A DNA stretch of 64,000 nucleotides, taken from IMG/VR virus record IMGVR_UViG_3300042381_000848, positions 1 through 64,000 of that record; one strand, written 5' to 3'. The translations under genes were made by a program, and so were the position numbers. The DNA comes from a virus. The notes under the pieces were generated by a model. It saw only the letters and a program-made list of their open reading frames with translations. It made no database searches and had not been told where the DNA came from. Positions 1 to 64,000 of the stretch are shown here, in pieces. The number at the start of each line of letters is the position of its first letter. Within the stretch, counting starts at the first letter, position 1.

Positions 1-550
1 TTAATGCACCTGCACCAGAACCAGTTGAAGCAACTGCTGACAAGTTAGAAGTAGTTACATTGTTAAGTGAATAACCAAATCTACCTGCACCATAAAGACC
101 ACCTGCTGCGTCTGAACCTGTTGATGTAACACCAAACAATGAATCTAATGCATTAGGATTACCAAATGGATCACCTGTTCTATTAGAATTATCATCATCA
201 AATCCTGGTTGTTTTGTACCATATTTAAAATCTAAGTAAAATACTAGACCTGATGGCAAGTTCATTGGTTGAACTGATACAAATTCTTTAGCTGCAAATT
301 CAGCAAAGATACGACGTACCAATGGAAGTGCAACACCAGCCCACTCTTCAGATCCATTTGCTGTACCTGTTTGTGAAGCTTCTTTTACTAATTGTCTTGC
401 TTGGTTTTCAAGCAATTGAGCCATTCCTGCTCTTTCTGTCTCATTTCTAAGACCTTCTAATAATCCTGTTCTTTCCCATTTCTTGATAGTTGCTAATGCA
501 GCTGATCTTTGAGAATTGTCAGGACTTTGTAATAATGAATTTAAACTCAT
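1..550 (-). CDS. 23: Major capsid protein, gp23-like (C-terminus beyond window edge)
   Basis: N-terminal 183 residues of a T4 gp23-type major capsid protein; the rest lies outside the window. The start MSLNSLLQSPDN is followed by an amphipathic region (LLEGLRNETERAG, AQLLENQARQLVKEASQTG) that in this family is the cleaved pro-region. The hallmark stretch comes next: EEWAGVALPLVRRIFAEFAA, then VSVQPMNLPSGLVFYLDFKYG, which is shared by marine T4-like phages. A likely gp21 cleavage site is after LVKE (sequence LVKE|ASQT); I infer this from the (L/I)xE rule, and the P3 residue here is V, so the exact bond is uncertain. It lies directly downstream of the scaffold gene, the usual 22-23 order. Confidence 0.93.
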   Translation of the reverse strand, partial: MSLNSLLQSPDNSQRSAALATIKKWERTGLLEGLRNETERAGMAQLLENQARQLVKEASQTGTANGSEEWAGVALPLVRRIFAEFAAKEFVSVQPMNLPSGLVFYLDFKYGTKQPGFDDDNSNRTGDPFGNPNALDSLFGVTSTGSDAAGGLYGAGRFGYSLNNVTTSNLSAVASTGSGAGAL

Positions 551-581
551 CGTTTTTTCTCCTTGTTTGTTTTTTTAAAAA

Positions 582-1577
582 TTAAATTAATCCTGCTAAT
601 TTTTTCCAACGATTTGCCATTTCAAATCCCTCAGATAATATTTGCGTTGTTTGTTTAGATGGTGCAGTTGTAGAAATTGCTCTAGATGCTGCTGATTCTT
701 TTACCATCTTGCGTTTTTGAGTTGGTTTGATAAAGCTTTCAGCCAATGTAGCAAATACTAATTTTGCTTCTCTTGGAGATACTGCTCTATCAAAATTCTC
801 AATAACTTTCATTTTTTGACCTTCGTTTAAGTCAAAGTTACGGAACAATTTGTTGGTGTAAAGAAGTTTTGCATTTAAAAGATTAACTTCGTTGATAACA
901 GACTTAAGGTGTTTAACCGTACGGTATGCTTCTTCTAAGTTTTTCTCTAATTCTTCATTTTCGGTTTGTAATGCATCTACTTGAGCTGCACCAGCCATTG
1001 GCTCGTCTACCATTTCTTCTTCACGTAAGATTGATTCAATGATTGAATTGATATCTTCGTCAATTTCATCCGTTACTGGTTCTTCTGCTGGCATTTCTTG
1101 TTCGTTATATGCACCTTCTCCGTACATACCTTCATTTTCCATACCATCCATTGGTTCTTCCAAATCTCTTAAAATTTCTTCAAGATTAAGATCATCTTCT
1201 TCAGCTTCCATTTCTGGTTCAGCACCGACTTCCATTTCTGGTTCAGCACCGACTTCCATTTCTTCTTCACCGCCTAACATACCTGTTAAGTCATAATCAC
1301 CATCATCGTTGAAATCTAATCCAACATTTACTGAATCTGGGAATTCACCCATTTCCATTCCCGCTTCGTCTTCCATTCCTGGTTCTGCTTCTGCATCCAA
1401 GTCCATGTTAACATCCATTTCTTCGTCTTCTAATTCTTCTCGTAATTTAGCCGATAGCATGCCTTCAAGTCTAGGAGCAAATGCTTCCTGTAATGCAAGT
1501 TTTGCGTTTGCTAATGCCGTTTCTTTAACTGCTTTAGCATCAGCGATTGCTTGTTTTAGCAAATCTGATTTTGCCAT
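582..1577 (-). CDS. 22: Prohead core scaffolding protein, gp22-like
   Basis: 331 aa and extremely acidic in the middle (runs of E/D/M between residues about 45 and 190), with helical, charged ends. It starts MAKSDLLKQAIADAKAVKE and ends GFEMANRWKKLAGLI, the usual look of gp22 scaffolds in marine T4-like phages. A duplicated acidic motif (EMEVGAEPEMEVGAEPEMEA, about residues 105-125) arises from a short in-frame repeat. Scaffold proteins form the prohead core and are degraded by gp21; several LxE-type sites are present, such as LREE and ILREEE. It sits immediately upstream of the capsid gene. A late box lies 108 nt before the start, downstream of a terminator. Confidence 0.82.
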   Translation of the reverse strand: MAKSDLLKQAIADAKAVKETALANAKLALQEAFAPRLEGMLSAKLREELEDEEMDVNMDLDAEAEPGMEDEAGMEMGEFPDSVNVGLDFNDDGDYDLTGMLGGEEEMEVGAEPEMEVGAEPEMEAEEDDLNLEEILRDLEEPMDGMENEGMYGEGAYNEQEMPAEEPVTDEIDEDINSIIESILREEEMVDEPMAGAAQVDALQTENEELEKNLEEAYRTVKHLKSVINEVNLLNAKLLYTNKLFRNFDLNEGQKMKVIENFDRAVSPREAKLVFATLAESFIKPTQKRKMVKESAASRAISTTAPSKQTTQILSEGFEMANRWKKLAGLI

Positions 1578-1685
1578 ACTTGTTCTCCTTAAATTTTGTT
1601 TTTTTGGAAATAAGATTATTTGTGAATCTTAATAAGAATATAAAATTGTGTAACGCTATATAAGATAGGATAGCGTATTCTAAGA

Positions 1686-1693
1686 ATAAATAT
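1686..1693 (-). promoter_or_regulatory. Late box ATATTTAT upstream of scaffold/capsid genes
   Basis: The octamer reads ATATTTAT toward the gene. It is 108 nt before the scaffold start, the longest gap in the set, in a 188-bp gap that otherwise holds only the bS21 terminator. The adjacent GCTTATATTTATTCTTAG fits the set's consensus. Confidence 0.5.
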
Positions 1694-1718
1694 AAGCAAA
1701 AATAAAAAACCAGTAAAA

Positions 1719-1745
1719 AAGCCCTAACTTTTTAGGCTAGGGCTT
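1719..1745 (-). terminator. Rho-independent terminator after the bS21 gene
   Basis: Perfect 8-bp stem AAGCCCTA/TAGGGCTT followed on the minus strand by a T run (TTTTTTACTG). It ends the bS21-containing transcript before the scaffold/capsid promoter. The same T-run tail recurs at the 50.25-kb and 51.68-kb terminators. Confidence 0.8.
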
Positions 1746-1765
1746 AATTATCGTAAATAAATTAT

Positions 1766-2011
1766 TTAATCTCGATGCAAATCTCGTACATATTGAATAT
1801 ATCGGGCTGCACTTAATTCTTTTCTACGTTTAGCACTAGGCTTTATAAAAGTTTTATTATCTTTAATTTTTTCTAAAACTCCTGATGATTTTACTTTGCG
1901 TTTGAAAAATTTCATAGCGTGTGCAAAATCTTCTCTAGATGTTCCTGCTACTTTAACTGCCGTAGCGTGACCTGGAATAATTGCCTGGTGTTGTTTCTGT
2001 TTTTTACTCAT
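1766..2011 (-). CDS. rpsU: Ribosomal protein bS21 homologue
   Basis: 81 aa. The core FAHAMKFFKRKVKSSGVLE, followed by FIKPSAKRRKELSAARY, matches the bS21 family pattern (F-KRK--SG-L---K----KPS-KRR----AA). It is close to normal bS21 length with a short extra N-terminus. bS21 sits at the 3' end of 16S rRNA, next to the anti-Shine-Dalgarno region. In Bacteroidota, bS21 helps hide that region, and phage copies of bS21 are known in other phages. It lies inside the head operon, between the protease block and the scaffold, just ahead of a terminator, so it should be made late. I infer that it retunes host ribosomes for phage late mRNAs. Confidence 0.85.
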   Translation of the reverse strand: MSKKQKQHQAIIPGHATAVKVAGTSREDFAHAMKFFKRKVKSSGVLEKIKDNKTFIKPSAKRRKELSAARYIQYVRDLHRD

Positions 2012-2021
2012 ATAATTGTTT

Positions 2022-2555
2022 TTAAATTTTTCTTAAAGGACGTTTGGTTTGCATTTGTGGTTCTGGTAATTCTTGTGCTGGGTTTGCTTCACCCCTTACT
2101 TTAAATTTGAATGCAGCCAATTCTAAGCGTTGTGCAAAATAACCTTGAATTCGTTGTGCATCTTTTTCTGGATCTTCTCCCAATCTAAAATAGAAATATC
2201 CATTCTTACCACTTTTAGATACAGTACGTTTAATTATAGTAAATCCTTTCTTTTCAGCCCATTGTTTAATATCATCAGAAACAGACTGTGCTTGTGCCGG
2301 ATCTTTAATTGCATATACTATTCCGCCTTGATATTCATCAATACCATTAACTAGTTTAGCTTCATCAACAAGTTCTTCTTCAATGTGAATTCTGCCTTTT
2401 GTAGTTTGCAAAATACTTTGAGCTGCTTTAACTTTATTTGGATCGGCTGCATCTTTCGGTGATAACACAACATCTTTACTAGGATCTAATTTAGCTGTTG
2501 CTTGTTCTGGCATCGCGAAAAATTCTCGATATAATTTTTTAAATGTACTCATCAT
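2022..2555 (-). CDS. Hypothetical head-module protein
   Basis: 177 aa, not recognised. The N-terminus (MSTFKKLYREFFAMPEQ) is a short amphipathic leader, with a possible but weak protease site at MPE|Q. The middle (residues about 80-150) looks like a compact alpha/beta domain: GGIVYAIKDPAQAQSVSDDI, then GFTIIKRTVSKSGKNGYFYFRLG. The C-terminus is Pro/Gln rich. It lies between the protease and bS21 genes and ends 10 nt before the bS21 start, so it is probably a minor head or core protein. A second Met follows the first (MMS..). Confidence 0.6.
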   Translation of the reverse strand: MMSTFKKLYREFFAMPEQATAKLDPSKDVVLSPKDAADPNKVKAAQSILQTTKGRIHIEEELVDEAKLVNGIDEYQGGIVYAIKDPAQAQSVSDDIKQWAEKKGFTIIKRTVSKSGKNGYFYFRLGEDPEKDAQRIQGYFAQRLELAAFKFKVRGEANPAQELPEPQMQTKRPLRKI

Positions 2556-2595
2556 ACTTACCTTTAATATATAAAATTATTTGATAACATCCAAA

Positions 2596-3012
2596 TTATT
2601 GAACATCATAATATTTGCTTAATCCTTCTCTAATATCTTCGCATGCAGCTTCCATTCTGCGTTCATGGATCATTACTTCACTTGCACTTTTTTGCATTTC
2701 TTTTAACGCCATTTCTATTAGTTTCTGATGTCTACCATATGCAACTTTTTCTACTACATCATCATCTGATTCACTTATCATTCTATTTGCAGTTTCAACT
2801 ATTTTGCTTATTCCCTCAACTGCTTCTTGTAAACGTTGACCTCTTGCCTTAACTGTTTCTGACATTGCAGAAAATGAATTTAATGCTTCAGCAAATGCTC
2901 GTTTATCATCAACTGACACTGGTTCTTGTTGTCCGCTGAAAACTGTTTTTTTAGGTTCTGCTTGTTCGCCTAACCAAAGATTTCTTACTATTTCTAAATT
3001 ACTTTTTTTCAT
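2596..3012 (-). CDS. Hypothetical head-module coiled-coil protein
   Basis: 138 aa using the ATG at 3012, which is one base after the stop of the protease gene. A longer reading from 3039 would overlap the protease by 26 bases and is less likely. Mostly helical and rich in E, K and A, with heptad-like runs (AFAEALNSFSAMSETVKARG and EGISKIVETANRMISES). The N-terminus MKKSNLEIVRNLWLGE|QAEP contains an LxE site after a hydrophobic helix, so it may be a processed prohead core protein. Function unknown. Confidence 0.6.
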   Translation of the reverse strand: MKKSNLEIVRNLWLGEQAEPKKTVFSGQQEPVSVDDKRAFAEALNSFSAMSETVKARGQRLQEAVEGISKIVETANRMISESDDDVVEKVAYGRHQKLIEMALKEMQKSASEVMIHERRMEAACEDIREGLSKYYDVQ

Positions 3013-3013
3013 A

Positions 3014-3643
3014 TTATATCCTACATTTTCCGTCTTCACATAAAATTGATGTAATAATACTATTTACACCATTATATTTATTTTTTGCTATATTGTTACT
3101 AGTTGATTCGTTCATGTTCGTAGGCCGCATAAAAGCCCCATGTGTCGATGGATTTGAAACAAAGTCCCAACATATTAATTCAAAGTCTTCTTGTACTTCA
3201 ACTACACCCTCACTACGCAATTCTTTAACTGAACCCATTCCTCTACTAGAAATACCCAATGTAATCCCAGCTTTAAACAATGATTTCAATATATTGCCAG
3301 ATGGTGTATCTAGTATTTGTACTGCACCTAATAAATCATCACCATTCCACCATATTTTTAAAACATTGTGCGAGACATTGTTCAAATTAACTACAGATGA
3401 TTCTGGATGATCTAATTCTCCTAATGCTCTATGTTGATCAATATATTCTCGTTGATATCGTTGACATTCGCGCATTAGGATATTTTTTGGATAAACTCTA
3501 CCATTTTGATTTTTAGCTCCAGCACGTTGCAATACTCCTTGAACTACAACACCGCCTGGAATTCCATATGCGGCGCCTGATTGTTCAGTTAATGAACCCA
3601 TTGGCTTAAATGGTATATATTCGACTATTAATTGCTTTGACAT
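3014..3643 (-). CDS. 21: Prohead maturation protease, gp21-like
   Basis: 209 aa. It carries the conserved NGRVYP motif (about residues 47-52), ALGELDHPESS, VSHNVLKIWW with the presumed catalytic His, and GITLGISSRGMGSV with the presumed catalytic Ser, followed by DFELICWDFVSNPSTHGAF. These are the signature blocks of the T4 gp21/S80 protease family. The enzyme matures the prohead by cutting scaffold, capsid and internal proteins after (L/I)-x-E. This specificity is what makes the N-terminal leaders of other proteins in this window meaningful. Its own C-terminus after MNESTSN is variable. Confidence 0.92.
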   Translation of the reverse strand: MSKQLIVEYIPFKPMGSLTEQSGAAYGIPGGVVVQGVLQRAGAKNQNGRVYPKNILMRECQRYQREYIDQHRALGELDHPESSVVNLNNVSHNVLKIWWNGDDLLGAVQILDTPSGNILKSLFKAGITLGISSRGMGSVKELRSEGVVEVQEDFELICWDFVSNPSTHGAFMRPTNMNESTSNNIAKNKYNGVNSIITSILCEDGKCRI

Positions 3644-3645
3644 AT

Positions 3646-4365
3646 TTACTCTCCTAATGCTCTTACACGTTCTGATATCTTAATTAATCGTTCTGATATT
3701 TTATTCAATGCCTTTGAAGTCGATGGGTCATAATTTGATGATGTAACCCCTGATTCTGTTTTTAAGCGTGAATTGTAACTTACTAATGTTTCTATTTCGC
3801 GGAGCTTCATTGCAATTTCTTGAATTGTTTGTTTTACTTTACTTGACGGTTTTATATCACCTTTCTTAAAGGTACGATATGATTCTATAAGTTGTTCATA
3901 TTTCGAATCTACCGTTTCACCTAATATATCAGCTAATGGTCGTACCGGCTTAATTGGAGGTTGATTTGTTTTTTTTGCTTGACTAGGTGTATCAGTCAAA
4001 TCAATTGATGGATACTTCATAGGACGATTATACCATTTTTTATCATCGCCAGCAAATGGAAATTTATCCATAAATTCTTCTTCTTCCGATTCAGGACGCT
4101 GATATTCGCCTGGTTTATATGTTGGAGAAGTGTTAATTCCTTCTTTGACACGTTTCATTCCTAATACTTCAACTGTATCATCATCTGCATTTGCAAATGC
4201 ATTTGGCGTCATATATGCACCAGCACCAGCTGAAGTTGAAATTTCGTCTAATTCTAATTCTTCATTAGGTAAATGATTTACATGATTCGCGAGATCATCG
4301 ATGATATCATTTGTTTTATCAACAGCTTCAAATGCTTCTTCTATTTGTTGTAAGAATGATTTCAT
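3646..4365 (-). CDS. Hypothetical prohead-associated protein
   Basis: 239 aa, acidic, with an apparently disordered middle (proline, glutamate and threonine rich, residues about 75-150) and a helical C-terminus (KQTIQEIAMKLREIETLVSYN, then ALNKISERLIKISERVRALGE). The N-terminus MKSFLQQIEE|AFEA fits the T4 capsid-targeting pattern (compare MKTYQEFIAE|A of T4 IPIII), so it could be an internal or core protein cut by the neighbouring protease. It is two bases from the protease gene and overlaps the upstream gene by four bases. Confidence 0.6.
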   Translation of the reverse strand: MKSFLQQIEEAFEAVDKTNDIIDDLANHVNHLPNEELELDEISTSAGAGAYMTPNAFANADDDTVEVLGMKRVKEGINTSPTYKPGEYQRPESEEEEFMDKFPFAGDDKKWYNRPMKYPSIDLTDTPSQAKKTNQPPIKPVRPLADILGETVDSKYEQLIESYRTFKKGDIKPSSKVKQTIQEIAMKLREIETLVSYNSRLKTESGVTSSNYDPSTSKALNKISERLIKISERVRALGE

Positions 4366-5216
4366 TTATGTATCTCATTTAATTCATCAACTAAATCCAT
4401 ATATCTCATTAAATTTAATATATGTGATTCTTTTAATTTTTTTATTGTTTCTACATTGCAAAGCATTTCTGATAGTTTTTCAACTTTAATCTTAACAACT
4501 TTATCATCAATAGTTTTAGCATGTTCTGCTAATTTTATTTTGATTGTTGGAATTATTTTTTGTACATATTCTCTGAGTGCTTCAGTATCATTAACATGAG
4601 TAATATACTTGTTTAATAATTGTTTTTGTGATTCTGATAATACGTTTGAATACGCAGTATTAAATTTATCAACAAGTATTTTATATGTTAATAGTCTTAC
4701 ATCTTTATCTTGTTTAGAAAATGATTCCATAACTAAATCTCGTTGTTCAACTAATTTAGGTTTTGGCATTGCATGTTCAAGCAAAACGGTTTTGCATTGC
4801 ATCAATTGTTTTGGGTTATCAGTCTCATCATATTCAAACAACATGTAAATTGATGCTAATTCTTTATAGTTATTAACATGTATCTTTGACATATTTTCAA
4901 AAATAAAATTTTCTGAAATTTCTTTAACTAGATTATACTTTTGACGATTCAGTGTAGTATGATTTAATTTTTTATGAGCATCTTTAACCGTACGAATAAA
5001 ATCTAATGCTCGTGCTTCTGATTTATGATGTTCTTTTATCAAAGCATTGTATAATTGCAATTCTTTAGATAGCTCCGTATTTCTACCGAAATATTTTTTA
5101 ATAATATCAATAGTTATTGACTTGTCCGATGTTAATGTTTCAGAAGTTAATTTTCGTACTAGCATTTCAAAAAGAATGCCGGTATTTTTATACTTTGAAT
5201 GTTTTAATTTTTTCAT
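4362..5216 (-). CDS. Hypothetical head-module protein, conserved position between portal and protease
   Basis: 284 aa, almost all alpha-helical, Lys/Leu/Glu rich. The N-terminus (KKLKHSKYKNTGILFEMLVRKLTSE) is basic. Marine T4-like phages often carry a similar helical protein at this place, between portal and protease, of unknown role; I use position and general look, not a motif. It overlaps the next gene by four bases (ATGA) and has its own late box 22 nt upstream. Confidence 0.65.
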   Translation of the reverse strand: MKKLKHSKYKNTGILFEMLVRKLTSETLTSDKSITIDIIKKYFGRNTELSKELQLYNALIKEHHKSEARALDFIRTVKDAHKKLNHTTLNRQKYNLVKEISENFIFENMSKIHVNNYKELASIYMLFEYDETDNPKQLMQCKTVLLEHAMPKPKLVEQRDLVMESFSKQDKDVRLLTYKILVDKFNTAYSNVLSESQKQLLNKYITHVNDTEALREYVQKIIPTIKIKLAEHAKTIDDKVVKIKVEKLSEMLCNVETIKKLKESHILNLMRYMDLVDELNEIHK

Positions 5217-5238
5217 ATCAATACGATACTTTTTTTAA

Positions 5239-5246
5239 ATAAATAT
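5239..5246 (-). promoter_or_regulatory. Late box ATATTTAT
   Basis: Between portal and the 4362 gene, 22 nt before the start codon. Confidence 0.55.
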
Positions 5247-5247
5247 G

Positions 5248-7083
5248 TTATAAAATATTATTCTCATCTAATAATGTACCAGCATCTGAATTTGGTTGTT
5301 CTCCAGGTAGCATCGATTCGGAAATAATCTTAGCTGAGGTTTTATTTTTTGATTTTTTCATTATTTTTAACACATTTTCATGAGCCAAATCTAATTTGCG
5401 TGATCTACGCGGATCTGGTAAAAAAGCTGATTTTTGATTTGTAGCATCAAATGCTTGATCAATTTCTTTTTTACCCGTTGGATCCCATCCGAATGCATTC
5501 TTATGTTGTCCAAATTTAATTCCTTCTTTTGGACGACCACCTTTATCTTTATCTTCTACTTCGTCTGAACTCATATGCATTGATGCTAAATCATGAGGTG
5601 TACCATATGACACTCCTGTTACAGCTGGATCATTACCTTCTTGTTCAAGTTGATTTTGACGGAAGCGCAATTTCAAATCTTCAATAACATTAACGCGTTC
5701 AGCTAGCCATTGTTCTTCTGACATATTAAATATGAATTCATATATGTATTTATCTGATACTAATTTTGAATCTTTCATTGATGTTGCTAATGTCATTTTT
5801 TCTGTCATTAATGCAACTTTTTGTTGATCATATACAATAGACGGTGCTGTTAATTCTAATTCAAATCCAACTAAATCGTCATCTTCAAATCCTTGTGCAT
5901 ATAAATGTACAATTGCTATTTTATATAATTCAGACGTAACAATTTTTTGAATACGTTCAATTGTTCTAGCAAAACGAATATCCATTGATGCTAATGTAGT
6001 TTTACCTTCAACTGCTTCTGCATATCCTAAAAATGGTTTAGGAATTTTAAGAGCAGCCATCATTTTATCTTTAACGTAATTGATATCATCAATACCCGTA
6101 AATGTCATACCCGGTAATGTGTCAATTGATGTAGATGACTGTCCTCCTCGTACTGGCAAATAATAATCTTCTAACATGTTGTTTAGATTAAACTTTAAAT
6201 TGTAATTACCAGTTTGTGCATCAACGTGTGGAATTTTTTTCATTTTATTGATAACTTGTTCCATGAAAGTATCAACTTCATTTGGCGGAATATTACCAAT
6301 ATCAATTTTAAAAATACGTTTTTCAGGTGCGCGCATTATTCTGTGAATAAGCATTGCATCCTCTAACATTGTAAGTTTTTGAAATTCTTTACGTGCACCT
6401 TCTAACATTGATTTACCATATGGTAAAAAGTTAGAATCAGATAACATTCGGAAATGTGCTACCTCAAATACATCATACATTAATCCAGGACTAGATGCAT
6501 GGCGAAATTTGATTTTATAATCACCCGTATCTTCTGCAAATTCTTCCCAACGTTCTACTTCGTAACTTGAAAAGGGACGAGCATTAATTACACCTAATTC
6601 ATTTGCAATATCTAATTTTAAAAAGAAATCACCATACTTAGTCATGTTTCTAATCCATGGCCAAAGATTGAATTCGATATTTAATACATCATAAAATAAA
6701 TTATAAAGTATTTTTTGTATGTGAGTTTTGTTTGTTTTGATAGTTAACATATCGCCGAATTGATCTGCAAGAGTTGATTCGTCTGCATATATGTCAAGTG
6801 CTGCACTTATAATTGGATCTTTATCCATCATTTCGTAATCAGTGTATAACTGCATACGATTTTGGTGCATATAATAATTTGAATCATACCCACCCATACC
6901 ACCTACACGATGGCGATTTGAACCATGTAAACGAGTATATCGGTCAGCAACTTTTGTTTGATTTAGATTTCCCGTTGACTGTAAACGGTTAGTATCTACA
7001 ACTTTAAGTTGATCTTTTCCATATACACGTACGATGACGTTTGTAGCAAATAGATTTTGTAATCGTTTTCTTAATGATGCCAT
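5248..7083 (-). CDS. 20: Portal vertex protein, gp20-like
   Basis: 611 aa, in the range of T4-like portals. Typical segments are YTDYEMMDKDPIISAALDIY and ADESTL (residues about 78-105), WIRNMTKYGDFFLKLDI, MLEDYYLPVRGGQSSTSIDTLPG, and AEAVEGKTTLASMDIRFARTIERIQK. The portal dodecamer sits at the unique capsid vertex, starts prohead assembly and binds the terminase. The C-terminal 130 residues are polar and variable. It follows the terminase gene directly, without tail sheath or tube genes between them. Confidence 0.95.
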   Translation of the reverse strand: MASLRKRLQNLFATNVIVRVYGKDQLKVVDTNRLQSTGNLNQTKVADRYTRLHGSNRHRVGGMGGYDSNYYMHQNRMQLYTDYEMMDKDPIISAALDIYADESTLADQFGDMLTIKTNKTHIQKILYNLFYDVLNIEFNLWPWIRNMTKYGDFFLKLDIANELGVINARPFSSYEVERWEEFAEDTGDYKIKFRHASSPGLMYDVFEVAHFRMLSDSNFLPYGKSMLEGARKEFQKLTMLEDAMLIHRIMRAPEKRIFKIDIGNIPPNEVDTFMEQVINKMKKIPHVDAQTGNYNLKFNLNNMLEDYYLPVRGGQSSTSIDTLPGMTFTGIDDINYVKDKMMAALKIPKPFLGYAEAVEGKTTLASMDIRFARTIERIQKIVTSELYKIAIVHLYAQGFEDDDLVGFELELTAPSIVYDQQKVALMTEKMTLATSMKDSKLVSDKYIYEFIFNMSEEQWLAERVNVIEDLKLRFRQNQLEQEGNDPAVTGVSYGTPHDLASMHMSSDEVEDKDKGGRPKEGIKFGQHKNAFGWDPTGKKEIDQAFDATNQKSAFLPDPRRSRKLDLAHENVLKIMKKSKNKTSAKIISESMLPGEQPNSDAGTLLDENNIL

Positions 7084-7097
7084 ATAATATTTTTATT

Positions 7098-7105
7098 ATA
7101 AATAT
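7098..7105 (-). promoter_or_regulatory. Late box ATATTTAT upstream of portal gene
   Basis: 14 nt before the portal start codon, in the 47-bp gap after the terminase stop. Confidence 0.55.
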
Positions 7106-7130
7106 AACTAATTTAAGAACCACCGGTGAT

Positions 7131-8708
7131 TTATAACAACCAAGTTAAACTTTCGTCGTCTGCTCCGTTATTCCATGACCAACCCGTATCTTGTCGGCGT
7201 TGATTGTTTGTGTATATAACTGGTTCTGTTTTTGAAAAATGTGATAATGCACGTTTACTTAATTCAATGCCTTGTTGACGCAATTTAAGTGATGTATCTC
7301 GCAACCATAGCCCTATACAAAATGCCATAACAAGGTCATCATTATAACCACTTTGTGATTGAGCTTTACCATTCAACCAAATAAATACAAACAATTCTTG
7401 AATTAAACGTTTAGATCTAATTATAGGAGTTCGTTCACGCATATACATTTCTAGTGCTGATATCATTAATGGGCGTGTACGAGTTGTTGTTGATACTCCA
7501 GGAACCATTTGGCTCTTATCTTTCATATCATAACCTTTTTTCAATTGTACATCGGCATCTGTATATCCATCATCTTTATATGTATAAAATAAATTTTGGT
7601 AGCCTCTATCTAATGCTGGTTGAATTGCAGCCCAACCAATGTTTGCATTTTCTATTGCTAGCAATGCATTATTCCATTCTGTTGCAACAGTTACTAACAT
7701 GTTACCAAATTCATTAGGAGGAATTTTTCCTTTGTATTCTGCTACTTGTCTTACATCTAATGTATCTATAACATGAAACGTTGACCAGTCACCGCCATCA
7801 CCCCGCGCAACGTCAGCAATTACCATATAGTCACGTGCGTAATCTGGATATTCCCAAATCCAATATGCGTTATCATATCCTCGTTTTTCTATAGGGTCGC
7901 TACATTTTTCTTCAAATTCCAACAATATAGCACCGTCAATTACAGTGTGACCAGATGAAACGAAATCGCAATCACATTCTTGAGCAGCACCTCGTTCGCC
8001 TAATAATTGTGTTTGTTGATCGCGCCATGGTTGGTCTCGTTCTGGATGAACTGTCCAATGTAGTTTGATTGTATGAAATCCGTTGATTGCAGCTTCTGCA
8101 TCTGCCCATGTTTGATGAAACCAATTACCTACACCGTTAGGAGTTGATAATACTATAGCTCCCCCACCCGTTGATAGTGTTGCTTGTGATGCTATCCATA
8201 TTTCTTCAATGTTACGAATAAATGCAGCTTCATCTATAATAAGCAATGATAATGCCTCAGAACGTGCACCGGTTGTAGCAGATGATACTGCCTTTATTTG
8301 TGAGCCATTTTTAAATTTAAGAGATAATTTGTTATCAGCTTCAATAGTTCCTTTCAACCAACTAGGTAAATTGTCATGCATTACTCGCACTTTAGTTACC
8401 AAGTTTTTTGCTACTTCTTGCGTTGTTGCAATAACAAGTACGTTGAAGTCTTCTTTGAACAACATGCTCCATAGTGCAAATCCAGCGGACAATGTTGAGA
8501 TACCCAACTGTCTTGATTTCAATATAACACTATATCTGTTATCACGTAATTCAGTTAATGAATCTTCCTGAAATGGAAATAAATTAAATTTAATCTTTCC
8601 TTTTTTAGGATGTTGTATATAACAATATTGTCTCATAAAAAACACAGGATCTTTAGCACACATTTGATATTGTTGCTGAATGATCTGTTTTATGTTTGGT
8701 TGAGACAT
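7131..8708 (-). CDS. 17: Terminase large subunit, gp17-like
   Basis: 525 aa. The ATPase half has a Walker A-type loop SRQLGIST (residues about 65-72), Walker B LLIIDEAAF (D159, E160) and the coupling motif STPNGVGNWFH. The nuclease half has VIADVARGDGGDWSTFHVID (first catalytic Asp about 299) and a late acidic motif GYNDDLVMA. The enzyme cuts concatemeric DNA and pumps it into the prohead through the portal. The small terminase (gp16) is not recognisable in the window. Confidence 0.95.
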   Translation of the reverse strand: MSQPNIKQIIQQQYQMCAKDPVFFMRQYCYIQHPKKGKIKFNLFPFQEDSLTELRDNRYSVILKSRQLGISTLSAGFALWSMLFKEDFNVLVIATTQEVAKNLVTKVRVMHDNLPSWLKGTIEADNKLSLKFKNGSQIKAVSSATTGARSEALSLLIIDEAAFIRNIEEIWIASQATLSTGGGAIVLSTPNGVGNWFHQTWADAEAAINGFHTIKLHWTVHPERDQPWRDQQTQLLGERGAAQECDCDFVSSGHTVIDGAILLEFEEKCSDPIEKRGYDNAYWIWEYPDYARDYMVIADVARGDGGDWSTFHVIDTLDVRQVAEYKGKIPPNEFGNMLVTVATEWNNALLAIENANIGWAAIQPALDRGYQNLFYTYKDDGYTDADVQLKKGYDMKDKSQMVPGVSTTTRTRPLMISALEMYMRERTPIIRSKRLIQELFVFIWLNGKAQSQSGYNDDLVMAFCIGLWLRDTSLKLRQQGIELSKRALSHFSKTEPVIYTNNQRRQDTGWSWNNGADDESLTWLL

Positions 8709-8709
8709 A

Positions 8710-9090
8710 TTATTTTGTTAATTCGTTGATTAATATTCCAGAGCCTATAGAAGTTATAATTCCTAAACCAAACCATATGTTTTTATTATCATACCATTTG
8801 GCTTGCAATCTTTTTTCGCGTTCAACATATAAATCAATATTTTTTTGTAACAAGCTAACTTGTTGTTTTTGCAATTCAATTTGAACTGAATCTAAATACA
8901 TGACAGATTGTTGTTTTTTAATTATCTGTTGTTGCTTTGAAATTATTTCAATGTTGATATCATCTACTTTCCAAAGTGAATCAATTGTATTTGAAATATC
9001 AATTAGTTCTTGTTCTGTAAAACATGTATCTGGAATTGATTGCGTATATGCATAAAATGGAAATGCTAGTATAACTAATAGATATTTCAT
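8710..9090 (-). CDS. Exported coiled-coil protein with C-terminal membrane segment; candidate spanin subunit
   Basis: 126 aa. N-terminal signal-like segment MKYLLVILAFPFYAYTQ, then a Gln/Lys-rich coiled coil (residues about 45-98) and a C-terminal hydrophobic segment (IWFGLGIITSIGSGILI). It overlaps the preceding membrane-protein gene by four bases. A pair of small, adjacent, coiled-coil membrane proteins next to the terminase fits a two-component spanin that fuses inner and outer membranes at lysis. I see no lipobox cysteine, so this is only a structural suggestion. Confidence 0.5.
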   Translation of the reverse strand: MKYLLVILAFPFYAYTQSIPDTCFTEQELIDISNTIDSLWKVDDINIEIISKQQQIIKKQQSVMYLDSVQIELQKQQVSLLQKNIDLYVEREKRLQAKWYDNKNIWFGLGIITSIGSGILINELTK

Positions 9091-9422
9091 TTTTTCTTTC
9101 TCTTGTTAGTTTTGCTTAAGATATTTTCTTTAGTTTGTTTTGCCGTTTTAGGCGTTTCAATACTAATTGCTTGTTTTTTATCTTGCAATGTATCAACTTC
9201 ATTAACTAATTCTTTAATATCCTGTTTAACTTCCTTTTTTTGATTTTCAATTGCTTCTACTTTACCAGATATAACATCTGCTTGTTGTTTGTTATCATCA
9301 AGTTTTTTATCTGATTTTGCAATTTGTTTATCATTTAATTTTTTATTAACTGCAACTCCAATTCCGAAAGCTGCTAGTATTGAGCCTATTATAATTGCCC
9401 AATATTTTTTAATTGTTTTCAT
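9087..9422 (-). CDS. Membrane-anchored coiled-coil protein; candidate i-spanin-like
   Basis: 111 aa from ATG 9422 (MKTIKKYW..); an ATG at 9434 would add four residues and overlap the upstream gene by 26 bases. One N-terminal transmembrane helix (YWAIIIGSILAAFGIGVAV), then a long charged coiled coil (residues about 25-90) and a very basic tail (TNKRKKK). An N-in anchor with a periplasmic coiled coil is the i-spanin layout, but the Lys-rich tail is unusual. A scaffold or tail-assembly role is also possible. Confidence 0.5.
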   Translation of the reverse strand: MKTIKKYWAIIIGSILAAFGIGVAVNKKLNDKQIAKSDKKLDDNKQQADVISGKVEAIENQKKEVKQDIKELVNEVDTLQDKKQAISIETPKTAKQTKENILSKTNKRKKK

Positions 9423-10056
9423 TGTTTTCTCCATTTAATTTTTGTAAAAATTGTTCTTTAAATTGTGCAAAACTTTTTTCGATTTTGTCTTCAAATTCTT
9501 CCGGTGTCATTCTTGCAGCATATGATTCAGTTTCGCCATCGCCATTAAGTACAAATTTGGAAGCTTCTGTATATGTATTTTTTAACATTATAACATCTTG
9601 TTCTGCATCTCGTAACCATGCTATAGCGTTCTCTCGAATTTTATTATGAGCATATTCATCGAATGTACCATCTTTTTTCATTTGATGTTCCATTTCAATT
9701 ACGCAGTCAAAACACATACCATGAATCTTTCTCATTTTTTCATCAAGTTGATTTGCTTGATAACATGTACATGTTTCTTTTTGACATTTTGGAAATGCTC
9801 GGAGTTCATCTCGTATTTCTTGAAATAGATCAGAATTTTTAGTTTTCCGAATTCGGAATCCTTCTTTTTGTTCTATAACATATACATTGCCATGTATATC
9901 GGTTTCTTCCCACACTTCACCTACTTCATGCCGCTGAGCTTTTTTAGCTGTTGCTTCTGCATCTGAAAAGCCTGTTGCTTTTCTTGTTTGGAATTTGTGT
10001 GTGCCGTCAATCATTTGTTGTACGGCTTTGATGTTTTGTAACTTGTTATTTGTCAT
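9409..10056 (-). CDS. Hypothetical protein with cysteine cluster
   Basis: 215 aa. Conserved-looking centre FPKCQKETCTCY, then LDEKMRKIHGMCFDCVIEMEH; the six cysteines (C-x4-C-x-C ... C-x2-C) suggest a zinc-binding knuckle around residues 90-125. The N-terminal half has EVWEETDIHGNVYVIEQKEG, and the C-terminus is a helical acidic tail. Similar cysteine-containing proteins of unknown function occur near the terminase in marine T4-like phages. It precedes the two candidate spanins in the same transcript. Confidence 0.6.
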   Translation of the reverse strand: MTNNKLQNIKAVQQMIDGTHKFQTRKATGFSDAEATAKKAQRHEVGEVWEETDIHGNVYVIEQKEGFRIRKTKNSDLFQEIRDELRAFPKCQKETCTCYQANQLDEKMRKIHGMCFDCVIEMEHQMKKDGTFDEYAHNKIRENAIAWLRDAEQDVIMLKNTYTEASKFVLNGDGETESYAARMTPEEFEDKIEKSFAQFKEQFLQKLNGENNENN

Positions 10057-10063
10057 ATATTAT

Positions 10064-10903
10064 TTATTTTTCCGTTGTATCATTATTAGGCCGTGTCGGT
10101 TTTATTTTAGCCAATCTACGTAAAATCATAATTTTAGCTAACTTTAAATCTTTAACATCTAGATTACCTAATGCTTTTGCTAATGGATCAAAACCTGTAT
10201 CAACTAAGCTATTTGGACCTGTTTGATCAGATAACATTTCTTCCCAATATTTCAAAGCAATTTTTTGTTTAGCAATTTTTTCTTGAGCTTTTGCTTCCGG
10301 GGTATCTGTTGTTTCTGCAGGAGTTGTCGGCGCAGCGGGTGGTGCTTCTGGTGCAGGTGCTGCAGCATTTGGATCTGCAGACGGTGTTGCCATTAGATCA
10401 GGTGCAGGTGCTGCAGCATTTGGATCTGCAGACGGTGTTGCCATTAGATCAGGTGCAGGTGCTGCAGCATTTGGATCTAACTCTTCCGCATCTTTATCTT
10501 CTTGTTCAATTAATTGCTTAACAATCGTACGACGAACATATTCTCTAACTAAACGTTCTTTTTGTTCTCTAGTTAAATTTTCTACTTTATCTTTAATATC
10601 TAAGAAATCTTTTTCTTCGTTATCTTGACGTTTTTTAAGAATTTTTGCGGCATGTTTTGCATCATATTCACCATCTTCTAAATCTTTGTATAAACGATCA
10701 TCAGCATTATACTTAACATCGTATGTACCATCATCTTGAACTGTTTTATCAGTTTTACGTAATACATTGCTTTGTTTTTCTTTTGTAGAATATGGATTAA
10801 GTTTTCCATCTTTATCATCTACTGTATAATCTTTAAGATCTTTTCTAGATTTATATTTTGTATTTTCTGGTTTCTTGTATTTGCTTTTGTGTTTTTCAGC
10901 CAT
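10064..10903 (-). CDS. Hypothetical low-complexity protein with Pro/Ala repeats
   Basis: 279 aa. Residues 1-100 are lysine and aspartate rich, then comes a helical stretch (LTREQKERLVREYVRRTIVKQL), then a Pro/Ala linker containing a 17-residue tandem repeat (DPNAAAPAPDLMATPSA), two full copies plus a partial. The C-terminal 70 residues are helical (AQEKIAKQKIALKYWEEML). The repeat is perfect at DNA level and probably changes length by slippage or recombination. Function unknown; perhaps a virion linker or scaffold protein. Confidence 0.6.
   Translation of the reverse strand: MAEKHKSKYKKPENTKYKSRKDLKDYTVDDKDGKLNPYSTKEKQSNVLRKTDKTVQDDGTYDVKYNADDRLYKDLEDGEYDAKHAAKILKKRQDNEEKDFLDIKDKVENLTREQKERLVREYVRRTIVKQLIEQEDKDAEELDPNAAAPAPDLMATPSADPNAAAPAPDLMATPSADPNAAAPAPEAPPAAPTTPAETTDTPEAKAQEKIAKQKIALKYWEEMLSDQTGPNSLVDTGFDPLAKALGNLDVKDLKLAKIMILRRLAKIKPTRPNNDTTEK
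10350..10478. repeat. 51-bp tandem repeat (2.5 copies) inside a coding region
   Basis: The block starting GGTGCAGGTGCTGCAGCATT begins at 10350, 10401 and 10452, exactly 51 bp apart. The third copy stops after 27 bp. The repeat keeps the reading frame (17 codons) and encodes the Pro/Ala linker of the host gene. Confidence 0.9.
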
Positions 10904-10925
10904 CGGTTAATCCTATTTTTCTTTT

Positions 10926-10939
10926 ATAAATATAAATAT
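10926..10939 (-). promoter_or_regulatory. Doubled late box
   Basis: Two overlapping ATATTTAT octamers six bases apart, 22 nt before the 10064-10903 start codon. It is the only doubled copy in the window. Confidence 0.5.
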
Positions 10940-10952
10940 CATATCAATTAAA

Positions 10953-12977
10953 TCATCGCGCGTATTTTAATACTCCTAGTATTTGATTGACAGGTGCGAA
11001 TGCTCCGGTTAGCTTATAAGTATTGCCGCCGTAAACAAATACTACTCCTTCTGATGGAACAATTGCTTCAAAGCCGCCTAATCGTTGTATACGCTTTAAT
11101 TCATGTTCTAATTTCTTGATACTGTTAATATCATTAGTTGTTTGCAATTCTCTAATTAGTTCTGATAAATCTCGTTTTAATTCTTGAACTGATTTAGATG
11201 GGTTTGCTGCTAAAAAGTTTTGAGCATTTTGTAATACGACTGCACCTAAGCGTAAAAATATGCTTTCAAATGGTTCCAAATTTTGTTTGTAATACGTTTT
11301 AAAATCTTTTTTATCAAATTCAGTTACCCAATTTGCAAAGTCCGGATTATCAATTAGTTTTTTAACTGCCACAATACTTGTTGATTTATCAAAGAATGCC
11401 CATCGATTAATTAATAAAGACAATAGGTTATCCGGAATTTCATATCCGACTGCTTGAGCTTTTTCTCGTATTACATCCGCCCACCACGCCTTATGATAAT
11501 CAGAAACTAAATCTGTATCTTTTAAATTATAACGATCTTTAAGTTGATCAACTTCATTAAAGAATGCAGCTTGTTGATCTTCAAAATTTTCTAATCTTCC
11601 TATTTTAATACGTTGAGGTGGAATAAAAGAAAATGTTTTTTGTAAATGAGCATTAGCATCTTGTATAATGCTTTGCAATACTCCACCGCCTGTTAAATCA
11701 GTTTCAACTGTATTACCTGTTTCATCATATTCAACTAAATTGTGAAATTGTAATACAGCTACGTCATATGAAATAACATTTTTAGTTGCTGGATAAATAA
11801 TTTCCATGTTAGCAAATACTCGTCCGTTTTTAAAAATTCCATTTAATATTTGTGGATTAACACGCGTAAATGCTTCAGCTAAATCTTCTGCAGCATTTCC
11901 AAATGCATCTGATATAGGACCTCTACCTCCAAATTTATCTTGTATTTCTTGTACTGACATTGGATTAATTACAGTACCTTTATTTCTAGCAAATCCAATT
12001 TGACCATCTTTAAATGTTACTTGAATATTTTGACCATCAGTTTTTTCTGTTACTGCTGCTTCTATATCTAAACGACCACCTAACGATCTAGCAATAATTT
12101 CTTTGACATCACCGAATGACAATGAATGATCATCATATGGATGTGCCATATGTCCTGCCGCTCCACCTTCTTTAATTATTTGAATTGCTTCAGTTAAAGG
12201 AACGCCGGCAACTGTTTTTTCAAAATCGGCAAAATCATATACAAATGGACGTCCGAAACTTGAATCTAAAAACTTTTTTAATTTAGCAATTTTATGTTTA
12301 TGTTTTTCTGCCGTTTTAGGATCCATATATCCTTCAATCAATTCGGCAATATCTTCTTGTAAATTTTTAGTCCACCATTCTTTTGAAAATACTGACTCTT
12401 GTAAACCCGTTAAAATTTGCCATGCATTTTTTATGTCAGCTTCATCATGATTTGGATATGACTTTCGAAACGCGGTATAATCGTTTTTCATTAAATTTAA
12501 TCGAACTGTGGATGCTGATATTGGTTGTCCGGTAAGTAGTGTTAATGGTTCTACATTGATATTTAGTTCGGTAGCATCTACACCTGCAGGAATTGTACGT
12601 CCTTTCTTGTCACCTATAGTTTTATATTTATCTACATTAGGAACAAACGTTTTTGCTCGTACATAATCATCGCCTTTAGATGAAGCAGCCATGGCAAATC
12701 GACCTTGTGTATCTTCCGGCAAGTTAAACAAATATTCGTATGCTGCTGTAATAGGAGAATTAAATTCCGTAGGTTGGATTATGATATTTGGATTGCGATT
12801 AATTAGATTGAACATTTCAATTGTTTTTTCCCTAGTAATACCATCTCGTGGCATTGGACCAATTAAAAGAATTACTTTGTCAGTATCAGGGTGTTCCGCA
12901 TAACGTTCTGCTAATGCCAAATGCGCGCCCGTTAATGGTTTAAATCCTCCCGGGAATAACGTTGTTATTTTATTCAT
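10953..12977 (-). CDS. Bifunctional nucleotidyltransferase (NMNAT/cytidylyltransferase fold) - RNA ligase-like fusion
   Basis: 674 aa. Residues 1-165 form a HIGH-superfamily nucleotidyltransferase: GGFKPLTGAHL (10-20, variant of GxFxPxxxGH) and ISASTVR (153-159, the ISSTxxR-type motif). Residues about 290-674 look like a covalent nucleotidyltransferase (RNA/DNA ligase family): EKTDG with the likely adenylated Lys312 (motif I), ANMEIIYP with E392 (motif III-like), SEGVVFVY at about 642 and YKLTG with Lys655 (motifs IV-V). The first half would transfer a nucleotide to a phosphorylated small substrate such as NMN; the second would seal or cap nucleic acid. The substrate cannot be told from sequence. 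It lies between structural genes and has its own late box. Confidence 0.75.
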   Translation of the reverse strand: MNKITTLFPGGFKPLTGAHLALAERYAEHPDTDKVILLIGPMPRDGITREKTIEMFNLINRNPNIIIQPTEFNSPITAAYEYLFNLPEDTQGRFAMAASSKGDDYVRAKTFVPNVDKYKTIGDKKGRTIPAGVDATELNINVEPLTLLTGQPISASTVRLNLMKNDYTAFRKSYPNHDEADIKNAWQILTGLQESVFSKEWWTKNLQEDIAELIEGYMDPKTAEKHKHKIAKLKKFLDSSFGRPFVYDFADFEKTVAGVPLTEAIQIIKEGGAAGHMAHPYDDHSLSFGDVKEIIARSLGGRLDIEAAVTEKTDGQNIQVTFKDGQIGFARNKGTVINPMSVQEIQDKFGGRGPISDAFGNAAEDLAEAFTRVNPQILNGIFKNGRVFANMEIIYPATKNVISYDVAVLQFHNLVEYDETGNTVETDLTGGGVLQSIIQDANAHLQKTFSFIPPQRIKIGRLENFEDQQAAFFNEVDQLKDRYNLKDTDLVSDYHKAWWADVIREKAQAVGYEIPDNLLSLLINRWAFFDKSTSIVAVKKLIDNPDFANWVTEFDKKDFKTYYKQNLEPFESIFLRLGAVVLQNAQNFLAANPSKSVQELKRDLSELIRELQTTNDINSIKKLEHELKRIQRLGGFEAIVPSEGVVFVYGGNTYKLTGAFAPVNQILGVLKYAR

Positions 12978-12991
12978 TTATTTTCTTTTAT

Positions 12992-12999
12992 ATAAATAT
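12992..12999 (-). promoter_or_regulatory. Late box ATATTTAT
   Basis: 14 nt before the start of the nucleotidyltransferase-ligase gene, in a 23-bp gap; ATATTTATATAAAAG is close to the full consensus. Confidence 0.55.
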
Positions 13000-13000
13000 G

Positions 13001-15601
13001 TTATGATATAGTACCTAATGTTCTAGCTGTTTCTACGGTAAAATCTCCTATCGTTGCAGTAACACCAGATGACGAAACTGCTACTTGAATTTTTACAAAT
13101 TGGCCATTTTCAAAGTTTGTAGCAAAGCTCCCGGATAATTGGGCTTTTGCGTTTAATCCAGCTGTAAATGACGGATTTGCAGTTGTAAATGTTTGCGATA
13201 GTGCGTAATCATATGCAGTATATGTATTGAACCCAGTAATTCCAGCAATGCCTATATACGTTTTAATTGTTCCAGGACCACCGGAAATTCTGAATGATCC
13301 TAACACTTGTATTACAGTTTCGCCAGGTCTTAAATATGTAACAAATGCAGAGCCAACATTTGTTAATACACCGCTAGTATTCCATGAACCTATTTCGTTA
13401 TGTAAATGCCTTCCTAAATTTTTACCATCAGCAAATCCGGTGGATGTATTTAACATTGTTATTCCACCACTGATCGCAGTAAATGCAGATGCTGTTACTG
13501 ATCCGTTTGAATTTAAAACAAATCCACTTGAAGAAATTTCTAAATTTCCATTACTGCCGCTGATAAATGTAGTATCAGGATCACCGAAAAAGAAATTTTT
13601 AGTTGCAATATAAATTTCATCATCTGCTGTTGAATATCTAAAATAACTGGAAGTATTCAAATAAAGTTCCAATCCAACGCCACTGTATGGAACTCCGCCT
13701 TTTGTATTTTGTCCTTGCAATGCAGAACCACTCCATAATAAAAATCCTGGGAATCCTGAATCAAATCCTTCATAACCTAATGATCTAACAAAACCAGAAT
13801 TTGAATATCCACTTATTGCAATACCTGATTCTAGAGAGTCTGCAACATACAATGATCCGGTGAGCATTGAATAATCACCATCAATATATCTATTACCGCC
13901 TTTCCAAGTATTATCATAAAGATATGAGGTTTGTTTGCTAACAACTCCATCAACATTATAATATTCTACTTTAAATGAAATTTGATTGTTTGCCTTATGG
14001 GGTGTTTCTATAATAGATCGGATTCTAGTATAATTAGGAGAATATCCAGCATCATTATCCGTAGTTGTTCGTACATCGGCAATTTGCCATTGTCCTGCCT
14101 CTACTACAAATAGCAATGCTGCAGTACCATCATAATTGCTTTCAAAATTAAATACAACGTCATCAAATCGTTGTGAATCTGAAGTTACTTCTAATTCGCC
14201 AATGCGTTTACCTAATGTTCTTGGTAGTTCTTGATTGAAATAATCTGTAGGATCAAATGCTACAGCACTTCCAGAAATATAAACTGCTAAGCGCGGATTA
14301 AGTCCTGATGTGTCTCGTGTTCCTAATGCATCAATTGTAACTTTATATGATGATGTTGCAATAAATACGCCGTTATATGCAGATTTATTTTGTACTACTA
14401 ATACTGCATTTCTTGCGGAAATATCAGTTACACTAGTAATATTCATTGCATTATTCAATGATGATGTCAACCATGCAAGTGTCGGAGGTGTTCCTGTTGT
14501 TCTACCAGTATAAGTAAATCCGTCCCAATATGTATCAATAATACTTTGCGATGTAAATATACCAATGCCTTGATCGGGAAACAATGATGCCGTGCTAGTT
14601 ACAAATATTTCTGTTTCTTCAAGTTCAACATCATTAACTAATTCCCACGTGCCAACTGTACCTTTATTGTTCGTATATACTTTAATACGAGATACATCAC
14701 CGGTTGCTGGCTCTAATCCGTTAATTTGCAGTAACGCAAATGATTGTGAATTTTCTGTTGCAACATATGTCGGTGTTGCTTCATATGTTAATGAAAATGA
14801 AGAAGCGGCAAATTCCGTATAAGTATGAGGAAAAATACTTTGGCTACTATAAACCGTATACTCTTCGTCTAACAAAGCAGTAGTGTCAGATAATATCTTT
14901 TTTATTGTACTAGTATAAGGTGCGGAGACCACTGCATAATTAGGAGTAGGAGTTGGATTCTGTGGAGATGAAACTGTAATTGTTCCTGTTTTCATATCTC
15001 CCGTAAATTTACCTCCCACCAGTTCTACTGCAGGTGTTCCGTTAAGTGAAAAATAACGTACTGCCCCCGTTGTATAAGTAGGAAATTGTTGACTGCTTGA
15101 ATATATTCTATCAAGTTGCACACCTACTTGTTCTGAAACTGTAACTTGTGGTAATTTTGAAAATATAATTTCAGAAACATTTGATACATTTGGATTAACC
15201 GGTACGGTTCTTGACCATCTAATATTAGGTCGACCTTGCCATTGTGTTGGAACGGTTTGACCATTTATAACTTGTGCTTCAGCTACTAGTGTTATTGTGC
15301 AATCACCTGGTGATGATTCTGAATAAACGTAAATTGCAATTACACGAGATTTGTCTTCGTCAATATAATCTATAACTTCCGTATAAACCGGATCGCCATT
15401 ATAATCTAATACTTCAATATTCAATACGCCGCCAACACGTAAATTTGTAGGATGACCTCGAAGTTTAAATAAATTTTTACCAGCAGTTAATCTAGTAGGA
15501 AATTCAGTTATTTGAAAATAGTCCGGTGATGTTAATGATGTATCTTGAAAATAAACCGGAATGTATTCTAAACCTTTATATACAGCTTCTTTGCGTTTCA
15601 T
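13001..15601 (-). CDS. Virion structural protein, tail fibre or baseplate type
   Basis: 866 aa, Ser/Thr/Gly/Asn rich and beta-structured throughout, lacking Cys-rich or enzymatic motifs. Residues about 640-690 (FISGSNGNLEISSSGFVLNS, then GSVTASAFTAISGG) resemble the repeat modules of long tail fibres and baseplate-attached fibres. The C-terminus (GIAGITGFNTYTAYDYALSQ) looks like a beta-sandwich head domain. Host recognition is a reasonable inference; the exact place on the virion is not known. Confidence 0.7.
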   Translation of the reverse strand: MKRKEAVYKGLEYIPVYFQDTSLTSPDYFQITEFPTRLTAGKNLFKLRGHPTNLRVGGVLNIEVLDYNGDPVYTEVIDYIDEDKSRVIAIYVYSESSPGDCTITLVAEAQVINGQTVPTQWQGRPNIRWSRTVPVNPNVSNVSEIIFSKLPQVTVSEQVGVQLDRIYSSSQQFPTYTTGAVRYFSLNGTPAVELVGGKFTGDMKTGTITVSSPQNPTPTPNYAVVSAPYTSTIKKILSDTTALLDEEYTVYSSQSIFPHTYTEFAASSFSLTYEATPTYVATENSQSFALLQINGLEPATGDVSRIKVYTNNKGTVGTWELVNDVELEETEIFVTSTASLFPDQGIGIFTSQSIIDTYWDGFTYTGRTTGTPPTLAWLTSSLNNAMNITSVTDISARNAVLVVQNKSAYNGVFIATSSYKVTIDALGTRDTSGLNPRLAVYISGSAVAFDPTDYFNQELPRTLGKRIGELEVTSDSQRFDDVVFNFESNYDGTAALLFVVEAGQWQIADVRTTTDNDAGYSPNYTRIRSIIETPHKANNQISFKVEYYNVDGVVSKQTSYLYDNTWKGGNRYIDGDYSMLTGSLYVADSLESGIAISGYSNSGFVRSLGYEGFDSGFPGFLLWSGSALQGQNTKGGVPYSGVGLELYLNTSSYFRYSTADDEIYIATKNFFFGDPDTTFISGSNGNLEISSSGFVLNSNGSVTASAFTAISGGITMLNTSTGFADGKNLGRHLHNEIGSWNTSGVLTNVGSAFVTYLRPGETVIQVLGSFRISGGPGTIKTYIGIAGITGFNTYTAYDYALSQTFTTANPSFTAGLNAKAQLSGSFATNFENGQFVKIQVAVSSSGVTATIGDFTVETARTLGTIS

Positions 15602-15620
15602 TGCGTTTGATATCTTTTAT

Positions 15621-15628
15621 ATAAATAT
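15621..15628 (-). promoter_or_regulatory. Late box ATATTTAT
   Basis: 19 nt before the fibre-type gene at 13001-15601; sequence ATATTTATATAAAAG. Confidence 0.55.
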
Positions 15629-18600
15629 CAAACATGATTAATCTTGCTGTATCCTTGTAATTTATTTACTTCAATTAAATTGTCAACCATATCGCGCATT
15701 GAATCAACGTGTGAAATGATTATAGAAAAATCAAATTTGGTACGAAAATAATCAAATAGATTTACTACTGATGAAATATGTTCTGAATCTAAACTTCCCC
15801 AGCCCTCATCGATTGCTATAAAATTAGGACGTGGTAATGCAGACACATTGATAAGTGCTATGCGGATTGCTAAACTAGAAATAAAACGTTCCATGCCCGA
15901 TGTTAATTCTAATGGCCAAAAATTTTCTTCATCATAAATAATGTAACCATTAATATTTTTACCATCGGTATTCATTACCATGTTAAAATTTACAATTTGA
16001 TTGAGTACATTGTTTATTTCAGCTTCTATTTTAGGAAGAGCTTTTGTAATTAATTCATATGGAATGCCATCTCGTTTAACTGATTCTAAATAATAACCAT
16101 ATGCTTTATATTCTGTTTCAAGTTGTTGATAACGTTCTAGTTGTTCTAATGCCGTTGCTTTTTGCGTTTTTGCTACTTCAATTGCCCCGTAATTATTTTT
16201 AATTTGAGTCTGAATTGTTTTGATTTGTTCTGATATATTTGCAATTTGCTTTTTGCAAGATTCAATTTCACCATCAATGGTTTGATTGTGTTTAATTGCT
16301 GTTTCATTTTGACGAAATGATTCTTGTCGTTCAACCGTTGTTTCTAATTCAGATTCACGTGTTTGCAAATCACTTTCTAAGATTTGAAGTTGCAATTCAT
16401 TGCGTTCTTTTGTAATTGACTTTGTTGCAATAGTATTACGTAACGCGTTAAGTTGTTCTGTTTGTTCAAATACTGGTTTTAATATTTCCAATTCATTGTT
16501 TAACATTACAATTTTTTCTTTTAAAGAATCTAATACGTTTCTATCTTGGTCAATTGTATTTTGAGCTTCGATTGCATTTTGTACGAAAACGTTAGATGTA
16601 CAGTATTGACATTGCGGATCATATTCATGGTCGGCAAGGTGATTAATTTTTTCTTGTTTTGCATTTACTATTTCCTGTTGTTGGCGTAATTTTTGTAAAA
16701 GTGTATTGACTGAATGTTCTTTTGCAGAATATTGTTTCGTTTGTTCTGTTATAGTTGGTATGTCAAATTGAGCTAACGTTGATTTATGTTCGCTGATAGT
16801 TGCAATCAAAGATTCTAAATCAAATTCCGCAGTTTCAATGTCTGTTTGAATTGATTCAATATGTTCAATCAATGTTGCTTCTTGTTTTTTTAATTCTTCA
16901 ATATCCGGGCCATTATAAGATGTTGGCAATTTTGTTTCAATAAATGTAACAATTTGTTCTTGAAGTGTATTACGTAGATCTTGCAATACATCTTCTTCGG
17001 TTTCCAATGCCGTAATTGTTTCTTGGTTGTCAGTAATGATGTTATCAGAATTAATAATAATTTCAGCAAAATCCGTTTTCTTGTAATCTTTTAAACGACC
17101 TGCAGTTTCTTTTATTTCATCTGCTGCAAGTTGATAAAGTTGTTCAAATACCGTAATATCTAAAAATTGTGAAAGCAAATCTTTGCGTTCTTTTTGAGAC
17201 TTTTCAATAAAGTTATTGTTATCTGCTTGAAGTGAAAATGCCGTTAAAATAAAATCATCATATGTGCCTAGGTAGCGACGTATACTTTTATTTGTATCAC
17301 TTCGCTCTTCTCCGTTTAAATTTTCTGACTCTGTATAAAAATCAACATCAACTTTAACGTGTGTCTCTTTCTTTTTATTTTGAGTACCTCGACGTTCAAT
17401 TGTATATATGATTCCATTCATTTCAAATTTGAATAAGCCTCGGAACCATGTTTTTTTGTTGTTTAAAATTTCATTTGCTTTGCCTGTTTTGCTACACTTA
17501 TCAAATATAGTATAAGTTATTGCATCAAGCAAGCTTGACTTACCAGTAGTATTTGCTGCAAATAATCCGCAGACATCGGATAGATTTTCAAAATTTAATG
17601 TGTTGCCTTCGCCATATGAAAACATGTTATCAAATTCAAATGATATAGGATGCCATGTCGTATGGCGAATTGATTCAACTGCAGGTAGCTTAGAATTAAT
17701 TGTGCGATTAATATGTCTAATTGCATCTACTTCTTCTGCTGTTGCTTGAGGAAAATGAGAATCAATATGATCTGATAACAATGTATTTTGATATTCTACG
17801 TCTCTAACATTGCCAATTGCCAAACTAGATGATGCCGAAGTTGATGCATGATCAATTGTACGTTGAATTGTTATGTCTTGTACATTGTACTTTTTACGTA
17901 TTGTTGCAATTAGTTTTTTCATTCCTGCTGCACTAGTACCATTAAATTTGATTCTGATGCGAGGTTTATTTGGCATACGGTGTGGATGTGTAACTACTTT
18001 ATCTCCTTGAGTTTCTAAAGTAACATAACCGTAGTCATTTTCAATTTGTGCAAATTCAGCACTTCGATTAGCAACATCCCATACAAGTATTCCATGGTCT
18101 AATGCTTCTCCGTGATTTTGTTGAATAAGCGATCCGGGATATGCAATTGTACGAGCATCATCTAAAAATTGTGCTGGTTTATGAATATCTCCTAGCAATG
18201 TAATATCATGTCCTGCAAATAATTCTGTAGTAACATGTTCATTTGATATTTGATAACCTATATCAGTCTTAGCCGTATTAACAGCACCATGATGCATTGC
18301 TATTTTATATGTAGCATCAAATTGATTGGCTCGAATATAATCTGCAGGTGTTTTATCAACAGCCATATGATTCCAAACACATCCGCCTAATTCAAAAAGT
18401 CCGTTATCTTTTATAAAATGTATATTGTGATTTTGAATAACATCAAGTACTGGACTAACAGCATCTACCCGGTGCATATTGTTTAGATTCATGTCATGGT
18501 TACCTAAAATAACAACGGTAGGTATTTTGAATCCATTAAAGAAATCAACTAGCATTTGAACTAGTTCTGGTGACATATCCAATTTGCTATGAACAATATC

Positions 18601-18774
18601 GCCTGTTACGACTGCAACACTATTTCCTGTACAATGTGTTTCTATGTAGTTAAACAAATTTTCAAATACTTGTCGGTATTCGGTATGTCGTTTAAGAGTT
18701 CGAATGTGTATATCTGAAACATGAAATATTTTATCAATAGTTTCAATTCCAATGTCTATTTTTTTTATGTCCAT
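15628..18774 (-). CDS. Single-chain Mre11-Rad50 (gp47-gp46) recombination nuclease
   Basis: 1048 aa. Residues 1-340 are a complete Mre11/SbcD/gp47 phosphoesterase: DIH (21-23), GDIVH (58-62), GNHD (91-94), HHG (161-163) and GDIH (195-198). Residues about 365-1048 are a complete Rad50/SbcC/gp46: ATP loop AANTTGKSS with K412, long coiled-coil arms, a zinc-hook CQYC (722-725), signature ELTSGMERF, Walker B FIAIDEGWG (D989, E990) and a terminal ISHVDS switch. In T4, gp46 and gp47 are separate; here one reading frame joins nuclease and ATPase in Mre11-Rad50 order. It should resect DNA ends for recombination-dependent replication. It overlaps the primase gene by 10 bases. Confidence 0.93.
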   Translation of the reverse strand: MDIKKIDIGIETIDKIFHVSDIHIRTLKRHTEYRQVFENLFNYIETHCTGNSVAVVTGDIVHSKLDMSPELVQMLVDFFNGFKIPTVVILGNHDMNLNNMHRVDAVSPVLDVIQNHNIHFIKDNGLFELGGCVWNHMAVDKTPADYIRANQFDATYKIAMHHGAVNTAKTDIGYQISNEHVTTELFAGHDITLLGDIHKPAQFLDDARTIAYPGSLIQQNHGEALDHGILVWDVANRSAEFAQIENDYGYVTLETQGDKVVTHPHRMPNKPRIRIKFNGTSAAGMKKLIATIRKKYNVQDITIQRTIDHASTSASSSLAIGNVRDVEYQNTLLSDHIDSHFPQATAEEVDAIRHINRTINSKLPAVESIRHTTWHPISFEFDNMFSYGEGNTLNFENLSDVCGLFAANTTGKSSLLDAITYTIFDKCSKTGKANEILNNKKTWFRGLFKFEMNGIIYTIERRGTQNKKKETHVKVDVDFYTESENLNGEERSDTNKSIRRYLGTYDDFILTAFSLQADNNNFIEKSQKERKDLLSQFLDITVFEQLYQLAADEIKETAGRLKDYKKTDFAEIIINSDNIITDNQETITALETEEDVLQDLRNTLQEQIVTFIETKLPTSYNGPDIEELKKQEATLIEHIESIQTDIETAEFDLESLIATISEHKSTLAQFDIPTITEQTKQYSAKEHSVNTLLQKLRQQQEIVNAKQEKINHLADHEYDPQCQYCTSNVFVQNAIEAQNTIDQDRNVLDSLKEKIVMLNNELEILKPVFEQTEQLNALRNTIATKSITKERNELQLQILESDLQTRESELETTVERQESFRQNETAIKHNQTIDGEIESCKKQIANISEQIKTIQTQIKNNYGAIEVAKTQKATALEQLERYQQLETEYKAYGYYLESVKRDGIPYELITKALPKIEAEINNVLNQIVNFNMVMNTDGKNINGYIIYDEENFWPLELTSGMERFISSLAIRIALINVSALPRPNFIAIDEGWGSLDSEHISSVVNLFDYFRTKFDFSIIISHVDSMRDMVDNLIEVNKLQGYSKINHV

Positions 18775-19709
18775 AATAATCCCATTCTAAGCTCCATTAT
18801 TCGCTCAAAGGTTAAAATATCAGTATTTTCTAAAATTTCTGCAATCTGTTGAAATCCTAATTCCGATGCATCTGCATCTTGCAATTCAACAAAGTATACA
18901 TTGAGACCTTCACCCATAAATTTTTCAGCTATTACTAATGCATTTTTCAAAGCATCTGAATCCAAACATATGTAAATGTCTTTAACGCGTTCTTCTATAA
19001 TTTTTGTTTGTAGTGCAGGTTGAATTATTTTACCAAATAATGGAATTGCATTTCGTTTAACAGCAATTGCATCAAATGAACCTTCACATAATATGATCGG
19101 CTCAGACCAATTAATTAACATTTCAAATCCAATTATATCTTTTGAAATTTTTGGATTCTTGTGTTTAAATTTATCTGCCTTATAATAAGCTCGACTAACA
19201 AAATAATTTAATTGACCGTCTCGATCATAACTAGGAATAATTATTTTTCCGGAATATTCTCCAGATTCACAATATCCTATTCTGTATTTTAAAATATCAA
19301 AAACCGTTACACCTCTATTTGTTAAGTAGTGACTTGCATTGCGATAATCAGGTGTATTTTTTTTAATCCAAAGTGGTGCATATTCTGCAGGCAATTGAAT
19401 TGTTTGATTGGTTTTGATTTCTTTGGTAGAAGTTCGATATCTACTAGATTCAATTATACGATTGAGTTGTTCTACACGTTCTTTAGGTAAATTCAATTGT
19501 CTGAATAACGTATGAATGCTTTTACCTTTTTTATCCGTAATCCAACAATGCCAAGTATAATTTCCGTTTTCATCCGGAGTAGAACGAATTTCTAATTTTG
19601 GTTTATGATGTGATGTAAATGGAGAAAAGAATGTAATATTACCACCAGATGTAGGTTTACCTTTACCTAATATAGATTCTAGTAATTGTAATAACTTAAG
19701 GTTCTCCAT
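18765..19709 (-). CDS. 61: DNA primase, DnaG/gp61-like with TOPRIM domain
   Basis: 314 aa. The TOPRIM core is clear: ILCEGSFDAIAVKRNAIPLFG (metal-binding Glu) and DIYICLDSDALKNAL (DxD motif). The N-terminus (FFSPFTSHHKPKLEIRS, then WHCWITDKKGKSIHTLF) aligns in layout with the zinc-binding domain of gp61/DnaG, but the expected cysteine pairs are mostly missing: one Cys and two His remain. It synthesises RNA primers for the lagging strand. The replicative helicase (gp41) is not in the window. It is cotranscribed with the Mre11-Rad50 fusion. Confidence 0.85.
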   Translation of the reverse strand: MENLKLLQLLESILGKGKPTSGGNITFFSPFTSHHKPKLEIRSTPDENGNYTWHCWITDKKGKSIHTLFRQLNLPKERVEQLNRIIESSRYRTSTKEIKTNQTIQLPAEYAPLWIKKNTPDYRNASHYLTNRGVTVFDILKYRIGYCESGEYSGKIIIPSYDRDGQLNYFVSRAYYKADKFKHKNPKISKDIIGFEMLINWSEPIILCEGSFDAIAVKRNAIPLFGKIIQPALQTKIIEERVKDIYICLDSDALKNALVIAEKFMGEGLNVYFVELQDADASELGFQQIAEILENTDILTFERIMELRMGLLWT

Positions 19710-19895
19710 ATTAATATAATAGTAAAATTATGTAATGATTCCAATTAATAATTAATATAATAATATTATATGTTTGACACATACATTACATTTCTGATCA
19801 AACGATCGAATCAATAAAGAATGATTCAATCTATTAATAAAATAAATTTCATTAATATTTCAAGAATATATTAAAAATATTTTTAAAATCAAACC
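19710..19895. other. Very AT-rich gap upstream of the primase
   Basis: 186 bp without a convincing gene. It contains an imperfect inverted repeat (GAATCA...TGATTC around 19809-19832) and dense AT tracts. No late or early promoter consensus is present, so the primase/recombinase transcript may use a different (middle) promoter. Confidence 0.45.
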
Positions 19896-20378
19896 TTATT
19901 CAAAGAAACGTTTAACATTTATTGGACTTTCACCGGATTTCACACATTCCGATAACCATTCTTCAGGAATATCTTTCTTAGCAACTTGATTAATTCCTAA
20001 TTTTAATGCATATTCAGCATATGTAGTTTTGCTAACTTTTGATAATCGTTGATTAGGATTTTGAAATACCATTCTTATATCGACACCAGGATTAGATGCT
20101 AGAACATGTTTCATTTTAGTACGATCGGCAGTAGTCCAACGTCCTTTTGTTTCAACGAACATGAATTGACCATTACGTTTAGTAAATACAAAGTCCGGCG
20201 TATATTTTGCTTTACGCTCAGGTACTATATAATGTATGATTTCTGTTTCATATTTCAAATCATATGCAGTAGTTTTTATCCAATCTGCAACTGTATGTTC
20301 TAGTCCAGATTTATATCCGTATTTAAGTGCCGTAGCTCGTTTTGAGTTGCCGGAGCTGTGAAAATGATTTTTTGCCAT
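19896..20378 (-). CDS. Endonuclease I, T7 gp3-type Holliday junction resolvase
   Basis: 160 aa. YKSGLEHTVADWI (E27), KYTPDFVF (D62) and MFVETKGR (E76, K78) reproduce the E...D...E-x-K catalytic set of T7 endonuclease I. It continues with DRTKMKHVLASNPGVDIRMV and LSKVSKTTYAEYALKLGI, typical of the family. The size is close to T7 gp3 (149 aa). It would cut branched DNA before packaging, the task done by the unrelated gp49 in T4. It lies between the primase and a capsid-targeted protein gene. Confidence 0.9.
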   Translation of the reverse strand: MAKNHFHSSGNSKRATALKYGYKSGLEHTVADWIKTTAYDLKYETEIIHYIVPERKAKYTPDFVFTKRNGQFMFVETKGRWTTADRTKMKHVLASNPGVDIRMVFQNPNQRLSKVSKTTYAEYALKLGINQVAKKDIPEEWLSECVKSGESPINVKRFFE

Positions 20379-20394
20379 AACTTGTTATTAATTT

Positions 20395-22515
20395 TTAATT
20401 ACCATATTTGTCTATAGTAGGAAACCAAAAACCGTCGACGGTTGCTAAATCTCCTTTAGACCTTTTTACTGCTGCCTGTAAACAAGCTAAAAAACTAGAT
20501 CCGGTTATATTAAAAGTTTTTTTATTAGGACTCCTTAGTTCTATTGGCTCCATTGCCATTTGTTTCAGTGAAGGTTCCTTTCCGGCTAGCAATATTTCTA
20601 CCTTCATTTTTTTTCCACCATCTGTCCAACCTGATCCAACACCTCGTACTATTACAAAATCTTTTACCTCACTTATGCCAACGAGTATCGATCCATATAC
20701 ATTAGCCATTAAATTATACACTTTAAGCATTAATGTTCCATCATCACGAAGATGTAAAAAAGCTTTCGCATCTGGCATCCAATCTCTACTTATACCAATT
20801 TCGCGATCAATATACCAAACTTTTAATTTTGCATCCCATCGTAATTTTGCTTTTAATTCTTTTGCAACATTTTCAATACCTCTTCGATATGGTTTATCCG
20901 TTGTTACTTTTAATGATTTATTCGGAGTTGTTGTTGTAGTTTTAGCAGGTTCTTTTTTTGGTGTTACTGTAGGTTTAGGTGCAGTCTTAACAGCGGGTGT
21001 TGTTGATTTTACTGCCGGAGTTGTTGATTTAGGTACTTCTTTTTTTATAGGTTGATTTACTGTTACTGTGTTAGCCGCTTCATAATCAAAGCCAGATAAA
21101 TCTTGCTCTAGAAGTATCGATTTTAAAGAAAATACTGATTCCGTTTTTAATGGTGCTGTTAATTTTTCGATTAACTGAGGTAATATTTCATCAGTATCTC
21201 CAAGTTTATAACCTTTATTTAATGCACGTATTACTGCTTTTGACTTATCGCCCCATTTACCATCAATTGGTTTGTTCAAAGAAGCCCATGTTTTAACAGC
21301 TGGTACGTCTTTAAATGTAGGTACTACTTTTTGCATAATCAATTGTTGAAATGCTTCTGCTACCCAATTTATATCAGTCAAATTTGTGTTACCTATCAAT
21401 TGTTGTTTACGTATTTTTTGCTCTAATTTAACACCTGGATTTTTAGGATCATCATATTGACTAGTATATGTTAAAACTACATCACCGGTTAGTTGATTTG
21501 CATCTTGTTCTTTACCACTAAAAAATGTGTCTAAATCAGTCGTTATTGGTTGTTTATCATTGATTTGTTTTACTAAACGATCATATTGTTCTTTTGTTAT
21601 TCGCCGGAATTTTGTATAGCCTTTATATTTTGTATCTAAAGGCGTTGTTTCATCAATGAATTCGAATTCTGTTAAATCTCGAAACATTTCTTTTTCAAAT
21701 TGAAGCCACTCCGGTGTTTTATCAACATACCGTGCATTTGACCATAATCCATTGATTTCTGAAACTACAACATCATTAGCAGTAGTATGCTGTTTTATAT
21801 CAGTTTTTGGATCAAATGTATCTTTTAGTTTAAATAATAGTATTGATCCGATTCTAGCCTGAACAAATGTATCGCCTGGTTTAAATTTAGATTCTGCAGT
21901 TTTTTCTTTCGTGTCTGATGAACTACCACCTCCGTTGTCTTTTTTAACAACTACTATCTTCTCGTCTCCGCTAGGTACGTCAGCAATTGTATTATTAAGT
22001 ATGTCATTGATTTGTTTGATTAATGAAGCACCTGTAAAATTATCTATAAATTTATCCGAAGCTGAAGTATTTATAACCGAAACAAAATCACTTACTTTGA
22101 TAACATCACTACTACCAACTTTACCTGATGACTTAGGTGGTGTTTTAAAGTAATCATCAATGTCTTGCCATTCTTGCTTTCCTTTATCAACATTTACTAG
22201 TTTTCGTTTGGGATAAATTAATACATCAGTTACCAGACGACGTTCTGAACCTTGTTTCCGATCATCACCTATTACATAATACCAATCGCCATTTGCAAAT
22301 TTAGATGCAGGGCCATATTGTGTATTTTTAGGCGATGTTAAAACATACATGATATCTTGTTCAAAATTTGGCGGAGTTTCCTCATCACGAGTTGCTTTAA
22401 ACTTGATACGAAATACACCTGCCATTAAATCTGCCGCTTTTGCTATTATAGCATTAGGTGACTTTTTTAATATATAATTTACATCTTCTGTTAATAGTTT
22501 TTTTAAACTGATCAT
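20395..22515 (-). CDS. Large protein with capsid-targeting-like leader and internal cleavage-like site
   Basis: 706 aa, no family recognised. It starts MISLKKLLTE|DVNYI, matching the leader shared by other proteins here and the gp21 (L/I)xE rule. A second copy of the motif lies inside: SLKSILLE|QDLSG, with the Glu at residue 470. It is followed by a Pro/Thr/Lys linker with short repeats (STTPAVK, about residues 490-540), so the protein may be cut into two domains. Residues about 420-445 (LNKPIDGKWGDKSKAVIRAL) resemble a peptidoglycan-binding fold. The C-terminal domain (YRRGIENVAKELKAKLRWDA...) is well structured. Late box 19 nt upstream. Confidence 0.7.
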   Translation of the reverse strand: MISLKKLLTEDVNYILKKSPNAIIAKAADLMAGVFRIKFKATRDEETPPNFEQDIMYVLTSPKNTQYGPASKFANGDWYYVIGDDRKQGSERRLVTDVLIYPKRKLVNVDKGKQEWQDIDDYFKTPPKSSGKVGSSDVIKVSDFVSVINTSASDKFIDNFTGASLIKQINDILNNTIADVPSGDEKIVVVKKDNGGGSSSDTKEKTAESKFKPGDTFVQARIGSILLFKLKDTFDPKTDIKQHTTANDVVVSEINGLWSNARYVDKTPEWLQFEKEMFRDLTEFEFIDETTPLDTKYKGYTKFRRITKEQYDRLVKQINDKQPITTDLDTFFSGKEQDANQLTGDVVLTYTSQYDDPKNPGVKLEQKIRKQQLIGNTNLTDINWVAEAFQQLIMQKVVPTFKDVPAVKTWASLNKPIDGKWGDKSKAVIRALNKGYKLGDTDEILPQLIEKLTAPLKTESVFSLKSILLEQDLSGFDYEAANTVTVNQPIKKEVPKSTTPAVKSTTPAVKTAPKPTVTPKKEPAKTTTTTPNKSLKVTTDKPYRRGIENVAKELKAKLRWDAKLKVWYIDREIGISRDWMPDAKAFLHLRDDGTLMLKVYNLMANVYGSILVGISEVKDFVIVRGVGSGWTDGGKKMKVEILLAGKEPSLKQMAMEPIELRSPNKKTFNITGSSFLACLQAAVKRSKGDLATVDGFWFPTIDKYGN

Positions 22516-22534
22516 TTTTTAACCTTTATATATA

Positions 22535-22542
22535 ATAAATAT
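22535..22542 (-). promoter_or_regulatory. Late box ATATTTAT
   Basis: 19 nt before the start of the 706-aa protein gene and touching the stop of the kinase-like gene. Confidence 0.5.
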
Positions 22543-23087
22543 CACCAATCTACTAATACGAGCTTGTTATTCCACAACATCATGTTCGATGAACTAAAAT
22601 CTAAATCTAAATCAAAATCGGCAATACCTAATTTGTCTACATCTCTTTGCAATGCTCGAATAAAATTAACTAGTTTAACATCCATATTACGGGCTCCATC
22701 TGCATCTAAAAAATCAAATATTGAAACTTCACCTCCTTCTGATCTAGCAAATTGTTTGAATTGATCTGTGAATGCATCAATATTCATACGATCTGAATCT
22801 GGTAATATTTCTGCATTTGCCATTATATACAATTGTTCTCGATCACTAATATAATATACCGGTATAAAACATGTAAATTCAGCTGACCGATTTACAATAA
22901 TTGTAGCAACTTCAAATTCATCGCGTTCAGTGGTAATTTTAAAAACTTTATCTTCTCCATCAATCTCATAGACACGGCCATTATCACCTCCACCGATTAA
23001 ACGAAATTGTTTGTTTTTTATTTTATCTAACAATCTAGTTTTTTCTGAGTCAGATAATTCTCGTAAAAGTTGTTTTAATCGTATCAT
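22542..23087 (-). CDS. Short kinase-fold protein with capsid-targeting-like leader
   Basis: 181 aa. After the leader MIRLKQLLRE|LSDSE comes a protein-kinase/APH-like N-lobe: glycine loop IGGGDNGRVYEI (31-42) and Lys50 in DKVFKIT. The C-terminal end DLDFSSSN followed by LVLVDW matches the catalytic loop (D163, N168) and metal-binding Asp (D180) of aminoglycoside/RIO-type kinases. The chain stops right after that Asp, so the normal helical C-lobe is missing. Overlaps the upstream gene by four bases. I infer a small kinase or pseudokinase delivered with the DNA; substrate unknown. Confidence 0.7.
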   Translation of the reverse strand: MIRLKQLLRELSDSEKTRLLDKIKNKQFRLIGGGDNGRVYEIDGEDKVFKITTERDEFEVATIIVNRSAEFTCFIPVYYISDREQLYIMANAEILPDSDRMNIDAFTDQFKQFARSEGGEVSIFDFLDADGARNMDVKLVNFIRALQRDVDKLGIADFDLDLDFSSSNMMLWNNKLVLVDW

Positions 23088-24712
23088 GCTATATTCTTAT
23101 CTAAATCTATTCTTATTAAAAAATTCATATCAACATCAGAACGTTTACGTATAGGTTGTGCTAATTTACCAATTGCCAATAATTGTCCGGCATCATCATA
23201 TAATCCAATTGTTGTGATATATGGTGCAAATGCACTACCGGTCACAAACGATTTAAATGTTTGATCATCATCTGCTGTTAATGATATATTAGATGACACA
23301 TTGTAATCGCCAGCTGCAACTTTTGCTAATACTCCAAATTCATATATTGTTTTAGTACTTCTATATGATGCAGTATACGGCAAATTTAATATGTTATTAA
23401 ATCTATAATCAGGTGTTGATATTGTAACAACGCCTTGTTTAGCAAACACATTTCCGATATGATTTGTTTGCATAAAAGTTCCGCCGACAGGACGATTAGC
23501 TAATCTACCAATTTCCGTTGCAGTTAATGCTCGATTAAAAATACGTATTTCATCTAAATTACCTGTCATATTTGCATTTGATTCCCAACCGCCAATATAT
23601 AATGGATCTGTATTATCAATACGAGCTGATGCTGTAAATGGTGAAAGTGTATCAATTAACAAGTTATTAGTAGTAGACATATCCAAATTACCATCTATCC
23701 AAATTTCCATGGAACTACCACTTTTTTGACATACTACATGCACATGTGCAGTAGCATCAACTTCTATTGTAGATGTTAACTGTGATTTGAATGCCGTACT
23801 GCCAGCAATTGAAAATACAATATAACTCGATGGACCTACTTCGATTTTAAATGGATATTGTGGAGTTAATGAACTTGAAGCTTTAGTCATAACCAATGTA
23901 GACTCACTTCCTGTATTTTCTGAAAATATAAAAAATGAAATTGCATAATTATGATTACGATCGTAATATCCATCAAGTTCTGTTTTTATATAACCGGTGC
24001 CATCAAACTGCGCAAGTAATCCATAATTCTCATTCGCATTATCTAGATAAGTTATGCCTGGAATAAAATTTATATTTGCATATTCATATGTAATTTTAGA
24101 TGTATCAAAATATTCATTGAATCCCTCATAAAACTTAACACCTGACACGATTGAACTAGTATTATATGCTGCATTATATAAATTTCCATATCTATCAGAA
24201 GAAATATACAATGGCGTATTACTAGAATATGAAGATGTTCCGTATGATGCAGATCCATACATACTACCACTAACATAACTTGCAGTCATTACAAATGATG
24301 CCGGTTTAATGCCTTCTCCTACGCATACTTGAGGAAATGATAAAATGGATGCCGACTGATATAAAAACTTCTTAGTCCTGTTTAAATCGGTAGGACCATA
24401 GGTTTTCATCGGTTCCGATTTATGTTTATAATATAAATGGTTGATAGAAAAATATGTAATAGTTTGCAATGATTCATCTACATTCTTTAAATCATTAAAT
24501 GTTAAACTAGTACCTAATGCCGGCAACGTATTAATATCAGAATAAACAGCTTGCAAAGGCAATGCACTAGATGTAACACTACCTGAAATAACTGTCCATG
24601 ATTTATATGTTTGAAATGGATTAACATTTACATCAGATGACTCAATCTTTTTAAAGACTGTTGGATATACACCTTTATATGTATCTTGATGTTGTATTTT
24701 TGATTCTGCCAT
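23084..24712 (-). CDS. Virion structural protein with LamG/concanavalin-like domain
   Basis: 542 aa, Ser/Tyr/Asn rich. Residues about 235-410 form a LamG-type jelly roll: LAQFDGTGYIKTELDGYY, HVHVVCQKSGSSMEIWIDGN, GNLDEIRIFNRALTATEIG. The last 90 residues (ITTIGLYDDAGQLLAIGKLA, then a basic stretch and LIRIDLD) are related to the C-terminus of the next upstream gene, suggesting a shared attachment or assembly module. Probably a carbohydrate-binding tail or baseplate decoration. A terminator/promoter hairpin precedes it. Confidence 0.72.
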   Translation of the reverse strand: MAESKIQHQDTYKGVYPTVFKKIESSDVNVNPFQTYKSWTVISGSVTSSALPLQAVYSDINTLPALGTSLTFNDLKNVDESLQTITYFSINHLYYKHKSEPMKTYGPTDLNRTKKFLYQSASILSFPQVCVGEGIKPASFVMTASYVSGSMYGSASYGTSSYSSNTPLYISSDRYGNLYNAAYNTSSIVSGVKFYEGFNEYFDTSKITYEYANINFIPGITYLDNANENYGLLAQFDGTGYIKTELDGYYDRNHNYAISFFIFSENTGSESTLVMTKASSSLTPQYPFKIEVGPSSYIVFSIAGSTAFKSQLTSTIEVDATAHVHVVCQKSGSSMEIWIDGNLDMSTTNNLLIDTLSPFTASARIDNTDPLYIGGWESNANMTGNLDEIRIFNRALTATEIGRLANRPVGGTFMQTNHIGNVFAKQGVVTISTPDYRFNNILNLPYTASYRSTKTIYEFGVLAKVAAGDYNVSSNISLTADDDQTFKSFVTGSAFAPYITTIGLYDDAGQLLAIGKLAQPIRKRSDVDMNFLIRIDLDKNIA

Positions 24713-24724
24713 GATTAGTAAAAA

Positions 24725-24750
24725 CCCGTTATACTTATAAATATAACGGG
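24725..24750 (-). terminator. Terminator whose loop and stem contain a late box
   Basis: Perfect 9-bp stem CCCGTTATA/TATAACGGG with loop CTTATAAA, followed on the minus strand by TTTTTACTAA. It ends the 24771-26072 transcript, while the embedded ATATTTAT (24737-24744) would start the next one. Confidence 0.75.
24737..24744 (-). promoter_or_regulatory. Late box ATATTTAT inside a terminator hairpin
   Basis: 24 nt before the LamG-protein start codon. It overlaps the loop and 3' arm of the preceding terminator. Confidence 0.5.
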
Positions 24751-24770
24751 CTCAAATTACTGTATATTTT

Positions 24771-26072
24771 TTAGTAGTCTAATTTGACTCTAATCAATGC
24801 TTCTCGTTGGAATGATTTCAATAATGGTTTCGAAAGTTTTGCAACTGCTAATAATTCCTGTGAATCATTATATAAACCAACTGTTGTAATATATGTTTTT
24901 GGATCACCGATATATGTTGATTGTGCTACTTGTCCAACACTCCCCGTAACATACGAAGGATTATTAGAAAAATTATATTCCGCATTTTTTACCCTTACAA
25001 AATAATGTGTACTTGTTACTTTTTCTGAATTACGTGCTAAGAAACCATATGGATCATTGGTAGCTAAATTTGTTACCGTTGCAGATCCTGAAATTGAGTG
25101 GTACAATGCAAAATGATTATTACCTTCAGAACTAGAACCTGTATTAGTTTGGAATCTCAATTTTTGATCTAACATTTTTCCATCTAATATCAATGTTCCA
25201 TAATCTGGATAAACTAATCCATAATAAACCGGTGCTGATGGATTAAATACACCTCCATTAATTGAACCAGAAACAATATTATAAACTTTTCCTGAATCGC
25301 CAACAGTTGCTGATGAAATTGATGAATCATCAATCAATGTTATAATGGTAGATCCAGATGTTACAATACTACCCGTTGCATTAGTTGGCCTAGAACCAGA
25401 TATAGTTTGTAATGGTAATTCAAAATTACCAGCATCTAAACGTTCTTTTAATCTGTTACGTTTAAAATTAACAACATAGATATAATCTGTACTTCCTGAT
25501 CCAGCCGTTGTAAAACGTGTATCTGTTGGAGATAACAATAATTGTCTATATTGTGAATAGATTGCTTTACTTGGAGAATCATTAAGTTGACCTTGTGAAT
25601 CAGATCCACTTCCTAATGCATGACCAAATGCCAATGAAAACTGTACTGCTGAACCCGTTTCTGTAGTAGCTTTGTGATATGTGTCAACATAATAACGTCG
25701 TTGCGATGTAGTTTGCGTTGATGACGTAAAAAACGTTTCTAAACTAGCCATATTATCAGACCATAAACCTGCCGTAACAGTTTCAGTTTGATTTGAAATA
25801 ATATCATTTGCAGTATCAAATTTGGTATACGTTCTACCATTTCTTGCTAAAATCTGTGTTTGTTGTTGTTCAGCAACCATTTGATTAGCAAGTTGTTGTG
25901 CCAATTGTCTAACTTGATCTGTTATTGCAGGAGTTGACGCAGCGACTGCATCGCGCGGAGCCGTTCCTGCTGCAGCAGTTGTACCTGTTAAATTAAGTCT
26001 AGGTACTCCCCCTTGTCGATCTTGTTGTTTTAACGCTTTAATGAAATTATTCATTTTCATATTTTTTTCCAT
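24771..26072 (-). CDS. Virion structural protein, tail/baseplate type
   Basis: 433 aa. The N-terminus is hydrophilic with a Gln-rich helix (QVRQLAQQLANQMVAEQQQT, residues about 55-75). The middle is beta-rich and Ser/Thr rich. The C-terminus (YITTVGLYNDSQELLAVAKL, then a basic stretch and LIRVKLDY) is related to the end of the 23084-24712 product. ATG at 26072 gives MEKNMKMNNF; a start five or seven codons later is possible. Function inferred only from location and composition. Confidence 0.65.
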   Translation of the reverse strand: MEKNMKMNNFIKALKQQDRQGGVPRLNLTGTTAAAGTAPRDAVAASTPAITDQVRQLAQQLANQMVAEQQQTQILARNGRTYTKFDTANDIISNQTETVTAGLWSDNMASLETFFTSSTQTTSQRRYYVDTYHKATTETGSAVQFSLAFGHALGSGSDSQGQLNDSPSKAIYSQYRQLLLSPTDTRFTTAGSGSTDYIYVVNFKRNRLKERLDAGNFELPLQTISGSRPTNATGSIVTSGSTIITLIDDSSISSATVGDSGKVYNIVSGSINGGVFNPSAPVYYGLVYPDYGTLILDGKMLDQKLRFQTNTGSSSEGNNHFALYHSISGSATVTNLATNDPYGFLARNSEKVTSTHYFVRVKNAEYNFSNNPSYVTGSVGQVAQSTYIGDPKTYITTVGLYNDSQELLAVAKLSKPLLKSFQREALIRVKLDY

Positions 26073-26075
26073 ATA

Positions 26076-26726
26076 TTAAATAGTTGCAGTAGTTGCTTTT
26101 TTAACTGTTACAGTAATAGTAACACTACCACCAGTCTCATTTCCAATCACAGTAACGGTAGCCGTTTTATCTTCAATCATTTGTGTTTTAGCAACAATGC
26201 GGAATTCAAATCCAGCAACTGCAACACTTTGTGCATCTTCATTATCACCAATAAAACGAGGTGTGGTTGGCATTGTTGAATTTTGTAATGCCCTAGTTAC
26301 TTGAATATCTGCAACCGATGAATCAGACAAAATAGCTGTATATCCTAAATTAGCATTCCCACCTTGAAAATTGCTTGTATTTGGTGCTACGATAGAACTA
26401 TCACCTGGAGCAGCTAAAGTAATTGAAGTATTTCCAACTGTTACAACCGGTATATTAGTTGTTTGTTTTGGCAATGTAATTAACTTGTATTTTAATGCTT
26501 GAGTTTCATCCGGAATTGCTTCTGTAACTGGCATATTTTCTATAATAGTACCATAATAATCAGTTCCTAGTGGATGATCTGGATTCCATAATGAATAATC
26601 AATTTCATCATCTCCTAGAGCAAATTGTGTAATTTTAAATGCATTACCACCTTTTGCTAGTAATTCTCGACCTTTTAATGTTAATATCGCGTCAATCGTT
26701 ACGCTTGAATTATCTAAGTATCCCAT
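26076..26726 (-). CDS. Virion structural protein, baseplate-associated
   Basis: 216 aa. The N-terminal part (MGYLDNSSVTIDAILTLKGR, then FALGDDEIDYSLWNPDHPLG) has the look of a baseplate-linked assembly domain seen beside fibre genes. The C-terminus (ATVTVIGNETGGSVTITVTV) is a beta-sandwich, possibly Ig-like. It lies between the gp7-like wedge gene and the 433-aa structural gene. Late box 20 nt upstream. Confidence 0.62.
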   Translation of the reverse strand: MGYLDNSSVTIDAILTLKGRELLAKGGNAFKITQFALGDDEIDYSLWNPDHPLGTDYYGTIIENMPVTEAIPDETQALKYKLITLPKQTTNIPVVTVGNTSITLAAPGDSSIVAPNTSNFQGGNANLGYTAILSDSSVADIQVTRALQNSTMPTTPRFIGDNEDAQSVAVAGFEFRIVAKTQMIEDKTATVTVIGNETGGSVTITVTVKKATTATI

Positions 26727-26746
26727 ATGTTTTAACCTTATTTCAT

Positions 26747-26754
26747 ATAAATAT
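26747..26754 (-). promoter_or_regulatory. Late box ATATTTAT
   Basis: 20 nt before the 26076-26726 gene. Confidence 0.55.
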
Positions 26755-26768
26755 GTATAGTATAAAAT

Positions 26769-29700
26769 TTATACCAAAACAAAACTGCCTTGTTCGCCAT
26801 TGTTTTGATATATTAATTGATTTGGATTTGCCGTTCGCCATTCTACCACCGGACCTCCATCTATCGTTTGTGTTGAATTTACATTAAATCCAGGTGACGT
26901 TAATTTTGCACCTGAGTATCTTTGATTATCAATACCTGTTGGTAAATAATCACTGAATTGCGATGGTGTATAATTTGTCGTAGAATTTATAATAATTTTA
27001 TATTCAGTATATTCAGAAAACACACTGCCAGTTATTGTAGGTCCAACTGCTTCACTTCTCCAATATGGGGTCGATGCAGTAATATATGTACTTCCAGATC
27101 TAATCAAATATTCATATGAATATGTTGTTCCGTCATATTTTTTAGCTTGCGATGCCGTTAAATACATTTGCCACTGATCATCATCTTGTGCTGATATAGA
27201 AAGTATATCTCCATCTATTGCACCTAAATATTGCAAGTAATCACCTGAGGCTACTGGTTGAGTTTGATCTATAAGTGCATAATAACTTGAATCATATTGT
27301 TTTAGTTTAGGTAATATTGTATCTTTACTTCGTTCTAATACATTTGGTTGAATTACAATGCCGGTGGTTTTATCTGCACGTGCTGGTAATAATTGATCTA
27401 ATTGTTTAAAAAATGATAAATCAAATAACGTAAACATTTTAATATACGAATTAATATCATTTCTATCCGCATATTTTTTCCAATATCCTTCCGCGGCTTG
27501 TATCAACCTAGGATATGATTTTGCCTCTACCTCACCTGGATCGCCAATATACTGATCTAACTCAGTAAATCCTAGTTGTGCAATGACATCTTCATCAATC
27601 ATTGTCTGTGGAGAAAAATATACTCCTAATTTTTTGCTATCTAACGGCGCTTTATCAAATTGACTACGTTCTGCTCTAGTTTTAACATCTAATGGAGCAA
27701 TTAATTCATTTGATTCAATTCGTATTTTATTATCATCATATGTACCTGCTCCTAATGATATAGCATCATAATAATATGTTTCTTCAATTGAATCATATGG
27801 CGTTGCTAATGACCAATTTGTAAATGATGCAGATATATTGGAAGGAGCTGGTTGAACTCCAATTAAACTAGATGTTTGTGCATGATTTATTTTTTGCGTA
27901 AGTGGTAATCTAAATAATAATTCAGAATATGCATCTACGTTACCATCATATGCTGCAGGTGCTTTTACATGATTATCAAATGCAGAATCTTGCAAACTAG
28001 AAGACCATAATCTTAATTCTTGTAATTGTCCTACAAATCTACTACCACTAGTTGCACTTCCTAATATCACTGTTCCAACAGATGCAAAAGATGCAGTTGT
28101 TGATGCAGAAACTGCTGCTACAATTTTTCCGTATTTAGATTTTTTTGCTATTAAATCTAAGTTAGTGCCATTTTTTCGTAATACAGCTGTAAGCCATTCA
28201 TCATTATAAATTTCAATATTGGCTGAACTAGTACCATTTAATTGTAACGTTCCTTTATTACCACTAGTAAAATCAATTGTTACTACGTTTGAGCCTACTG
28301 TGAACAAGTTCATTGTACTAGGTATATATGGATTTGCTACAATATCATCTGTTCGGAAACGCAGTTCAACCGCATTAATCGGCGATGTGTAATTTACAGA
28401 TACACTACCTGATATACTGCTACTTAAATCTAATGCATAGTCAAAATTTAATTTTTCATATATTGGAGCTCTTTCCAATCTAGGTCCACCGTATTCATTG
28501 ATTGATATCATTGATTGTGGAATTCCATAACATGATAACAATGCTTGAACGCTTCGTTTTGTACCTTTAGATTTTAAAAGTAATGGTAAATTATTTACTA
28601 TTCGTCTCCAAACGGCATAGGTCCTATCTTGAGCTGATAATGATGTTCCATTAATTGAATTAGATCCAGTTTGTGGAATTCCATTTTCATTAGTACCTAA
28701 AACATATGACCATAATTCTTGTTGTTGATTCCCATTAGTTAAATTCCATCCAAATTGTTTTGCTACAGTATATAACAATTCATTCGGCATACCTAATTTA
28801 GGATTTTCTTCACGCATATGAATTCGATTCATATGATTGATATATGAATATATGATATCATAATGATGACCTAACATTCGTACGAATAATACCATTTGTG
28901 CATTATTAGAATCAAATCTAATAAATTCCGGAAGCGAATATTCTAATGAATTCAAGTTAAATGAATCATATAATGACGAAGAATCTAATAATGAATTATA
29001 CCATGTATTGAATTGACTACTAGTTACTGAATATAATGCGTATGGATATGTAGATGTAGATTTTGGTACTGGCTGTACGTAACTACCCGTTAGATCTGCA
29101 TAAACTGCATTTTCTTTAGCAATATCGAAAGTAGATAATTTAGATGCTGAATCATAATATAGATATTTTTCAAATCCATCAAATCCTCCAATTAAATTGG
29201 TTTGATACAATTTATATTCAGCCGAATTTGATTCTGCATTACTTCCTGATATTTGCGAGATTAATATACTTTGTGATGCATAATATTCTAAAAGTTGTAA
29301 TTTATATTTAAAATTAGTTAAACGTTCTGTTGCTGAGCTATAAAATATAAAATTATTAAAATCTGAATAATCAATATTCAATTGTGCGCCACTTAAACTA
29401 CTGGAAAAATATGAATCAACAATTTGTTGCGAAGTTTGAGTAGATGATCCTAATAATTCATTCCAATTTTTAAACCCAGTTTCTGATGATAAATTTAATA
29501 CATTATTAGCTTGCCAATTTGGATTAGATAGTGTGTTGTATTGTTTAGTAAATGATTTAGCAGTTATAGATATTTTATCTATATATGTATCTTTTTGTTC
29601 TTCAACAATCCAACATTTAAAATCTATATCAATATCAGCAGATAATGGTTCTGCTAATTTAATGTATACATATTCTCCAATAACAACGCTATTAACAAAC

Positions 29701-30269
29701 AATACACAGTTATTTCTACTAAAATTTAATAGATAATTTTTATAATATGTATCCGTAGTTTGTTTAACTGTTTGAATATATGATGTAATTTGTGTTAAAA
29801 ATTGTGGATTATCTGCATCTATAGCACGTAATCTTATTTCCGTACGATCTGGTGAAATTTCATCAATACGTAAATGTTGTAAATCGTAACTACCAATTAA
29901 ATTTTTAAAAAAATTAATGGCAATACGAAAAGTCCCGGAAGTTAATTTTAATTTATCAAATTCATTATATAAATTTATAGCTAATGGTTGTGCTGGAAAT
30001 TGTATTAATGTATTTGTTTGTTTGTTGCGATATTCCGGTATTTTTGTTTCTAATTGAATTCGATGATTACCGGTAATCCATGTATCTCCGGCGTAAACAT
30101 GCATCTCTACACGTTGCGATTCATCTTGTTTATTTATTTCAGTATTAAAATAAATGGCTTCTTCAGCATCGAAACTAGCAAATTCCGTTTTACTACGAGA
30201 TAAACGTTCTGCAGATATTGAACCTGAAGCCGTTTGTATTTGTTCGATATTTTTATATTGTGTTAACAT
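26769..30269 (-). CDS. Large baseplate protein, gp7-like wedge candidate with LamG domain
   Basis: 1166 aa, similar in size to T4 gp7 (about 1030 aa). Residues about 540-640 contain WRRIVNNLPLLLKSKGTKRS, then LLSCYGIPQSMISINEYGGP, a pattern typical of tail protein I-type baseplate proteins in contractile tails. A LamG-like jelly roll follows (about residues 650-770, ending RFVGQLQELRLWSSSLQDSA). The C-terminal third is rich in Tyr/Ser/Thr. It is in the gp6-gp25 baseplate block. The wedge role is inferred from motif, size and place; direct gp7 identity needs a profile search. Confidence 0.68.
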   Translation of the reverse strand: MLTQYKNIEQIQTASGSISAERLSRSKTEFASFDAEEAIYFNTEINKQDESQRVEMHVYAGDTWITGNHRIQLETKIPEYRNKQTNTLIQFPAQPLAINLYNEFDKLKLTSGTFRIAINFFKNLIGSYDLQHLRIDEISPDRTEIRLRAIDADNPQFLTQITSYIQTVKQTTDTYYKNYLLNFSRNNCVLFVNSVVIGEYVYIKLAEPLSADIDIDFKCWIVEEQKDTYIDKISITAKSFTKQYNTLSNPNWQANNVLNLSSETGFKNWNELLGSSTQTSQQIVDSYFSSSLSGAQLNIDYSDFNNFIFYSSATERLTNFKYKLQLLEYYASQSILISQISGSNAESNSAEYKLYQTNLIGGFDGFEKYLYYDSASKLSTFDIAKENAVYADLTGSYVQPVPKSTSTYPYALYSVTSSQFNTWYNSLLDSSSLYDSFNLNSLEYSLPEFIRFDSNNAQMVLFVRMLGHHYDIIYSYINHMNRIHMREENPKLGMPNELLYTVAKQFGWNLTNGNQQQELWSYVLGTNENGIPQTGSNSINGTSLSAQDRTYAVWRRIVNNLPLLLKSKGTKRSVQALLSCYGIPQSMISINEYGGPRLERAPIYEKLNFDYALDLSSSISGSVSVNYTSPINAVELRFRTDDIVANPYIPSTMNLFTVGSNVVTIDFTSGNKGTLQLNGTSSANIEIYNDEWLTAVLRKNGTNLDLIAKKSKYGKIVAAVSASTTASFASVGTVILGSATSGSRFVGQLQELRLWSSSLQDSAFDNHVKAPAAYDGNVDAYSELLFRLPLTQKINHAQTSSLIGVQPAPSNISASFTNWSLATPYDSIEETYYYDAISLGAGTYDDNKIRIESNELIAPLDVKTRAERSQFDKAPLDSKKLGVYFSPQTMIDEDVIAQLGFTELDQYIGDPGEVEAKSYPRLIQAAEGYWKKYADRNDINSYIKMFTLFDLSFFKQLDQLLPARADKTTGIVIQPNVLERSKDTILPKLKQYDSSYYALIDQTQPVASGDYLQYLGAIDGDILSISAQDDDQWQMYLTASQAKKYDGTTYSYEYLIRSGSTYITASTPYWRSEAVGPTITGSVFSEYTEYKIIINSTTNYTPSQFSDYLPTGIDNQRYSGAKLTSPGFNVNSTQTIDGGPVVEWRTANPNQLIYQNNGEQGSFVLV

Positions 30270-31144
30270 TAGCTAATTTCTTGATTCCATTCATCTACAT
30301 TTTTACTTGCATCTGTTATCGTCCAATATGATTGATCTGCTATAATAAAATGATATGCAGAATCATCATTTTGACCAGCAAATGCCCCAATACTCAAAGT
30401 ATCGCCTATTTCAAATTCTTCATTAGCAATCGTTATATCTAAATCTAAGTCTTGTATTTCATATTGATATATCGAACCAAATTCTGTTGGATTTGAAATT
30501 GAATTGTTAGCAAACGGACCTTTCCATTCTCGTATTAAACCCCCATCCGGTGAATTTAATATCAAAGAAAAATATGATGATCCATATCCGTTAACATCTG
30601 CTTGATATTTATGATTTAATTTAATCCTAAAACGAAGATCATTACCAGAATTTTTAATATCCTTAGTTATAAAATATCCATTTGTATTCTGCTGTGGTAA
30701 TCCATCAACAACTTCATCCATTAAAATACCCGAATATCTTTGATTGCCATCTAGATTAGTATCACCCGTTACGATTCGTCTATCTTCAGATGGTTTATAA
30801 CGTGCATATATTACATCTTGTGTAATGTCTAATTCTGGTAAAGTTAAATCTATATTAACATCTGCAGTTTCAATAACACGTGTTGTAGCAGGAAATTTAA
30901 AGTATTGAAATCTAGTATCTAAAACTTTAAGTACTGAACTCAATGTTATTCGCGTTGCAACTGGTTCAATAATAAGTAATGGATTTGTAGTCGAAGATTC
31001 TTGTAACATAACATTTCCAGCTTCATCTCTCGGAATAATATTAGTATCATTAGATGTTACAGTTAAATTTCCTTGATATTTTATTACCTGTTGAACTTTA
31101 ACTGGATCTAATAATTTACTTAAATTTAATCTGGGTATAAACAT
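30269..31144 (-). CDS. Hypothetical baseplate-region structural protein
   Basis: 291 aa, mostly beta, no family recognised. N-terminus MFIPRLNLSKLLDPVKVQQV; the centre contains ELDITQDVIYARYKPSEDRR and a long Asn/Asp-rich stretch; the C-terminus is SYWTITDASKNVDEWNQEIS. One-base overlaps with both neighbours show tight translational coupling within the baseplate operon, which is the main evidence for a structural role. Confidence 0.6.
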   Translation of the reverse strand: MFIPRLNLSKLLDPVKVQQVIKYQGNLTVTSNDTNIIPRDEAGNVMLQESSTTNPLLIIEPVATRITLSSVLKVLDTRFQYFKFPATTRVIETADVNIDLTLPELDITQDVIYARYKPSEDRRIVTGDTNLDGNQRYSGILMDEVVDGLPQQNTNGYFITKDIKNSGNDLRFRIKLNHKYQADVNGYGSSYFSLILNSPDGGLIREWKGPFANNSISNPTEFGSIYQYEIQDLDLDITIANEEFEIGDTLSIGAFAGQNDDSAYHFIIADQSYWTITDASKNVDEWNQEIS

Positions 31145-32277
31145 TATCTAACTACTTTAAAATATACATCATCATCAATATACTGTTCCGTAAATCCATC
31201 TTTGATTTTGAATTGTAAACGATAGTATCGCTCTGGCATAAACCCATTCATATCTATATAGATGTAATTACTAGTATTATCACAACTTACTCTAGTATAA
31301 ATATCATCATACGGAATAATGACTTCATCTGTAGCTGCATCTAATACAGTGTAATATGTAGTTGTAGGTAACCGTTTAACGGTTTGTGTTGGAAATAAAT
31401 TTGTTGGTGACTTTTGCGGATATTTGTCTCTAGTATAAATGCGTAGTTTAATTATTTCCGTATCTTTATATTCTGGTTTCAATTTTGTAAATACCGTATA
31501 TGATTCTAAATCGGCAGCTGATAATGATGATGAATATGATGTATCATCCCAATACATTGTCAATTTAGGTACATATATTGTATGGGTTTCCTTTCCAAAA
31601 AATTGTATAAACCCCGTTACTGTATCAGTTGCTTCATCGTTATTAGAAAATTTAAGTATGAATCCATTATTAGCAATCGATTGACTATTACTTCCACTAA
31701 CCCAGTTTAAAATTAAACTAGAAACATCGATAGATAAATCGGTTGTTTGATATGAAAATGCTTGTGAACTAGAAAATGATGTGCTCCCGGTGCTATATAA
31801 CCAACTTCCGCCAGCTCCAGATCCAGAAACTCTAATGCCTGATGTGCCTAGGTCAATTTGTTGTGAGCTAGATATCCATAACGATCCAGATTGTGAGTCT
31901 AATGACCAAGATGTATATGGTGTTGCCCATTGTACTCCATTTGATATAATTGGGTTTGATGCTAAATATCCTGTACCATTAATCCATGGTTGTGCAACCA
32001 TTTGCGCATCGATTGTATATTGAGTTGGTAAATTTTTTGCATAACTAGTGTATAATTGCAACACAAATTTACAAGAATTAATATTAGTAGAATATTTAGA
32101 AACTACATTAGTAATTTCAGACATATCAAATTTTACTAAAGCTCTAGATTTTTGTAATGAACTACCATCAGTTCCATAACGTTTTCCGATTTCTAGAATT
32201 TCATCTAAACCTGTATTTGTAGTTTCTAAGCCTTCATATACAGTAGCATCAGATTCGGGATAAAATATTCTAAACAT
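31144..32277 (-). CDS. Baseplate-region structural protein, DNRLRE-like
   Basis: 377 aa. It begins MFRIFYPESDATVYEG and contains SSLQKSRALVKFDMSEI and LSIDVSSLILNWVSG, resembling DNRLRE-type beta-sandwich domains (surface display domains with an ATVYEG...LVKFDLS pattern). The C-terminal 110 residues (LRIYTRDKYPQKSPTNLFPT...) look like a second domain. Cotranscribed with its neighbours from a late box 14 nt upstream. Probably an attachment or wedge-periphery protein. Confidence 0.6.
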   Translation of the reverse strand: MFRIFYPESDATVYEGLETTNTGLDEILEIGKRYGTDGSSLQKSRALVKFDMSEITNVVSKYSTNINSCKFVLQLYTSYAKNLPTQYTIDAQMVAQPWINGTGYLASNPIISNGVQWATPYTSWSLDSQSGSLWISSSQQIDLGTSGIRVSGSGAGGSWLYSTGSTSFSSSQAFSYQTTDLSIDVSSLILNWVSGSNSQSIANNGFILKFSNNDEATDTVTGFIQFFGKETHTIYVPKLTMYWDDTSYSSSLSAADLESYTVFTKLKPEYKDTEIIKLRIYTRDKYPQKSPTNLFPTQTVKRLPTTTYYTVLDAATDEVIIPYDDIYTRVSCDNTSNYIYIDMNGFMPERYYRLQFKIKDGFTEQYIDDDVYFKVVR

Positions 32278-32291
32278 AATATACTTTTAGT

Positions 32292-32299
32292 ATAAATAT
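32292..32299 (-). promoter_or_regulatory. Late box ATATTTAT
   Basis: 14 nt before the 31144-32277 gene; ATATTTATACTAAAAG. Confidence 0.55.
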
Positions 32300-32306
32300 T
32301 CGAATC

Positions 32307-34190
32307 TTAATAACTTACCACTCTTCCGCGAATATCTTGATTAGGAAATTTCAATTCAAAAATACTAGGATCTAATGATGGATAAATTACTCCATTACGT
32401 GTTGATGTTTCTAAATTATAAATATTACCAGAGTATCCGAAGTCAGTATCATATAAATTAAGAAACTTGACTCCTATAACATTCTGTACACCTTTTATAT
32501 TAGCTAACGTAGTTAATATATCAGATTTAATTATTGGTTGATTTATTTGCCACTTATCAATATCAAATAAACTTCGAATTGCATTTGTACATTTTAACAA
32601 CACTTCATTTGAATTAAAATTAGGCAACGTTGTTATTTCAAAATCAATACCTACATTGATTACAAATGCATCTTTAATATTTACAGCATCAGTTAATATT
32701 CTATAATAACCTAAATATGTTTTTAAATTTTCTTTAATTGCTTGATTACATGCAATTAATTGTTTAGTTTCATTAAATCCTAATACATACAAATTCATTG
32801 CTAACGGATTAGCAATTCTATTATTTGTAGCATCTTGTTGTGATATTTGATCATCTGGAACTATATATGCTTTTGCTACACTGCCAAATTTTGCTGGCAT
32901 AGAATATGATCGTATGATATAATCTTCTTTAGTAACCAATCTATTTTGTGTTGCAAAATTAGACATTGCATTATTTTTAATATCAGTTAAGCTTTCTGAA
33001 GACTTGGCGCCAGTTGCTGGATCTGGATTTGTAACTGCTACTGTTGTTTTAACAAAATTAACCATAGCTCCACTATTTGATGAATTAATATCATCATCAT
33101 ATGTGATACGGTCAACCGTTGTTAATGTATTTGCAGAAACATTTTCTGTTATACCATTCGAAACAACATATGTGATAGTTAATGTTGTATTTGATGGGGC
33201 TTGACCATATGTTCTAGTATATAAAAAATTCGCCGGGTCAATATCAATATCAACAGTTCGTCTAACACCAGCAAGTCCATTTCCTACATTATCTGGATTA
33301 GGAACAATCTCCTCATCATTGTTATCAGAAATTCCAGCTCCGAATTGTAACTCCATTCTATTATCACTACGCAATTTAGTAACAAATCGTTTTGCTGTTT
33401 TTTTAAGTTTTAATAAACTAGGAGCGGCAGATCGATATTGAGCTAAGTCTGGATCATTTTCTAATAAATTAGGAACATCTTCAAATATTGTGTCTTGTGC
33501 TAAATATGGAACTTCATACCAATTATCACCGTCTGTTTCAGTAACTGACACAATTTCTATAATATTTGTATCATTTAATAAAATTTTATCGTATGGAATG
33601 GGCGAATTGAATGTAAATGATTGAGTTTTTACTTCTCCGGAAACAGCCTTTACTTTTTTCTTTAATAAAAAATATGTAGGCGATTTAGTTGTCGGATCAA
33701 CATCATATATAGTTACTTCTGTCGTATCATATGAAGATGAATATCTAAAATTAATTGAATCTAGTGTACGAAATATAGACGAATTACCAGATGCAGGTTT
33801 AACACGCATACCTGTTTGTATTGATAAAGCATAATTATAATCAGGTACGACAGCCGTTCCAGAGCCAATAGATGGAACAACGTGAAAAACGTCTAATGTA
33901 ACATACGCTGGGGCTGCTGTTTTAGGTTTATATCCCAAAGCTTTAGCTAAATCATATATATTTGCTTGTTCAACAGCTTGATCTAAAAAAGATTCTCGTA
34001 AATTGCTATCAGCGTAAAAACTTAAAACATCCCCTACATATGATGATAATTCTACAAATAACATACCGGGAGATGCATCATTAAAATCTGTGTAAGTAGT
34101 TGGAAAATATTGTTTTGTAAAATCAATCAAATTTTTCTTGAATTGTCCAAAATCTTTTCCAATATACGATATATCCTTTTTAGTTTCCAT
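32307..34190 (-). CDS. 6: Baseplate wedge protein gp6-like (Baseplate_J family)
   Basis: 627 aa, close to T4 gp6 (660 aa). The N-terminal signature DFTKQYFPTTYTDFNDASPG then FVELSSYVGDVLSFYADSNL and ESFLDQAVEQANIYDLAKAL is the hallmark of gp6/Baseplate_J proteins. The middle carries TKEDYIIRSYSMPAKFGSVA, also typical. gp6 dimers form the inner ring of the wedge together with gp25 and gp53. The gp25 gene is directly upstream, five bases away. Confidence 0.93.
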   Translation of the reverse strand: METKKDISYIGKDFGQFKKNLIDFTKQYFPTTYTDFNDASPGMLFVELSSYVGDVLSFYADSNLRESFLDQAVEQANIYDLAKALGYKPKTAAPAYVTLDVFHVVPSIGSGTAVVPDYNYALSIQTGMRVKPASGNSSIFRTLDSINFRYSSSYDTTEVTIYDVDPTTKSPTYFLLKKKVKAVSGEVKTQSFTFNSPIPYDKILLNDTNIIEIVSVTETDGDNWYEVPYLAQDTIFEDVPNLLENDPDLAQYRSAAPSLLKLKKTAKRFVTKLRSDNRMELQFGAGISDNNDEEIVPNPDNVGNGLAGVRRTVDIDIDPANFLYTRTYGQAPSNTTLTITYVVSNGITENVSANTLTTVDRITYDDDINSSNSGAMVNFVKTTVAVTNPDPATGAKSSESLTDIKNNAMSNFATQNRLVTKEDYIIRSYSMPAKFGSVAKAYIVPDDQISQQDATNNRIANPLAMNLYVLGFNETKQLIACNQAIKENLKTYLGYYRILTDAVNIKDAFVINVGIDFEITTLPNFNSNEVLLKCTNAIRSLFDIDKWQINQPIIKSDILTTLANIKGVQNVIGVKFLNLYDTDFGYSGNIYNLETSTRNGVIYPSLDPSIFELKFPNQDIRGRVVSY

Positions 34191-34195
34191 AATAT

Positions 34196-34642
34196 TTACT
34201 CAATTGTAATTACACCAGTTTCAGATGCGTTAATTTCTATAGTTTGTTCTCTAATTCCAGCACCTATACTAAATGTAATAAGTACTTTAATCGAGTTATT
34301 TAAGTTCGGGTCATCATCAGCTGTAAGTATATCAATTGATAATATATTAATATATGGCAACCAATTCGACGTAGCAGTTGTAATTACATCTTGTATATCA
34401 GATTTGATATCATCTGTATTTTGTTCAAATAATAGTAATTTTAAATTGCAACCAAAAGTATACCAATCTCCTGTTCTTTCTCCGGGAAATGTTGATAGTA
34501 GATTTTTAAAATTTTCAAGCGCTTGATTGTCGCCTGAATATAATGATCTAAAAACGCCATTATCAGCAAATGATAAACTTATACCATATGGGGTATCGCT
34601 ATTTGTATTTACACTACTAGGTGGAACTATTACATATGACAT
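34196..34642 (-). CDS. 25: Baseplate wedge protein gp25-like
   Basis: 148 aa. GPW/gp25 family: LENFKNLLSTFPGERTG then YTFGCNLKLLLFEQNTDDIK is the family core (the PGER loop followed by FG-x-L). The size agrees with T4 gp25 (132 aa). It forms the wedge core and contacts gp6 and the first sheath ring. Four bases separate it from the 34646-35128 gene. Confidence 0.92.
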   Translation of the reverse strand: MSYVIVPPSSVNTNSDTPYGISLSFADNGVFRSLYSGDNQALENFKNLLSTFPGERTGDWYTFGCNLKLLLFEQNTDDIKSDIQDVITTATSNWLPYINILSIDILTADDDPNLNNSIKVLITFSIGAGIREQTIEINASETGVITIE

Positions 34643-34645
34643 TAT

Positions 34646-35128
34646 CTACCTTTTTTTATTGGCCATGGCTTGCATTAATGCAGAATAATCACGAGTCATC
34701 GCTTTAGCAACAGCCGGATCTACATCAAATGTCTTACCTGTTTCTGGATCATTCATTACTTGTGGTGCAGCTGGCATTTGTCCCGTACGCAGCATTCCAA
34801 AACCTTGCGCATCAGCTGATGAAAAACTCATATCTTCATAATTTTCATTCATCATGTCTGAAAAACTAGAGATAGATGGCGATCCTTCAATTAATGATGG
34901 GGTTTCATTTAAAATACTAGCAAATCCTGTTTTTTCAAATTGTACTTTGTTTTTTACTGGTGCTTCTGTTATTGGCTTTACTGTTGTACGACTAACTCGT
35001 ACTGGAGATGATGATTTTATCTCGTTGATAGTAGATTGTAACCCTTCGCGAAGTATTTCAGTTAATTCTTCTTTGATAACATCACGTACGGCTATTTTAA
35101 GTGCTTTTATTAATGTTTTTGAATCCAT
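34646..35128 (-). CDS. Hypothetical baseplate-operon protein
   Basis: 160 aa. N-terminal helix (KALKIAVRDVIKEELTEILR) followed by a Ser/Thr/Pro-rich, probably disordered middle and a helical end (VAKAMTRDYSALMQAMANKK). Contains LTE and ILRE sites that fit gp21 cleavage, but it lies in the baseplate operon, so these may be chance. Late box 15 nt upstream. Confidence 0.58.
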   Translation of the reverse strand: MDSKTLIKALKIAVRDVIKEELTEILREGLQSTINEIKSSSPVRVSRTTVKPITEAPVKNKVQFEKTGFASILNETPSLIEGSPSISSFSDMMNENYEDMSFSSADAQGFGMLRTGQMPAAPQVMNDPETGKTFDVDPAVAKAMTRDYSALMQAMANKKR

Positions 35129-35143
35129 ATGATAACTTTATTA

Positions 35144-35151
35144 ATAAATAT
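35144..35151 (-). promoter_or_regulatory. Late box ATATTTAT
   Basis: 15 nt before the 34646-35128 gene. Confidence 0.55.
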
Positions 35152-35169
35152 GAATGAATGTAAATTTGA

Positions 35170-35976
35170 TTAGATATTTGTACCAATACCCCAATCTAAT
35201 TCAGTTTTAGGACCATATATTAGTTGGCTGGCTGTATCAATATAATAATCACCCGTATCTCCTATATCGGATATTGGTGGTTGCGTTCCGGAAAGAACTT
35301 TGCTAGGAGCTTCTTTTAAATTTTGTAATACGTTTAATTGTTCTGTTACTAGTTGTTCAATCAATGATAAACGAGAATTAATATCTTCATCAGATACATT
35401 TAATTCCGTATAAAATTGTGTAGGAACATCATCAGTATATTCTAAATTTAATAATGCATTGTTAATATCAGATGATACATCAAATATTTCAGTATTACAA
35501 ATTGCAGATAATTTACGAATTGCTTTTGCTAATGATTGATTGATTCTAGCAAATTGTATGTTGATTGCAGAAACCATTCCTTGCAAGGATGAAACTGATG
35601 ACTTGGCATTTTTACTTAAACTATCAAACGTATTAATTAATTCGGTAACTGGACCTGCAGGCACACCTGGTATTGCAGGTATTGCAAGTTGTATTATTTT
35701 TAAAACGGATGCAACGGTTGATATCGTACCAATAACAGGTACAATTGAATTGATAGTATTAAGGCCTTGTTTAATTGTCTCGATCAAATCATTTAATGAT
35801 TGCAATTTAATTTTAGCAGCTCGTACTCTAGGATCATTACACTGTATATCAGATGGTAATTGTAATACTTGATTAATAAATTTTTCCGATTCAGCAGATA
35901 AAGTATCGACTTGTTTCATTAAAACGGGTATTAACTGTTTTATTAAATTTACTGGTATCGTTGTTCCTATTGCCAT
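35170..35976 (-). CDS. Hypothetical tail/baseplate protein with fibre-type C-terminus
   Basis: 268 aa. Residues 1-200 are helical with a hydrophobic Gly/Ala/Pro-rich middle (IVPVIGTISTVASVLKIIQL, then IPAIPGVPAG) that could insert in or contact a membrane. The last 40 residues (GDTGDYYIDTASQLIYGPKT then WG) carry the G-GD-YI-T....YGPK pattern often found at the ends of fibre and collagen-like phage proteins. It is next to the spike gene, with abutting ends. Confidence 0.6.
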   Translation of the reverse strand: MAIGTTIPVNLIKQLIPVLMKQVDTLSAESEKFINQVLQLPSDIQCNDPRVRAAKIKLQSLNDLIETIKQGLNTINSIVPVIGTISTVASVLKIIQLAIPAIPGVPAGPVTELINTFDSLSKNAKSSVSSLQGMVSAINIQFARINQSLAKAIRKLSAICNTEIFDVSSDINNALLNLEYTDDVPTQFYTELNVSDEDINSRLSLIEQLVTEQLNVLQNLKEAPSKVLSGTQPPISDIGDTGDYYIDTASQLIYGPKTELDWGIGTNI

Positions 35977-37025
35977 TATAATCTATAATTAGTTTTTTGA
36001 TATTTGTCTGTCAATATATTGTCATTGGTCAATTCTTGAAACAAAGTTTCTGCATCAATTAAGGCATCATATAATGGAGTACAAATAACACCACTAGAAT
36101 CAGCAAAACCTATTTTTATCATGGAAACTATTTTTTGTAGTAAACTAACTACCGCTGTTGAATGAAGCATTGGTTCTTTATTAGAACGATCTGCTGCACC
36201 TAAATAAATTGTGGGTGCATTTATTTCAATGCTTTGTTTGCCATCAACAATAACGGAATCTGTTTTTGATTTTAAAACAATCCTATCAGCAACACCGATT
36301 AATTGAGATCTATTAAATTTAGATACTGCAATATCAGATGCAACTGGATTAGAAGTTGTTAAATTGTTTATTCGTTGAGTGCTAGTTAAATATAAAGAAG
36401 ATGCATCAGATTCAATATTTTCCGTAACAAATTTTGTACTATAAGTTTTTTGATTTGATAATAGTATAATGGGTGCACCTGAATCACCTAGATAATTTGG
36501 TAGTGTATCAACTACTGCTTTTTTAGTATCAATTGAACTACCAAATCGAATACTATTTCCCCAACGACCTTCTACAATTACATCACCTTCATATGCCTGT
36601 AAAATCGGAACATCGGTTTCAATAAACGTTTCGCCCGGTTTAGTATTAGTTAATCCAGATTTACTTAATCCTGTTAATAAGTTTGAATTTATATTAGAAG
36701 CCGGCGCTAATGTAGTTAAATAATACCAAGCTGGTTGTAATTGTTCTATATTTGAATCTTCTCGATGTCCTTGAAAAATTAAAACCATTTCGCCAACCAA
36801 TGGTATTTTTTTCGTATTAAGATCAGCTGGTTTTATATTTCGTATTAATGGCGAATATGGATCTGGCGATACTACTTTACAATTAATTTCGTATATATGG
36901 TGTAATGATGAACCGCTTGTTTGTTGACTAGTTTGTTGTAACTTTGTGGTGTATGTTTCTGAATTTGCTACAGAAACTACTTCAGCAATATAAAATGATA
37001 CTGGTATATCATATTCGTTAGTCAT
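35976..37025 (-). CDS. Baseplate hub/spike protein, gp5-like without lysozyme domain
   Basis: 349 aa. The N-terminus folds like an OB domain (FYIAEVVSVANS...PLVGEMVLIFQG). The middle has the marker YEGDVIVEGRWGNSIRFGSS, characteristic of central spike proteins of marine T4-like phages, followed by IILLSNQKTY and a beta-helical region (VDGKQSIEINAPTIYLGA). T4 gp5 carries a lysozyme domain between these parts; none is visible here. Start overlaps the preceding gene by eight bases. Confidence 0.82.
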   Translation of the reverse strand: MTNEYDIPVSFYIAEVVSVANSETYTTKLQQTSQQTSGSSLHHIYEINCKVVSPDPYSPLIRNIKPADLNTKKIPLVGEMVLIFQGHREDSNIEQLQPAWYYLTTLAPASNINSNLLTGLSKSGLTNTKPGETFIETDVPILQAYEGDVIVEGRWGNSIRFGSSIDTKKAVVDTLPNYLGDSGAPIILLSNQKTYSTKFVTENIESDASSLYLTSTQRINNLTTSNPVASDIAVSKFNRSQLIGVADRIVLKSKTDSVIVDGKQSIEINAPTIYLGAADRSNKEPMLHSTAVVSLLQKIVSMIKIGFADSSGVICTPLYDALIDAETLFQELTNDNILTDKYQKTNYRL

Positions 37026-37455
37026 TAGATCCTAATTTTTGTTTTGCTTGATTTATTTTGTTTTGCATTATTTGATCTTGTTGATCCAATTTTTGCAAAT
37101 CTTCAATTTCATCAGTTAATTCAGTTTCCAATGTAGATTCCGCAATTCGAAGCAATTGCATCTTCTCTTCATCACTTAATAATGAATCAGATCCAGCAAT
37201 AGTTTGTTTGGTAGAAATATAACGTTGAACAATTGCAGTTAATTTAACGAGGTGATCGTCATTCTTAACTGCAACATCCAAATATTCTTTTATGAGAGGG
37301 ACAATAATTGTAGCGTCGGATGCATTCCGTATTAATGGTTGCAACTGTGCTATCAATTGTGTAATTTGTCGGTCCTTCTTTTTGCTATTATGATATACAT
37401 CAGACATCAAGTCCGCAAAAGATGTACCTTTAAATAATTCTTCGTTTTTGTCCAT
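37018..37455 (-). CDS. Hypothetical helical protein beside gp5 and gp55
   Basis: 145 aa, almost wholly helical and charged (DKKRQI-like start, coiled-coil end NKINQAKQKLGSND). Marine T4-like phages often have a similar short helical protein in this position. I considered UvsY and found no supporting motif. Late box 19 nt upstream; overlaps the spike gene by eight bases. Confidence 0.6.
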   Translation of the reverse strand: MDKNEELFKGTSFADLMSDVYHNSKKKDRQITQLIAQLQPLIRNASDATIIVPLIKEYLDVAVKNDDHLVKLTAIVQRYISTKQTIAGSDSLLSDEEKMQLLRIAESTLETELTDEIEDLQKLDQQDQIMQNKINQAKQKLGSND

Positions 37456-37474
37456 TTTGATTCATTTATATAAT

Positions 37475-37482
37475 ATAAATAT
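37475..37482 (-). promoter_or_regulatory. Late box ATATTTAT
   Basis: 19 nt before the 37018-37455 gene, at the 3' end of the gp55 gene. Confidence 0.55.
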
Positions 37483-38186
37483 CAAAAAGGCAATTTTATG
37501 AAGTCTGTTTGTTCGTACTCTTTAAATTTTGCTTCATATATTTGTTTCAACGTTTTGATAACACGCGTAATATTGGTTGTTTCTAACCCCGTACGTTCGC
37601 GTATGTAAATATACAATGCTTTTTTATTAAAATCTTCGATATTAGCTCTAGTTTCAAAAATGTGAAGTATTGAATCAGCAACATGTATATCAACTGTACT
37701 ATTAAATATATAGTTTAAATTGTGAAAACAATACTCAATATATGCATCCATGAAATACTGCAATGTTTCTCGCATTTCATCATTGTGAATTTCAGTCATT
37801 ATATTGCGTTGTTCATCTACATTGATAGTTTGAGTATCTTGTTTAAGTTTTGCATAAGCCTTTTGATTCTCAGCAATTAGATAATTAAACGATGTTCTTG
37901 TATAATATGAATACGCCTTACCTGCATCAGGATTAAACTTGTCTAATCTTGCTGTTAAGAATGTAACTAAATCAGTTTGTAAATCAGCAAAAGTTGAATC
38001 AATATACCCTGGCTTCATTTTATTAATTAAATTTTCAGCTAATTTCATTAATGCAGGATAAATAAATCGACGATATATTTTTTCTCGTTTTACTGGATTA
38101 TCAGACTTGTTATAAGCGATAATAGCTATATCGGTTATTTTAGTAAAGTAATTGTTACTTGTTTTCTTCGCTCGTTTCGCCATCAA
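37482..38186 (-). CDS. 55: Late-transcription sigma factor, gp55-like
   Basis: 234 aa. NNYFTKITDIAIIAYNKSDN and KIYRRFIYPALMKLAENLIN are the first blocks; then FNPDAGKAYSYYTRTSFNYL, a region 2-like DNA-melting segment typical of T4-type gp55. It directs RNA polymerase to late promoters (TATAAATA in T4). The window's late box, ATATTTAT, is a natural candidate for its target. Starts MMAKRAKK; either Met could be used. Overlaps the upstream small membrane protein by 32 bases. Confidence 0.85.
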   Translation of the reverse strand: MMAKRAKKTSNNYFTKITDIAIIAYNKSDNPVKREKIYRRFIYPALMKLAENLINKMKPGYIDSTFADLQTDLVTFLTARLDKFNPDAGKAYSYYTRTSFNYLIAENQKAYAKLKQDTQTINVDEQRNIMTEIHNDEMRETLQYFMDAYIEYCFHNLNYIFNSTVDIHVADSILHIFETRANIEDFNKKALYIYIRERTGLETTNITRVIKTLKQIYEAKFKEYEQTDFIKLPF

Positions 38187-38457
38187 ATTCCATTTTTAGT
38201 GTATCTATTACTTCTTTTAGTAAAGCAAACGTTGTTCCTGCTTCATCATCTTTTTCAAATGCACCTATTCGATCGAGTGTCTTCATTCTATCGTATGATT
38301 CATATATTCTAGAATACATGTATATATTTGTCATTTCGACTGATTCATGATGATCGTCGCTATCTGCTAATAAACCTGCTAATATGTAAGCTCGATATGC
38401 AAAGTATCCAAATGCAATTGCAAATGCAATGGTTGTTATTGATAAAAATATTGTCAT
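38155..38457 (-). CDS. Small membrane protein
   Basis: 100 aa. An N-terminal transmembrane helix (MTIFLSITTIAFAIAFGYFA) followed by a soluble, acidic helical domain. No family recognised. It overlaps the gp55 gene by 32 bases and shares one base with the HD-hydrolase gene (coupled ATGA-type junction), placing it in the gp55 transcript. Confidence 0.6.
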   Translation of the reverse strand: MTIFLSITTIAFAIAFGYFAYRAYILAGLLADSDDHHESVEMTNIYMYSRIYESYDRMKTLDRIGAFEKDDEAGTTFALLKEVIDTLKMEFDGETSEENK

Positions 38458-39227
38458 TATTGAAATGCTTTAAAAATGTCGTTTAGTGATTGTTGTACTT
38501 CTGGATTATTTTCAGCTAAGTTTTTTAACCCATTACTTTTTTGAGTTTTACCTTTTTCTGAAACTACTACTGGTGTAGCATTTTTACCATTTCTCCAACG
38601 TTCAAATTCAATTGTAGATGCCATATGATCTGCATGATGCAAAATAATAGGTAAATTTGTTTTCAATCTAGCTTGTGCGGATCTAGCAATAAAGTATGGC
38701 TTATTTGATTCATCATATAATCCATCATGAATCTTAATTGATTGGTATTCTGTCCAAGACATTTTTACATTGTATTCTTGTAACAACCAAATTGAAAGAT
38801 CTGGTACCATTGTAAATGGAATATTTGAATTAGTTTTATAAAGTTTACCTTGATTCTTGCGATGCCAATCCGATGTTTCAATTTGATATACTTCATTGCC
38901 ATCACCTGGAAACCCAGCCTTACCTAAATCATGATGCATTGCAGCAAATAACATTTCTTCTTGCGAATATCCTGTCATATCAGCACCCATTGTGGTCCAT
39001 GTATTATGTAAAGATACTGCACAATCCATTACCCTAAGTACGTGATCAACATATCCTCCTGCAAATGCATTATGAAAATGTTCCATGGAAGAAGCTGGCA
39101 TAAATACCATTCTATCTTCTAATGCATCATACATTTTATTTAATGCATCTTTTCTTGTAGGAAATGACGTGTTGACTAAGCCACGATACCTTTCCCAATT
39201 TGATTTAATTTTTTCTGCTTCTATCAT
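38457..39227 (-). CDS. HD-domain phosphohydrolase
   Basis: 256 aa. Metal ligand motifs: GGYVDHVLRVMDCA (first His), FAAMHHDLGKAGFPG (HD pair), KIHDGLYDESN and LHHADHMASTIEFE (later His and Asp). This is the HD/PDEase superfamily, found in many marine T4-like phages, often beside gp55. Probable substrate is a nucleotide, perhaps (p)ppGpp or a dNTP; not deducible. C-terminal 50 residues are polar. Confidence 0.8.
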   Translation of the reverse strand: MIEAEKIKSNWERYRGLVNTSFPTRKDALNKMYDALEDRMVFMPASSMEHFHNAFAGGYVDHVLRVMDCAVSLHNTWTTMGADMTGYSQEEMLFAAMHHDLGKAGFPGDGNEVYQIETSDWHRKNQGKLYKTNSNIPFTMVPDLSIWLLQEYNVKMSWTEYQSIKIHDGLYDESNKPYFIARSAQARLKTNLPIILHHADHMASTIEFERWRNGKNATPVVVSEKGKTQKSNGLKNLAENNPEVQQSLNDIFKAFQ

Positions 39228-39250
39228 AACTTTTTATTTAATATATGTAA

Positions 39251-39412
39251 TTATTTGCGTAGTTCCAAGACTTGCCCATTTACGAGTTTAGATGTACATG
39301 TTGAACATGTAATTGCTGTTGCCTTATCATCAACTCTTTCACATATATAAGTGCAATATTTGCATTGCAATCTTTTGAAGCCTTTCGGCGTATAACTCTT
39401 TGTAATTTTCAT
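39251..39412 (-). CDS. Small zinc-ribbon protein
   Basis: 53 aa. Two cysteine knuckles: LQCKYCTYIC (C17, C20, C24) and ITCSTCTS (C36, C39), so a zinc ribbon is likely. The start codon ATG at 39412 overlaps the upstream gene's stop region by a few bases. Such tiny ribbon proteins are common in phages and may bind nucleic acid or RNA polymerase; nothing more specific can be said. Confidence 0.65.
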   Translation of the reverse strand: MKITKSYTPKGFKRLQCKYCTYICERVDDKATAITCSTCTSKLVNGQVLELRK

Positions 39413-39413
39413 A

Positions 39414-39593
39414 TTATTCGCGTTCTACGTAATATATTGCTGATTCTATTTTTTTTAATGCTCGAGCTAAATTATCTAAAGTTGAATCTTTATCAATTTT
39501 ACCTTCACTAATCATTCTACCTGTCATACGGATAATTTCTTTTGAATCTTCTAAATCATCTGTAACTTTGTTTTTGTACCGGTACTGTGCCAT
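39414..39593 (-). CDS. Small helical protein
   Basis: 59 aa, acidic/basic helical (DDLEDSKEIIRMTGRMISEG, then LDNLARALKKIESAIYYVER). No family recognised. It ends two bases before the zinc-ribbon start codon, so the two are cotranscribed from a late box 37 nt upstream. Confidence 0.6.
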   Translation of the reverse strand: MAQYRYKNKVTDDLEDSKEIIRMTGRMISEGKIDKDSTLDNLARALKKIESAIYYVERE

Positions 39594-39630
39594 GTTGTAA
39601 CCTTTTATTATTTATTATTAATACTCATAT

Positions 39631-39638
39631 ATAAATAT
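39631..39638 (-). promoter_or_regulatory. Late box ATATTTAT
   Basis: 37 nt before the 39414-39593 gene, within the gap after the UV endonuclease gene. Confidence 0.5.
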
Positions 39639-39639
39639 A

Positions 39640-40671
39640 TCATTGTAAAATTATTGCTGAATTATTTTCTTGGCAACATTGTACTCCGATATGCTGTAAC
39701 GCTTGTTCTTTAGCCTTAGCCTCTACCTCGATATCTAATGCATCAACTGCATATGTATTAGGCAAACATGTAATAAAATCAGCATGTGCTTGTTCTCTAA
39801 TCTTGGTAAATTCTTTGTATTGTTTATGAAAGGTAGGCCATTTCGGCAAATCTTCTATTGCAATATTGTGATGTTCAAACATTCTTTCTACCAAAATTTG
39901 AGACTCTCTACGACGAGATTCACTATAATGGGTACATTGGGTTACATTGTGTATATCCCACGTCTCGCGTGCTAAAAAGAAGGCTTCGCGTTCGGATAAG
40001 TCACCTGTATTGAAAGTGTGATGCCAATAATCAAATGTTATCGGAATCTGTGTAGGCACATGTAAATACTCATACAATTCTCGTACTGAATACATAGAAG
40101 CTTTGTCATCATTTTCAATAACTAAACGTGCACGGCACGATTCTGATAAACGATAATAGTTATGCAACCATCTTGCAATAGTACCAGGCTTATCATTGTA
40201 AGTGGCACCTACATGGATGTTGATAAGATTGTCAAAAGATGGTGCAAAGCCCATAAGGTCAAACAATTCGCTATGTCGTTCTAAACTAACAAGACTATTA
40301 TCAACAACTACCGCATCGGGACTACCTAGGATATGAAATGGCCCGGGATGCGTTGTAATGCGATGGCCATGCTGTTTTGCATAGTCACCTGCAGCTTGAA
40401 GATGCTGTGTAATTTCTTCAATACCAGGAAGATGATGCAACTCATAATGATTCCAACGTGGGAATAATTCTGAACCAATACGGAATAGACGTATACCATG
40501 TTGCTCGTTCCATTGCAGGATAGGCAATAAATCTTTTGCATTGGCAAGTGCAATGTCAGAAGCCAATTGTAAACCGCCAATCTTGAACTTGCGATCAATC
40601 ATTGCTCTACCGGTTCGAATTCCTTGTGCTGATAGTTGCTGGTTGATACAGCAGTAACCGTAACGAATCAT
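39640..40671 (-). CDS. UV damage endonuclease, UvdE/UvsE-like
   Basis: 343 aa. N-terminus RYGYCCINQQL is the UVDE start; FRIGSELFPRWNHYELHHLP, ITTHPGPFHILGSPD, NLINIHVGATYNDKPGTI, ARLVIENDDKASMYS, ITFDYWHHTFNTGD are consecutive TIM-barrel metal sites of the UVDE family. It nicks DNA 5' of UV photoproducts. The gene is more GC-rich and uses different codons from its neighbours by eye, hinting at acquisition. No late box directly upstream; it faces the divergent gene at 40796. Confidence 0.92.
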   Translation of the reverse strand: MIRYGYCCINQQLSAQGIRTGRAMIDRKFKIGGLQLASDIALANAKDLLPILQWNEQHGIRLFRIGSELFPRWNHYELHHLPGIEEITQHLQAAGDYAKQHGHRITTHPGPFHILGSPDAVVVDNSLVSLERHSELFDLMGFAPSFDNLINIHVGATYNDKPGTIARWLHNYYRLSESCRARLVIENDDKASMYSVRELYEYLHVPTQIPITFDYWHHTFNTGDLSEREAFFLARETWDIHNVTQCTHYSESRRRESQILVERMFEHHNIAIEDLPKWPTFHKQYKEFTKIREQAHADFITCLPNTYAVDALDIEVEAKAKEQALQHIGVQCCQENNSAIILQ

Positions 40672-40750
40672 ATGAATAAATTTAATGGATTATAATATAT
40701 AATAAGAAATTTTTTGGAGAAATCAAAATAATTGTTTTTTTTAGATACAT

Positions 40751-40758
40751 ATATTTAT
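40751..40758 (+). promoter_or_regulatory. Late box ATATTTAT on the plus strand
   Basis: ATATTTATATAAAAG lies 37 nt before the plus-strand gene at 40796, in the same orientation relative to the gene as all the minus-strand copies. This is the key evidence that the motif is directional. Confidence 0.6.
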
Positions 40759-40795
40759 ATAAAAGAAAAATAACCTAAAAAGGATACAAAACAAG

Positions 40796-41866
40796 ATGAA
40801 AAACATTTTAGCAGAAAATTTACTTCGATTTGGAGTAAAGAATATTAATCACGTTGATAGAGCAGTTATACAACATTTATCAGAAATTGCACCTGGTGGG
40901 TCATCAATATCTCCAGAAGCACAAGCACAAATAGATGCAATGATTGCTGCCACCATGGCGCCAGTTACGTCATTTATAAAAACAAATCCGATTACATTCA
41001 TAACTCCAGGCGATCCATTAACCGTTACAAGTGCAACGATAAGTTCAAATAAAGGAGACGTAAATGCAAATTATGATCTTAATGTACGATTGAATTCAAC
41101 ATTTACTCAAAATCCTATAGATTTATCACTTAAAGGAGTAGAAGGTGCGACGCTGCAATTAAAAATCGGCGGAGGTAACCAATGGGGTGCAATTGATAAA
41201 ATGAATGTTTATAAAGCTCTTATATATACATGGGGCGCCGCAGGTGCTAAGGCAGTTGGGCTTGACAAATATATGATAGCAAACCATCCTACTACAAAAC
41301 CATTGAATGATGCTGGTAAAAATCCATTAGATCTAATTGTTAGTTTACTTAACATAGTAGTTAATAAATGGAAGTCAGGAAAAATGGCTACTTCGGAATC
41401 TAAAATTTACGAAATTGCACCAGCTGGAGGTACAATATCTCCAGACGCACAAGCAAACATGGATAAATTAGTTGCCGAAACGCAAGGTATAGTTTCAAAA
41501 TATATTAATAGCTCATTGAAACTAGATTTAAAAGGCGGAGGACCGATTGCAGTTCTTAAGGCAATAGTAAGAGGTAGAGCAGCAGGTGGTATAGCAGTTG
41601 ACGTACAATGGAATATAAAAAATGAAGGTGTGTATTATAGTCATTCATTTCCTATATCTTCAAAAGACGGAGTTAAACCTGCAGGGTATTACGGACTTGA
41701 CGCAGCTGCCGGCAAAAGTTCTTTTGATACACAGTTTCCAAAATTCATAACACAGTATTTTCAAACCACCGGTGCTAATTATGAAGCATGTAAACAAGGT
41801 ATATGGAATGGAATTTTAGCAGTTGCAGACAAATATACTAAATCAGGTGTAGCAACTAAAGGTTAA
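40796..41866 (+). CDS. Putative internal head protein with two homologous domains, each after a protease-like site
   Basis: 356 aa on the plus strand, no known family. It begins MKNILAE|NLL. A first domain starts after QHLSE|IAPGG (Glu30) and a second, similar one after KIYE|IAPAGG (Glu206). Both share the pattern IAP-GG--ISP-AQA-(I/M)D. The second site has Y rather than L/I two residues before the Glu partner, so cutting is less certain. The layout suggests a polyprotein cut by gp21 into two related products. It has its own late box and terminator, as expected for an abundant virion protein. Confidence 0.72.
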   Translation: MKNILAENLLRFGVKNINHVDRAVIQHLSEIAPGGSSISPEAQAQIDAMIAATMAPVTSFIKTNPITFITPGDPLTVTSATISSNKGDVNANYDLNVRLNSTFTQNPIDLSLKGVEGATLQLKIGGGNQWGAIDKMNVYKALIYTWGAAGAKAVGLDKYMIANHPTTKPLNDAGKNPLDLIVSLLNIVVNKWKSGKMATSESKIYEIAPAGGTISPDAQANMDKLVAETQGIVSKYINSSLKLDLKGGGPIAVLKAIVRGRAAGGIAVDVQWNIKNEGVYYSHSFPISSKDGVKPAGYYGLDAAAGKSSFDTQFPKFITQYFQTTGANYEACKQGIWNGILAVADKYTKSGVATKG

Positions 41867-41883
41867 TTTTTTACATAAAGTAG

Positions 41884-41906
41884 AAAAGCCCCCAAAAGGG
41901 GCTTTT
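41884..41906. terminator. Bidirectional terminator between convergent genes
   Basis: Stem AAAAGCCCC/GGGGCTTTT with loop C-AAAA and T/A tracts on both sides, between the convergent genes 40796-41866 and 41926-42390. Confidence 0.85.
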
Positions 41907-41925
41907 TTTATGTTCATTCATTCTG

Positions 41926-42390
41926 TCAATTGATACTAAATAAACCTGAGGTATTCTGAACCATTGTAACACCTTTACCGTCATTGCCTTCATAGTCAAA
42001 CCAAGACATTAACAATTGTTCTTTACCAGGATTAAGATTTAATTCAACGGTAACAGGCAATGTAACAACTTTACCGTTTTTTTCTACACCTTCATCATTA
42101 TATGTTAATACGGCAATTTTTGCTTTTTTATCATATTTTAAACTTGTAAATGATTTAGTTGCAATTATACCGTTAATATTATATGTTATGGTTTGCAAAC
42201 CTAAATCAAATTCATATGTTGCATTTACTGATTCAGATAATTCTACTTGAACAACGGCATTAAAAACATCTTTATATGACATTTTTCCGTGTGCTGCGGT
42301 ATATGTAGATGTACTACCGATAAGAGATACTACTTGTGAAAAGCTTACTGTGCTAATCAACGTTGCTGCTGCTAAAAATAACTTTTTCAT
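41926..42390 (-). CDS. Exported protein with flavobacterial-type signal peptide
   Basis: 154 aa. Signal peptide MKKLFLAAATLISTVSFSQ followed by a soluble, beta-rich domain with no cysteines. The FSQ end is typical of Flavobacteriia signal peptides. Contains QVVSLIGSTSTYTAAHG and LVTLPVTVELNLNPG-like strands. Function unknown; perhaps acts in the host periplasm or at the surface, for example in lysis timing or exclusion of other phages. No late box was found upstream, so its promoter class is open. Confidence 0.68.
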   Translation of the reverse strand: MKKLFLAAATLISTVSFSQVVSLIGSTSTYTAAHGKMSYKDVFNAVVQVELSESVNATYEFDLGLQTITYNINGIIATKSFTSLKYDKKAKIAVLTYNDEGVEKNGKVVTLPVTVELNLNPGKEQLLMSWFDYEGNDGKGVTMVQNTSGLFSIN

Positions 42391-42479
42391 GGCTTTAAAA
42401 TTTAATTGTTTAATTATTTAATTATATATATAATATATAGAATATAAATTCAATATCCAACCTATAGGTAAACTTTTTT

Positions 42480-42923
42480 ATGATAAAATTAAAAAATTTA
42501 ATAACTGAATCGAATCATATGGATATGTCATATGATATAGGTCCTAGCTCTATCAATGGTAAAGGTGTAATTGCTATTAAAATGATTCCTGCAGGATGTA
42601 AGGGATTAGCACATATTCATTCCGGTGATTTTAACAAGTATGCATATAGTGACTTAGGATATTTTATTAATCATTCCGAAACACCTAATTGTGATATCAT
42701 ATCAACTAACAATCGCCGCTATATTCGAACATTGCAAGACTTACAACCCGACGAAGAACTTACATGTAATTATTGGAATGGGCCTAAAGACTTAGAACGA
42801 CCAGATGCATTCCAAAAACCAGAACATGATGATTATGGTTTACGAAAAAGTTCTGGATGGAATATTAAACAGCTAACAACCGTTTCAGAACCATATATTA
42901 AATACGTTTTAACTAGAAATTAA
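42480..42923 (+). CDS. SET-domain protein (lysine methyltransferase-like) with capsid-targeting-like leader
   Basis: 147 aa on the plus strand. Leader MIKLKNLITE|SNHMD. Then SET motifs: SSINGKGVIAIKMIPAG (G-x-G loop), LGYFINHSETPNCDI (NHS-x-x-PN) and DLQPDEELTCNYW (the ELTYDY-like block). These are the SAM- and substrate-binding motifs of SET methyltransferases; the fold is short but complete. SET proteins are rare in phages. With the leader, it may be packaged and injected to modify host proteins, which is an inference. Confidence 0.8.
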   Translation: MIKLKNLITESNHMDMSYDIGPSSINGKGVIAIKMIPAGCKGLAHIHSGDFNKYAYSDLGYFINHSETPNCDIISTNNRRYIRTLQDLQPDEELTCNYWNGPKDLERPDAFQKPEHDDYGLRKSSGWNIKQLTTVSEPYIKYVLTRN

Positions 42924-43486
42924 TTCTTTTTTACAAATCCACTTAAAAAGTCTCGTTGCTTTTGGATTGCTGAATCAAGTTCAACATTTTTTCGTTTTTT
43001 TGTATGTTGTTGCTGCACTCCGTTATTGCTAGGCAGAACATCATTCTCCACGCCATTTGATCCGGCGGTGTTTGATTTAGTTTTTCTATTAGCGGCACTA
43101 GAAATGCGTCGCTTGCTTGAATCACCGCTTCGGCCTTCATTGTTTGACCTTGGGGCGTCTCTAAAAATTTCTGTAGCATTAAGGGGTTGTGGCCCGGCGT
43201 CAATTCGTTTTGCAAGTTCATCATTTCCATAAGTGGCTGTTTCTTCGAATAAGATGCATCCGATATGATAACTTGTTCGATACGTTTTGATTTGAATGCC
43301 GCACGGATACGTTGTACCCAACGAAAGAACACTGTATTGAATGCCCCAACTAACTTTTTTATATTCTTTAACATAACCATATTTTTTTGCTCCTAACCAT
43401 GTAAATAAAACAGGCTCTCCTTGTTTAAAGAGAGCCTTGTTAAATTGTTTTTCTATAGATTCTGGAACGTTAGATTTCTTTGCCAT
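42920..43486 (-). CDS. Hypothetical protein; C-terminal half overlaps another reading frame
   Basis: 188 aa. Residues 20-90 (GEPVLFTWLGAKKYGYVKEY, then QYSVLSLGTTYPCGIQIKTY) look like a small beta domain. Residues about 105-165 are Ser/Asn/Lys low complexity, and the end (DSAIQKQRDFLSGFVKKN) is helical. The start is six bases after the upstream stop, which supports this frame. The low-complexity part coincides with the alternative frame 42943-43380, as expected if one frame is constrained by the other. Overlaps the SET gene's end by four bases. Confidence 0.6.
   Translation of the reverse strand: MAKKSNVPESIEKQFNKALFKQGEPVLFTWLGAKKYGYVKEYKKVSWGIQYSVLSLGTTYPCGIQIKTYRTSYHIGCILFEETATYGNDELAKRIDAGPQPLNATEIFRDAPRSNNEGRSGDSSKRRISSAANRKTKSNTAGSNGVENDVLPSNNGVQQQHTKKRKNVELDSAIQKQRDFLSGFVKKN
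42943..43380 (-). CDS. Possible overprinted protein in a second frame
   Basis: 145 aa, entirely inside 42920-43486 in another frame on the same strand. The product looks like a natural helical protein (ELTPGHNPLMLQKFLETPQG, then QASDAFLVPLIEKLNQTPPD, then MAWRMMFCLAITECSNNIQK). It is as convincing as the longer frame in its C-terminal part. No separate promoter is seen; it might be translated by re-initiation or leaky scanning. It could instead be a shadow frame. Confidence 0.4.
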   Translation of the reverse strand: MVMLKNIKKLVGAFNTVFFRWVQRIRAAFKSKRIEQVIISDASYSKKQPLMEMMNLQNELTPGHNPLMLQKFLETPQGQTMKAEAVIQASDAFLVPLIEKLNQTPPDQMAWRMMFCLAITECSNNIQKNEKMLNLIQQSKSNETF

Positions 43487-43492
43487 TTACCT

Positions 43493-43936
43493 TTAATTAA
43501 AACAAATACCACTAATTTGATCTACAATATAAAATACACGCATATAACGAGTTATTTTATCTTTACGAAACATTTTTTCTTGTTCCATGTCTCGTTGCAA
43601 TATATATCCGGATTCCATGAATCGATTAATTACATGACGCATTGCTCTCAAACTATTAGCTTCTATCATAATGATCTCATCATCAATCATTACATCAACA
43701 CGATCGTGATTACTAGGAGTAACAACATTATCCGTTGTATTCTTGTTGGTATCAGCTGTATTGTTGGTATCTTGTAATGAGTTATGAATTGCATTAAAGA
43801 ACCCGGCTAGATCAATTCCAACAGCTGCAGATGTATATAAATTAAACACATAATCCAATTGTTCTTGCGAAGATAATGTTTTAAAGTAGTTATATTCATC
43901 TTTAGAGACATTAATTGATTCGAATTTTGTTTTCAT
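43493..43936 (-). CDS. Hypothetical protein
   Basis: 147 aa. N-terminal helices (SKDEYNYFKTLSSQEQLDYV), an Asn/Thr/Asp linker (about residues 55-78), then an alpha/beta C-terminal part (VDVMIDDEIIMIEANSLRAM, IGILQRDMEQEKMF-like). Not recognised. Start overlaps the upstream small gene by 26 bases. Confidence 0.58.
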   Translation of the reverse strand: MKTKFESINVSKDEYNYFKTLSSQEQLDYVFNLYTSAAVGIDLAGFFNAIHNSLQDTNNTADTNKNTTDNVVTPSNHDRVDVMIDDEIIMIEANSLRAMRHVINRFMESGYILQRDMEQEKMFRKDKITRYMRVFYIVDQISGICFN

Positions 43937-44099
43937 GGTCGTTCTCTGTTTTAATTACAAATAATGCATCAATTTCAGTTACAGGTAACCGTTTAAGTTG
44001 AGCAATTTGTTCTCGTGCTTCGTACAAACTCGTTGCCTTTACACGACCAATTGGTTCTTGTTTAGAATCTATTTTATATGCGTATGTATACGTATTCAT
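43911..44099 (-). CDS. Small hypothetical protein
   Basis: 62 aa. YTYAYKIDSKQEPIGRVKAT then SLYEAREQIAQLKRLPVTEI has the strand-helix pattern of small phage proteins that convert tag-like residues (similar in layout to DUF4494). A late box lies only seven bases upstream, suggesting a nearly leaderless transcript. No function assigned. Confidence 0.58.
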   Translation of the reverse strand: MNTYTYAYKIDSKQEPIGRVKATSLYEAREQIAQLKRLPVTEIDALFVIKTENDHENKIRIN

Positions 44100-44104
44100 T
44101 ATAC

Positions 44105-44491
44105 TTATAAATATAGTCCTAATTCATAAGCTCGCATGCATGATGTCAAAGAATCTTGCAAAGTTTCTGATAATTTGCTAATTTCGTGTGGACGCAAATT
44201 CATTGAATATGTTTTAATATCAATTGAAAATGTAGATTCAGCACCAGCATTATATGTATTATTCAAATGTTCTTGTACTGACTTTGAATACATGATTAAA
44301 TCTTTATATTTCATCTTAATACTAAGTCCTGCTATTTGCAAATGACCGATCGTGCAATTCATTGGATCTTCTTTAAATACTTCAGCTGACATTTTGTTTT
44401 GAAATACAAAATCAATATCTGCCCAAGTATCACCTAATTGTTTTCTTTTCTTGTCTGAAATACCCCATGGGTGGTTTACGCTTTTTATCAT
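44105..44491 (-). CDS. Hypothetical protein
   Basis: 128 aa. MIKSVNHPWGISDKKRKQLG then TWADIDFVFQNKMSAEVFKE; the second half is helical (KYKDLIMYSKSVQEHLNNTY, SKLSETLQDSLTSCMRAYEL). It resembles uncharacterised small proteins of T4-like phages by eye, without a diagnostic motif. Cotranscribed with the methyltransferase gene upstream (four-base gap). Confidence 0.58.
   Translation of the reverse strand: MIKSVNHPWGISDKKRKQLGDTWADIDFVFQNKMSAEVFKEDPMNCTIGHLQIAGLSIKMKYKDLIMYSKSVQEHLNNTYNAGAESTFSIDIKTYSMNLRPHEISKLSETLQDSLTSCMRAYELGLYL
44107..44114 (-). promoter_or_regulatory. Late box ATATTTAT very close to a start codon
   Basis: Only seven bases before the 43911-44099 start codon, overlapping the end of the preceding gene, so a transcript from here would be nearly leaderless. 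Confidence 0.4.
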
Positions 44492-44495
44492 AATT

Positions 44496-45158
44496 TTAAA
44501 ATTTATAAATGTTTACTGTATATACATCTTTCGAATAATTATTTCGAATTGTAACAAATTGATATTTCTCTATTAACATGTCCAACATTAAGCCAGGATG
44601 TACATAAAAGAAACCATCATGATGTGTTGTATTAATAGGATTGAGTAAATTGAATGATACTGCTTGATTAGCTACTTTATATAAGATATCAATATCATCA
44701 AATAGTTTAGTTAAATCTTCATTTTCTGTTTGGCAACGTCTTTGCGTAAATACGCCTGATGCTACTACCCAATCGTGTGGATTCAAATCAGCAGTTTCAA
44801 AAGCTCCAACGGTAACATCAGTTAAGCCCCATTTTTGTTCGCCTAACTGCGTCATTATAGGATTATGGTCTATGGCATTATACAATACAATATCATTGTT
44901 TAACGCAGCCATTTCGCGCGCTACATCGTATAAATCACATCGTCCGGCGCCTATATCAAGTAAACTACCACCACTAAATCCAATCAACAAGTTCTGCATA
45001 AGGAAGCGTTGTTCAGATGTAGTATTATAACCAATTGGTAGCGGACTATACATCATATAATCCGCATCTGTTGGTTGTAATGCATCCCAACGCTCACTTT
45101 CACTCGACGGAGTTGTCAAATTTTGTAAAATATTGTCAAATGCTTCTTTTGTCTTCAT
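44496..45158 (-). CDS. Class I SAM-dependent methyltransferase-like protein
   Basis: 220 aa. Motif I FSGGSLLDIGAGRCDLYDV (glycine-rich SAM loop), then VLYNAIDHNPIMTQLGEQKW (acidic end of strand 2) and LNPHDWVVASGVFTQRRCQ (motif IV region). The substrate is unknown; no DNA-methylase DPPY/NPPY motif is seen, so a small molecule, RNA or protein target is more likely. One-base overlap with the upstream gene. Confidence 0.75.
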   Translation of the reverse strand: MKTKEAFDNILQNLTTPSSESERWDALQPTDADYMMYSPLPIGYNTTSEQRFLMQNLLIGFSGGSLLDIGAGRCDLYDVAREMAALNNDIVLYNAIDHNPIMTQLGEQKWGLTDVTVGAFETADLNPHDWVVASGVFTQRRCQTENEDLTKLFDDIDILYKVANQAVSFNLLNPINTTHHDGFFYVHPGLMLDMLIEKYQFVTIRNNYSKDVYTVNIYKF

Positions 45159-45436
45159 TAGTCAGCTTTAACAATTGGTAGTCTATCATTATCTAATAGT
45201 TCTTTATATGGTATCGTTGTTTGAATCAAACCTGATTTACATAACAAACTAGATAAATGCTTATTGATATATGTTCTACATGATGATTGCGTGTTAACCA
45301 TAATAATTGCACTACGTGTTTCTAATAACACATCATACATTAGAACTTTGTTAATTATGTAACTATCTAAGATTACACCAACACAATTAGTACCTTCTTT
45401 GGTAATAATAACTGATTCGCCACTTTTATATGACAT
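45158..45436 (-). CDS. Small hypothetical protein
   Basis: 92 aa. Beta-rich start (YKSGESVIITKEGTNCVGVI) resembling a small barrel, followed by RSAIIMVNTQSSCRTYINKH. No family recognised. One-base overlaps with both neighbours show a compact operon. Confidence 0.55.
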   Translation of the reverse strand: MSYKSGESVIITKEGTNCVGVILDSYIINKVLMYDVLLETRSAIIMVNTQSSCRTYINKHLSSLLCKSGLIQTTIPYKELLDNDRLPIVKAD

Positions 45437-45645
45437 TATTCAATAATTTTAATGATTCGGTTCGATGTTACTGATTTTACTTCGAAGTCAAACATAACTC
45501 CTTTAAAGTCTTCAATAACCTTTGCTTCTGCTTCTGTAACTGATAACGCTTCAACTAAATACGTTTCAGTAATTCTTTTTTCTTTTACTCCTTTTGGAGT
45601 ATCAATTGATTCGATCAATTGGACTTTTGCTGTGTAATAACCCAT
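45436..45645 (-). CDS. DUF4494-like small protein
   Basis: 69 aa. MGYYTAKVQLIESIDTPKGV, then TETYLVEALSVTEAEAKVIE, then FEVKSVTSNRIIKIIE fits the DUF4494 family (YY-AKV...V-E-YLV-A-SVTEAEA...), which I know mainly from Bacteroidota and their phages. Function unknown. It supports the host assignment. No exact late box; the upstream gap of 63 bp is AT-rich with a near match. Confidence 0.72.
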   Translation of the reverse strand: MGYYTAKVQLIESIDTPKGVKEKRITETYLVEALSVTEAEAKVIEDFKGVMFDFEVKSVTSNRIIKIIE

Positions 45646-45708
45646 TTTAAAAAAATTTTAATTAATAATTTATATATAAAATATATGAAATAAAACTATT
45701 AATTCCAA

Positions 45709-46509
45709 TTATTTATCATTTAAGATTTTCTTTAATTTTTTCTGATTGCGATGCATATCATATGACTTGGTAATCTGTTTAACATCTAAATCAAAATTGA
45801 TCATCAAGTTATCTAAAATATCAGCAATCAATTTTTGCTTTTCAGAAACCGTACGTTTCTTTTTTGAAAATGTATCAATAATATTGTTTAAGTGCACAAT
45901 AAATGTTCTAGGCAAATCTTTAAGAATACGTGACTGCTTAGTATATATTTCAGATTTATCGGTTTTTTCTGATAAAACTTTATATGTGATTAATGATGAT
46001 TCTGTTAATAAATCACCGTAACCCATTATCCATTCTGTTGGAGGTCCGGGAGGTGGAGGTGGTGGAGTACTTGATTCAGTACCACTATCTGTTGGTGCAC
46101 CCGATGCTGCCGGAGCGGCTTCTGCCGCCGCTTCGTCTTCAGCACCCATACCTTTAATGTCATCTAATGACAATTTCAATTCAATTGTATAATCTGTATT
46201 ACGACCGAAACCTGAATAAGGAACGATATCGATAATACCGTCTTGGCGTAATTTAGCTAATATTTCAGGAGTACAATTCAAATCTTTTCCAGTTCTACTT
46301 AAAAATTCTTGTATACCTATTTCAGAAGGTGAATATAAGATTCCTAAATGATTGGTACCTCGGGCATCAAATTTGCCTAAGAACTTTTGTTCTGCTGGAG
46401 TAAACGATGAACCTTGATCGGAACTAGGAGCATTATCTGTTTCTAGGTTTCCGGCTGCAGGAGCTCCTTGTTCTCGTAAACGCGACTTATATTGTACTAC
46501 TTTTTTCAT
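45709..46509 (-). CDS. Protein with capsid-targeting-like leader and poly-proline linker
   Basis: 266 aa. Start MKKVVQYKSRLRE|QGAPAAG, a variant of the shared leader with RLRE as cleavage site. Residues about 40-120 form a structured domain (TPAEQKFLGKFDARGTNHLG, then LAKLRQDGIIDIVPYSGFGR), followed by an Ala/Pro-rich linker with eight prolines, then helical C-terminus (DKSEIYTKQSRILKDLPRTF). No family recognised. Overlaps the Hc1-like gene by four bases. Confidence 0.62.
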   Translation of the reverse strand: MKKVVQYKSRLREQGAPAAGNLETDNAPSSDQGSSFTPAEQKFLGKFDARGTNHLGILYSPSEIGIQEFLSRTGKDLNCTPEILAKLRQDGIIDIVPYSGFGRNTDYTIELKLSLDDIKGMGAEDEAAAEAAPAASGAPTDSGTESSTPPPPPPGPPTEWIMGYGDLLTESSLITYKVLSEKTDKSEIYTKQSRILKDLPRTFIVHLNNIIDTFSKKKRTVSEKQKLIADILDNLMINFDLDVKQITKSYDMHRNQKKLKKILNDK

Positions 46510-46691
46510 ACAGCTTTAGATTCTGCTAATTGTGTTGAACGATATTTACTAGATAATTTTTTTAATTCATTAATTGATTTGCGAGCTCTAACGCCTGCTG
46601 CTTTAACTTGTTTGTTTTGAAAGCGATCGTGATTCTCTTTGAATGATAACCAGTGCTGTTCCATTTGATCGAAAAGTTCTTGTGATGTCAT
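46506..46691 (-). CDS. Histone H1-like (Hc1-type) basic protein
   Basis: 61 aa. FKENHDRFQNKQVKAAGVRA then RKSINELKKLSSKYR closely follows the Hc1/H1-like pattern known from Bacteroidota (F-KF--KGNKAAGTRVRK-MQ-LK-LAQ--R). These small basic proteins bind DNA and compact nucleoids. A phage copy could bind its own packaged or replicating DNA or displace the host's. Late box 23 nt upstream; overlaps the next gene by four bases (ATGA). Confidence 0.72.
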   Translation of the reverse strand: MTSQELFDQMEQHWLSFKENHDRFQNKQVKAAGVRARKSINELKKLSSKYRSTQLAESKAV

Positions 46692-46714
46692 GTTAACCTT
46701 TTATTTTATTTATT

Positions 46715-46722
46715 ATAAATAT
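46715..46722 (-). promoter_or_regulatory. Late box ATATTTAT
   Basis: 23 nt before the Hc1-like gene. Confidence 0.55.
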
Positions 46723-46727
46723 CCGCT

Positions 46728-46919
46728 TTACTTAAAACGGTCCATAAATACGTGTATATTTTGATTGATTACAGTTAATTTCGTATAATCTGTTAATTCT
46801 AAAACAATATCTGATCCTACTTGATATATTTGTTGTATATGATCAACGTTAATAAATTTTAAAACAGTTTCTTTGTTTTTATCTGTAGTATTAATTGGTA
46901 TGAATCTTGCATTAGACAT
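46728..46919 (-). CDS. Small hypothetical protein
   Basis: 63 aa. FIPINTTDKNKETVLKFINV, then IVLELTDYTKLTVINQNIHV; strand-rich, resembling small FlbD/YgaU-like beta proteins only superficially. It ends where the Hc1-like gene's promoter begins and shares one base with the upstream gene. Confidence 0.55.
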   Translation of the reverse strand: MSNARFIPINTTDKNKETVLKFINVDHIQQIYQVGSDIVLELTDYTKLTVINQNIHVFMDRFK

Positions 46920-47503
46920 TAGTCACCTGTCCACATACCACCTCGCCAATCTTGATTTTTGCTAGGAGATGTTCCTCCGCTGAAATTTGAAGATGTCGTA
47001 GGATTTGAATCAACTAATTCATCATGGTTAATATCAATAACATGTGTCACTGACAAAATATGTGCAATTATATCTTTTGTTAAATTCTTAGTAGATGTTA
47101 AACCAGATTGTAATAATTTAATTATTTGATTGGTTTTTAACTTTGGTCCAACACTTGCTTGATACCAAGCTTCAGCCGGTAATTTGCTAGCATTTTGTTG
47201 AATAAAGTTTGCTAATGCCGCGGGATTGATATTATCAGGTATGTCAAAACGTTTCAAGTCAAGTCTATTAGTAATTACATCTGGTAATTGCATCCATTCC
47301 GTATCAGAATACTCATCAGCAAAATCCGGGCCCATATCACCATCAACAGACATCAATGCAGCTTTACGTACATCTAATGTAAGATTTTTCCAAATTTCGT
47401 TTTCATTATATTCTTTAAGAATTTTCTTGATTCTATTAGATTCTTCTTTAAATATTTTTCGGAAAGTTTCGCTGCTTTCTAAAAGTCGTTTAAATTGTGT
47501 CAT
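46919..47503 (-). CDS. Protein with capsid-targeting-like leader
   Basis: 194 aa. Starts MTQFKRLLE|SSETF, the short form of the leader (LLE site). The rest is mostly helical and acidic, with WKNLTLDVRKAALMSVDGDM then GPDFADEYSDTEWMQLPDVI; the end is Gly/Ser/Trp rich (GGTSPSKNQDWRGGMWTGD). No family recognised. Late box 20 nt upstream. Confidence 0.62.
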   Translation of the reverse strand: MTQFKRLLESSETFRKIFKEESNRIKKILKEYNENEIWKNLTLDVRKAALMSVDGDMGPDFADEYSDTEWMQLPDVITNRLDLKRFDIPDNINPAALANFIQQNASKLPAEAWYQASVGPKLKTNQIIKLLQSGLTSTKNLTKDIIAHILSVTHVIDINHDELVDSNPTTSSNFSGGTSPSKNQDWRGGMWTGD

Positions 47504-47523
47504 ATCAATAATCTTTTTTTATT

Positions 47524-47531
47524 ATAAATAT
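47524..47531 (-). promoter_or_regulatory. Late box ATATTTAT
   Basis: 20 nt before the 46919-47503 gene. Confidence 0.55.
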
Positions 47532-47536
47532 ATGTA

Positions 47537-49552
47537 TCAACTTAAACGTGAACGTATTTCGCTTCCGATAGTGTTATAAATATCAGTATAAATATGTGCG
47601 TCTGTTTGATTTCCGATTGCAGTTGGTATAATAGTAACACCGTTTTTTGCAAAATATGAATAATATGTATCTACTGTTTGTTGACTTACTTTTACTAACG
47701 CACCGCCACGTGCCCAAGTAGCTTTTGGCCCATATGTGCCTTTAACTACAAAAAGCTTTGCATTTGGAAATTTAGCACGAAGTTGTTTAACTAATTCAGT
47801 TACAGTATTTGATGATGTTTTATATATACCATTAGTACCAATACAAATAACTATATTTTTAACTTCTGGATCTTTTGCGGTATAAGGTTTTACATGATTA
47901 TTTAATAATCCTTCTACAGTAATTCCACTTTTCCATAAACCAGGAGCTGCTGTTATTCCTGCAGATCTTGCAACATTTGGTGTTAATGAATCACCAATTG
48001 CAATGCTTTTACCTAATGGTTTATTAGTTGAAGTTAAATTGCTAGTTGCTGCTGTAGATGCTCCAACGCTACTTAAAATCCATCCAGCTTCGCGTCCTCT
48101 TCTAGATTTATTTGCAGATAATGCAGCAACGGCATTTGCAACTTGCTTAGAATCTCCGGTCTGTGCAGCATCTATAACTGTTTTAGGTATTCTACCGTAA
48201 TTATATGCAACGGACGTTAATGCAGCAATTGTTGCATTATTATATTTCGACGCAATCGAGCCTAATGATTTTTTAGTTAACGGAATAAATTCGGAATTTA
48301 ATCTTCGTTTCAAATCTCGTTCAGCATCTTCTTCTGTAATTGTTATATTTGGTTTTACTGCTCTATTATTAGATAATGTTACAATAGAACCGTCGGGTTT
48401 TGTAATAGTACTACTACCATGGCCGATACGCCAATTGTTAACATCCCACATTGGAGTAAGAATCATGCCTTCTTCTTTTCTAAGTATTGCAGCTGTCTGT
48501 GTAGCAATATCATCTGAAAAACTTGCTTTATAATCGCCAAATGCATTTACTGCACTAGATATAATATTTCCGAAATCTAATGATGATTTTGTTTCATCAT
48601 TTTTATCGAATATATTCTTCATAAAATCTGGCATTAATGAACCGAACATACCAGCCCATTTTGAAAATGCTCTCGCACCTGGTTTCAATATAGCACGTGC
48701 TGTATTTTCATCTATATATCCAGTAACAGGCATTTCATTAATTGTTTGAAATGTTTTTACAGCTTGAAGTGTCGAGTCTCCGAATGTTCCTGATTTAATT
48801 TCAGTAGCATCAATTGTATATTCTAAACTTGCTAAACGACGTTGTACAACTTGCAGATTAGGTGACTTATCTCCTTGTTTAAATGATTTAAGATCAGATG
48901 CTGCACCTTTTTGTTTTTTCTCATCATCAGTTTTATCTAAAATTTTAGGATCTATTTTAGGATCTATTTCTGATAAATATTTTAGCCATTGTTTTGCAAT
49001 TATTTGTTGTCCTTCTTCATTTAACAAGATTTTATTTTTTTGAAAAAATGTTTTATTGTCAGTTAATGTATAGGCATCAATATTAAAATCAGAAATTTGT
49101 TGAGTATTTACCCAATCTGCAATTTCGGGTGTATTTGCATATTTTACATGACCATATGGTGCAAATTCTTTGGTTGGTGGAGAAATTGTAATAAAATTGC
49201 CGCCATTATCTTCAATTGCATTAAACATGACTTTTAAAACTTCAATTGCAGATACTTTATCATTAGGCACGGTATTGCTAAACATCAATGAAACTACATT
49301 ATAGTTATTAGCAAGATTTGTTTGTAATAATGATAATAATTTAGTAATATCCCCTTCTGCTGTAGAAACAACATTCCCAGTAACTACACCTGAATTTAAA
49401 ATATCATATGCATAACTAAAACGAGAATGAGTATCGCCATCGCCTATAAATAAAACATTGAGTTTATCTTTTGGCTTAGATGTTGAATCGCTAGTTCTTT
49501 CTTTATCGAAATTAGTATCTTGTTCAAACAATAAATTTTGTAGTTGTATCAT
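47537..49552 (-). CDS. Multidomain cell-wall enzyme: SGNH - PG-binding - lysozyme - SGNH, with capsid-targeting-like leader
   Basis: 671 aa. After the leader MIQLQNLLFE|QDTNF come: an SGNH/GDSL-like domain (LNVLFIGDGDTHSRFSY, residues about 30-195); a PG_binding_1 domain (GDKSPNLQVVQRRLASLEYT, then FGDSTLQAVKTFQTINEMPV); a GH24 T4-type lysozyme domain (LRKEEGMILTPMWDVNNWRI with catalytic Glu, about residues 350-490); and a second SGNH hydrolase (SIAIGDSLTPNVARSAGITA, IVICIGTNGIYK). It could degrade peptidoglycan and deacetylate sugars. The leader suggests packaging rather than ordinary endolysin use; both remain possible. Confidence 0.82.
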   Translation of the reverse strand: MIQLQNLLFEQDTNFDKERTSDSTSKPKDKLNVLFIGDGDTHSRFSYAYDILNSGVVTGNVVSTAEGDITKLLSLLQTNLANNYNVVSLMFSNTVPNDKVSAIEVLKVMFNAIEDNGGNFITISPPTKEFAPYGHVKYANTPEIADWVNTQQISDFNIDAYTLTDNKTFFQKNKILLNEEGQQIIAKQWLKYLSEIDPKIDPKILDKTDDEKKQKGAASDLKSFKQGDKSPNLQVVQRRLASLEYTIDATEIKSGTFGDSTLQAVKTFQTINEMPVTGYIDENTARAILKPGARAFSKWAGMFGSLMPDFMKNIFDKNDETKSSLDFGNIISSAVNAFGDYKASFSDDIATQTAAILRKEEGMILTPMWDVNNWRIGHGSSTITKPDGSIVTLSNNRAVKPNITITEEDAERDLKRRLNSEFIPLTKKSLGSIASKYNNATIAALTSVAYNYGRIPKTVIDAAQTGDSKQVANAVAALSANKSRRGREAGWILSSVGASTAATSNLTSTNKPLGKSIAIGDSLTPNVARSAGITAAPGLWKSGITVEGLLNNHVKPYTAKDPEVKNIVICIGTNGIYKTSSNTVTELVKQLRAKFPNAKLFVVKGTYGPKATWARGGALVKVSQQTVDTYYSYFAKNGVTIIPTAIGNQTDAHIYTDIYNTIGSEIRSRLS

Positions 49553-49698
49553 CTTCCTTGACTCACATATGATTTAACGTAATTCTTACTAGTTTTGTTT
49601 TTACTAGATTTGCATTTAGCGTGCACCCCTGGTCTTTTAACTTTAGGCTTTGCAATATGTGTTCTATTAGTAGCTTGTTTTATTTTTGCTGCCGACAT
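49549..49698 (-). CDS. Tiny basic protein
   Basis: 49 aa, very basic (about one third Lys/Arg), MSAAKIKQATNRTHIAKPKV then KRPGVHAKCKSSKNKTSKNY. The KRPGVHAK-KSSKNK core is widespread in phages of Bacteroidota as an uncharacterised nucleic-acid-binding-like peptide. It overlaps the start of the lysozyme/SGNH gene by four bases. Confidence 0.65.
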   Translation of the reverse strand: MSAAKIKQATNRTHIAKPKVKRPGVHAKCKSSKNKTSKNYVKSYVSQGR

Positions 49699-49706
49699 GA
49701 TACTCC

Positions 49707-50210
49707 TTAAAAATAAGTTTGTTCAAAATATAATAATTCAAATTTGTTATTCGGATCTATTAACATAGCCGCATTTAATAAATCAGAATATTCAATTACA
49801 GATTCCGTTTGTCCGATACGATACTTTGTTAAGAAATCAAATGTATTGAGATCAGAAGTAAATAATTCTTTTGAATCTGCTGTGTATGATTCAAATAATG
49901 AATATTCTAATACATATGCTTTATTGATAACATCAACTAAATCTACAAATGATACATTTGGTTTAATAGATGGTAATAAAGGCATTACGTTCCAATCTAC
50001 CAAATACTTTTGTAGACCTTCAGCATGTTCTAATTCATTCGCAGCTTCTTGTTCAAAAAACTTAGCAGCCTTTAAATACCCAATACCTTGACACCAATTG
50101 GTTGCATTGCGATAAAAATAATGTGCTGTATATTCATCACCTAATCTACTAGTTAACCTCTTAACTGATGAATCTGCTAATGTTTTAGGCGTTTTAATCG
50201 TTATACTCAT
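49707..50210 (-). CDS. Ferritin-like protein
   Basis: 167 aa. LTSRLGDEYTAHYFYRNATN (E26), then FFEQEAANELEHAEGLQKYL with E59-x-x-H62, the ExxH of ferritin helix B; the second pair of helices has EYSLFESYTA (E102/E107) and YRIGQTESVIEYSDLL (Q134/E136). This is the four-helix ferritin layout with a plausible di-iron ferroxidase site. Phage ferritin-like proteins are uncommon; iron storage or protection of DNA from oxidants (Dps-like) are possible roles. Late box 19 nt upstream. Confidence 0.8.
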   Translation of the reverse strand: MSITIKTPKTLADSSVKRLTSRLGDEYTAHYFYRNATNWCQGIGYLKAAKFFEQEAANELEHAEGLQKYLVDWNVMPLLPSIKPNVSFVDLVDVINKAYVLEYSLFESYTADSKELFTSDLNTFDFLTKYRIGQTESVIEYSDLLNAAMLIDPNNKFELLYFEQTYF

Positions 50211-50229
50211 TGTTATCTTTCTTTTTTAT

Positions 50230-50237
50230 ATAAATAT
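50230..50237 (-). promoter_or_regulatory. Late box ATATTTAT
   Basis: 19 nt before the ferritin-like gene. Confidence 0.55.
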
Positions 50238-50250
50238 ATGAACAGTAAAA

Positions 50251-50272
50251 AAGCCCCTAATTAAAGGGGCTT
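50251..50272 (-). terminator. Rho-independent terminator
   Basis: Stem AAGCCCC/GGGGCTT with loop TAATTAAA and, on the minus strand, the tail TTTTTACTG. It ends the 50289-50519 transcript. Confidence 0.82.
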
Positions 50273-50288
50273 AAAAACTATTTAATAC

Positions 50289-50519
50289 TTAATCAAATGC
50301 ATTTTCCATTCTTTGTGTCATTGGATTAACTTCTTGCTGAACATATTTAATAATGTTTTCGCTTTGAGTTACAATTGTTCCATGTTCGCCATGTGTTACA
50401 ACTCCGCCATTTGGACTTGTTTTTAACTTCAAGATACCGTTGCCTAAATTAGTCACTTCTATTTTCTCAGATTCTAATTGGTGAGTGTTTGTACTCGGTT
50501 CTAAAACTACTTTTTGCAT
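50289..50519 (-). CDS. Small hypothetical protein
   Basis: 76 aa. KIEVTNLGNGILKLKTSPNG then THGEHGTIVTQSENIIKYVQ; strand-rich. No family recognised. It ends just before a terminator. Confidence 0.58.
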   Translation of the reverse strand: MQKVVLEPSTNTHQLESEKIEVTNLGNGILKLKTSPNGGVVTHGEHGTIVTQSENIIKYVQQEVNPMTQRMENAFD

Positions 50520-50583
50520 ATACTATAAATTAAAGGTTACATATTAATAATAAAAAAACTATTTTGGAATTCCAACCAAACTA

Positions 50584-51348
50584 TTAACTTTGTGCAGTTA
50601 ATAATTCAAAATATTGGTCTTTGCTTAAAGACACCATCTGACCCCTAGGATCAACGTCTTGTGTTAATTCAACTAACAAAATATCGCCTTGACGCTTCAA
50701 TTCTTTGATAAATGGAACTAAATTCTCATGCACGAAAAATGTTCGGGCAATTGCTTCTAACGGATCGTCACTATATTGGCGGTCTATCCAAAGCCAATGT
50801 TCATTATTTGTAGTAGTGCACCAACAACGCACTGCAAATATGTTGTTTTGTAAATTTAATTTGCGTCCATCTACTTGATGAGTTTCAAAAATTACATCAT
50901 ATTCGTGATATCCTAAAAATTTGCCGGATTTAGAAAATTGTTTGTGTCTAACTGGCCTTCCTGCTGTAGCAATACGGGTATGACCTAACTCCTTAATCAT
51001 ATCAGATACTCGGATACTACTAAATATAACAGATTTCCAAAACCCCCAAGGACATTCAAATGCTTCTCGATATGTATAAGGCTCAACCATATCGTAATTT
51101 TCTAGAAAAAAGTCTAATAAGCTACAAACTGAAGCAAGAGTTTCATCATCAAATGTCCTTTTTACTTCATCAATGAAATGTGACTCGAATCTAGCCTTAT
51201 TTGAGTATTTATTTTTCAAATATCGTAAAAATAAAAATTTACCTATTGAAACTTGCTTGCTACTCCACCTTTCAGCTGGGGCAATTATATCATTTTTGTC
51301 TGTATCGAAAAATAATTGAGGATAATTCTTAAAAAAATATACATTCAT
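50584..51348 (-). CDS. Hypothetical protein
   Basis: 254 aa from the ATG at 51348. An ATG at 51426 would add 26 residues but would run back through the upstream gene's end, so it is less likely. Sequence NVYFFKNYPQLFFDTDKNDI, KSVIFSSIRVSDMIKELGHT, HWLWIDRQYSDDPLEAIART; an alpha/beta protein with several Trp residues near the centre. Not recognised. Ends at the 50.58-kb gap. Confidence 0.6.
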   Translation of the reverse strand: MNVYFFKNYPQLFFDTDKNDIIAPAERWSSKQVSIGKFLFLRYLKNKYSNKARFESHFIDEVKRTFDDETLASVCSLLDFFLENYDMVEPYTYREAFECPWGFWKSVIFSSIRVSDMIKELGHTRIATAGRPVRHKQFSKSGKFLGYHEYDVIFETHQVDGRKLNLQNNIFAVRCWCTTTNNEHWLWIDRQYSDDPLEAIARTFFVHENLVPFIKELKRQGDILLVELTQDVDPRGQMVSLSKDQYFELLTAQS

Positions 51349-51358
51349 AGCTAAAAAA

Positions 51359-51586
51359 TTAAAGGTTACAATATACGTGATCTTGTTGTGACTTTCCGTC
51401 TTTGCTGGTATATGCCCAAATGCCATATTGTTCGCCAGAAATAAACTTGCCTTGCCAAGCTAAACGACCCGATGGCCAATATCCTGTAAATTTACCTGTT
51501 TTTGCATGGGGAGAATCAGAACTTCGTCCCGGCCATCCATATTCCAAAGCACGTTGTTGTGCTTGTCTTACTTCTAAATCCGTCAT
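51359..51586 (-). CDS. Small MORN-like protein
   Basis: 75 aa. TGKFTGYWPSGRLAWQGKFI then SGEQYGIWAYTSKDGK contains a Y-x-x-G-x-L-x-x-x-G-x-F pattern reminiscent of MORN repeats. Function unknown. The upstream promoter region is a hybrid (see the feature at 51610). Confidence 0.6.
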   Translation of the reverse strand: MTDLEVRQAQQRALEYGWPGRSSDSPHAKTGKFTGYWPSGRLAWQGKFISGEQYGIWAYTSKDGKSQQDHVYCNL

Positions 51587-51609
51587 TATCTCTTATTTTT
51601 AATTATACT

Positions 51610-51657
51610 ATAAATATAAGGAATAAATCAATATGATCCTAGCATTTTGGCAAAAAA
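51610..51657 (-). promoter_or_regulatory. Hybrid promoter: early-type upstream block with late box
   Basis: On the minus strand the spacer and upstream block (AAAATGCTAGGATCATATTG) match the early cassette of 55118 (AAAAGATTAGGATCCTATTG), but the -7 element TTATCTTTA is replaced by TTATATTTATA, the late box (51610-51617). The leader AATTAAAAATAAGAGAT before ATG is the early-type leader. 23 nt separate the box from the start codon at 51586. Confidence 0.6.
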
Positions 51658-51659
51658 GT

Positions 51660-51742
51660 TTCACAAAACAGTAAAAAAGTGCAACATTGCTGCTGCACTC
51701 TATACGTTTACCTCAAAACGTATTGCCTAAGGTAGCAGGCAT
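51660..51742 (-). ncRNA. Structured leader/trailer with three tandem hairpins ending in a terminator
   Basis: Minus strand, 3' of the 51744-52337 gene: stem 1 TGCCT/AGGCA (51724-51741), stem 2 ATACGTTT/AAACGTAT (51702-51723, loop TGAGGT), stem 3 AGTGCA/TGCACT (51678-51699) followed by TTTTTTACTG. Three perfect stems in 80 bases suggest a structured 3' UTR or small RNA ending in a terminator. No coding potential seen. Confidence 0.5.
51678..51699 (-). terminator. Terminator with conserved T-run tail
   Basis: Stem AGTGCA/TGCACT followed by TTTTTTACTG, the same tail as the terminators at 1719 and 50251. Confidence 0.7.
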
Positions 51743-51743
51743 T

Positions 51744-52337
51744 TTAAATGTTATCTTGCAATTCGTCAATTAAATCTGCGATTTTAACCAATTGTTTTAG
51801 TATTACACTTTTTTCTGAAGTTGGTACATCGGGATTAGTAGAAAGATCTTGCATTAAGCGGTCAACATGATCTTCAAGTTTCTCAACTATCTCAGAAACA
51901 TCTCCATTGGATTCTCTAGAAGATTTACCACCGCCATACATTTGTGAACTACGATCAAATTCTCGTTCTCCATATTCATTTACAGATTCTGATTTGATTG
52001 TGAATTTTGTATATTTAGTATTATCAGCATCACTAGGACTATTTAATTTAGTTGCTCCTGCCGCGGCATGTCCATATACTGTTCCATCTTTTTTTGTTAG
52101 ATGTGACTTTGCTCGAGCTTTATTAATATAATTACCATATTTTGTAGAATCATTATCCGCAGCAGCCGATTTCATTGATTCTTTTTCGTTACCATCGCCA
52201 TCTAAGTCTAAAAAATCCGGCTTAGCGCCTGAATTGGCTTCGTGTACTGCTATAGCATCCTTAAGGGTAGGCAAAGATCCATCTGCCTTACGATCCCACG
52301 CATAACCTTCTAAAAGTGCTTTTAATTTAATTGACAT
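51744..52337 (-). CDS. EF-hand-like protein with capsid-targeting-like leader
   Basis: 197 aa. Leader MSIKLKALLE|GYAWD. Residues about 40-55 carry DLDGDGNEKESMKSA, an EF-hand/dockerin-type calcium loop; similar short acidic loops occur in marine T4-like phages. The rest is polar and probably flexible (SAAADNDSTKYGNYINKARA, AAGATKLNSPSDADNTKYTK) with a helical end (EIVEKLEDHVDRLMQDLSTN). No family recognised. Followed by the three-hairpin trailer. Confidence 0.62.
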   Translation of the reverse strand: MSIKLKALLEGYAWDRKADGSLPTLKDAIAVHEANSGAKPDFLDLDGDGNEKESMKSAAADNDSTKYGNYINKARAKSHLTKKDGTVYGHAAAGATKLNSPSDADNTKYTKFTIKSESVNEYGEREFDRSSQMYGGGKSSRESNGDVSEIVEKLEDHVDRLMQDLSTNPDVPTSEKSVILKQLVKIADLIDELQDNI

Positions 52338-52359
52338 TTTATTTTTCCTTTGTTGTTTT

Positions 52360-52968
52360 TTATTTTATATCGGTTGATTCTAATAATGTATATGAAAATT
52401 TATTTCCATGTATTTTAGCCGCTTTTCTACATATCGACATAAATACATCAAAATCCTTTACACGTTTAAATACTTGACAGCCTTCACTCCAATTTTCAAC
52501 CCAAGTAGAATCTGTACCAGATTTGTGGATATTGATACCAAACATTCCAGTATCTTTAAGTACTTCATCAAACATCAAATCTTTATTACCATCTCTCCAA
52601 ACGGTAACATTACCCAATCGTTGACAAAGTGCATCATATTTACCTTGATGTTTATCAATAGCCCAAACACCTCTATATTGTCCTGGAACTAAACGTGCAA
52701 CACCTTTAGCATTATGATATTGTTGAACACCTTTCTTGCCTGGATCCGATGTTGCCATCCAGCAATAATATTGTAAAGCACCCTTTTCATCTTTAAAAGA
52801 CAAAGTAAGTGCATCATCAAAAACATTGGTTACTTTTTTATAGACTGCAGGAGCACAATTTCTTACGCCTACAATATTAACATCAAAGCCTTTGTTAGCA
52901 TCATCATTAAACCATTTATAGTTTTTTGATTCAACTGCCGCTTTGATTTGTTCTCTAGTATAGCTCAT
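52360..52968 (-). CDS. L,D-transpeptidase-like cell-wall protein
   Basis: 202 aa. Near the C-terminus, GINIHKSG followed by WSEGCQVFKR reproduces the H-x(14-17)-S-x-G-C arrangement of L,D-transpeptidase (YkuD) active sites, with Glu in place of the usual His before Gly-Cys. The N-terminal part contains a start VRNCAPAVYKKVTNV and LSFKDEKGALQYYCWM. It probably acts on peptidoglycan cross-links, either in lysis or in the host wall. Not a classical YkuD by length, so the family call is tentative. Late box 14 nt upstream. Confidence 0.6.
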   Translation of the reverse strand: MSYTREQIKAAVESKNYKWFNDDANKGFDVNIVGVRNCAPAVYKKVTNVFDDALTLSFKDEKGALQYYCWMATSDPGKKGVQQYHNAKGVARLVPGQYRGVWAIDKHQGKYDALCQRLGNVTVWRDGNKDLMFDEVLKDTGMFGINIHKSGTDSTWVENWSEGCQVFKRVKDFDVFMSICRKAAKIHGNKFSYTLLESTDIK

Positions 52969-52982
52969 ATTATTTCTTTAGA

Positions 52983-52990
52983 ATAAATAT
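52983..52990 (-). promoter_or_regulatory. Late box ATATTTAT
   Basis: 14 nt before the L,D-transpeptidase-like gene. Confidence 0.55.
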
Positions 52991-53017
52991 AGTACGTTTG
53001 TAATTACTAGAACGTTA

Positions 53018-53039
53018 GTGCGTCCTTACAGGTCCGCAC
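53018..53039. other. Hairpin after the 53063 gene
   Basis: GTGCG/CGCAC stem with an 11-12 base loop, 25 bases after the stop of the 53063 gene on the minus strand. No long T run follows, so it may be a structured 3' end rather than a strong terminator. Confidence 0.45.
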
Positions 53040-53062
53040 AGGCCATTTTCAACGCTGCACAT

Positions 53063-53584
53063 TTATGAAGGGCTCACACCTGTTGAATCTGCGTTGCTAC
53101 GACGAACCAACCACAATTCATTTCTACGCTGCATTGTCATGTATCCTGCGGAAGCAATTCGTGCCCAATTGTCCTTAACAAATGCAGCATATAAACGAGT
53201 CTTTTGATATTCTTTGTCGGAATCCGAATCAGCTCCACTTATGTTAACAGACTCAGGTGCATGATTTGCACAAAAATCTAGTATTGCTTCTCCGGCAGTA
53301 CGTATGAGACGCAAATAGTTGAGTTGTCCGACAGCACCACTTTTTGTATGCGATGTAGTGCGACCAGCAGTCAGTGCATTTGGATTACGGGTAGGCATTG
53401 TAAATGCAAAATACCATTCATTGTTTTCGCCATGTACCATTACGAATTCAATGTTTGTGGAATCGGCTGTAACGTTGCATTTCCATCGATCGGTTGATCC
53501 CATTGTTTGCCACGCAAATTGGGTGGCATAAGGTTGAACGGAGCCAAAGGTAATTTCCGTTAATATGTTGTGTAATTTAATCAT
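53063..53584 (-). CDS. Capsid-targeted paralogue A
   Basis: 173 aa. MIKLHNILTE|ITFGS, then a domain shared with the next gene: ATQFAW, EFVMVHGENNEWYFAFTMPT, GQLNYLRLIRTAGEAILDFC, APESVNISGADSDSDKEYQK, TRLYAAFVKDNWARIASAGY. The pattern -T--E-ILDF----P--V---G------KT-LY--------L--AGY is common in uncharacterised phage proteins. Here the (L/I)xE site sits right at the domain start. One-base overlap (TAATG) with the upstream paralogue gene. Confidence 0.7.
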   Translation of the reverse strand: MIKLHNILTEITFGSVQPYATQFAWQTMGSTDRWKCNVTADSTNIEFVMVHGENNEWYFAFTMPTRNPNALTAGRTTSHTKSGAVGQLNYLRLIRTAGEAILDFCANHAPESVNISGADSDSDKEYQKTRLYAAFVKDNWARIASAGYMTMQRRNELWLVRRSNADSTGVSPS

Positions 53585-54219
53585 TATTCTATTCCCGTTG
53601 CATCATATCGATTGCGTGACACTATGTATAGTTTTCCGTTACGATCGAGGATGCGATATCCAGCGGCTGCTAATTTGTCGGCATTGGCGTGAAGCAGACC
53701 GCGGTATATGCGAGTCTTTTGAAGATCCTTACCTGCTTCGGTGTCAAACCCGGTTACATCCACAGCTTCAGGTGCATATTGGCTGCAAAAGTCTAAAATT
53801 GCTTCCCCTGCTGTTTGCAGCACCCGCAAATAAGACAATTGGCCAGTGACATCACTTTTTGCGTGTGAAACCGTAAACCCATGTCCACCAAATCCTGGCA
53901 ATGCTATGACAAAGGAATATTCCTCTCCATCACGTGACCAATTGGATTCCATTGCAAACTCTACTAGTACGCTATCGCATTGCACCTGGGTATTATAGCC
54001 ATCGTGTTTGCTGCGCCACACAAACTGGGTCGCATATGGGGCAATGCTCCCCAAAGTAATTTCGGCTAGCGGTTCCTTGGCGGGAGTATTGTCATGGCCG
54101 CAGCGATGACACATGTATACATCTTTACCACCATCTGCAATCTTCCATGGCCATGAGCACTTATCACAGTGAATGCGATGCTTGGTAACCAATTCTAGCA
54201 AATGTTTTAGCCGTATCAT
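53584..54219 (-). CDS. Capsid-targeted paralogue B with inserted zinc ribbon
   Basis: 211 aa from ATG 54219, two bases after the upstream stop; the upstream ATG at 54255 would add 12 residues. MIRLKHLLE|LVTKH is followed by a zinc ribbon (HCDKCSWPWKIADGGKDVYM then CHRCGHDN, i.e. C-x2-C...C-x2-C), then PLAE|ITLGS and the same domain as paralogue A. So a zinc ribbon has been inserted between the leader and a second LxE site. If gp21 cuts at both, ribbon and domain would separate. Confidence 0.72.
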   Translation of the reverse strand: MIRLKHLLELVTKHRIHCDKCSWPWKIADGGKDVYMCHRCGHDNTPAKEPLAEITLGSIAPYATQFVWRSKHDGYNTQVQCDSVLVEFAMESNWSRDGEEYSFVIALPGFGGHGFTVSHAKSDVTGQLSYLRVLQTAGEAILDFCSQYAPEAVDVTGFDTEAGKDLQKTRIYRGLLHANADKLAAAGYRILDRNGKLYIVSRNRYDATGIE

Positions 54220-54220
54220 G

Positions 54221-54469
54221 TTATCCCCGACGAATGTCCGAATCACCATGCTCATATGGTATAGTAATTACATCACCCTCATTTTGACCGCCCTTAAGCT
54301 TAAATACATAGTCCTCATCCGCTGAATTGTATCCAACAAACAGTGCAGGTACCCAATCACCCCATTGATGATCATATACTTCATACGTTTTACCTTCGGT
54401 GAAATCGATTGATTGTGTTGCATCTTCCGTTAAGAATCGACGCCATTTTCTTAAAGAAAATTGTTCCAT
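54221..54469 (-). CDS. Small protein with capsid-targeting-like leader
   Basis: 82 aa. MEQFSLRKWRRFLTE|DATQS, a longer, more basic leader with an FLTE site. The rest (FTEGKTYEVYDHQWGDWVPA, FVGYNSADEDYVFKLKGGQN, EGDVITIPYEHGDSDIRRG) looks like a small SH3-like beta barrel. It heads the operon containing paralogues B and A, with a late box 17 nt upstream. Confidence 0.65.
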   Translation of the reverse strand: MEQFSLRKWRRFLTEDATQSIDFTEGKTYEVYDHQWGDWVPALFVGYNSADEDYVFKLKGGQNEGDVITIPYEHGDSDIRRG

Positions 54470-54486
54470 GTTGTTCCTTTATATGA

Positions 54487-54494
54487 ATAAATAT
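54487..54494 (-). promoter_or_regulatory. Late box ATATTTAT
   Basis: 17 nt before the 54221-54469 gene, the last late box before the early region. Confidence 0.55.
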
Positions 54495-54796
54495 ACCTTG
54501 GCACTAGTACTTGCCCGTAATACACGTATAAGATGCTAGGGAGGCCTATATCCTACATGGGAGGATTGTATGACACCGTCATTTCCAATAAAGAGCACCT
54601 ATATAGCAAAAAAATTAGGCGCTCGGGAAAAATCCATATCACCATCCACTCCTAGATGGGGTATTCTACCCCCTTAACTAAACCCTCCCCCACCCCCCTG
54701 TTTCCGGGGGGGCATCCCCATGTTTTTAAGGGGGGCTATGGGGCAGTAAAATAGGGGGGCTACCTACCCCCCTTTACTCTTATATATACAATATGC
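54495..54796. other. Gene-free G/C-tract region at the late/early boundary
   Basis: About 300 bases without a gene. 54660-54775 holds unusually dense G and C runs for this AT-rich genome: a hairpin CCCCCC/GGGGGG at 54693-54711, the terminator hairpin at 54754-54772, and on the minus strand a run G6-T-G5-A-G3 plus a G5 nine bases further on (54669-54698) that fits a G-quadruplex. It separates the late operons (left) from the early region (right). Confidence 0.55.
54754..54772 (-). terminator. Terminator after the first early operon
   Basis: GGGGGG/CCCCCC stem with loop CTACCTA and, on the minus strand, a following TATTTTA. It would stop transcripts from 54797-55384. Confidence 0.68.
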
Positions 54797-55093
54797 TTAT
54801 GAGGCTTCTTGTTGTCTTATGCGTTCTACTATTATATCTGTGGCTGCTACATTGTCTGGTGCTTGGAAGTCTGTCTGGATACCTAGGTTCCCCATCAATT
54901 GGTTTACTGTGTTCCATTGACTGCGTAGCATGCTAGTCCATTTAGAGTCTCTGCCATGATCTCTTTCGGCCTTCTTTAACTCTAAGAACATTGCGGCTTC
55001 TGTTAATTGGATCTTGCTAACCAGGCTAGCTTTTGTTAGTGGTGTCTTCTTAACACTTACTCTAGGGTCTCTCTCTTTTCTCATAGTCTTCAT
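54797..55093 (-). CDS. Early-region hypothetical protein
   Basis: 98 aa from ATG 55093. The ATG at 55138 would place 15 codons inside the early promoter cassette (55118-55167), so it is rejected. Helical protein: KKTPLTKASLVSKIQLTEAA, then MFLELKKAERDHGRDSKWTS. No family recognised. Confidence 0.58.
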   Translation of the reverse strand: MKTMRKERDPRVSVKKTPLTKASLVSKIQLTEAAMFLELKKAERDHGRDSKWTSMLRSQWNTVNQLMGNLGIQTDFQAPDNVAATDIIVERIRQQEAS

Positions 55094-55117
55094 ATATCTC
55101 TTATTAATTATTATACT

Positions 55118-55167
55118 TAAAGATAAGGAATTAATCAATAGGATCCTAATCTTTTAGCAACTTTTTT
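55118..55167 (-). promoter_or_regulatory. Early promoter cassette A
   Basis: AAAAGATTAGG, 18 nt, TTATCTTTA on the minus strand, 25 nt before the 54797-55093 start. Upstream A-rich block with GTTGC. Leader AATAAGAGATAT precedes ATG. Confidence 0.72.
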
Positions 55168-55384
55168 TCAACTTATTTATGCGCCTTGTGGCTGAGCCAT
55201 CTTTATACATTACCGAGAATACTACGTCATGAATCATCTCATCAAGTATAGTTTCTGCTACGAAGCCGCTGCATCCTTCTTTCATAAGCTCTTTTACAAA
55301 CCGAATCGATGCTTCAATTAATTGTTGTTCTGCTGTGAGTGTTGTTTCCATACAATGTTTTTTTACAGCAGAAATCCGACGCAT
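55154..55384 (-). CDS. Early-region hypothetical protein
   Basis: 76 aa (or 65 aa from the ATG at 55351). Helical: METTLTAEQQLIEASIRFVK, ELMKEGCSGFVAETILDEMI. No family recognised. It is followed by cassette A of the next gene, so its stop overlaps that promoter block. Confidence 0.55.
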   Translation of the reverse strand: MRRISAVKKHCMETTLTAEQQLIEASIRFVKELMKEGCSGFVAETILDEMIHDVVFSVMYKDGSATRRINKLKKSC

Positions 55385-55418
55385 TGCTACGCCGGATACC
55401 TTATATAAGGAGATGAGA

Positions 55419-56357
55419 CTACATTGCTATAATTTGCTCTGCTATCATCATCTTTGGATTGTCAAAGCCCATTGCACATATTCTGGCTGCTTTGATAAAG
55501 CTTCTGAGGTTAATCTCCAATCCGTCAAATTCCTCATTCAATTCCTTCATTAATGCTAATGCTTGTTGCTTAGCAGCAGTCGGGATGCGAGACTCCATTT
55601 TGTCAATCAATTGCTCCATTCGGGTAAACATTTGATCCGTTGTCAAATCAACATCTGCTACAAAGCTTCTGCTTCGGATTGCTTCATCTAAGCGGCTTTG
55701 ACTAATATTGCTTATGAATATAATTCTGCCTGTGAATTCAAAATGACGAGGTACTTCACTGCCAAACTCATCTTTAAGCGCTTTGCTTGTTATATAAGAT
55801 ATCTTGCGGGTGTCATAGCTGTCTAATGCTCCCTTAAGAATATTAACTGCATCATCATCTCTAAATACAGAGTCACAGTCATCCAACACAATAATCTTGT
55901 CACTGTTCTCATATAAGGTAATAAACAAGCCGGCTGCCGTTGCTCTACCTTTGAAGTGAACAAAGTCATATGACTCTCTTAAGCCCATACCTTCTAAGGT
56001 ACCTTTTACTAGGTGAGTCTTACCCATTCCGGCACCTCCGGTAATTACTAGTGAGGGTTGAATGCCTTTGCCTACCATCTTTGTCAAGCGCTCAATATTG
56101 TCAAACATTGTCTGTGGATCCTGCTGCTGCTTAACTTGCATAAAGGACATTTTCTGTGGCTGCAGTGCTACTCCACTTTGTGCTGCTGGCATTCTAGTTA
56201 CTCGGCCGTTAAACCCTACAAACAATACTTCATTGTTCTTCTCAGCATTTAATAGCTGGATGTGTCTGATAACATCTTTTCCTGCAATCTCTCCGTTTGC
56301 AATGTTCTTTCCAAATAACTTTCCTTTGATTCTAACCGGTTTAAATACATTTGTCAT
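55419..56357 (-). CDS. AAA+ ATPase
   Basis: 312 aa. Walker A TGGAGMGKTH (107-114), Walker B IIVLDDCDS (D159, D160), sensor-1 like GRIIFISNIS, and an arginine-rich RSRSFVADV stretch. The N-terminal 100 residues are an extra beta domain. C-terminal helical lid. Similar AAA+ proteins of unknown function occur in phages of Bacteroidota, often early. Which partner it remodels is unknown. Confidence 0.78.
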   Translation of the reverse strand: MTNVFKPVRIKGKLFGKNIANGEIAGKDVIRHIQLLNAEKNNEVLFVGFNGRVTRMPAAQSGVALQPQKMSFMQVKQQQDPQTMFDNIERLTKMVGKGIQPSLVITGGAGMGKTHLVKGTLEGMGLRESYDFVHFKGRATAAGLFITLYENSDKIIVLDDCDSVFRDDDAVNILKGALDSYDTRKISYITSKALKDEFGSEVPRHFEFTGRIIFISNISQSRLDEAIRSRSFVADVDLTTDQMFTRMEQLIDKMESRIPTAAKQQALALMKELNEEFDGLEINLRSFIKAARICAMGFDNPKMMIAEQIIAM

Positions 56358-56407
56358 ACTCTCTCTTTTTTTTTGTTTTTAAATTTATAACTCTTAATTC
56401 CTATATA

Positions 56408-56458
56408 TAAAGATAAGGTTTTTTATGTTAGGATCCTAATCTTTTGGTAACTTTTTTT
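56408..56458 (-). promoter_or_regulatory. Early promoter cassette B
   Basis: Consensus AAAAGATTAGG-18-TTATCTTTATATA upstream of the AAA+ gene; spacer ATCCTAACATAAAAAACC. Confidence 0.72.
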
Positions 56459-56466
56459 GCTTTTTT

Positions 56467-56643
56467 TTAAACTTTTTTTATATTCGAATCCGATAAGGTA
56501 TCAACATGAATCTCTTCAATTGCGGCCTGAATTGTATTCAATGCGTCACCAAATAGGTATTGCATATTATTGTTTACTACGAATACATGCATTGCAACTA
56601 GTAATGCATTGGCGTCTTGGATTTCTTTTTGGGTTCTGGTCAT
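56467..56643 (-). CDS. Early small protein
   Basis: 58 aa: QDANALLVAMHVFVVNNNMQ then ALNTIQAAIEEIHVDTLSDS. Starts on the usual early leader (AATAAGAGAT-ATG). No family recognised. Confidence 0.58.
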   Translation of the reverse strand: MTRTQKEIQDANALLVAMHVFVVNNNMQYLFGDALNTIQAAIEEIHVDTLSDSNIKKV

Positions 56644-56665
56644 ATCTCTTATTTTTTATTATACT

Positions 56666-56716
56666 TAAAGATAATGAATTTATTTCAATTAACCTAATCT
56701 TTTGCAAACTTTTTTT
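56666..56716 (-). promoter_or_regulatory. Early promoter cassette C
   Basis: AAAAGATTAGG-18-TTATCTTTAAGTATA upstream of the 56467-56643 gene; spacer TTAATTGAAATAAATTCA. Confidence 0.72.
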
Positions 56717-56856
56717 CAGAAATGTTTCCGGATCAATTCTCTACTTTTTTTATATTGGGCTGCTGTAATATCGCCAAAGATCCTATGAGTCTCTAACATT
56801 TGTAATGCTGTGGACTTGGTTGGCGCTGTTTCAATCATTTCTTTGATTCTCTTCAT
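56716..56856 (-). CDS. Early small protein
   Basis: 46 aa: MKRIKEMIETAPTKSTALQM then TAAQYKKSRELIRKHF. It has no cassette of its own; it follows the 56922 gene and is probably cotranscribed with it. Its end overlaps cassette C. Confidence 0.5.
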   Translation of the reverse strand: MKRIKEMIETAPTKSTALQMLETHRIFGDITAAQYKKSRELIRKHF

Positions 56857-56921
56857 ATCTCTTTTTACGTCCGCATGGGCCAACATTGCTGCTGACCCTG
56901 GGACTATATTGAGAGATATGT

Positions 56922-57350
56922 TTACTCTTCTTGTGCGGCTTCGTTGCCTGCTAATATGTCTCTTTGTAATTGCTCTGCTTCTGCTTGAGCCTCAATGAAT
57001 CCGTCTGTCTCAGGTTCATCCTCTTCAATTACAAACTCTTCTAATGTCGCGGTGATGTGCTCCATCAATTCATTGGTGTCAAAGTCAACCCGGGTTAATT
57101 CAATTTGGTTGTTATAGCTAAGCTCAAACTCTGCTGAATCCAATTTGACTAAGTCATCACAATTGCGGTCCACGCACCTTTCAATTCTCATTGCAATGTC
57201 TTCTGCTAACTCTGCTGACATGCCCAACACTTTTTCGATGCGCACTTCTGGATCCAGGCCTTGGATTAATGCAATTACATTGTCGATTGATACTACTGAG
57301 GTTAGCGCCTTTGCTCCCTCTAACTGCGCAATTAAATCTGCTTTTTTCAT
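56922..57350 (-). CDS. Early acidic protein
   Basis: 142 aa, strongly acidic (EEFVIEEDEPETDGFIEAQA). No recognised domain. Acidic early phage proteins sometimes mimic DNA or block host enzymes; that is only a possibility here. Confidence 0.58.
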   Translation of the reverse strand: MKKADLIAQLEGAKALTSVVSIDNVIALIQGLDPEVRIEKVLGMSAELAEDIAMRIERCVDRNCDDLVKLDSAEFELSYNNQIELTRVDFDTNELMEHITATLEEFVIEEDEPETDGFIEAQAEAEQLQRDILAGNEAAQEE

Positions 57351-57403
57351 ACTCTCTCTTTTTGGTTTTTAAATTTTGGGACTATTCCCTTATTTCCTAT
57401 ATA

Positions 57404-57454
57404 TAAAGATAAGGTTTTTATTTCAATTATCCTAATCTTTTGGTAACTTTTTTT
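57404..57454 (-). promoter_or_regulatory. Early promoter cassette D
   Basis: AAAAGATTAGG-18-TTATCTTTATATA upstream of the 56922 gene; spacer ATAATTGAAATAAAAACC. Confidence 0.72.
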
Positions 57455-57471
57455 ACTTTTTTTTAACTATT

Positions 57472-57738
57472 TCATCTGCTTAGATCTGGAGCTGTTTCGA
57501 TAGTTGCTGCGCCTAACTCTACAATAATGCATTCTTCGCCATTACCATCAATAAACTCCTCTACTATATGGAATTTAAATTCAAGTATTTTTGCCATTCT
57601 GTTTAGACAATCCATTTCTTGTCCTGCAATGATTACACATTGGCCTAACTTCTCTCCGGTTGGTCCAGAGAATGAATTATTCAATTCTCCAATACAATCA
57701 ACGATCCCTTCAAATTCCCTTTTAGTGCACTTTTTCAT
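57472..57738 (-). CDS. Early small protein
   Basis: 88 aa: EFEGIVDCIGELNNSFSGPT then MDCLNRMAKILEFKFHIVEE. No family recognised. Confidence 0.57.
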   Translation of the reverse strand: MKKCTKREFEGIVDCIGELNNSFSGPTGEKLGQCVIIAGQEMDCLNRMAKILEFKFHIVEEFIDGNGEECIIVELGAATIETAPDLSR

Positions 57739-57763
57739 ATTCTCTCTTATTTTTTATTATACT

Positions 57764-57813
57764 TAAAGATAATGAATTTATTTCAATTATCCTAATCTTT
57801 TTGAAACTTTTTT
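57764..57813 (-). promoter_or_regulatory. Early promoter cassette E
   Basis: AAAAGATTAGG-18-TTATCTTTA with spacer ATAATTGAAATAAATTCA, upstream of the 57472 gene. Confidence 0.72.
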
Positions 57814-57823
57814 CAAACTTTTT

Positions 57824-57910
57824 TTAGCTATATTGGCCGGAGTATATTACTGCGTGCACTGCTAAGGTTACTTGGGTTACCATTGCTTCGAATTCTTTTT
57901 CTGACATCAT
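57824..57910 (-). CDS. Early micro-protein
   Basis: 28 aa from ATG 57910 (or 27 from 57907): MMSEKEFEAMVTQVTLAVHA then VIYSGQYS. It fits the pattern of an early leader followed by a short frame, but is too short for certainty. Confidence 0.4.
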   Translation of the reverse strand: MMSEKEFEAMVTQVTLAVHAVIYSGQYS

Positions 57911-57915
57911 CTCTC

Positions 57916-58005
57916 TTATTTTTTACGGGTTAAACACTTAAGGATCAAAAACACATTGAGTACTAAACTCAGGTAAACTAGGTTGCTTTCAAATTCTGAT
58001 AACAT
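57916..58005 (-). CDS. Early membrane micro-protein
   Basis: 29 aa, one hydrophobic helix (NLVYLSLVLNVFLILKCL) and a basic end. Such tiny membrane peptides are common in early phage regions. Confidence 0.42.
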   Translation of the reverse strand: MLSEFESNLVYLSLVLNVFLILKCLTRKK

Positions 58006-58017
58006 TGCTCTTATTTT

Positions 58018-58170
58018 TTAATTAAATGCTTTTCGAATTATTACTGCTGCGATTATCGATAATGATATTGCTATAATCATTCTTAATGCAATGTCATCTA
58101 CCAGGATCTTTGCTGCTCCGGCTGCCATTAATATCAATGGTACGCCAATTAAAATTCTGTGTTCTTTCAT
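58018..58170 (-). CDS. Early two-helix membrane protein
   Basis: 50 aa: a hydrophobic helix (ILIGVPLILMAAGAAKILV), a turn with DD, and a second one (MIIAISLSIIAAVIIRKAFN). A small inner-membrane protein; could act in superinfection exclusion or membrane remodelling, but this is not shown. Has its own early cassette. Confidence 0.55.
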   Translation of the reverse strand: MKEHRILIGVPLILMAAGAAKILVDDIALRMIIAISLSIIAAVIIRKAFN

Positions 58171-58223
58171 ATCTCTTATTTTTTTAATTTAAACTCTTAG
58201 GGCCTTTCCCTAATTGCTATACA

Positions 58224-58274
58224 TAAAGATAAGGAAAAAAAGAATGCGAACCTAATCTTTTGCAAACTTTTTTT
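58224..58274 (-). promoter_or_regulatory. Early promoter cassette F
   Basis: AAAAGATTAGG-18-TTATCTTTA with spacer TTCGCATTCTTTTTTTCC, upstream of the two-helix gene. Confidence 0.72.
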
Positions 58275-58446
58275 AATTAATTTGTATTCCGAAATGTCTA
58301 CACATACGATCTACATCAATTTGGATATCACCCTTCGCATCGAGGTTTTCTGCCAATGCTTCAATCAATTGCTCGGTTTTCGGAGACTTGGCTTCTCTAC
58401 TTACAATTTTCAATTTTTCAATAAACTCGCTTAACATCATTTTCAT
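58273..58446 (-). CDS. Early small protein
   Basis: 57 aa: MMLSEFIEKLKIVSREAKSP then LIEALAENLDAKGDIQIDVD. Its end abuts cassette F. Confidence 0.55.
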   Translation of the reverse strand: MKMMLSEFIEKLKIVSREAKSPKTEQLIEALAENLDAKGDIQIDVDRMCRHFGIQIN

Positions 58447-58468
58447 ATCTCTTATTTTTTATTATACT

Positions 58469-58518
58469 TAAAGATAATGAAAAAAAGAATGCGAACCTAA
58501 TCTTTTGCAAACTTTTTT
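58469..58518 (-). promoter_or_regulatory. Early promoter cassette G
   Basis: AAAAGATTAGG-18-TTATCTTTAAGTATA, spacer TTCGCATTCTTTTTTTCA (nearly identical to cassette F), upstream of the 58273 gene. Confidence 0.72.
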
Positions 58519-58530
58519 CCAACTTTTTTA

Positions 58531-59271
58531 CTACAAGTATTGCTCCAATAATTTGATGCCTGGCATTGCCTGTAAGCCTTTCTCTGCCAATCTAACCAAT
58601 TGACGTGCTCGCTCTCCGGTAACACCTAACTCCTCAGCTATCTGCTCCATTGGCTTAGCATACTCATATCCAATGCCATAATTCATTGTTATTGCTAAGC
58701 GTTGCTTCTCAGGTAATTGGTTCAATGCTCTCTGCAAGTCAAACAACAAATCCGATTTATCTCTACCTGACTTGGTTGCTTCAGACTCTAAGAATCGATC
58801 CGCATATGTTTCTTTGTTGTCATCATCGCCTACCGGAGTATGTATACTTTTAATATACTGTGGTTCGGTTGATGTCTTGTGGGATGGGATCCTAACGACA
58901 CGGGATAAATCATTTAATGCCTTTTGTATCTCGGCTCTGATATACCATACTGCAAAGGTAATGAATTTGACACCTTTAGTGACATCGAACCTTTCAGCTG
59001 CTTCAAACAATCCTACATTGGCAAATCCAATAAGATCTTCTAGCTCTAAGCCCATTCCTTGATATTGACGAGCAACTTGGATAGCGAAGCGTAAATTGGT
59101 TTCTATTAACTTGTTGCGGGCTTGTATATCGCCTTTTACCATAGCCTCAGCTAATGCCTTCTGATCCGTAGCGGCTATGTTAGACGCTTTCTTAATCTCC
59201 TTAACATAGATCCTAGTACTTGTAACATCTGTAACAATTGCACCATTTCCAACATGAATTCTTTTTTTCAT
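58531..59271 (-). CDS. RpoD-like sigma factor
   Basis: 246 aa from ATG 59271 (MKKRIHVGNG); the ATG at 59364 would run through an early cassette. Region 2: NLRFAIQVARQYQGMGLELE, then DLIGFANVGLFEAAERFDVT, then FITFAVWYIRAEIQKALN (about residues 54-120). Region 4: LPEKQRLAITMNYGIGY, then ELGVTGERARQLVRLAEKGL (about residues 185-230). This is a primary-type sigma-70 and distinct from gp55. It probably helps the host polymerase read phage early or middle genes. Confidence 0.88.
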   Translation of the reverse strand: MKKRIHVGNGAIVTDVTSTRIYVKEIKKASNIAATDQKALAEAMVKGDIQARNKLIETNLRFAIQVARQYQGMGLELEDLIGFANVGLFEAAERFDVTKGVKFITFAVWYIRAEIQKALNDLSRVVRIPSHKTSTEPQYIKSIHTPVGDDDNKETYADRFLESEATKSGRDKSDLLFDLQRALNQLPEKQRLAITMNYGIGYEYAKPMEQIAEELGVTGERARQLVRLAEKGLQAMPGIKLLEQYL

Positions 59272-59310
59272 TCTCTCTTTTTTAAATTTATAACTCTTAA
59301 TTCCTATACA

Positions 59311-59360
59311 TAAAGATAAGCATTTTATCTTTCGGATCCTAATCTTTTGGTAACTTTTTT
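59311..59360 (-). promoter_or_regulatory. Early promoter cassette H
   Basis: AAAAGATTAGG-18-TTATCTTTATGTATA upstream of the sigma factor; spacer ATCCGAAAGATAAAATGC. Confidence 0.72.
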
Positions 59361-59378
59361 CCAACTTTTTTAGCCCGC

Positions 59379-59570
59379 TTATCTTACAAAGCGGGGATTC
59401 AATTTTGCCTTAGCTTCTTGCTCGGCTCTATATATTGCATTTCTTTCTGCTTGTGCCATTGCGGCTTTAACTACTGCGTTGACTTGTTGCGGCTTGCGCG
59501 CATCAATTGCAAATCTACCAATTACCGCATCTTGCTGAAACTTTCCTGAATTCTTTTTTCCAATTGCCAT
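59379..59570 (-). CDS. Early small basic protein
   Basis: 63 aa, basic: GKFQQDAVIGRFAIDARKPQ then AAMAQAERNAIYRAEQEAKA. No family recognised. Confidence 0.57.
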   Translation of the reverse strand: MAIGKKNSGKFQQDAVIGRFAIDARKPQQVNAVVKAAMAQAERNAIYRAEQEAKAKLNPRFVR

Positions 59571-59616
59571 TTTCTCTCTTTTTTTAATTAAACTTATAAC
59601 CCTTATTTCCTATATA

Positions 59617-59668
59617 TAAAGATAAGCATTTTTATGATAGGAACCTAATCTTTTTGAAACTTTTTTTA
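59617..59668 (-). promoter_or_regulatory. Early promoter cassette I
   Basis: AAAAAGATTAGG-18-TTATCTTTATATA upstream of the 59379 gene; its end touches the 59666 stop. Confidence 0.72.
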
Positions 59669-59992
59669 ACTTTTTGCAAACTTTTTTCTTTGCTTAGCAA
59701 TATGCCTTTCCACTACAAATACAGAATCCTGCAAATCCAATCGGCCAATTCCACCGCCTAATGACAATACTCCATATTGGGTTACGTTACGTGACTTGCC
59801 ACATTTAACAGTGACCCAACCTATTCCATTTTCACCACTGCGGATAAAATACTCCCGGCCGGTAATGGTGTCGGTAATTTTGAATGTTTCCTGCTTTTCC
59901 CGTTTGGATCCAGGATTCTTAACAATTTCAATATTGATGCCTGGAATTCCATATTCCAATGCTCCTTCCGTAAAAAACTTTTGTAAACTCAT
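59666..59992 (-). CDS. Early hypothetical protein
   Basis: 108 aa, beta-rich middle (REYFIRSGENGIGWVTVKCG, then SRNVTQYGVLSLGGGIGRLD). No family recognised. Confidence 0.57.
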   Translation of the reverse strand: MSLQKFFTEGALEYGIPGINIEIVKNPGSKREKQETFKITDTITGREYFIRSGENGIGWVTVKCGKSRNVTQYGVLSLGGGIGRLDLQDSVFVVERHIAKQRKKFAKS

Positions 59993-60016
59993 ATTCTCTC
60001 TTTTTAAATTAATACT

Positions 60017-60067
60017 TAAAGATAAGCATTTTATTTCAAATAACCTAATCTTTTTGAAACTTTTTTT
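60017..60067 (-). promoter_or_regulatory. Early promoter cassette J
   Basis: AAAAAGATTAGG-18-TTATCTTTAAGTATA upstream of the 59666 gene, spacer TTATTTGAAATAAAATGC. Confidence 0.7.
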
Positions 60068-60077
60068 AAACTTTTTT

Positions 60078-60099
60078 ATTCTGATTTAAAGGTTAATAA
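60078..60099 (-). repeat. Short repeat at gene ends, copy 1
   Basis: ATTCTGATTTAAAGGTTAAT, encoding the ..NL-stop end of a 20-codon frame; near-identical copies at 60151 and 60721, and a divergent one at 62805. Confidence 0.6.
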
Positions 60100-60148
60100 A
60101 TTCAATTACTACTAATGGTTGCTCTTCATTTTCTGATTTTATTCTCAT
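60086..60148 (-). CDS. Micro-protein
   Basis: 20 aa (MRIKSENEEQPLVVIEFINL) between two copies of the short repeat. It may be a real leader or just a by-product of the repeat. Confidence 0.3.
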   Translation of the reverse strand: MRIKSENEEQPLVVIEFINL

Positions 60149-60150
60149 TT

Positions 60151-60172
60151 ATTCTGATTTAAAGGTTAATAA
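60151..60172 (-). repeat. Short repeat at gene ends, copy 2
   Basis: ATTCTGATTTAAAGGTTAAT, at the end of the 60159 fragment, also encoding ..INL-stop. Confidence 0.6.
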
Positions 60173-60320
60173 TTTCTTGTGGAATGATTATTTTGTATCT
60201 GTAAGAAGTAGCTTCATCAATCATATCATTCTTTTTAAAACCTTCTTTTGCAACCTCAACTTCCTCACAACTTGGATTCTTTACAAACCACCTGACTATT
60301 TTATTTAATTTTCTAAATTC
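60159..60320 (-). pseudogene. Fragment related to the 60980-61597 gene
   Basis: Open frame without an early ATG. The residues VRWFVKNPSCEEVEVA then YRYKIIIPQEIINL are clearly related to the LEWFVKNPSCEEVETT...YFIIIPKE stretch of the 60980-61597 product. It looks like a truncated duplicate of that domain. Confidence 0.6.
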
Positions 60321-60469
60321 ATTTTTAATCTTAAACAATTTTCTTGAATGTAATTAAAATCAATTATATTATTATCTACTTTTGGATATACCACAAATTG
60401 TTTTAACTTGATATCGTATAAAACGTCGGTTTTATTTATTTTTTTAACTTTCTTTAATTCTATATTCAT
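60305..60469 (-). CDS. Early small protein sharing a C-terminal tail with 60980
   Basis: 54 aa: INKTDVLYDIKLKQFVVYPK ending LKMNLEN, which is identical to the last seven residues of the 60980-61597 product. It overlaps the fragment upstream. The shared end suggests recombination between duplicated copies. Confidence 0.52.
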   Translation of the reverse strand: MNIELKKVKKINKTDVLYDIKLKQFVVYPKVDNNIIDFNYIQENCLRLKMNLEN

Positions 60470-60522
60470 ATTCTACTTTTTATTTTTTTATTAATTTAAT
60501 TTCTTATACAAACTTAAACAAT

Positions 60523-60717
60523 CTATTTTGATTTATTATTAGCAAATTGTTTAGCATAGTCATTTAAACAATAAATAGTGTGACAATTATCACAACCAAC
60601 GTAAACAACACTTATTAATTCTTCAGTATCATCATCCATCTCTTCAACTAGGTTATATGTAAACATTTCTTTAGAGCCACAATTACCACAGATAATGTTC
60701 AATCTTGCATTTACCAT
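60523..60717 (-). CDS. Early zinc-ribbon protein
   Basis: 64 aa, two CxxC knuckles: NIICGNCGSKEMF and VYVGCDNCHTIYC (last Cys may be a ligand too). A zinc ribbon that may bind DNA, RNA or RNA polymerase. Confidence 0.62.
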   Translation of the reverse strand: MVNARLNIICGNCGSKEMFTYNLVEEMDDDTEELISVVYVGCDNCHTIYCLNDYAKQFANNKSK

Positions 60718-60718
60718 A

Positions 60719-60955
60719 TTATTCTGATTTAAAGGTTTCGTTGTAGTATTGTTCAGGAGTTTTACTTCCCCCTATACATTCATCATTTACGCCATCATTA
60801 TAAGCATCTTTTATTTGTTCTTCAAACATTTTGTTGGCTTGTTCGTATAATTTGTTTAATTCTTTTTCTAAAAATTGAATTTTTCCATTCATATTTGTTG
60901 ATGAACCTTTAATACTATTCATTTCATCAACTAACCATTCTACTGCTGTTTTCAT
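60719..60955 (-). CDS. Early small protein
   Basis: 78 aa. MKTAVEWLVDEMNSIKGSST then EEQIKDAYNDGVNDECIGGS and EQYYNETFKSE. This QI-DAY-G...EQYYNETFKSE pattern is common in phages of Flavobacterium-type hosts. Function unknown. Confidence 0.63.
   Translation of the reverse strand: MKTAVEWLVDEMNSIKGSSTNMNGKIQFLEKELNKLYEQANKMFEEQIKDAYNDGVNDECIGGSKTPEQYYNETFKSE
60721..60737 (-). repeat. Short repeat at gene ends, copy 3
   Basis: ATTCTGATTTAAAGGTT, at the end of the 60719-60955 gene. Confidence 0.55.
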
Positions 60956-60979
60956 ATTAATTTATTTTACTTTTTATTA

Positions 60980-61597
60980 CTAATTTTCTAAATTCATTTT
61001 TAAAATTCCAATATGTTTTTTAATTTCATCTCTGTATTGTTTAGCGATCACATATGGTGCCGTGGTACAATTAAAATTATTTTCATTTATAAATTGTTTT
61101 ACTCTGGTTTGTTCTTCTTCTAACAGATTTATCTGTTTTTTAATTTCTTCGTTCATATTATTTATTTTATTTAATGTTTCTTGTTTAGGTGCTTCTTTTG
61201 GAATGATGATAAAATATTTACCATAATAAGTAATACCCTTAATACCTTCATCTGCAAAATCTCTTGTAGTCTCAACTTCCTCACAACTTGGATTCTTAAC
61301 AAACCACTCTAAGAACTCATCATCAATAGCTTGTACACCATCTTTGATTAAGTCTTGGTCTGTTGTTAGGATTATTACATCTTGTTTAGAAGAATATTGA
61401 GATCCGCCTGAGTTATAAGGTTTATTTAAAAATTTATCTAAATACCATTGGTCAACTCCTTCTTTAATTTCTTCATCAGAAGTGATGTAGATGTTTTGGT
61501 TATTAACTCCATAAGATTCAATATCTAATTTAAGTTTTTCACCATCTTTATATAACATACTTGGTTTTTCTGTTGGTATAATGTGTATATTTTTCAT
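60980..61597 (-). CDS. Early hypothetical protein with conserved WFVKNPSCE block
   Basis: 205 aa. Contains LEWFVKNPSCEEVETTRDFA and YYGKYFIIIPKEAPK, a block often seen in proteins of Flavobacterium-type phages, plus a C-terminal coiled coil (EEIKKQINLLEEEQTRVKQF) ending ILKMNLEN. A duplicate fragment lies at 60159-60320. No cassette directly upstream. Confidence 0.63.
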   Translation of the reverse strand: MKNIHIIPTEKPSMLYKDGEKLKLDIESYGVNNQNIYITSDEEIKEGVDQWYLDKFLNKPYNSGGSQYSSKQDVIILTTDQDLIKDGVQAIDDEFLEWFVKNPSCEEVETTRDFADEGIKGITYYGKYFIIIPKEAPKQETLNKINNMNEEIKKQINLLEEEQTRVKQFINENNFNCTTAPYVIAKQYRDEIKKHIGILKMNLEN

Positions 61598-61601
61598 AAT
61601 T

Positions 61602-61994
61602 TTATTTCTTTTTTACAATTTCAATTAGTTTTTCAAGACAAGCAAGTTCAGCTTCTTCGTAAGTTCCAACTTTAGGGTCTTTGTTAAACTCTTCCATTGT
61701 TCTTTGTTTAACATATTCTTTACCTGACAAAGACATATCGTAAATGTGACAATCAAATTGTTTTATGTTGGGTCTGAATCCAATGAATCCTCTTAAATTA
61801 TGATTTTCTCTAAACCATCTAAATGCTTGTTGGAATAATGGTGCAACACATTCAGTTTTTCTAAATGGATTATTCTTTCTACTACTATCCATTGAAAAGT
61901 CATTTTCATCACCATAAAAAGCCAAACAAGGTTCATCAAATCCAAGTTGCTTCATCTTTAAAGCTAACTCATAAGGTACAAATTCTTTTTCCAT
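61602..61994 (-). CDS. Early hypothetical protein, common in flavobacterial phages
   Basis: 130 aa. EFVPYELALKMKQLGFDEPC and PLFQQAFRWFRENHNLRGFI; the EFVPYE-AL-LK-LGFDEPC...LFQQAFRWFR pattern is widespread in phages and mobile elements of Bacteroidota. Function unknown. It has its own early cassette. Confidence 0.65.
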   Translation of the reverse strand: MEKEFVPYELALKMKQLGFDEPCLAFYGDENDFSMDSSRKNNPFRKTECVAPLFQQAFRWFRENHNLRGFIGFRPNIKQFDCHIYDMSLSGKEYVKQRTMEEFNKDPKVGTYEEAELACLEKLIEIVKKK

Positions 61995-62022
61995 TTTTTC
62001 TTTTTTTTTAAATTTATATACT

Positions 62023-62072
62023 TAAAGATAAGCATTTTATTTCAATTATCCTAATTTTTCAGCAACTTTTTT
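62023..62072 (-). promoter_or_regulatory. Early promoter cassette K
   Basis: Variant AAAAATTAGG-18-TTATCTTTAAGTATA upstream of the 61602 gene; spacer ATAATTGAAATAAAATGC. Confidence 0.68.
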
Positions 62073-62079
62073 CCTAAAG

Positions 62080-62088
62080 TTATTCACA
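62080..62088 (+). promoter_or_regulatory. DnaA box-like site
   Basis: TTATTCACA, matching the relaxed DnaA box TTATNCACA; it overlaps the stop of the 62084-62272 gene. Confidence 0.35.
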
Positions 62089-62272
62089 ATTCATACAACT
62101 CATCGGAGTCATATAACTCAAATTCTCCCGGAGCATTGCTTTCGGTAAAAGCTTCCTGGAACCCTTTGCCATCCTTAACCATGGCTAATGCTTCTTCTTC
62201 TGTCTCGGCTACTACTTCATAATACTGTGTAATTACCGTTTTAATGCGCTCTTCAAATTTGAATACTTTCAT
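62084..62272 (-). CDS. Early small acidic protein
   Basis: 62 aa: KTVITQYYEVVAETEEEALA then KGFQEAFTESNAPGEFELYD. A small alpha/beta acidic protein; no family recognised. The -TQYYEVVAETEEEAL- pattern is reminiscent of small phage proteins with a strand-helix fold like DUF4494. Confidence 0.58.
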   Translation of the reverse strand: MKVFKFEERIKTVITQYYEVVAETEEEALAMVKDGKGFQEAFTESNAPGEFELYDSDELYEL

Positions 62273-62295
62273 AACTCTTATTTTTTTAATTAATA

Positions 62296-62347
62296 TAAAG
62301 ATAAGAAAAATAATGTTCGGATCCTAATCTTTTAGCAACTTTTTTTG
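62296..62347 (-). promoter_or_regulatory. Early promoter cassette L
   Basis: AAAAGATTAGG-18-TTATCTTTATATTA upstream of the 62084 gene; spacer ATCCGAACATTATTTTTC. Confidence 0.7.
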
Positions 62348-62355
62348 GAAAATGT

Positions 62356-62589
62356 TTATCTTTTATTTACCAGGAAGAATCTTTCAAACTCTTGGGCTGT
62401 ATATTTAGTTGGCTTATCATCTGCATAATCAATATCATATCTAACTACATAGTTACCTTTCTTGGTAATCTTAAGCAAGGTGCCAAACATATCATTGCGG
62501 TTGACAACTTCATCTCCGGGTTTCACATTGCCGGCGGCTAGGTTTACTGCTTCCCAACTTCCTGCTAATAATCTTGCTGTTAAACTCAT
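62356..62589 (-). CDS. Early small protein
   Basis: 77 aa: GNVKPGDEVVNRNDMFGTLL then ITKKGNYVVRYDIDYADDKP. Contains an SH3-like beta pattern. No cassette between it and the 62601 gene. Confidence 0.57.
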   Translation of the reverse strand: MSLTARLLAGSWEAVNLAAGNVKPGDEVVNRNDMFGTLLKITKKGNYVVRYDIDYADDKPTKYTAQEFERFFLVNKR

Positions 62590-62600
62590 TTCGTTTGTTT

Positions 62601-62801
62601 TTAATGATTAAATATTTCTTGTTTCACTTCTTGCCAATAATCATTGGATAATTCATCAACTTGCTTTAATAACTCATTAACTGTTATCAATGCACATTGC
62701 TTAGCCGTACGGTAATGAATTATAGAATGATCTCCTAGCTCTTGTTGTTTTATATTCATAAAGGATTCAATCATCTCTGCTGCTTTCTCTTTTGGTGTCA
62801 T
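62601..62801 (-). CDS. Early small protein, common in flavobacterial phages
   Basis: 66 aa: MTPKEKAAEMIESFMNIKQQ then AKQCALITVNELLKQVDELS and YWQEVKQEI. The TPK-KA-E...AKQCALI-V-E----YWQEVKQEI pattern is frequent in phages of Bacteroidota. Unknown role. Confidence 0.63.
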   Translation of the reverse strand: MTPKEKAAEMIESFMNIKQQELGDHSIIHYRTAKQCALITVNELLKQVDELSNDYWQEVKQEIFNH

Positions 62802-62820
62802 CTTATTCTGATTTTAATAG

Positions 62821-62973
62821 TTAATAATTGGACCATCTAAAACTCTCACTGCCACATTTGCATCTAAAAGCTCGTGCCCATTTTTGCAATGTAAAATTAT
62901 AAGTTCTTAAACTTGCTTTGCCACAATTATAACAATTGCAACGTTTCTTTTCTGTTTGATGATTTTTTGACAT
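62821..62973 (-). CDS. Early zinc-ribbon protein
   Basis: 50 aa: CNCYNCGK and CKCGS give C-x-C-x2-C ... C-x-C zinc ligands, in a basic context (KRCNCYNCGKASLRTYNFTL, RAFRCKCGSESFRWSNY). It has its own cassette (M). Confidence 0.6.
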   Translation of the reverse strand: MSKNHQTEKKRCNCYNCGKASLRTYNFTLQKWARAFRCKCGSESFRWSNY

Positions 62974-62997
62974 ATTCTCTTATTTTTTTATCTTATA

Positions 62998-63048
62998 TAA
63001 AGATAAGCATTTTTTTGTTCGGATCCTAATTTTTTGCTAACTTTTTTT
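62998..63048 (-). promoter_or_regulatory. Early promoter cassette M
   Basis: AAAAAATTAGG-18-TTATCTTTATATA upstream of the 62821 gene; spacer ATCCGAACAAAAAAATGC. Confidence 0.68.
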
Positions 63049-63220
63049 GCAAACTTTTCAACTTTGCTTTAAGTCTATTACGTTCTAACTTTCGAAAGTA
63101 TTTGCCGTGATCATACGGAGTGCATCCGTTGGGCTGAGCAAAGGCACTAACCCATTTTGTGGTATCCGTCTTAAGGAATTCCAATCTTGCTTCAATAGCT
63201 TTAATTTGTTCTTGTATCAT
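63026..63220 (-). CDS. Early small basic protein
   Basis: 64 aa, basic and helical: IQEQIKAIEARLEFLKTDTT then YFRKLERNRLKAKLKSLQKK. Possibly nucleic-acid binding by charge only. Confidence 0.57.
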   Translation of the reverse strand: MIQEQIKAIEARLEFLKTDTTKWVSAFAQPNGCTPYDHGKYFRKLERNRLKAKLKSLQKKLAKN

Positions 63221-63242
63221 ATTCTCTCTTTTTAATTATACT

Positions 63243-63292
63243 TAAAGATAAGCATTTTATTTCAATTAACCTAATCTTTTGGCAACTTTTTT
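63243..63292 (-). promoter_or_regulatory. Early promoter cassette N
   Basis: AAAAGATTAGG-18-TTATCTTTAAGTATA upstream of the 63026 gene; spacer TTAATTGAAATAAAATGC. Confidence 0.7.
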
Positions 63293-63299
63293 CTAAAAG

Positions 63300-63308
63300 T
63301 TATTCACA
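63300..63308 (+). promoter_or_regulatory. DnaA box-like site
   Basis: TTATTCACA, near the end of the 63320 gene. Confidence 0.35.
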
Positions 63309-63319
63309 ATTTAGATTAA

Positions 63320-63571
63320 TTATATAAATGACCAAAACCCGTCTGTAATCTTTCTCAATTTGACAAACTTTAAATGCCCGTCATTAAACCCGTCGGATTT
63401 ACAACTACCAAATGACGTCATATACCCGTTGCCATCCAATGCAACAATAATCTTTGCGGTATTAGTGCCAAATAATGCGGCTGCCGTCTCGGCATTGGAT
63501 TGGGTAAACCAATTTGTTAAGCTGTCAAGCTTATTTCTTTTAACTCTTGCTGGAACTTTAATTTTTTGCAT
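63320..63571 (-). CDS. Early small protein
   Basis: 83 aa: RVKRNKLDSLTNWFTQSNAE then NTAKIIVALDGNGYMTSFGS and GHLKFVKLRKITDGFWSFI. Beta-rich with a basic start; no family recognised. Confidence 0.58.
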   Translation of the reverse strand: MQKIKVPARVKRNKLDSLTNWFTQSNAETAAALFGTNTAKIIVALDGNGYMTSFGSCKSDGFNDGHLKFVKLRKITDGFWSFI

Positions 63572-63594
63572 ATCTCTTATTATTTTTGCTTATA

Positions 63595-63644
63595 TAAAGA
63601 TAAGCATTTTTTTGTTCGAAACCTAATCTTTTTGAAACTTTTTT
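63595..63644 (-). promoter_or_regulatory. Early promoter cassette O
   Basis: AAAAAGATTAGG-18-TTATCTTTATATA upstream of the 63320 gene; spacer TTTCGAACAAAAAAATGC. Confidence 0.7.
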
Positions 63645-63652
63645 AATAAAAG

Positions 63653-63661
63653 TTATTCACA
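63653..63661 (+). promoter_or_regulatory. DnaA box-like site
   Basis: TTATTCACA, adjacent to the end of the 63664 gene. Confidence 0.35.
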
Positions 63662-63663
63662 AT

Positions 63664-63858
63664 TTATATAGGCTCGTAAATTTCAAAATTCAAATCTGCA
63701 TATTTAGATTCTAAAAGTGCTACTGAAAATACAAACCCTTTCGGATCCGTTAAAGTTGTATACCCGTTAGGGAGCATTTTTACTCGTCCTAACATTACTC
63801 TGTCAGTGCCGTTATTAACCCACACTCGCTGCTTGTTCCTTAAATCTACTTTTTTCAT
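63664..63858 (-). CDS. Early small protein
   Basis: 64 aa: VDLRNKQRVWVNNGTDRVML then GRVKMLPNGYTTLTDPKGFV. Beta-rich, SH3-like. No family recognised. Confidence 0.57.
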   Translation of the reverse strand: MKKVDLRNKQRVWVNNGTDRVMLGRVKMLPNGYTTLTDPKGFVFSVALLESKYADLNFEIYEPI

Positions 63859-63883
63859 ATATCTCTTATAATTTTAATATACA

Positions 63884-63925
63884 TAAAGATAAGCATTTTA
63901 TTTCAATTATCCTAATTTATTTGGA
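63884..63925 (-). promoter_or_regulatory. Early promoter cassette P (partial)
   Basis: AAATTAGG-18-TTATCTTTATGTATA upstream of the 63664 gene; the upstream A-rich block is degenerate. Confidence 0.6.
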
Positions 63926-63941
63926 GAAATGTTTGGAGAAG

Positions 63942-63976
63942 TTATTCACAAGTTATTCACAGCAAATTGTGAATAA
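63942..63976. promoter_or_regulatory. Cluster of three DnaA box-like sites (possible origin segment)
   Basis: TTATTCACA at 63942 and 63953, and the inverse TGTGAATAA at 63968, three matches to TTATNCACA within 35 bases. It continues past the window edge, so its full extent is unknown. Confidence 0.45.
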
Positions 63977-64000
63977 AAAAAGCACCCGGGAATAAGAGAG

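What the first reader, a model, noticed from the sequence alone, without database searches (positions are those of the whole stretch)
20395..54469. A shared capsid-targeting-like leader on at least eleven unrelated proteins
Proteins starting at 22515, 23087, 42480, 47503, 49552, 52337, 53584, 54219 and 54469 (and, in variant form, 40796 and 46509) begin with a short basic/hydrophobic segment ending in (L/I)-x-E: examples MIRLKQLLRE, MISLKKLLTE, MIKLKNLITE, MIQLQNLLFE, MIKLHNILTE, MSIKLKALLE, MTQFKRLLE. After it the proteins share nothing: kinase-like, SET, lysozyme/SGNH, EF-hand-like, zinc-ribbon. In T4, internal head proteins and Alt carry a leader of this kind (MKTYQEFIAE), removed by gp21 after (I/L)xE, and this window encodes gp21. 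I infer a capsid-delivered effector set. The breadth of cargo, especially SET and kinase folds, seems undescribed to me, but I cannot search.
Basis: partly seen in the sequence, partly recalled or inferred. Interest (0 to 1): 0.9.

Follow-up and report, generated by a model that had tools for sequence, protein, structure and literature searches.

The report
Shared capsid-delivery tag on phage proteins
Uncultured T4-like phages carry the same ten-amino-acid tag, ending where the phage's own head protease probably cuts, on dozens of unrelated proteins, so the tag probably marks proteins that are packed into the virus head and may be delivered into the host cell.

Summary
The leader is real. A profile trained on other phages picks 6 of 88 window genes (scores 9.7-21.5; next best -4.8). 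51744 and 40796 are supported by homologues or hybrid leaders; 46509 and 54469 are plausible, 47503 uncertain. Consensus: M-I-[KR]-L-K-x-[LI]-L-x-E, then nothing shared. I collected 293 leader genes in about 152 body families (ADP-ribosyltransferase, SET, kinase-like, RimK, Nudix, zeta-like, lysozyme). A second, longer leader occurs on homologous bodies. The conserved positions (2, 4, 5, 7, 8, 10) include the four reported to target (4, 7) and process (8, 10) the T4 IPIII capsid targeting sequence. gp21 is present, leader genes lie near gp21 in some phages, and several sit behind late-type promoters. Best reading: a capsid-targeting propeptide removed by gp21, used on far more cargo than in T4. 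Packaging, cleavage and delivery are not shown; virion proteomics is the decisive test.

The parts
22486..22515 (-). Leader MISLKKLLTE of ORF 20395-22515 (706 aa, unknown)
   Evidence: profile score 17.6; late-type TATTTATT 18 nt before the ATG
23058..23087 (-). Leader MIRLKQLLRE of ORF 22542-23087 (181 aa, kinase-like)
   Evidence: score 21.5; 19-member family with this leader, alignments; AF2 body ordered, leader low confidence
40796..40885 (+). Second leader type, MKNILAENLLRFGVKNINHVDRAVIQHLSE (end inferred), of ORF 40796-41866 (356 aa, unknown)
   Evidence: class B leader list and A+B hybrids; late-type motif 36 nt before the ATG
42480..42509 (+). Leader MIKLKNLITE of ORF 42480-42923 (147 aa, SET domain)
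   Evidence: score 18.8; Pfam SET 1.9e-9
46471..46509 (-). Possible divergent leader MKKVVQYKSRLRE of ORF 45709-46509 (266 aa)
   Evidence: homologues share a hydrophobic-x-E at the same junction, by eye; no profile support
47477..47503 (-). Uncertain short-variant leader MTQFKRLLE of ORF 46919-47503 (194 aa)
   Evidence: short-variant regex; late-type motif; profile score -11.1; homologues start differently
49523..49552 (-). Leader MIQLQNLLFE of ORF 47537-49552 (671 aa; PG-binding, lysozyme, weak GDSL)
   Evidence: score 11.3; Pfam
52308..52337 (-). Leader MSIKLKALLE of ORF 51744-52337 (197 aa)
   Evidence: homologues with MIKLKSLLKE, MLKLKSLIKE, MIKLKSILNE; profile score -10.3 because out of register
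53555..53584 (-). Leader MIKLHNILTE of ORF 53063-53584 (173 aa)
   Evidence: score 17.9; family alignment A3
54193..54219 (-). Leader MIRLKHLLE of the protein starting at 54219 (211 aa, ends 53584), with a Cys4 cassette between leader and body
   Evidence: score 9.7 at in-frame Met 13 of the 223-aa ORF; alignment A3
54425..54469 (-). Possible divergent leader MEQFSLRKWRRFLTE of ORF 54221-54469
   Evidence: sequence; late-type motif; no profile support, no homologue
3014..3643 (-). gp21 prohead protease (Peptidase_S77)
   Evidence: E 2.2e-33
2596..3012 (-). Gene next to gp21; its family carries the canonical leader in some other phages

Best explanation
The leader is a capsid-targeting propeptide of the T4 CTS kind. 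Inferred steps: tagged proteins are made late; the hydrophobic residues of the leader (4, 7, 8) bind the prohead core; gp21 cuts after the Glu of (L/I)xE; the freed proteins stay in the head with the DNA and at least some are ejected into the next host. Shown: the leader is real, acts at the protein level, ends at the Glu, and sits on many unrelated bodies, in phages that encode gp21 in 17 of the 18 leader-bearing records where a T4-like capsid gene is held.
For: (1) Enrichment over N-terminal and internal-Met nulls. (2) IMG/VR scan: 87 of 88 examined matches at or within 26 codons of a gene start, 0 of 88 in frames under 45 aa, against 9 of 43 and 28 of 43 for the codon-permuted pattern and 12 of 80 and 61 of 80 in cellular genomes. 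(3) 293 leader ORFs (294 entries), 152 body families. (4) Between 30 families from related genomes, identity falls from 1.00 at E10 to 0.10 at residue 11 and stays at 0.04-0.10 (positions 1-10 were used in selection, 11 onward not). (5) Class A and class B leaders occur on homologous bodies. In HTVC008M and Melnitz a body seen elsewhere behind the leader follows another short stretch ending LKE or LQE. (6) Register: T4 IPIII needs its first 10 residues; targeting maps to 4 and 7, processing to 8 and 10 (PMC9026906, passages); these four are among the conserved positions here. (7) gp21 in 21 of 41 leader-bearing records over 18 kb against 3 of 25 control records over cut-off (4 at E 1e-3); 17 of 18 records with T4-like MCP also have gp21. 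(8) Leader genes (score 8 or more) within four genes of gp21 in 6 of 20 neighbourhoods, and the gp21-adjacent family bears the leader in other phages. (9) Late-type motif before 29 of 70 leader genes against 343 of 1445 others; early-type 0 of 70 against 14 of 1445. (10) AF2: low confidence over the leader, ordered body, in both models. (11) Cargo includes ART-PolyVal (E 1.3e-27); T4 Alt is a packaged ADP-ribosyltransferase (PMC9026906).
Against: No virion proteomics or cleavage data for any tagged protein. 20 of 41 leader-bearing records show no gp21 (they may be fragments). T4, Syn9, P-SSM2, HTVC008M and immuto have no strict DNA match, and 4 of 28 records (G018, G021, G023, G025) have no profile hit at score 8, so gp21 does not imply this leader. 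The A/B swaps do not fix the boundary at the Glu: the first ten residues had been trimmed, and untrimmed alignments of two of the pairs begin at residue 4 or 6 of the class A leader, because class B also ends in an LKxxLxE-like stretch. The inferred MCP site in this clade is V/I-x-E, the leader L-x-E. Late-motif enrichment is modest. A look-alike (MSLQKFFTE, 59666) sits in the early region. Neighbourhoods come from leader-selected records.
Confidence: 0.76

Rival explanations
1. The leader is a gp21-cleaved propeptide, but mainly for head assembly: tagged proteins are core or scaffold-like components that are degraded or retained, not effectors sent into the host.
For: The gp21-adjacent gene family bears the leader in some phages, and Pfam found only 40 families among the 115 tagged proteins scanned, most of them in one member each.
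Against: Enzyme or toxin-like cargoes and patchy gene content, 104 of 152 families seen once, do not look like structural scaffold.
Confidence: 0.1
2. The leader is a docking peptide for another site (tail, membrane, replication compartment) and the Glu is part of the binding motif, not a cut site.
For: No cleavage data; short amphipathic peptides can bind many partners; lysozyme cargo could belong to a tail; leader swaps do not place the boundary exactly at the Glu.
Against: Same length and register as the T4 CTS; conservation between families stops at the Glu; gp21 association.
Confidence: 0.1
3. The conserved start is a translation or RNA signal and the peptide is incidental.
For: It sits at start codons.
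Against: Leu and Ile positions use many synonymous codons (Leu4 TTA, CTA, CTT, CTC, TTG; Ile2 ATT, ATA, ATC, one per family, part of the set chosen by a pattern that fixes some codons); two different leaders serve homologous bodies.
Confidence: 0.02
4. Chance or composition artefact of AT-rich genes.
For: K, I, L and E are common residues in such genomes (general knowledge).
Against: Shuffles, internal-Met, permuted-pattern and cellular controls.
Confidence: 0.01

Closest known systems
T4 capsid targeting sequence (IPI, IPII, IPIII, Alt) and gp21
   Same: N-terminal, about 10 residues, ends (I/L)xE, shared by otherwise different proteins, hydrophobic positions 4, 7, 8 and Glu10 in the same register, phage encodes gp21. 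The T4 leader MKTYQEFIAE was found twice in T4.
   Different: Different consensus (MIKLKxLLxE); a second, longer form exists; up to 16 tagged genes in one record and about 152 body families across records, against four internal proteins in T4 (PMC9026906); packaging and cleavage unproven here.
Phage P1 DarB capsid localisation signal and Dar proteins
   Same: N-terminal signal that directs an anti-restriction protein to the capsid (PMC9024508, passages).
   Different: One large protein in a different phage; no shared short consensus tested here.
phiKZ/SPN3US head-protein propeptides
   Same: Cut after Glu by a gp21 relative; gp53 and gp54 share an identical 15-residue N-terminus (PMC5694885, passages).
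   Different: A-x-E in SPN3US; several propeptides longer than 100 residues.
Polyvalent proteins
   Same: Overlapping cargo (ART, lysozyme; a ParB-like case here is by eye) proposed to be packaged and injected (PMC5512222, passages).
   Different: There the domains are fused in one polypeptide; here cargo rides behind a short leader, mostly in smaller proteins.

Membership tests
T4-type capsid targeting sequence | Short N-terminal segment (10-19 residues in T4 IPs) | tested here: met
   10 residues (9 in the short variant); class B is longer, about 27
T4-type capsid targeting sequence | Ends in the gp21 motif (I/L)-x-E | tested here: met
   E10 in 131 of 141 family representatives; position 8 L or I in 138 of 141 (selection favours it). 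Independent check: kinase family aligned by body, L8 invariant, E10 nearly so in 22
T4-type capsid targeting sequence | Hydrophobic targeting residues 4 and 7, processing residues 8 and 10 | tested here: met
   Positions 4, 7 and 8 hydrophobic in 141 of 141 (profile-selected); T4 mapping from PMC9026906
T4-type capsid targeting sequence | Shared by proteins with unrelated mature parts | tested here: met
   152 body families; consensus of 115 sequences is MIKLKxxLxE and then almost nothing
T4-type capsid targeting sequence | Phage encodes gp21 | tested here: met
   Window; 25 of 25 related records, (found through gp21 or terminase). In the leader-selected set 21 of 41
T4-type capsid targeting sequence | Late expression with head genes | tested here: inconclusive
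   Promoter motif only: 29 of 70 against 343 of 1445
T4-type capsid targeting sequence | Sequence homology to T4 MKTYQEFIAE | tested here: inconclusive
   Same register, little identity; strict pattern absent from T4
T4-type capsid targeting sequence | Sufficient for packaging; removed by gp21 | not testable with these tools
   Needs fusions and mass spectrometry

The most novel reading that the evidence does not exclude
A general protein-delivery code in uncultured T4-like phages: a gene that gains a 10-residue leader becomes head cargo, so these phages carry large, fast-changing sets of injected effectors (ARTs, kinases, methyltransferases, nucleotidases, toxins) that can be read straight from sequence.
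Probability: 0.53. Interest if true: 0.9.

Novelty: new variant of a known kind. Interest (0 to 1): 0.77.

Why it matters
Which phage proteins enter the host with the DNA is unknown for nearly all phages (general knowledge). If the leader is a CTS, it gives a sequence rule that lists candidate injected proteins in uncultured T4-like phages, including new effector and counter-defence candidates, and it can be tested in cultured phages that carry it (Microcystis phage Mel-JY01, Flavobacterium phage immuto).

Tried and rejected
Not upheld: GDSL/SGNH and EF-hand as firm calls (Pfam below cut-off or absent). Pfam and PHROG gave no match for the kinase-like protein. Foldseek gave APH(2'') and PRPK kinases at E 2e-4 to 1e-3 with query TM 0.32-0.43, and VIA-align Z 8.8 over 124 residues at 3.9 A: kinase-like, family not fixed. 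The 53584 family has no PDB match at E 0.001 (best 3.4e-3). Tblastn in annotated phages: kinase-like protein none, SET one record, other tagged proteins none, 37 and 2 records. No paper found for Mel-JY01; no held paper contains the leader strings tried. My first Zn-ribbon pattern was wrong, corrected. One search stopped on a missing file; one search printed nothing because of a wrong regex and was rerun.

Limits of the counts: G005, a near copy of G004, is and, as a source, 65; it was left out. One search's relatives also leave out the window and the two isolates. G000, G013 and G016 were left out of profile training; ends of some contigs (G003, G011, G012, G013, G014) were not fetched. 80 of 120 loci of the leader scan were classed and 80 of 118 of the cellular scan. 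Records for the gp21 tests were those over about 18 kb: 41 and 25 (G024, already counted, and one of 18,031 bases left out); the controls were not matched by phage type. Family counts use single-linkage blastp and can lump or split. A1 is 115 sequences picked by me from the 294 entries. One search's output was cut; I saw its head and tail.
Full report
Setting. The window is most of a 65,022-base virus record of a T4-like phage. Its gp21 (3014-3643 minus, Peptidase_S77 E 2.2e-33) and large terminase are 52-56% identical to those of Flavobacterium phage immuto and Microcystis phage Mel-JY01. Related uncultured contigs are plentiful. I fetched 25 records, all holding gp21, in pieces, plus the two isolates.

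The leader is real. With a broad regex, 92 of 2177 predicted N-termini match, against 42 of 10,229 internal methionines. With tighter forms the ratios are 56 of 2093 against 4 of 9841 (Glu at 10) and 13 of 2093 against 1 of 9841 (Glu at 9). A profile trained without the window picks 6 of its 88 genes, with a gap from 9.7 to -4.8 to the next gene; 4 of 28 records have no hit at score 8. The 52 strict seeds give M-I-[RK]-L-K-x-[LI]-L-x-E.

It is widespread, and phage-specific in these tests. Of 88 matches in 80 loci, 71 are the first start codon of an ORF of at least 45 aa, 87 lie at or within 26 codons of it, and none is in a short frame. The same codons permuted gave 43 matches in the whole collection, 28 of them in frames under 45 codons and 9 at or near gene starts.

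It is a module. Across the loci I collected 294 entries (265 class A, 24 class B, 5 both), that is 293 ORFs, in 152 body families, 104 of them seen once. Aligning 115 gives the consensus MIKLKxxLxE and then almost nothing. Between 30 families from related genomes identity falls from 1.00 at residue 10 to 0.10 at residue 11. In the kinase-like family, aligned by the body, I2, L4 and L8 are invariant and K5 and E10 nearly so; residues 11-19 vary, and conservation resumes at 20. Class B leaders (MKNILAENMLRFGTKNLSE...LxE, about 27 residues) sit on bodies homologous to class A bodies: seven A/B rows, of which four join a class A protein to a plain class B protein over the body start. The exact boundary is not fixed by them: with the leader kept, alignments of two of these pairs run 5-7 residues back into it, because class B ends in a similar LKxxLxE-like stretch. 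In two cultured phages (HTVC008M, Melnitz) a P-loop body seen behind the leader elsewhere follows a different short stretch ending LKE or LQE. In the 54219 protein a Cys4 cassette sits between leader and body. AlphaFold2 gives low confidence over the leader and orders the body in both families tried (mean pLDDT of residues 1-10: 44 and 49).

The link to the prohead. Published work maps the T4 IPIII capsid targeting sequence to its first ten residues, with targeting at 4 and 7 and processing at 8 and 10 (PMC9026906, passages). The leader's conserved positions are 2, 4, 5, 7, 8 and 10. A review also says that T-even internal proteins are diverse behind one conserved CTS (PMC3012670, passages). 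gp21 is found in 21 of 41 leader-bearing records over 18 kb, against 3 of 25 control records over cut-off (4 at E 1e-3). Of 18 records with a T4-like major capsid protein, 17 have gp21; the other has its capsid gene 9.6 kb from the contig end. Leader genes at score 8 or more lie within four genes of gp21 in 6 of 20 neighbourhoods (G034, G046, G048, G055, G059, G063), with weaker scores of 4-5 in two more (G058, G062); these records were chosen for having the leader. The gene next to gp21 belongs to one family in 76 of 80 loci, and members of that family in other phages start MIKLKELLNE or MIKLKDLLKE; in the window's own clade its N-terminus is diverged, and in G033 the leader-bearing member is not gp21's immediate neighbour. 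A late-type motif (TATTTATA or TATTTATT) stands before 19 of 64 window genes outside the early region and 0 of 24 inside it. In relatives it stands before 29 of 70 leader genes and 343 of 1445 others.

Cargo. Matches among the 115 include ART-PolyVal, ADPrib_exo_Tox, RimK, Nudix, zeta toxin, exonuclease, SET, phosphoribosyltransferase, lysozyme, 5'-3' deoxyribonucleotidase and cytidyltransferase (the first 25 families of each library were shown). One member matched a portal-protein PHROG. In the window: kinase-like, SET, and PG-binding plus lysozyme. One record holds 16 tagged ORFs (G002: 13 A, 3 B).

What is not shown. No step of packaging, cleavage or delivery has been tested. About half of the leader-bearing records show no gp21, the capsid site in this clade is V/I-x-E rather than L-x-E, and several T4-like isolates lack this consensus. 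I therefore file it as working like, and probably being, a CTS variant. Literature: listings; passages. None that I saw described this leader, but the library holds open-access papers only and I read passages, not whole texts.

Noticed in passing
window 53584-54219 minus; L263:2312: A Cys4 cassette (CDKCSWPWK...CHRCGHDNTP) sits between leader and body; the same cassette follows the leader in L263, so it may be a second mobile module.
   Followed up: partly
window 45709-46509 minus: Homologues of this protein have variable N-termini of roughly 14-20 residues that all end hydrophobic-x-E before the body, as if another leader variant (by eye).
   Followed up: partly
window 55100-64000: Early-region genes share another upstream signal (CTTATCTTTA): 10 of 24 there, 1 of 64 elsewhere.
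   Followed up: partly
window 59666-59992 minus: Early-region gene starting MSLQKFFTEG looks like a leader but has the early-type upstream signal and no homologue here; possibly chance.
   Followed up: partly
G001 119023-126541 (L176, L177): Run of six class B leader genes on the plus strand, among them related bodies, like an expanding cassette array.
   Followed up: no
G023 17400 and window 10953: A nucleotidyltransferase-like gene carries a leader-like extension in G023 but not in the window, by eye.
   Followed up: no
immuto 109856 and 103366; Mel-JY01 60276, 62056: Cultured phages carry leader-like starts on a deoxyribonucleotidase, a kinase-like protein and two related unknown proteins.
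   Followed up: partly

What the first reader, a model, noticed from the sequence alone, without database searches (positions are those of the whole stretch)
42480..42923. SET-domain protein with a virion leader
The NHS-x-x-PN and ELT-x-x-Y motifs make a SET lysine methyltransferase fold very likely, a fold rare in phages. Combined with the leader MIKLKNLITE it would be a protein methyltransferase packaged and injected. It also lies on the plus strand, against the general direction.
Basis: partly seen in the sequence, partly recalled or inferred. Interest (0 to 1): 0.75.

Follow-up and report, generated by a model that had tools for sequence, protein, structure and literature searches.

The report
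Capsid-tagged SET methyltransferase in phage
A T4-like virus of Bacteroidetes-type bacteria carries a tiny SET-fold (protein-methylating) enzyme joined to a short tag that looks like the address label T4 uses to load proteins into its head, suggesting, though not yet proving, that the virus packs and injects a protein methyltransferase.

Summary
ORF 42480-42923(+) is a real 147-aa gene. Pfam SET hits above its cut-off (E 1.9e-9), and the AlphaFold core superposes on solved SET domains (Z up to 12.4; viral vSET Z 11.2). NHS..PN, the Glu and the Tyr of ELTCNY are invariant in 71 relatives. "Rare in phages" is wrong for environmental phages: at least 488 IMG/VR stretches encode relatives, all those examined outside this clade without the leader.

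The leader is real. Two orthologues in sister contigs keep it: MIKLKNLITESNH is 13/13 identical at 70% overall identity, with only synonymous changes. The internal ATG is not conserved. The leader fits the T4 IPII/IPIII capsid-targeting frame (hydrophobic 4 and 7, I/L 8, E10). The phage encodes a gp21-type prohead protease. The third orthologue has Asp at position 10, which in T4 IPIII blocks cleavage but not targeting.

The gene sits in a hypervariable island beside a UV-endonuclease gene. Nearly all genes there on its strand (97/104) start with an L/I-x-E tag on unrelated bodies, so SET is one optional cargo: intact in 3 of 47 islands, a remnant in 2.

Packaging is strongly inferred. Injection, activity and substrate are unproven.

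The parts
42480..42923 (+). CDS, 147 aa: leader + minimal SET domain + lineage-specific C-terminal tail
   Evidence: orthologues L165:332-775(-) 70% and L174:2197-2643(-) 60%
42480..42509 (+). 10-residue leader MIKLKNLITE, inferred capsid-targeting tag; predicted cut after E10
   Evidence: 13/13 identical in L165 with 3 synonymous and 0 nonsynonymous changes; IKLKNLI kept in L174 with E10->D; T4 frame
42531..42779 (+). SET core, residues 18-100, pLDDT mostly above 80
42663..42692 (+). FINHSETPNC, AdoMet-site motif; N64, H65 and N70 invariant in 71 relatives
42756..42773 (+). ELTCNY motif with E93 and the presumed catalytic Y98, both invariant
42780..42920 (+). C-terminal tail (residues 101-147), found only in this clade; SEPYIKYV conserved; low model confidence
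42391..42479 (.). divergent intergenic region shared with the signal-peptide gene; holds TATCCAACC (42454-42462), a motif enriched between such genes in the island
41926..42390 (-). 154-aa protein with Bacteroidetes-type signal peptide, divergent neighbour of SET and convergent partner of the next tagged gene
40796..41866 (+). tagged cargo gene, leader MKNILAENLLRFGVKN, 356 aa, body without known family
39640..40671 (-). UvdE UV-endonuclease, right flank of the cargo island
   Evidence: Pfam UvdE 3.9e-54
42920..43486 (-). 188-aa protein, left flank of the cargo island in 47 contigs
3014..3643 (-). prohead protease, T4 gp21 type
   Evidence: phrog_207 head maturation protease 4.2e-54
582..1577 (-). 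probable prohead core/scaffold protein with 12 [LI]xE sites (role inferred from position and sites)
20395..22515 (-). other tagged gene, MISLKKLLTED
22542..23087 (-). other tagged gene, MIRLKQLLREL
47537..49552 (-). other tagged gene, MIQLQNLLFEQ, endolysin-like body
53063..53584 (-). other tagged gene, MIKLHNILTEI

Best explanation
The gene encodes a minimal SET-fold, AdoMet-dependent protein-lysine methyltransferase that travels as internal head cargo. The N-terminal peptide MIKLKNLITE docks the protein on the prohead core (inferred by likeness of form with the T4 CTS). The gp21-type protease cuts after Glu10 (inferred; site shown, protease gene shown). The mature SET protein stays in the capsid and enters the host with the DNA, where it methylates a lysine of a host protein early in infection (inferred; substrate unknown). 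It is one optional item in a hypervariable island of tagged cargo genes. Shown: SET fold, intact catalytic residues, conservation of the leader by purifying selection, many unrelated proteins with the same type of tag, protease gene. Not shown: presence in virions, cleavage, injection, enzymatic activity, substrate.
For: SET fold and residues. Leader kept in an orthologue while the body diverges (pN 0.000 in the leader against 0.158 in the SET part and 0.253 in the tail, window against L165). The internal ATG (codon 14) is absent in both orthologues, so the leader is translated in them. Leaderless SET relatives in other phages begin about where residues 14-18 begin here, so the leader is an added module. 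97 of 104 island genes on this strand have [LI]xE in the first 22 residues, against 3 of 74 on the other strand and 9% in internal 22-mers; the bodies fall in 50 clusters. gp21-type protease. T4 rules: cut after L/I-X-E, first 10 residues suffice, residues 4 and 7 target, 8 and 10 process, Asp10 blocks processing but not targeting (PMC9026906); L174 carries that Asp. T4 ipII/ipIII read MKTYQEFIAE.
Against: No proteome. The leader is not shown to be homologous to T4's by sequence; only the frame matches. The cut-site Glu is not conserved in L174. The SET-I insert that helps bind substrate in histone methyltransferases is nearly absent, so activity on proteins is not assured. Other phages with SET genes do without a leader and keep them near portal, terminase or baseplate genes, which also fits action on virion proteins.
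Confidence: 0.6

Rival explanations
1. The tag brings the SET protein to the prohead, but its job is there: it methylates lysines of core, capsid or co-packaged proteins during assembly, and injection is incidental.
For: Leaderless SET genes of other phages lie beside portal (15 loci), terminase (12 loci) and gp25/gp6 baseplate genes (6 loci).
Against: The gene is optional: missing in 42 of 47 sister islands and decayed in two, which suits a host-directed accessory cargo better than an assembly step.
Confidence: 0.2
2. The SET fold has lost catalysis and acts as a packaged binding module or inhibitor, as T4 IPI inhibits a restriction enzyme.
For: SET-I insert nearly absent; T4 internal proteins are a diverse set of small defence proteins (PMC3012670).
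Against: N64, H65, N70, E93 and Y98 are invariant in 71 relatives; a pure scaffold would not need them all.
Confidence: 0.12
3. The leader is not a capsid tag; it is an amphipathic helix for another purpose and the SET protein works in the cytoplasm of the producing cell.
For: No direct packaging data; the frame is short and degenerate.
Against: Tag spread over unrelated bodies, with a conserved L/I-x-E at the end and a gp21-type protease in the same genome; T4 positive control.
Confidence: 0.08

Closest known systems
T4 internal head proteins IPII/IPIII with capsid-targeting sequence (MKTYQEFIAE)
   Same: 10-residue N-terminal peptide, hydrophobic at 4 and 7, I at 8, E at 10; gp21-type protease; unrelated bodies behind one tag; locus next to a UV-repair endonuclease gene (denV in T4, UvdE here)
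   Different: Sequence of the tag is not shown to be homologous; cargo is a SET enzyme; island has repeated convergent partners with signal peptides
Leaderless small SET proteins of cyanophages P-RSM6 and P-SSM7, Pelagibacter phage Kolga and many uncultured phages (phrog_28741)
   Same: Same minimal SET core and motifs, roughly 30-40% identity
   Different: No leader, different C-terminus, different gene neighbourhood
PBCV-1 vSET (A612L)
   Same: Free-standing small viral SET, Z 11.2 over 84 residues
   Different: Chlorella virus histone H3K27 enzyme; its SET-I is longer in the alignment; whether it bears a capsid tag was not tested
T4 Alt (packaged, injected ADP-ribosyltransferase; established knowledge)
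   Same: Works like: enzyme with cleaved N-terminal propeptide carried in the head
   Different: Different chemistry and fold

Membership tests
SET-domain family (PF00856) | Profile match above curated cut-off | tested here: met
   38.3 bits against 22.4
SET-domain family (PF00856) | SET fold | tested here: met
   Z 12.4, 85 residues; Foldseek E 1.3e-6
SET-domain family (PF00856) | NHSxxPN and ELxxxY active-site motifs | tested here: met
SET-domain family (PF00856) | Lysine methyltransferase activity | not testable with these tools
   needs purified protein
T4-type CTS-tagged internal head proteins (works like; homology not claimed) | N-terminal peptide in the IPIII frame ending L/I-x-E | tested here: met
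   MIKLKNLITE
T4-type CTS-tagged internal head proteins (works like; homology not claimed) | gp21-type prohead protease in the genome | tested here: met
   3014-3643(-), phrog_207 4.2e-54
T4-type CTS-tagged internal head proteins (works like; homology not claimed) | Cut-site Glu conserved in orthologues | tested here: inconclusive
   E in window and L165, D in L174
T4-type CTS-tagged internal head proteins (works like; homology not claimed) | Present and cleaved in virions | not testable with these tools
   no virion proteome for this phage

The most novel reading that the evidence does not exclude
A bacterial virus packs a SET protein-lysine methyltransferase in its head and injects it to methylate a host protein at the start of infection, from an island in which tagged head cargoes are shuffled as cassettes with cognate secreted partners.
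Probability: 0.5. Interest if true: 0.78.

Novelty: new variant of a known kind. Interest (0 to 1): 0.62.

Why it matters
SET enzymes are known mainly as chromatin modifiers. A phage that injects one would add lysine methylation to the short list of injected protein modifications (ADP-ribosylation by T4 Alt). It would also point to an unknown host target, and to a whole class of tagged cargo readable from sequence alone in a large freshwater phage group.

Tried and rejected
Search with the single protein in viral contigs found nothing; alignments and a leader-plus-SET DNA pattern were needed. Translation from the internal ATG at codon 14 was considered and rejected: no ATG at that position in either orthologue. 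Defence-system (PADLOC) and NCBIfam models: no hit for SET or its partner. Literature on SET proteins in phages: none found among open papers. A match of the orthologue profile in L182/L183 proved to be only a C-terminal remnant, not a gene. T4-late-like TATAAATA upstream of tagged genes was checked; it is found before 9 of 89 of them against 24 of 62 signal-peptide genes, so the expression timing of the tagged genes is unresolved.

Full report
Observation. ORF 42480-42923(+) encodes 147 aa. Pfam SET hits it above the cut-off, covering the SET-C half. The source is a 65,022-base linear virus record. The genome is T4-like: gp17-type terminase, portal and gp21-type protease. The nearest cultured phages by terminase and protease are Microcystis phage Mel-JY01 and the Flavobacterium phages immuto, at about 55% identity. 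The host is unknown; Bacteroidetes is inferred from these relatives and from the form of the signal peptides.

SET fold. An AlphaFold model from 68 sequences has pLDDT mostly above 80 over residues 18-100, with the leader and the C-terminal tail uncertain. It superposes on MLL and EZH2 SET domains at Z about 12 and on PBCV-1 vSET at 11.2. Residues S23, G27, G29, N64, H65, N70, E93 and Y98 are invariant in 71 sequences. Against MLL, about 27 residues of the SET-I region are missing, so this is a minimal SET whose substrate groove must differ.

Frequency. UniProt already names SET proteins in uncultured Caudovirales. So 'rare in phages' is not right for environmental phages. None of about 80 such phage SET genes examined outside this clade has the leader. 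They lie near portal, terminase or gp25/gp6 genes.

Leader. A pattern search for leader plus SET motifs in 2.9 million viral contigs gave one record, L165, an orthologue at 70% identity in the same gene order. The first 13 residues are identical, with three synonymous and no nonsynonymous differences, while the SET part and the tail have 33 and 28 nonsynonymous ones. A third orthologue, L174, keeps IKLKNLI but has Asp for Glu10. The internal ATG at codon 14 is not conserved, so the leader is translated in both orthologues. In T4 IPIII, residues 4 and 7 of the 10-residue tag target the protein, residues 8 and 10 govern the cut, the protease cuts after L/I-X-E, and Asp at 10 blocks the cut but not the targeting (PMC9026906). 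MIKLKNLITE fits each position, as do T4 ipII and ipIII (MKTYQEFIAE); T4 ipI does not fit this frame. The frame occurs at 0.22% of internal positions but starts 5 of 63 window ORFs. The frame was taken from the T4 literature, but after the leader had been seen.

Island. Eighty contigs with a near relative of the UvdE protein were fetched. Forty-seven loci, the window included, hold both flanks of the SET locus; the stretch between the flanks is 284 to 7,830 bases and varies in content. Genes on the SET strand carry a tag: 97 of 104 have [LI]xE in the first 22 residues, against 3 of 74 on the other strand and 9% of internal 22-mers. Their bodies form 50 clusters. Some contigs are near duplicates, so these counts are not all independent. 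SET is intact in the window, L165 and L174; L182 and L183, probably one phage, keep a C-terminal remnant at the same place. SET is therefore optional cargo. T4 also has ipII and ipIII beside a UV endonuclease gene, denV.

Pairs. The other island genes encode proteins with signal peptides (65 of 74 by a crude rule). They stand convergent to a tagged gene, and families pair specifically: score 23 against a shuffled mean of 2.6 and maximum of 13, none of 10,000 shuffles reaching it. SET itself has no such partner on its tail side. What the pairs do is unknown; one signal-side family is CAP-like (at the Pfam cut-off) and one is a rhomboid protease.

Mechanism. The best reading is cargo packaging by a T4-type tag, processing by the gp21-type protease, and delivery of a small methyltransferase. 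Packaging is inferred with good support (about 0.8), catalysis is likely (about 0.8), and delivery to a host target is less certain (about 0.5). Rivals are action on virion proteins, a dead SET used as an inhibitor, and a leader of other purpose.

Novelty. Tagged internal proteins and viral SET proteins are each known. Their union was not found in the open papers searched, which do not cover most subscription journals or preprints.

Noticed in passing
island between homologues of window 42920-43486 and 39640-40671, in 47 loci (window, L165, and members of L171-L248): Repeated convergent pairs of a signal-peptide gene and a tagged (capsid-targeting-like) gene, with specific family pairing (0 of 10,000 shuffles). 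They could be injected effectors with periplasmic immunity or superinfection-exclusion partners.
   Followed up: partly
window 42454-42462 and other divergent intergenic regions of the island: TATCCAACC / GGTTGGATA is strongly enriched between divergent tagged and signal-peptide genes; a shared promoter or a recombination joint for cassette shuffling.
   Followed up: partly
window 22542-23087(-): Tagged 181-aa protein whose body by eye resembles a small protein-kinase fold (GGGDNGRVYEI, later SSSNMML..LVLVDW); no Pfam, NCBIfam or PADLOC hit.
   Followed up: no
L256-L261, L263, L265-L267, L269, L270: A second phage SET family (MFEQILHSINHYGKTKLAPS...) in environmental phage contigs, with longer SET-I and no MIKLK leader.
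   Followed up: no
window 58531-59364(-): Phage-encoded RpoD/RpoS-like sigma factor (NCBIfam E 1.6e-39, below the equivalog cut-off).
   Followed up: no
window 47537-49552(-): An endolysin-like protein carries the same type of tag, so a cell-wall enzyme may also be head cargo.
   Followed up: no
L166:24569-24994 and L168:3366-3806 (Flavobacterium phage immuto 2-6A): A cultured relative has two proteins with the same type of leader, usable for a direct virion test.
   Followed up: no
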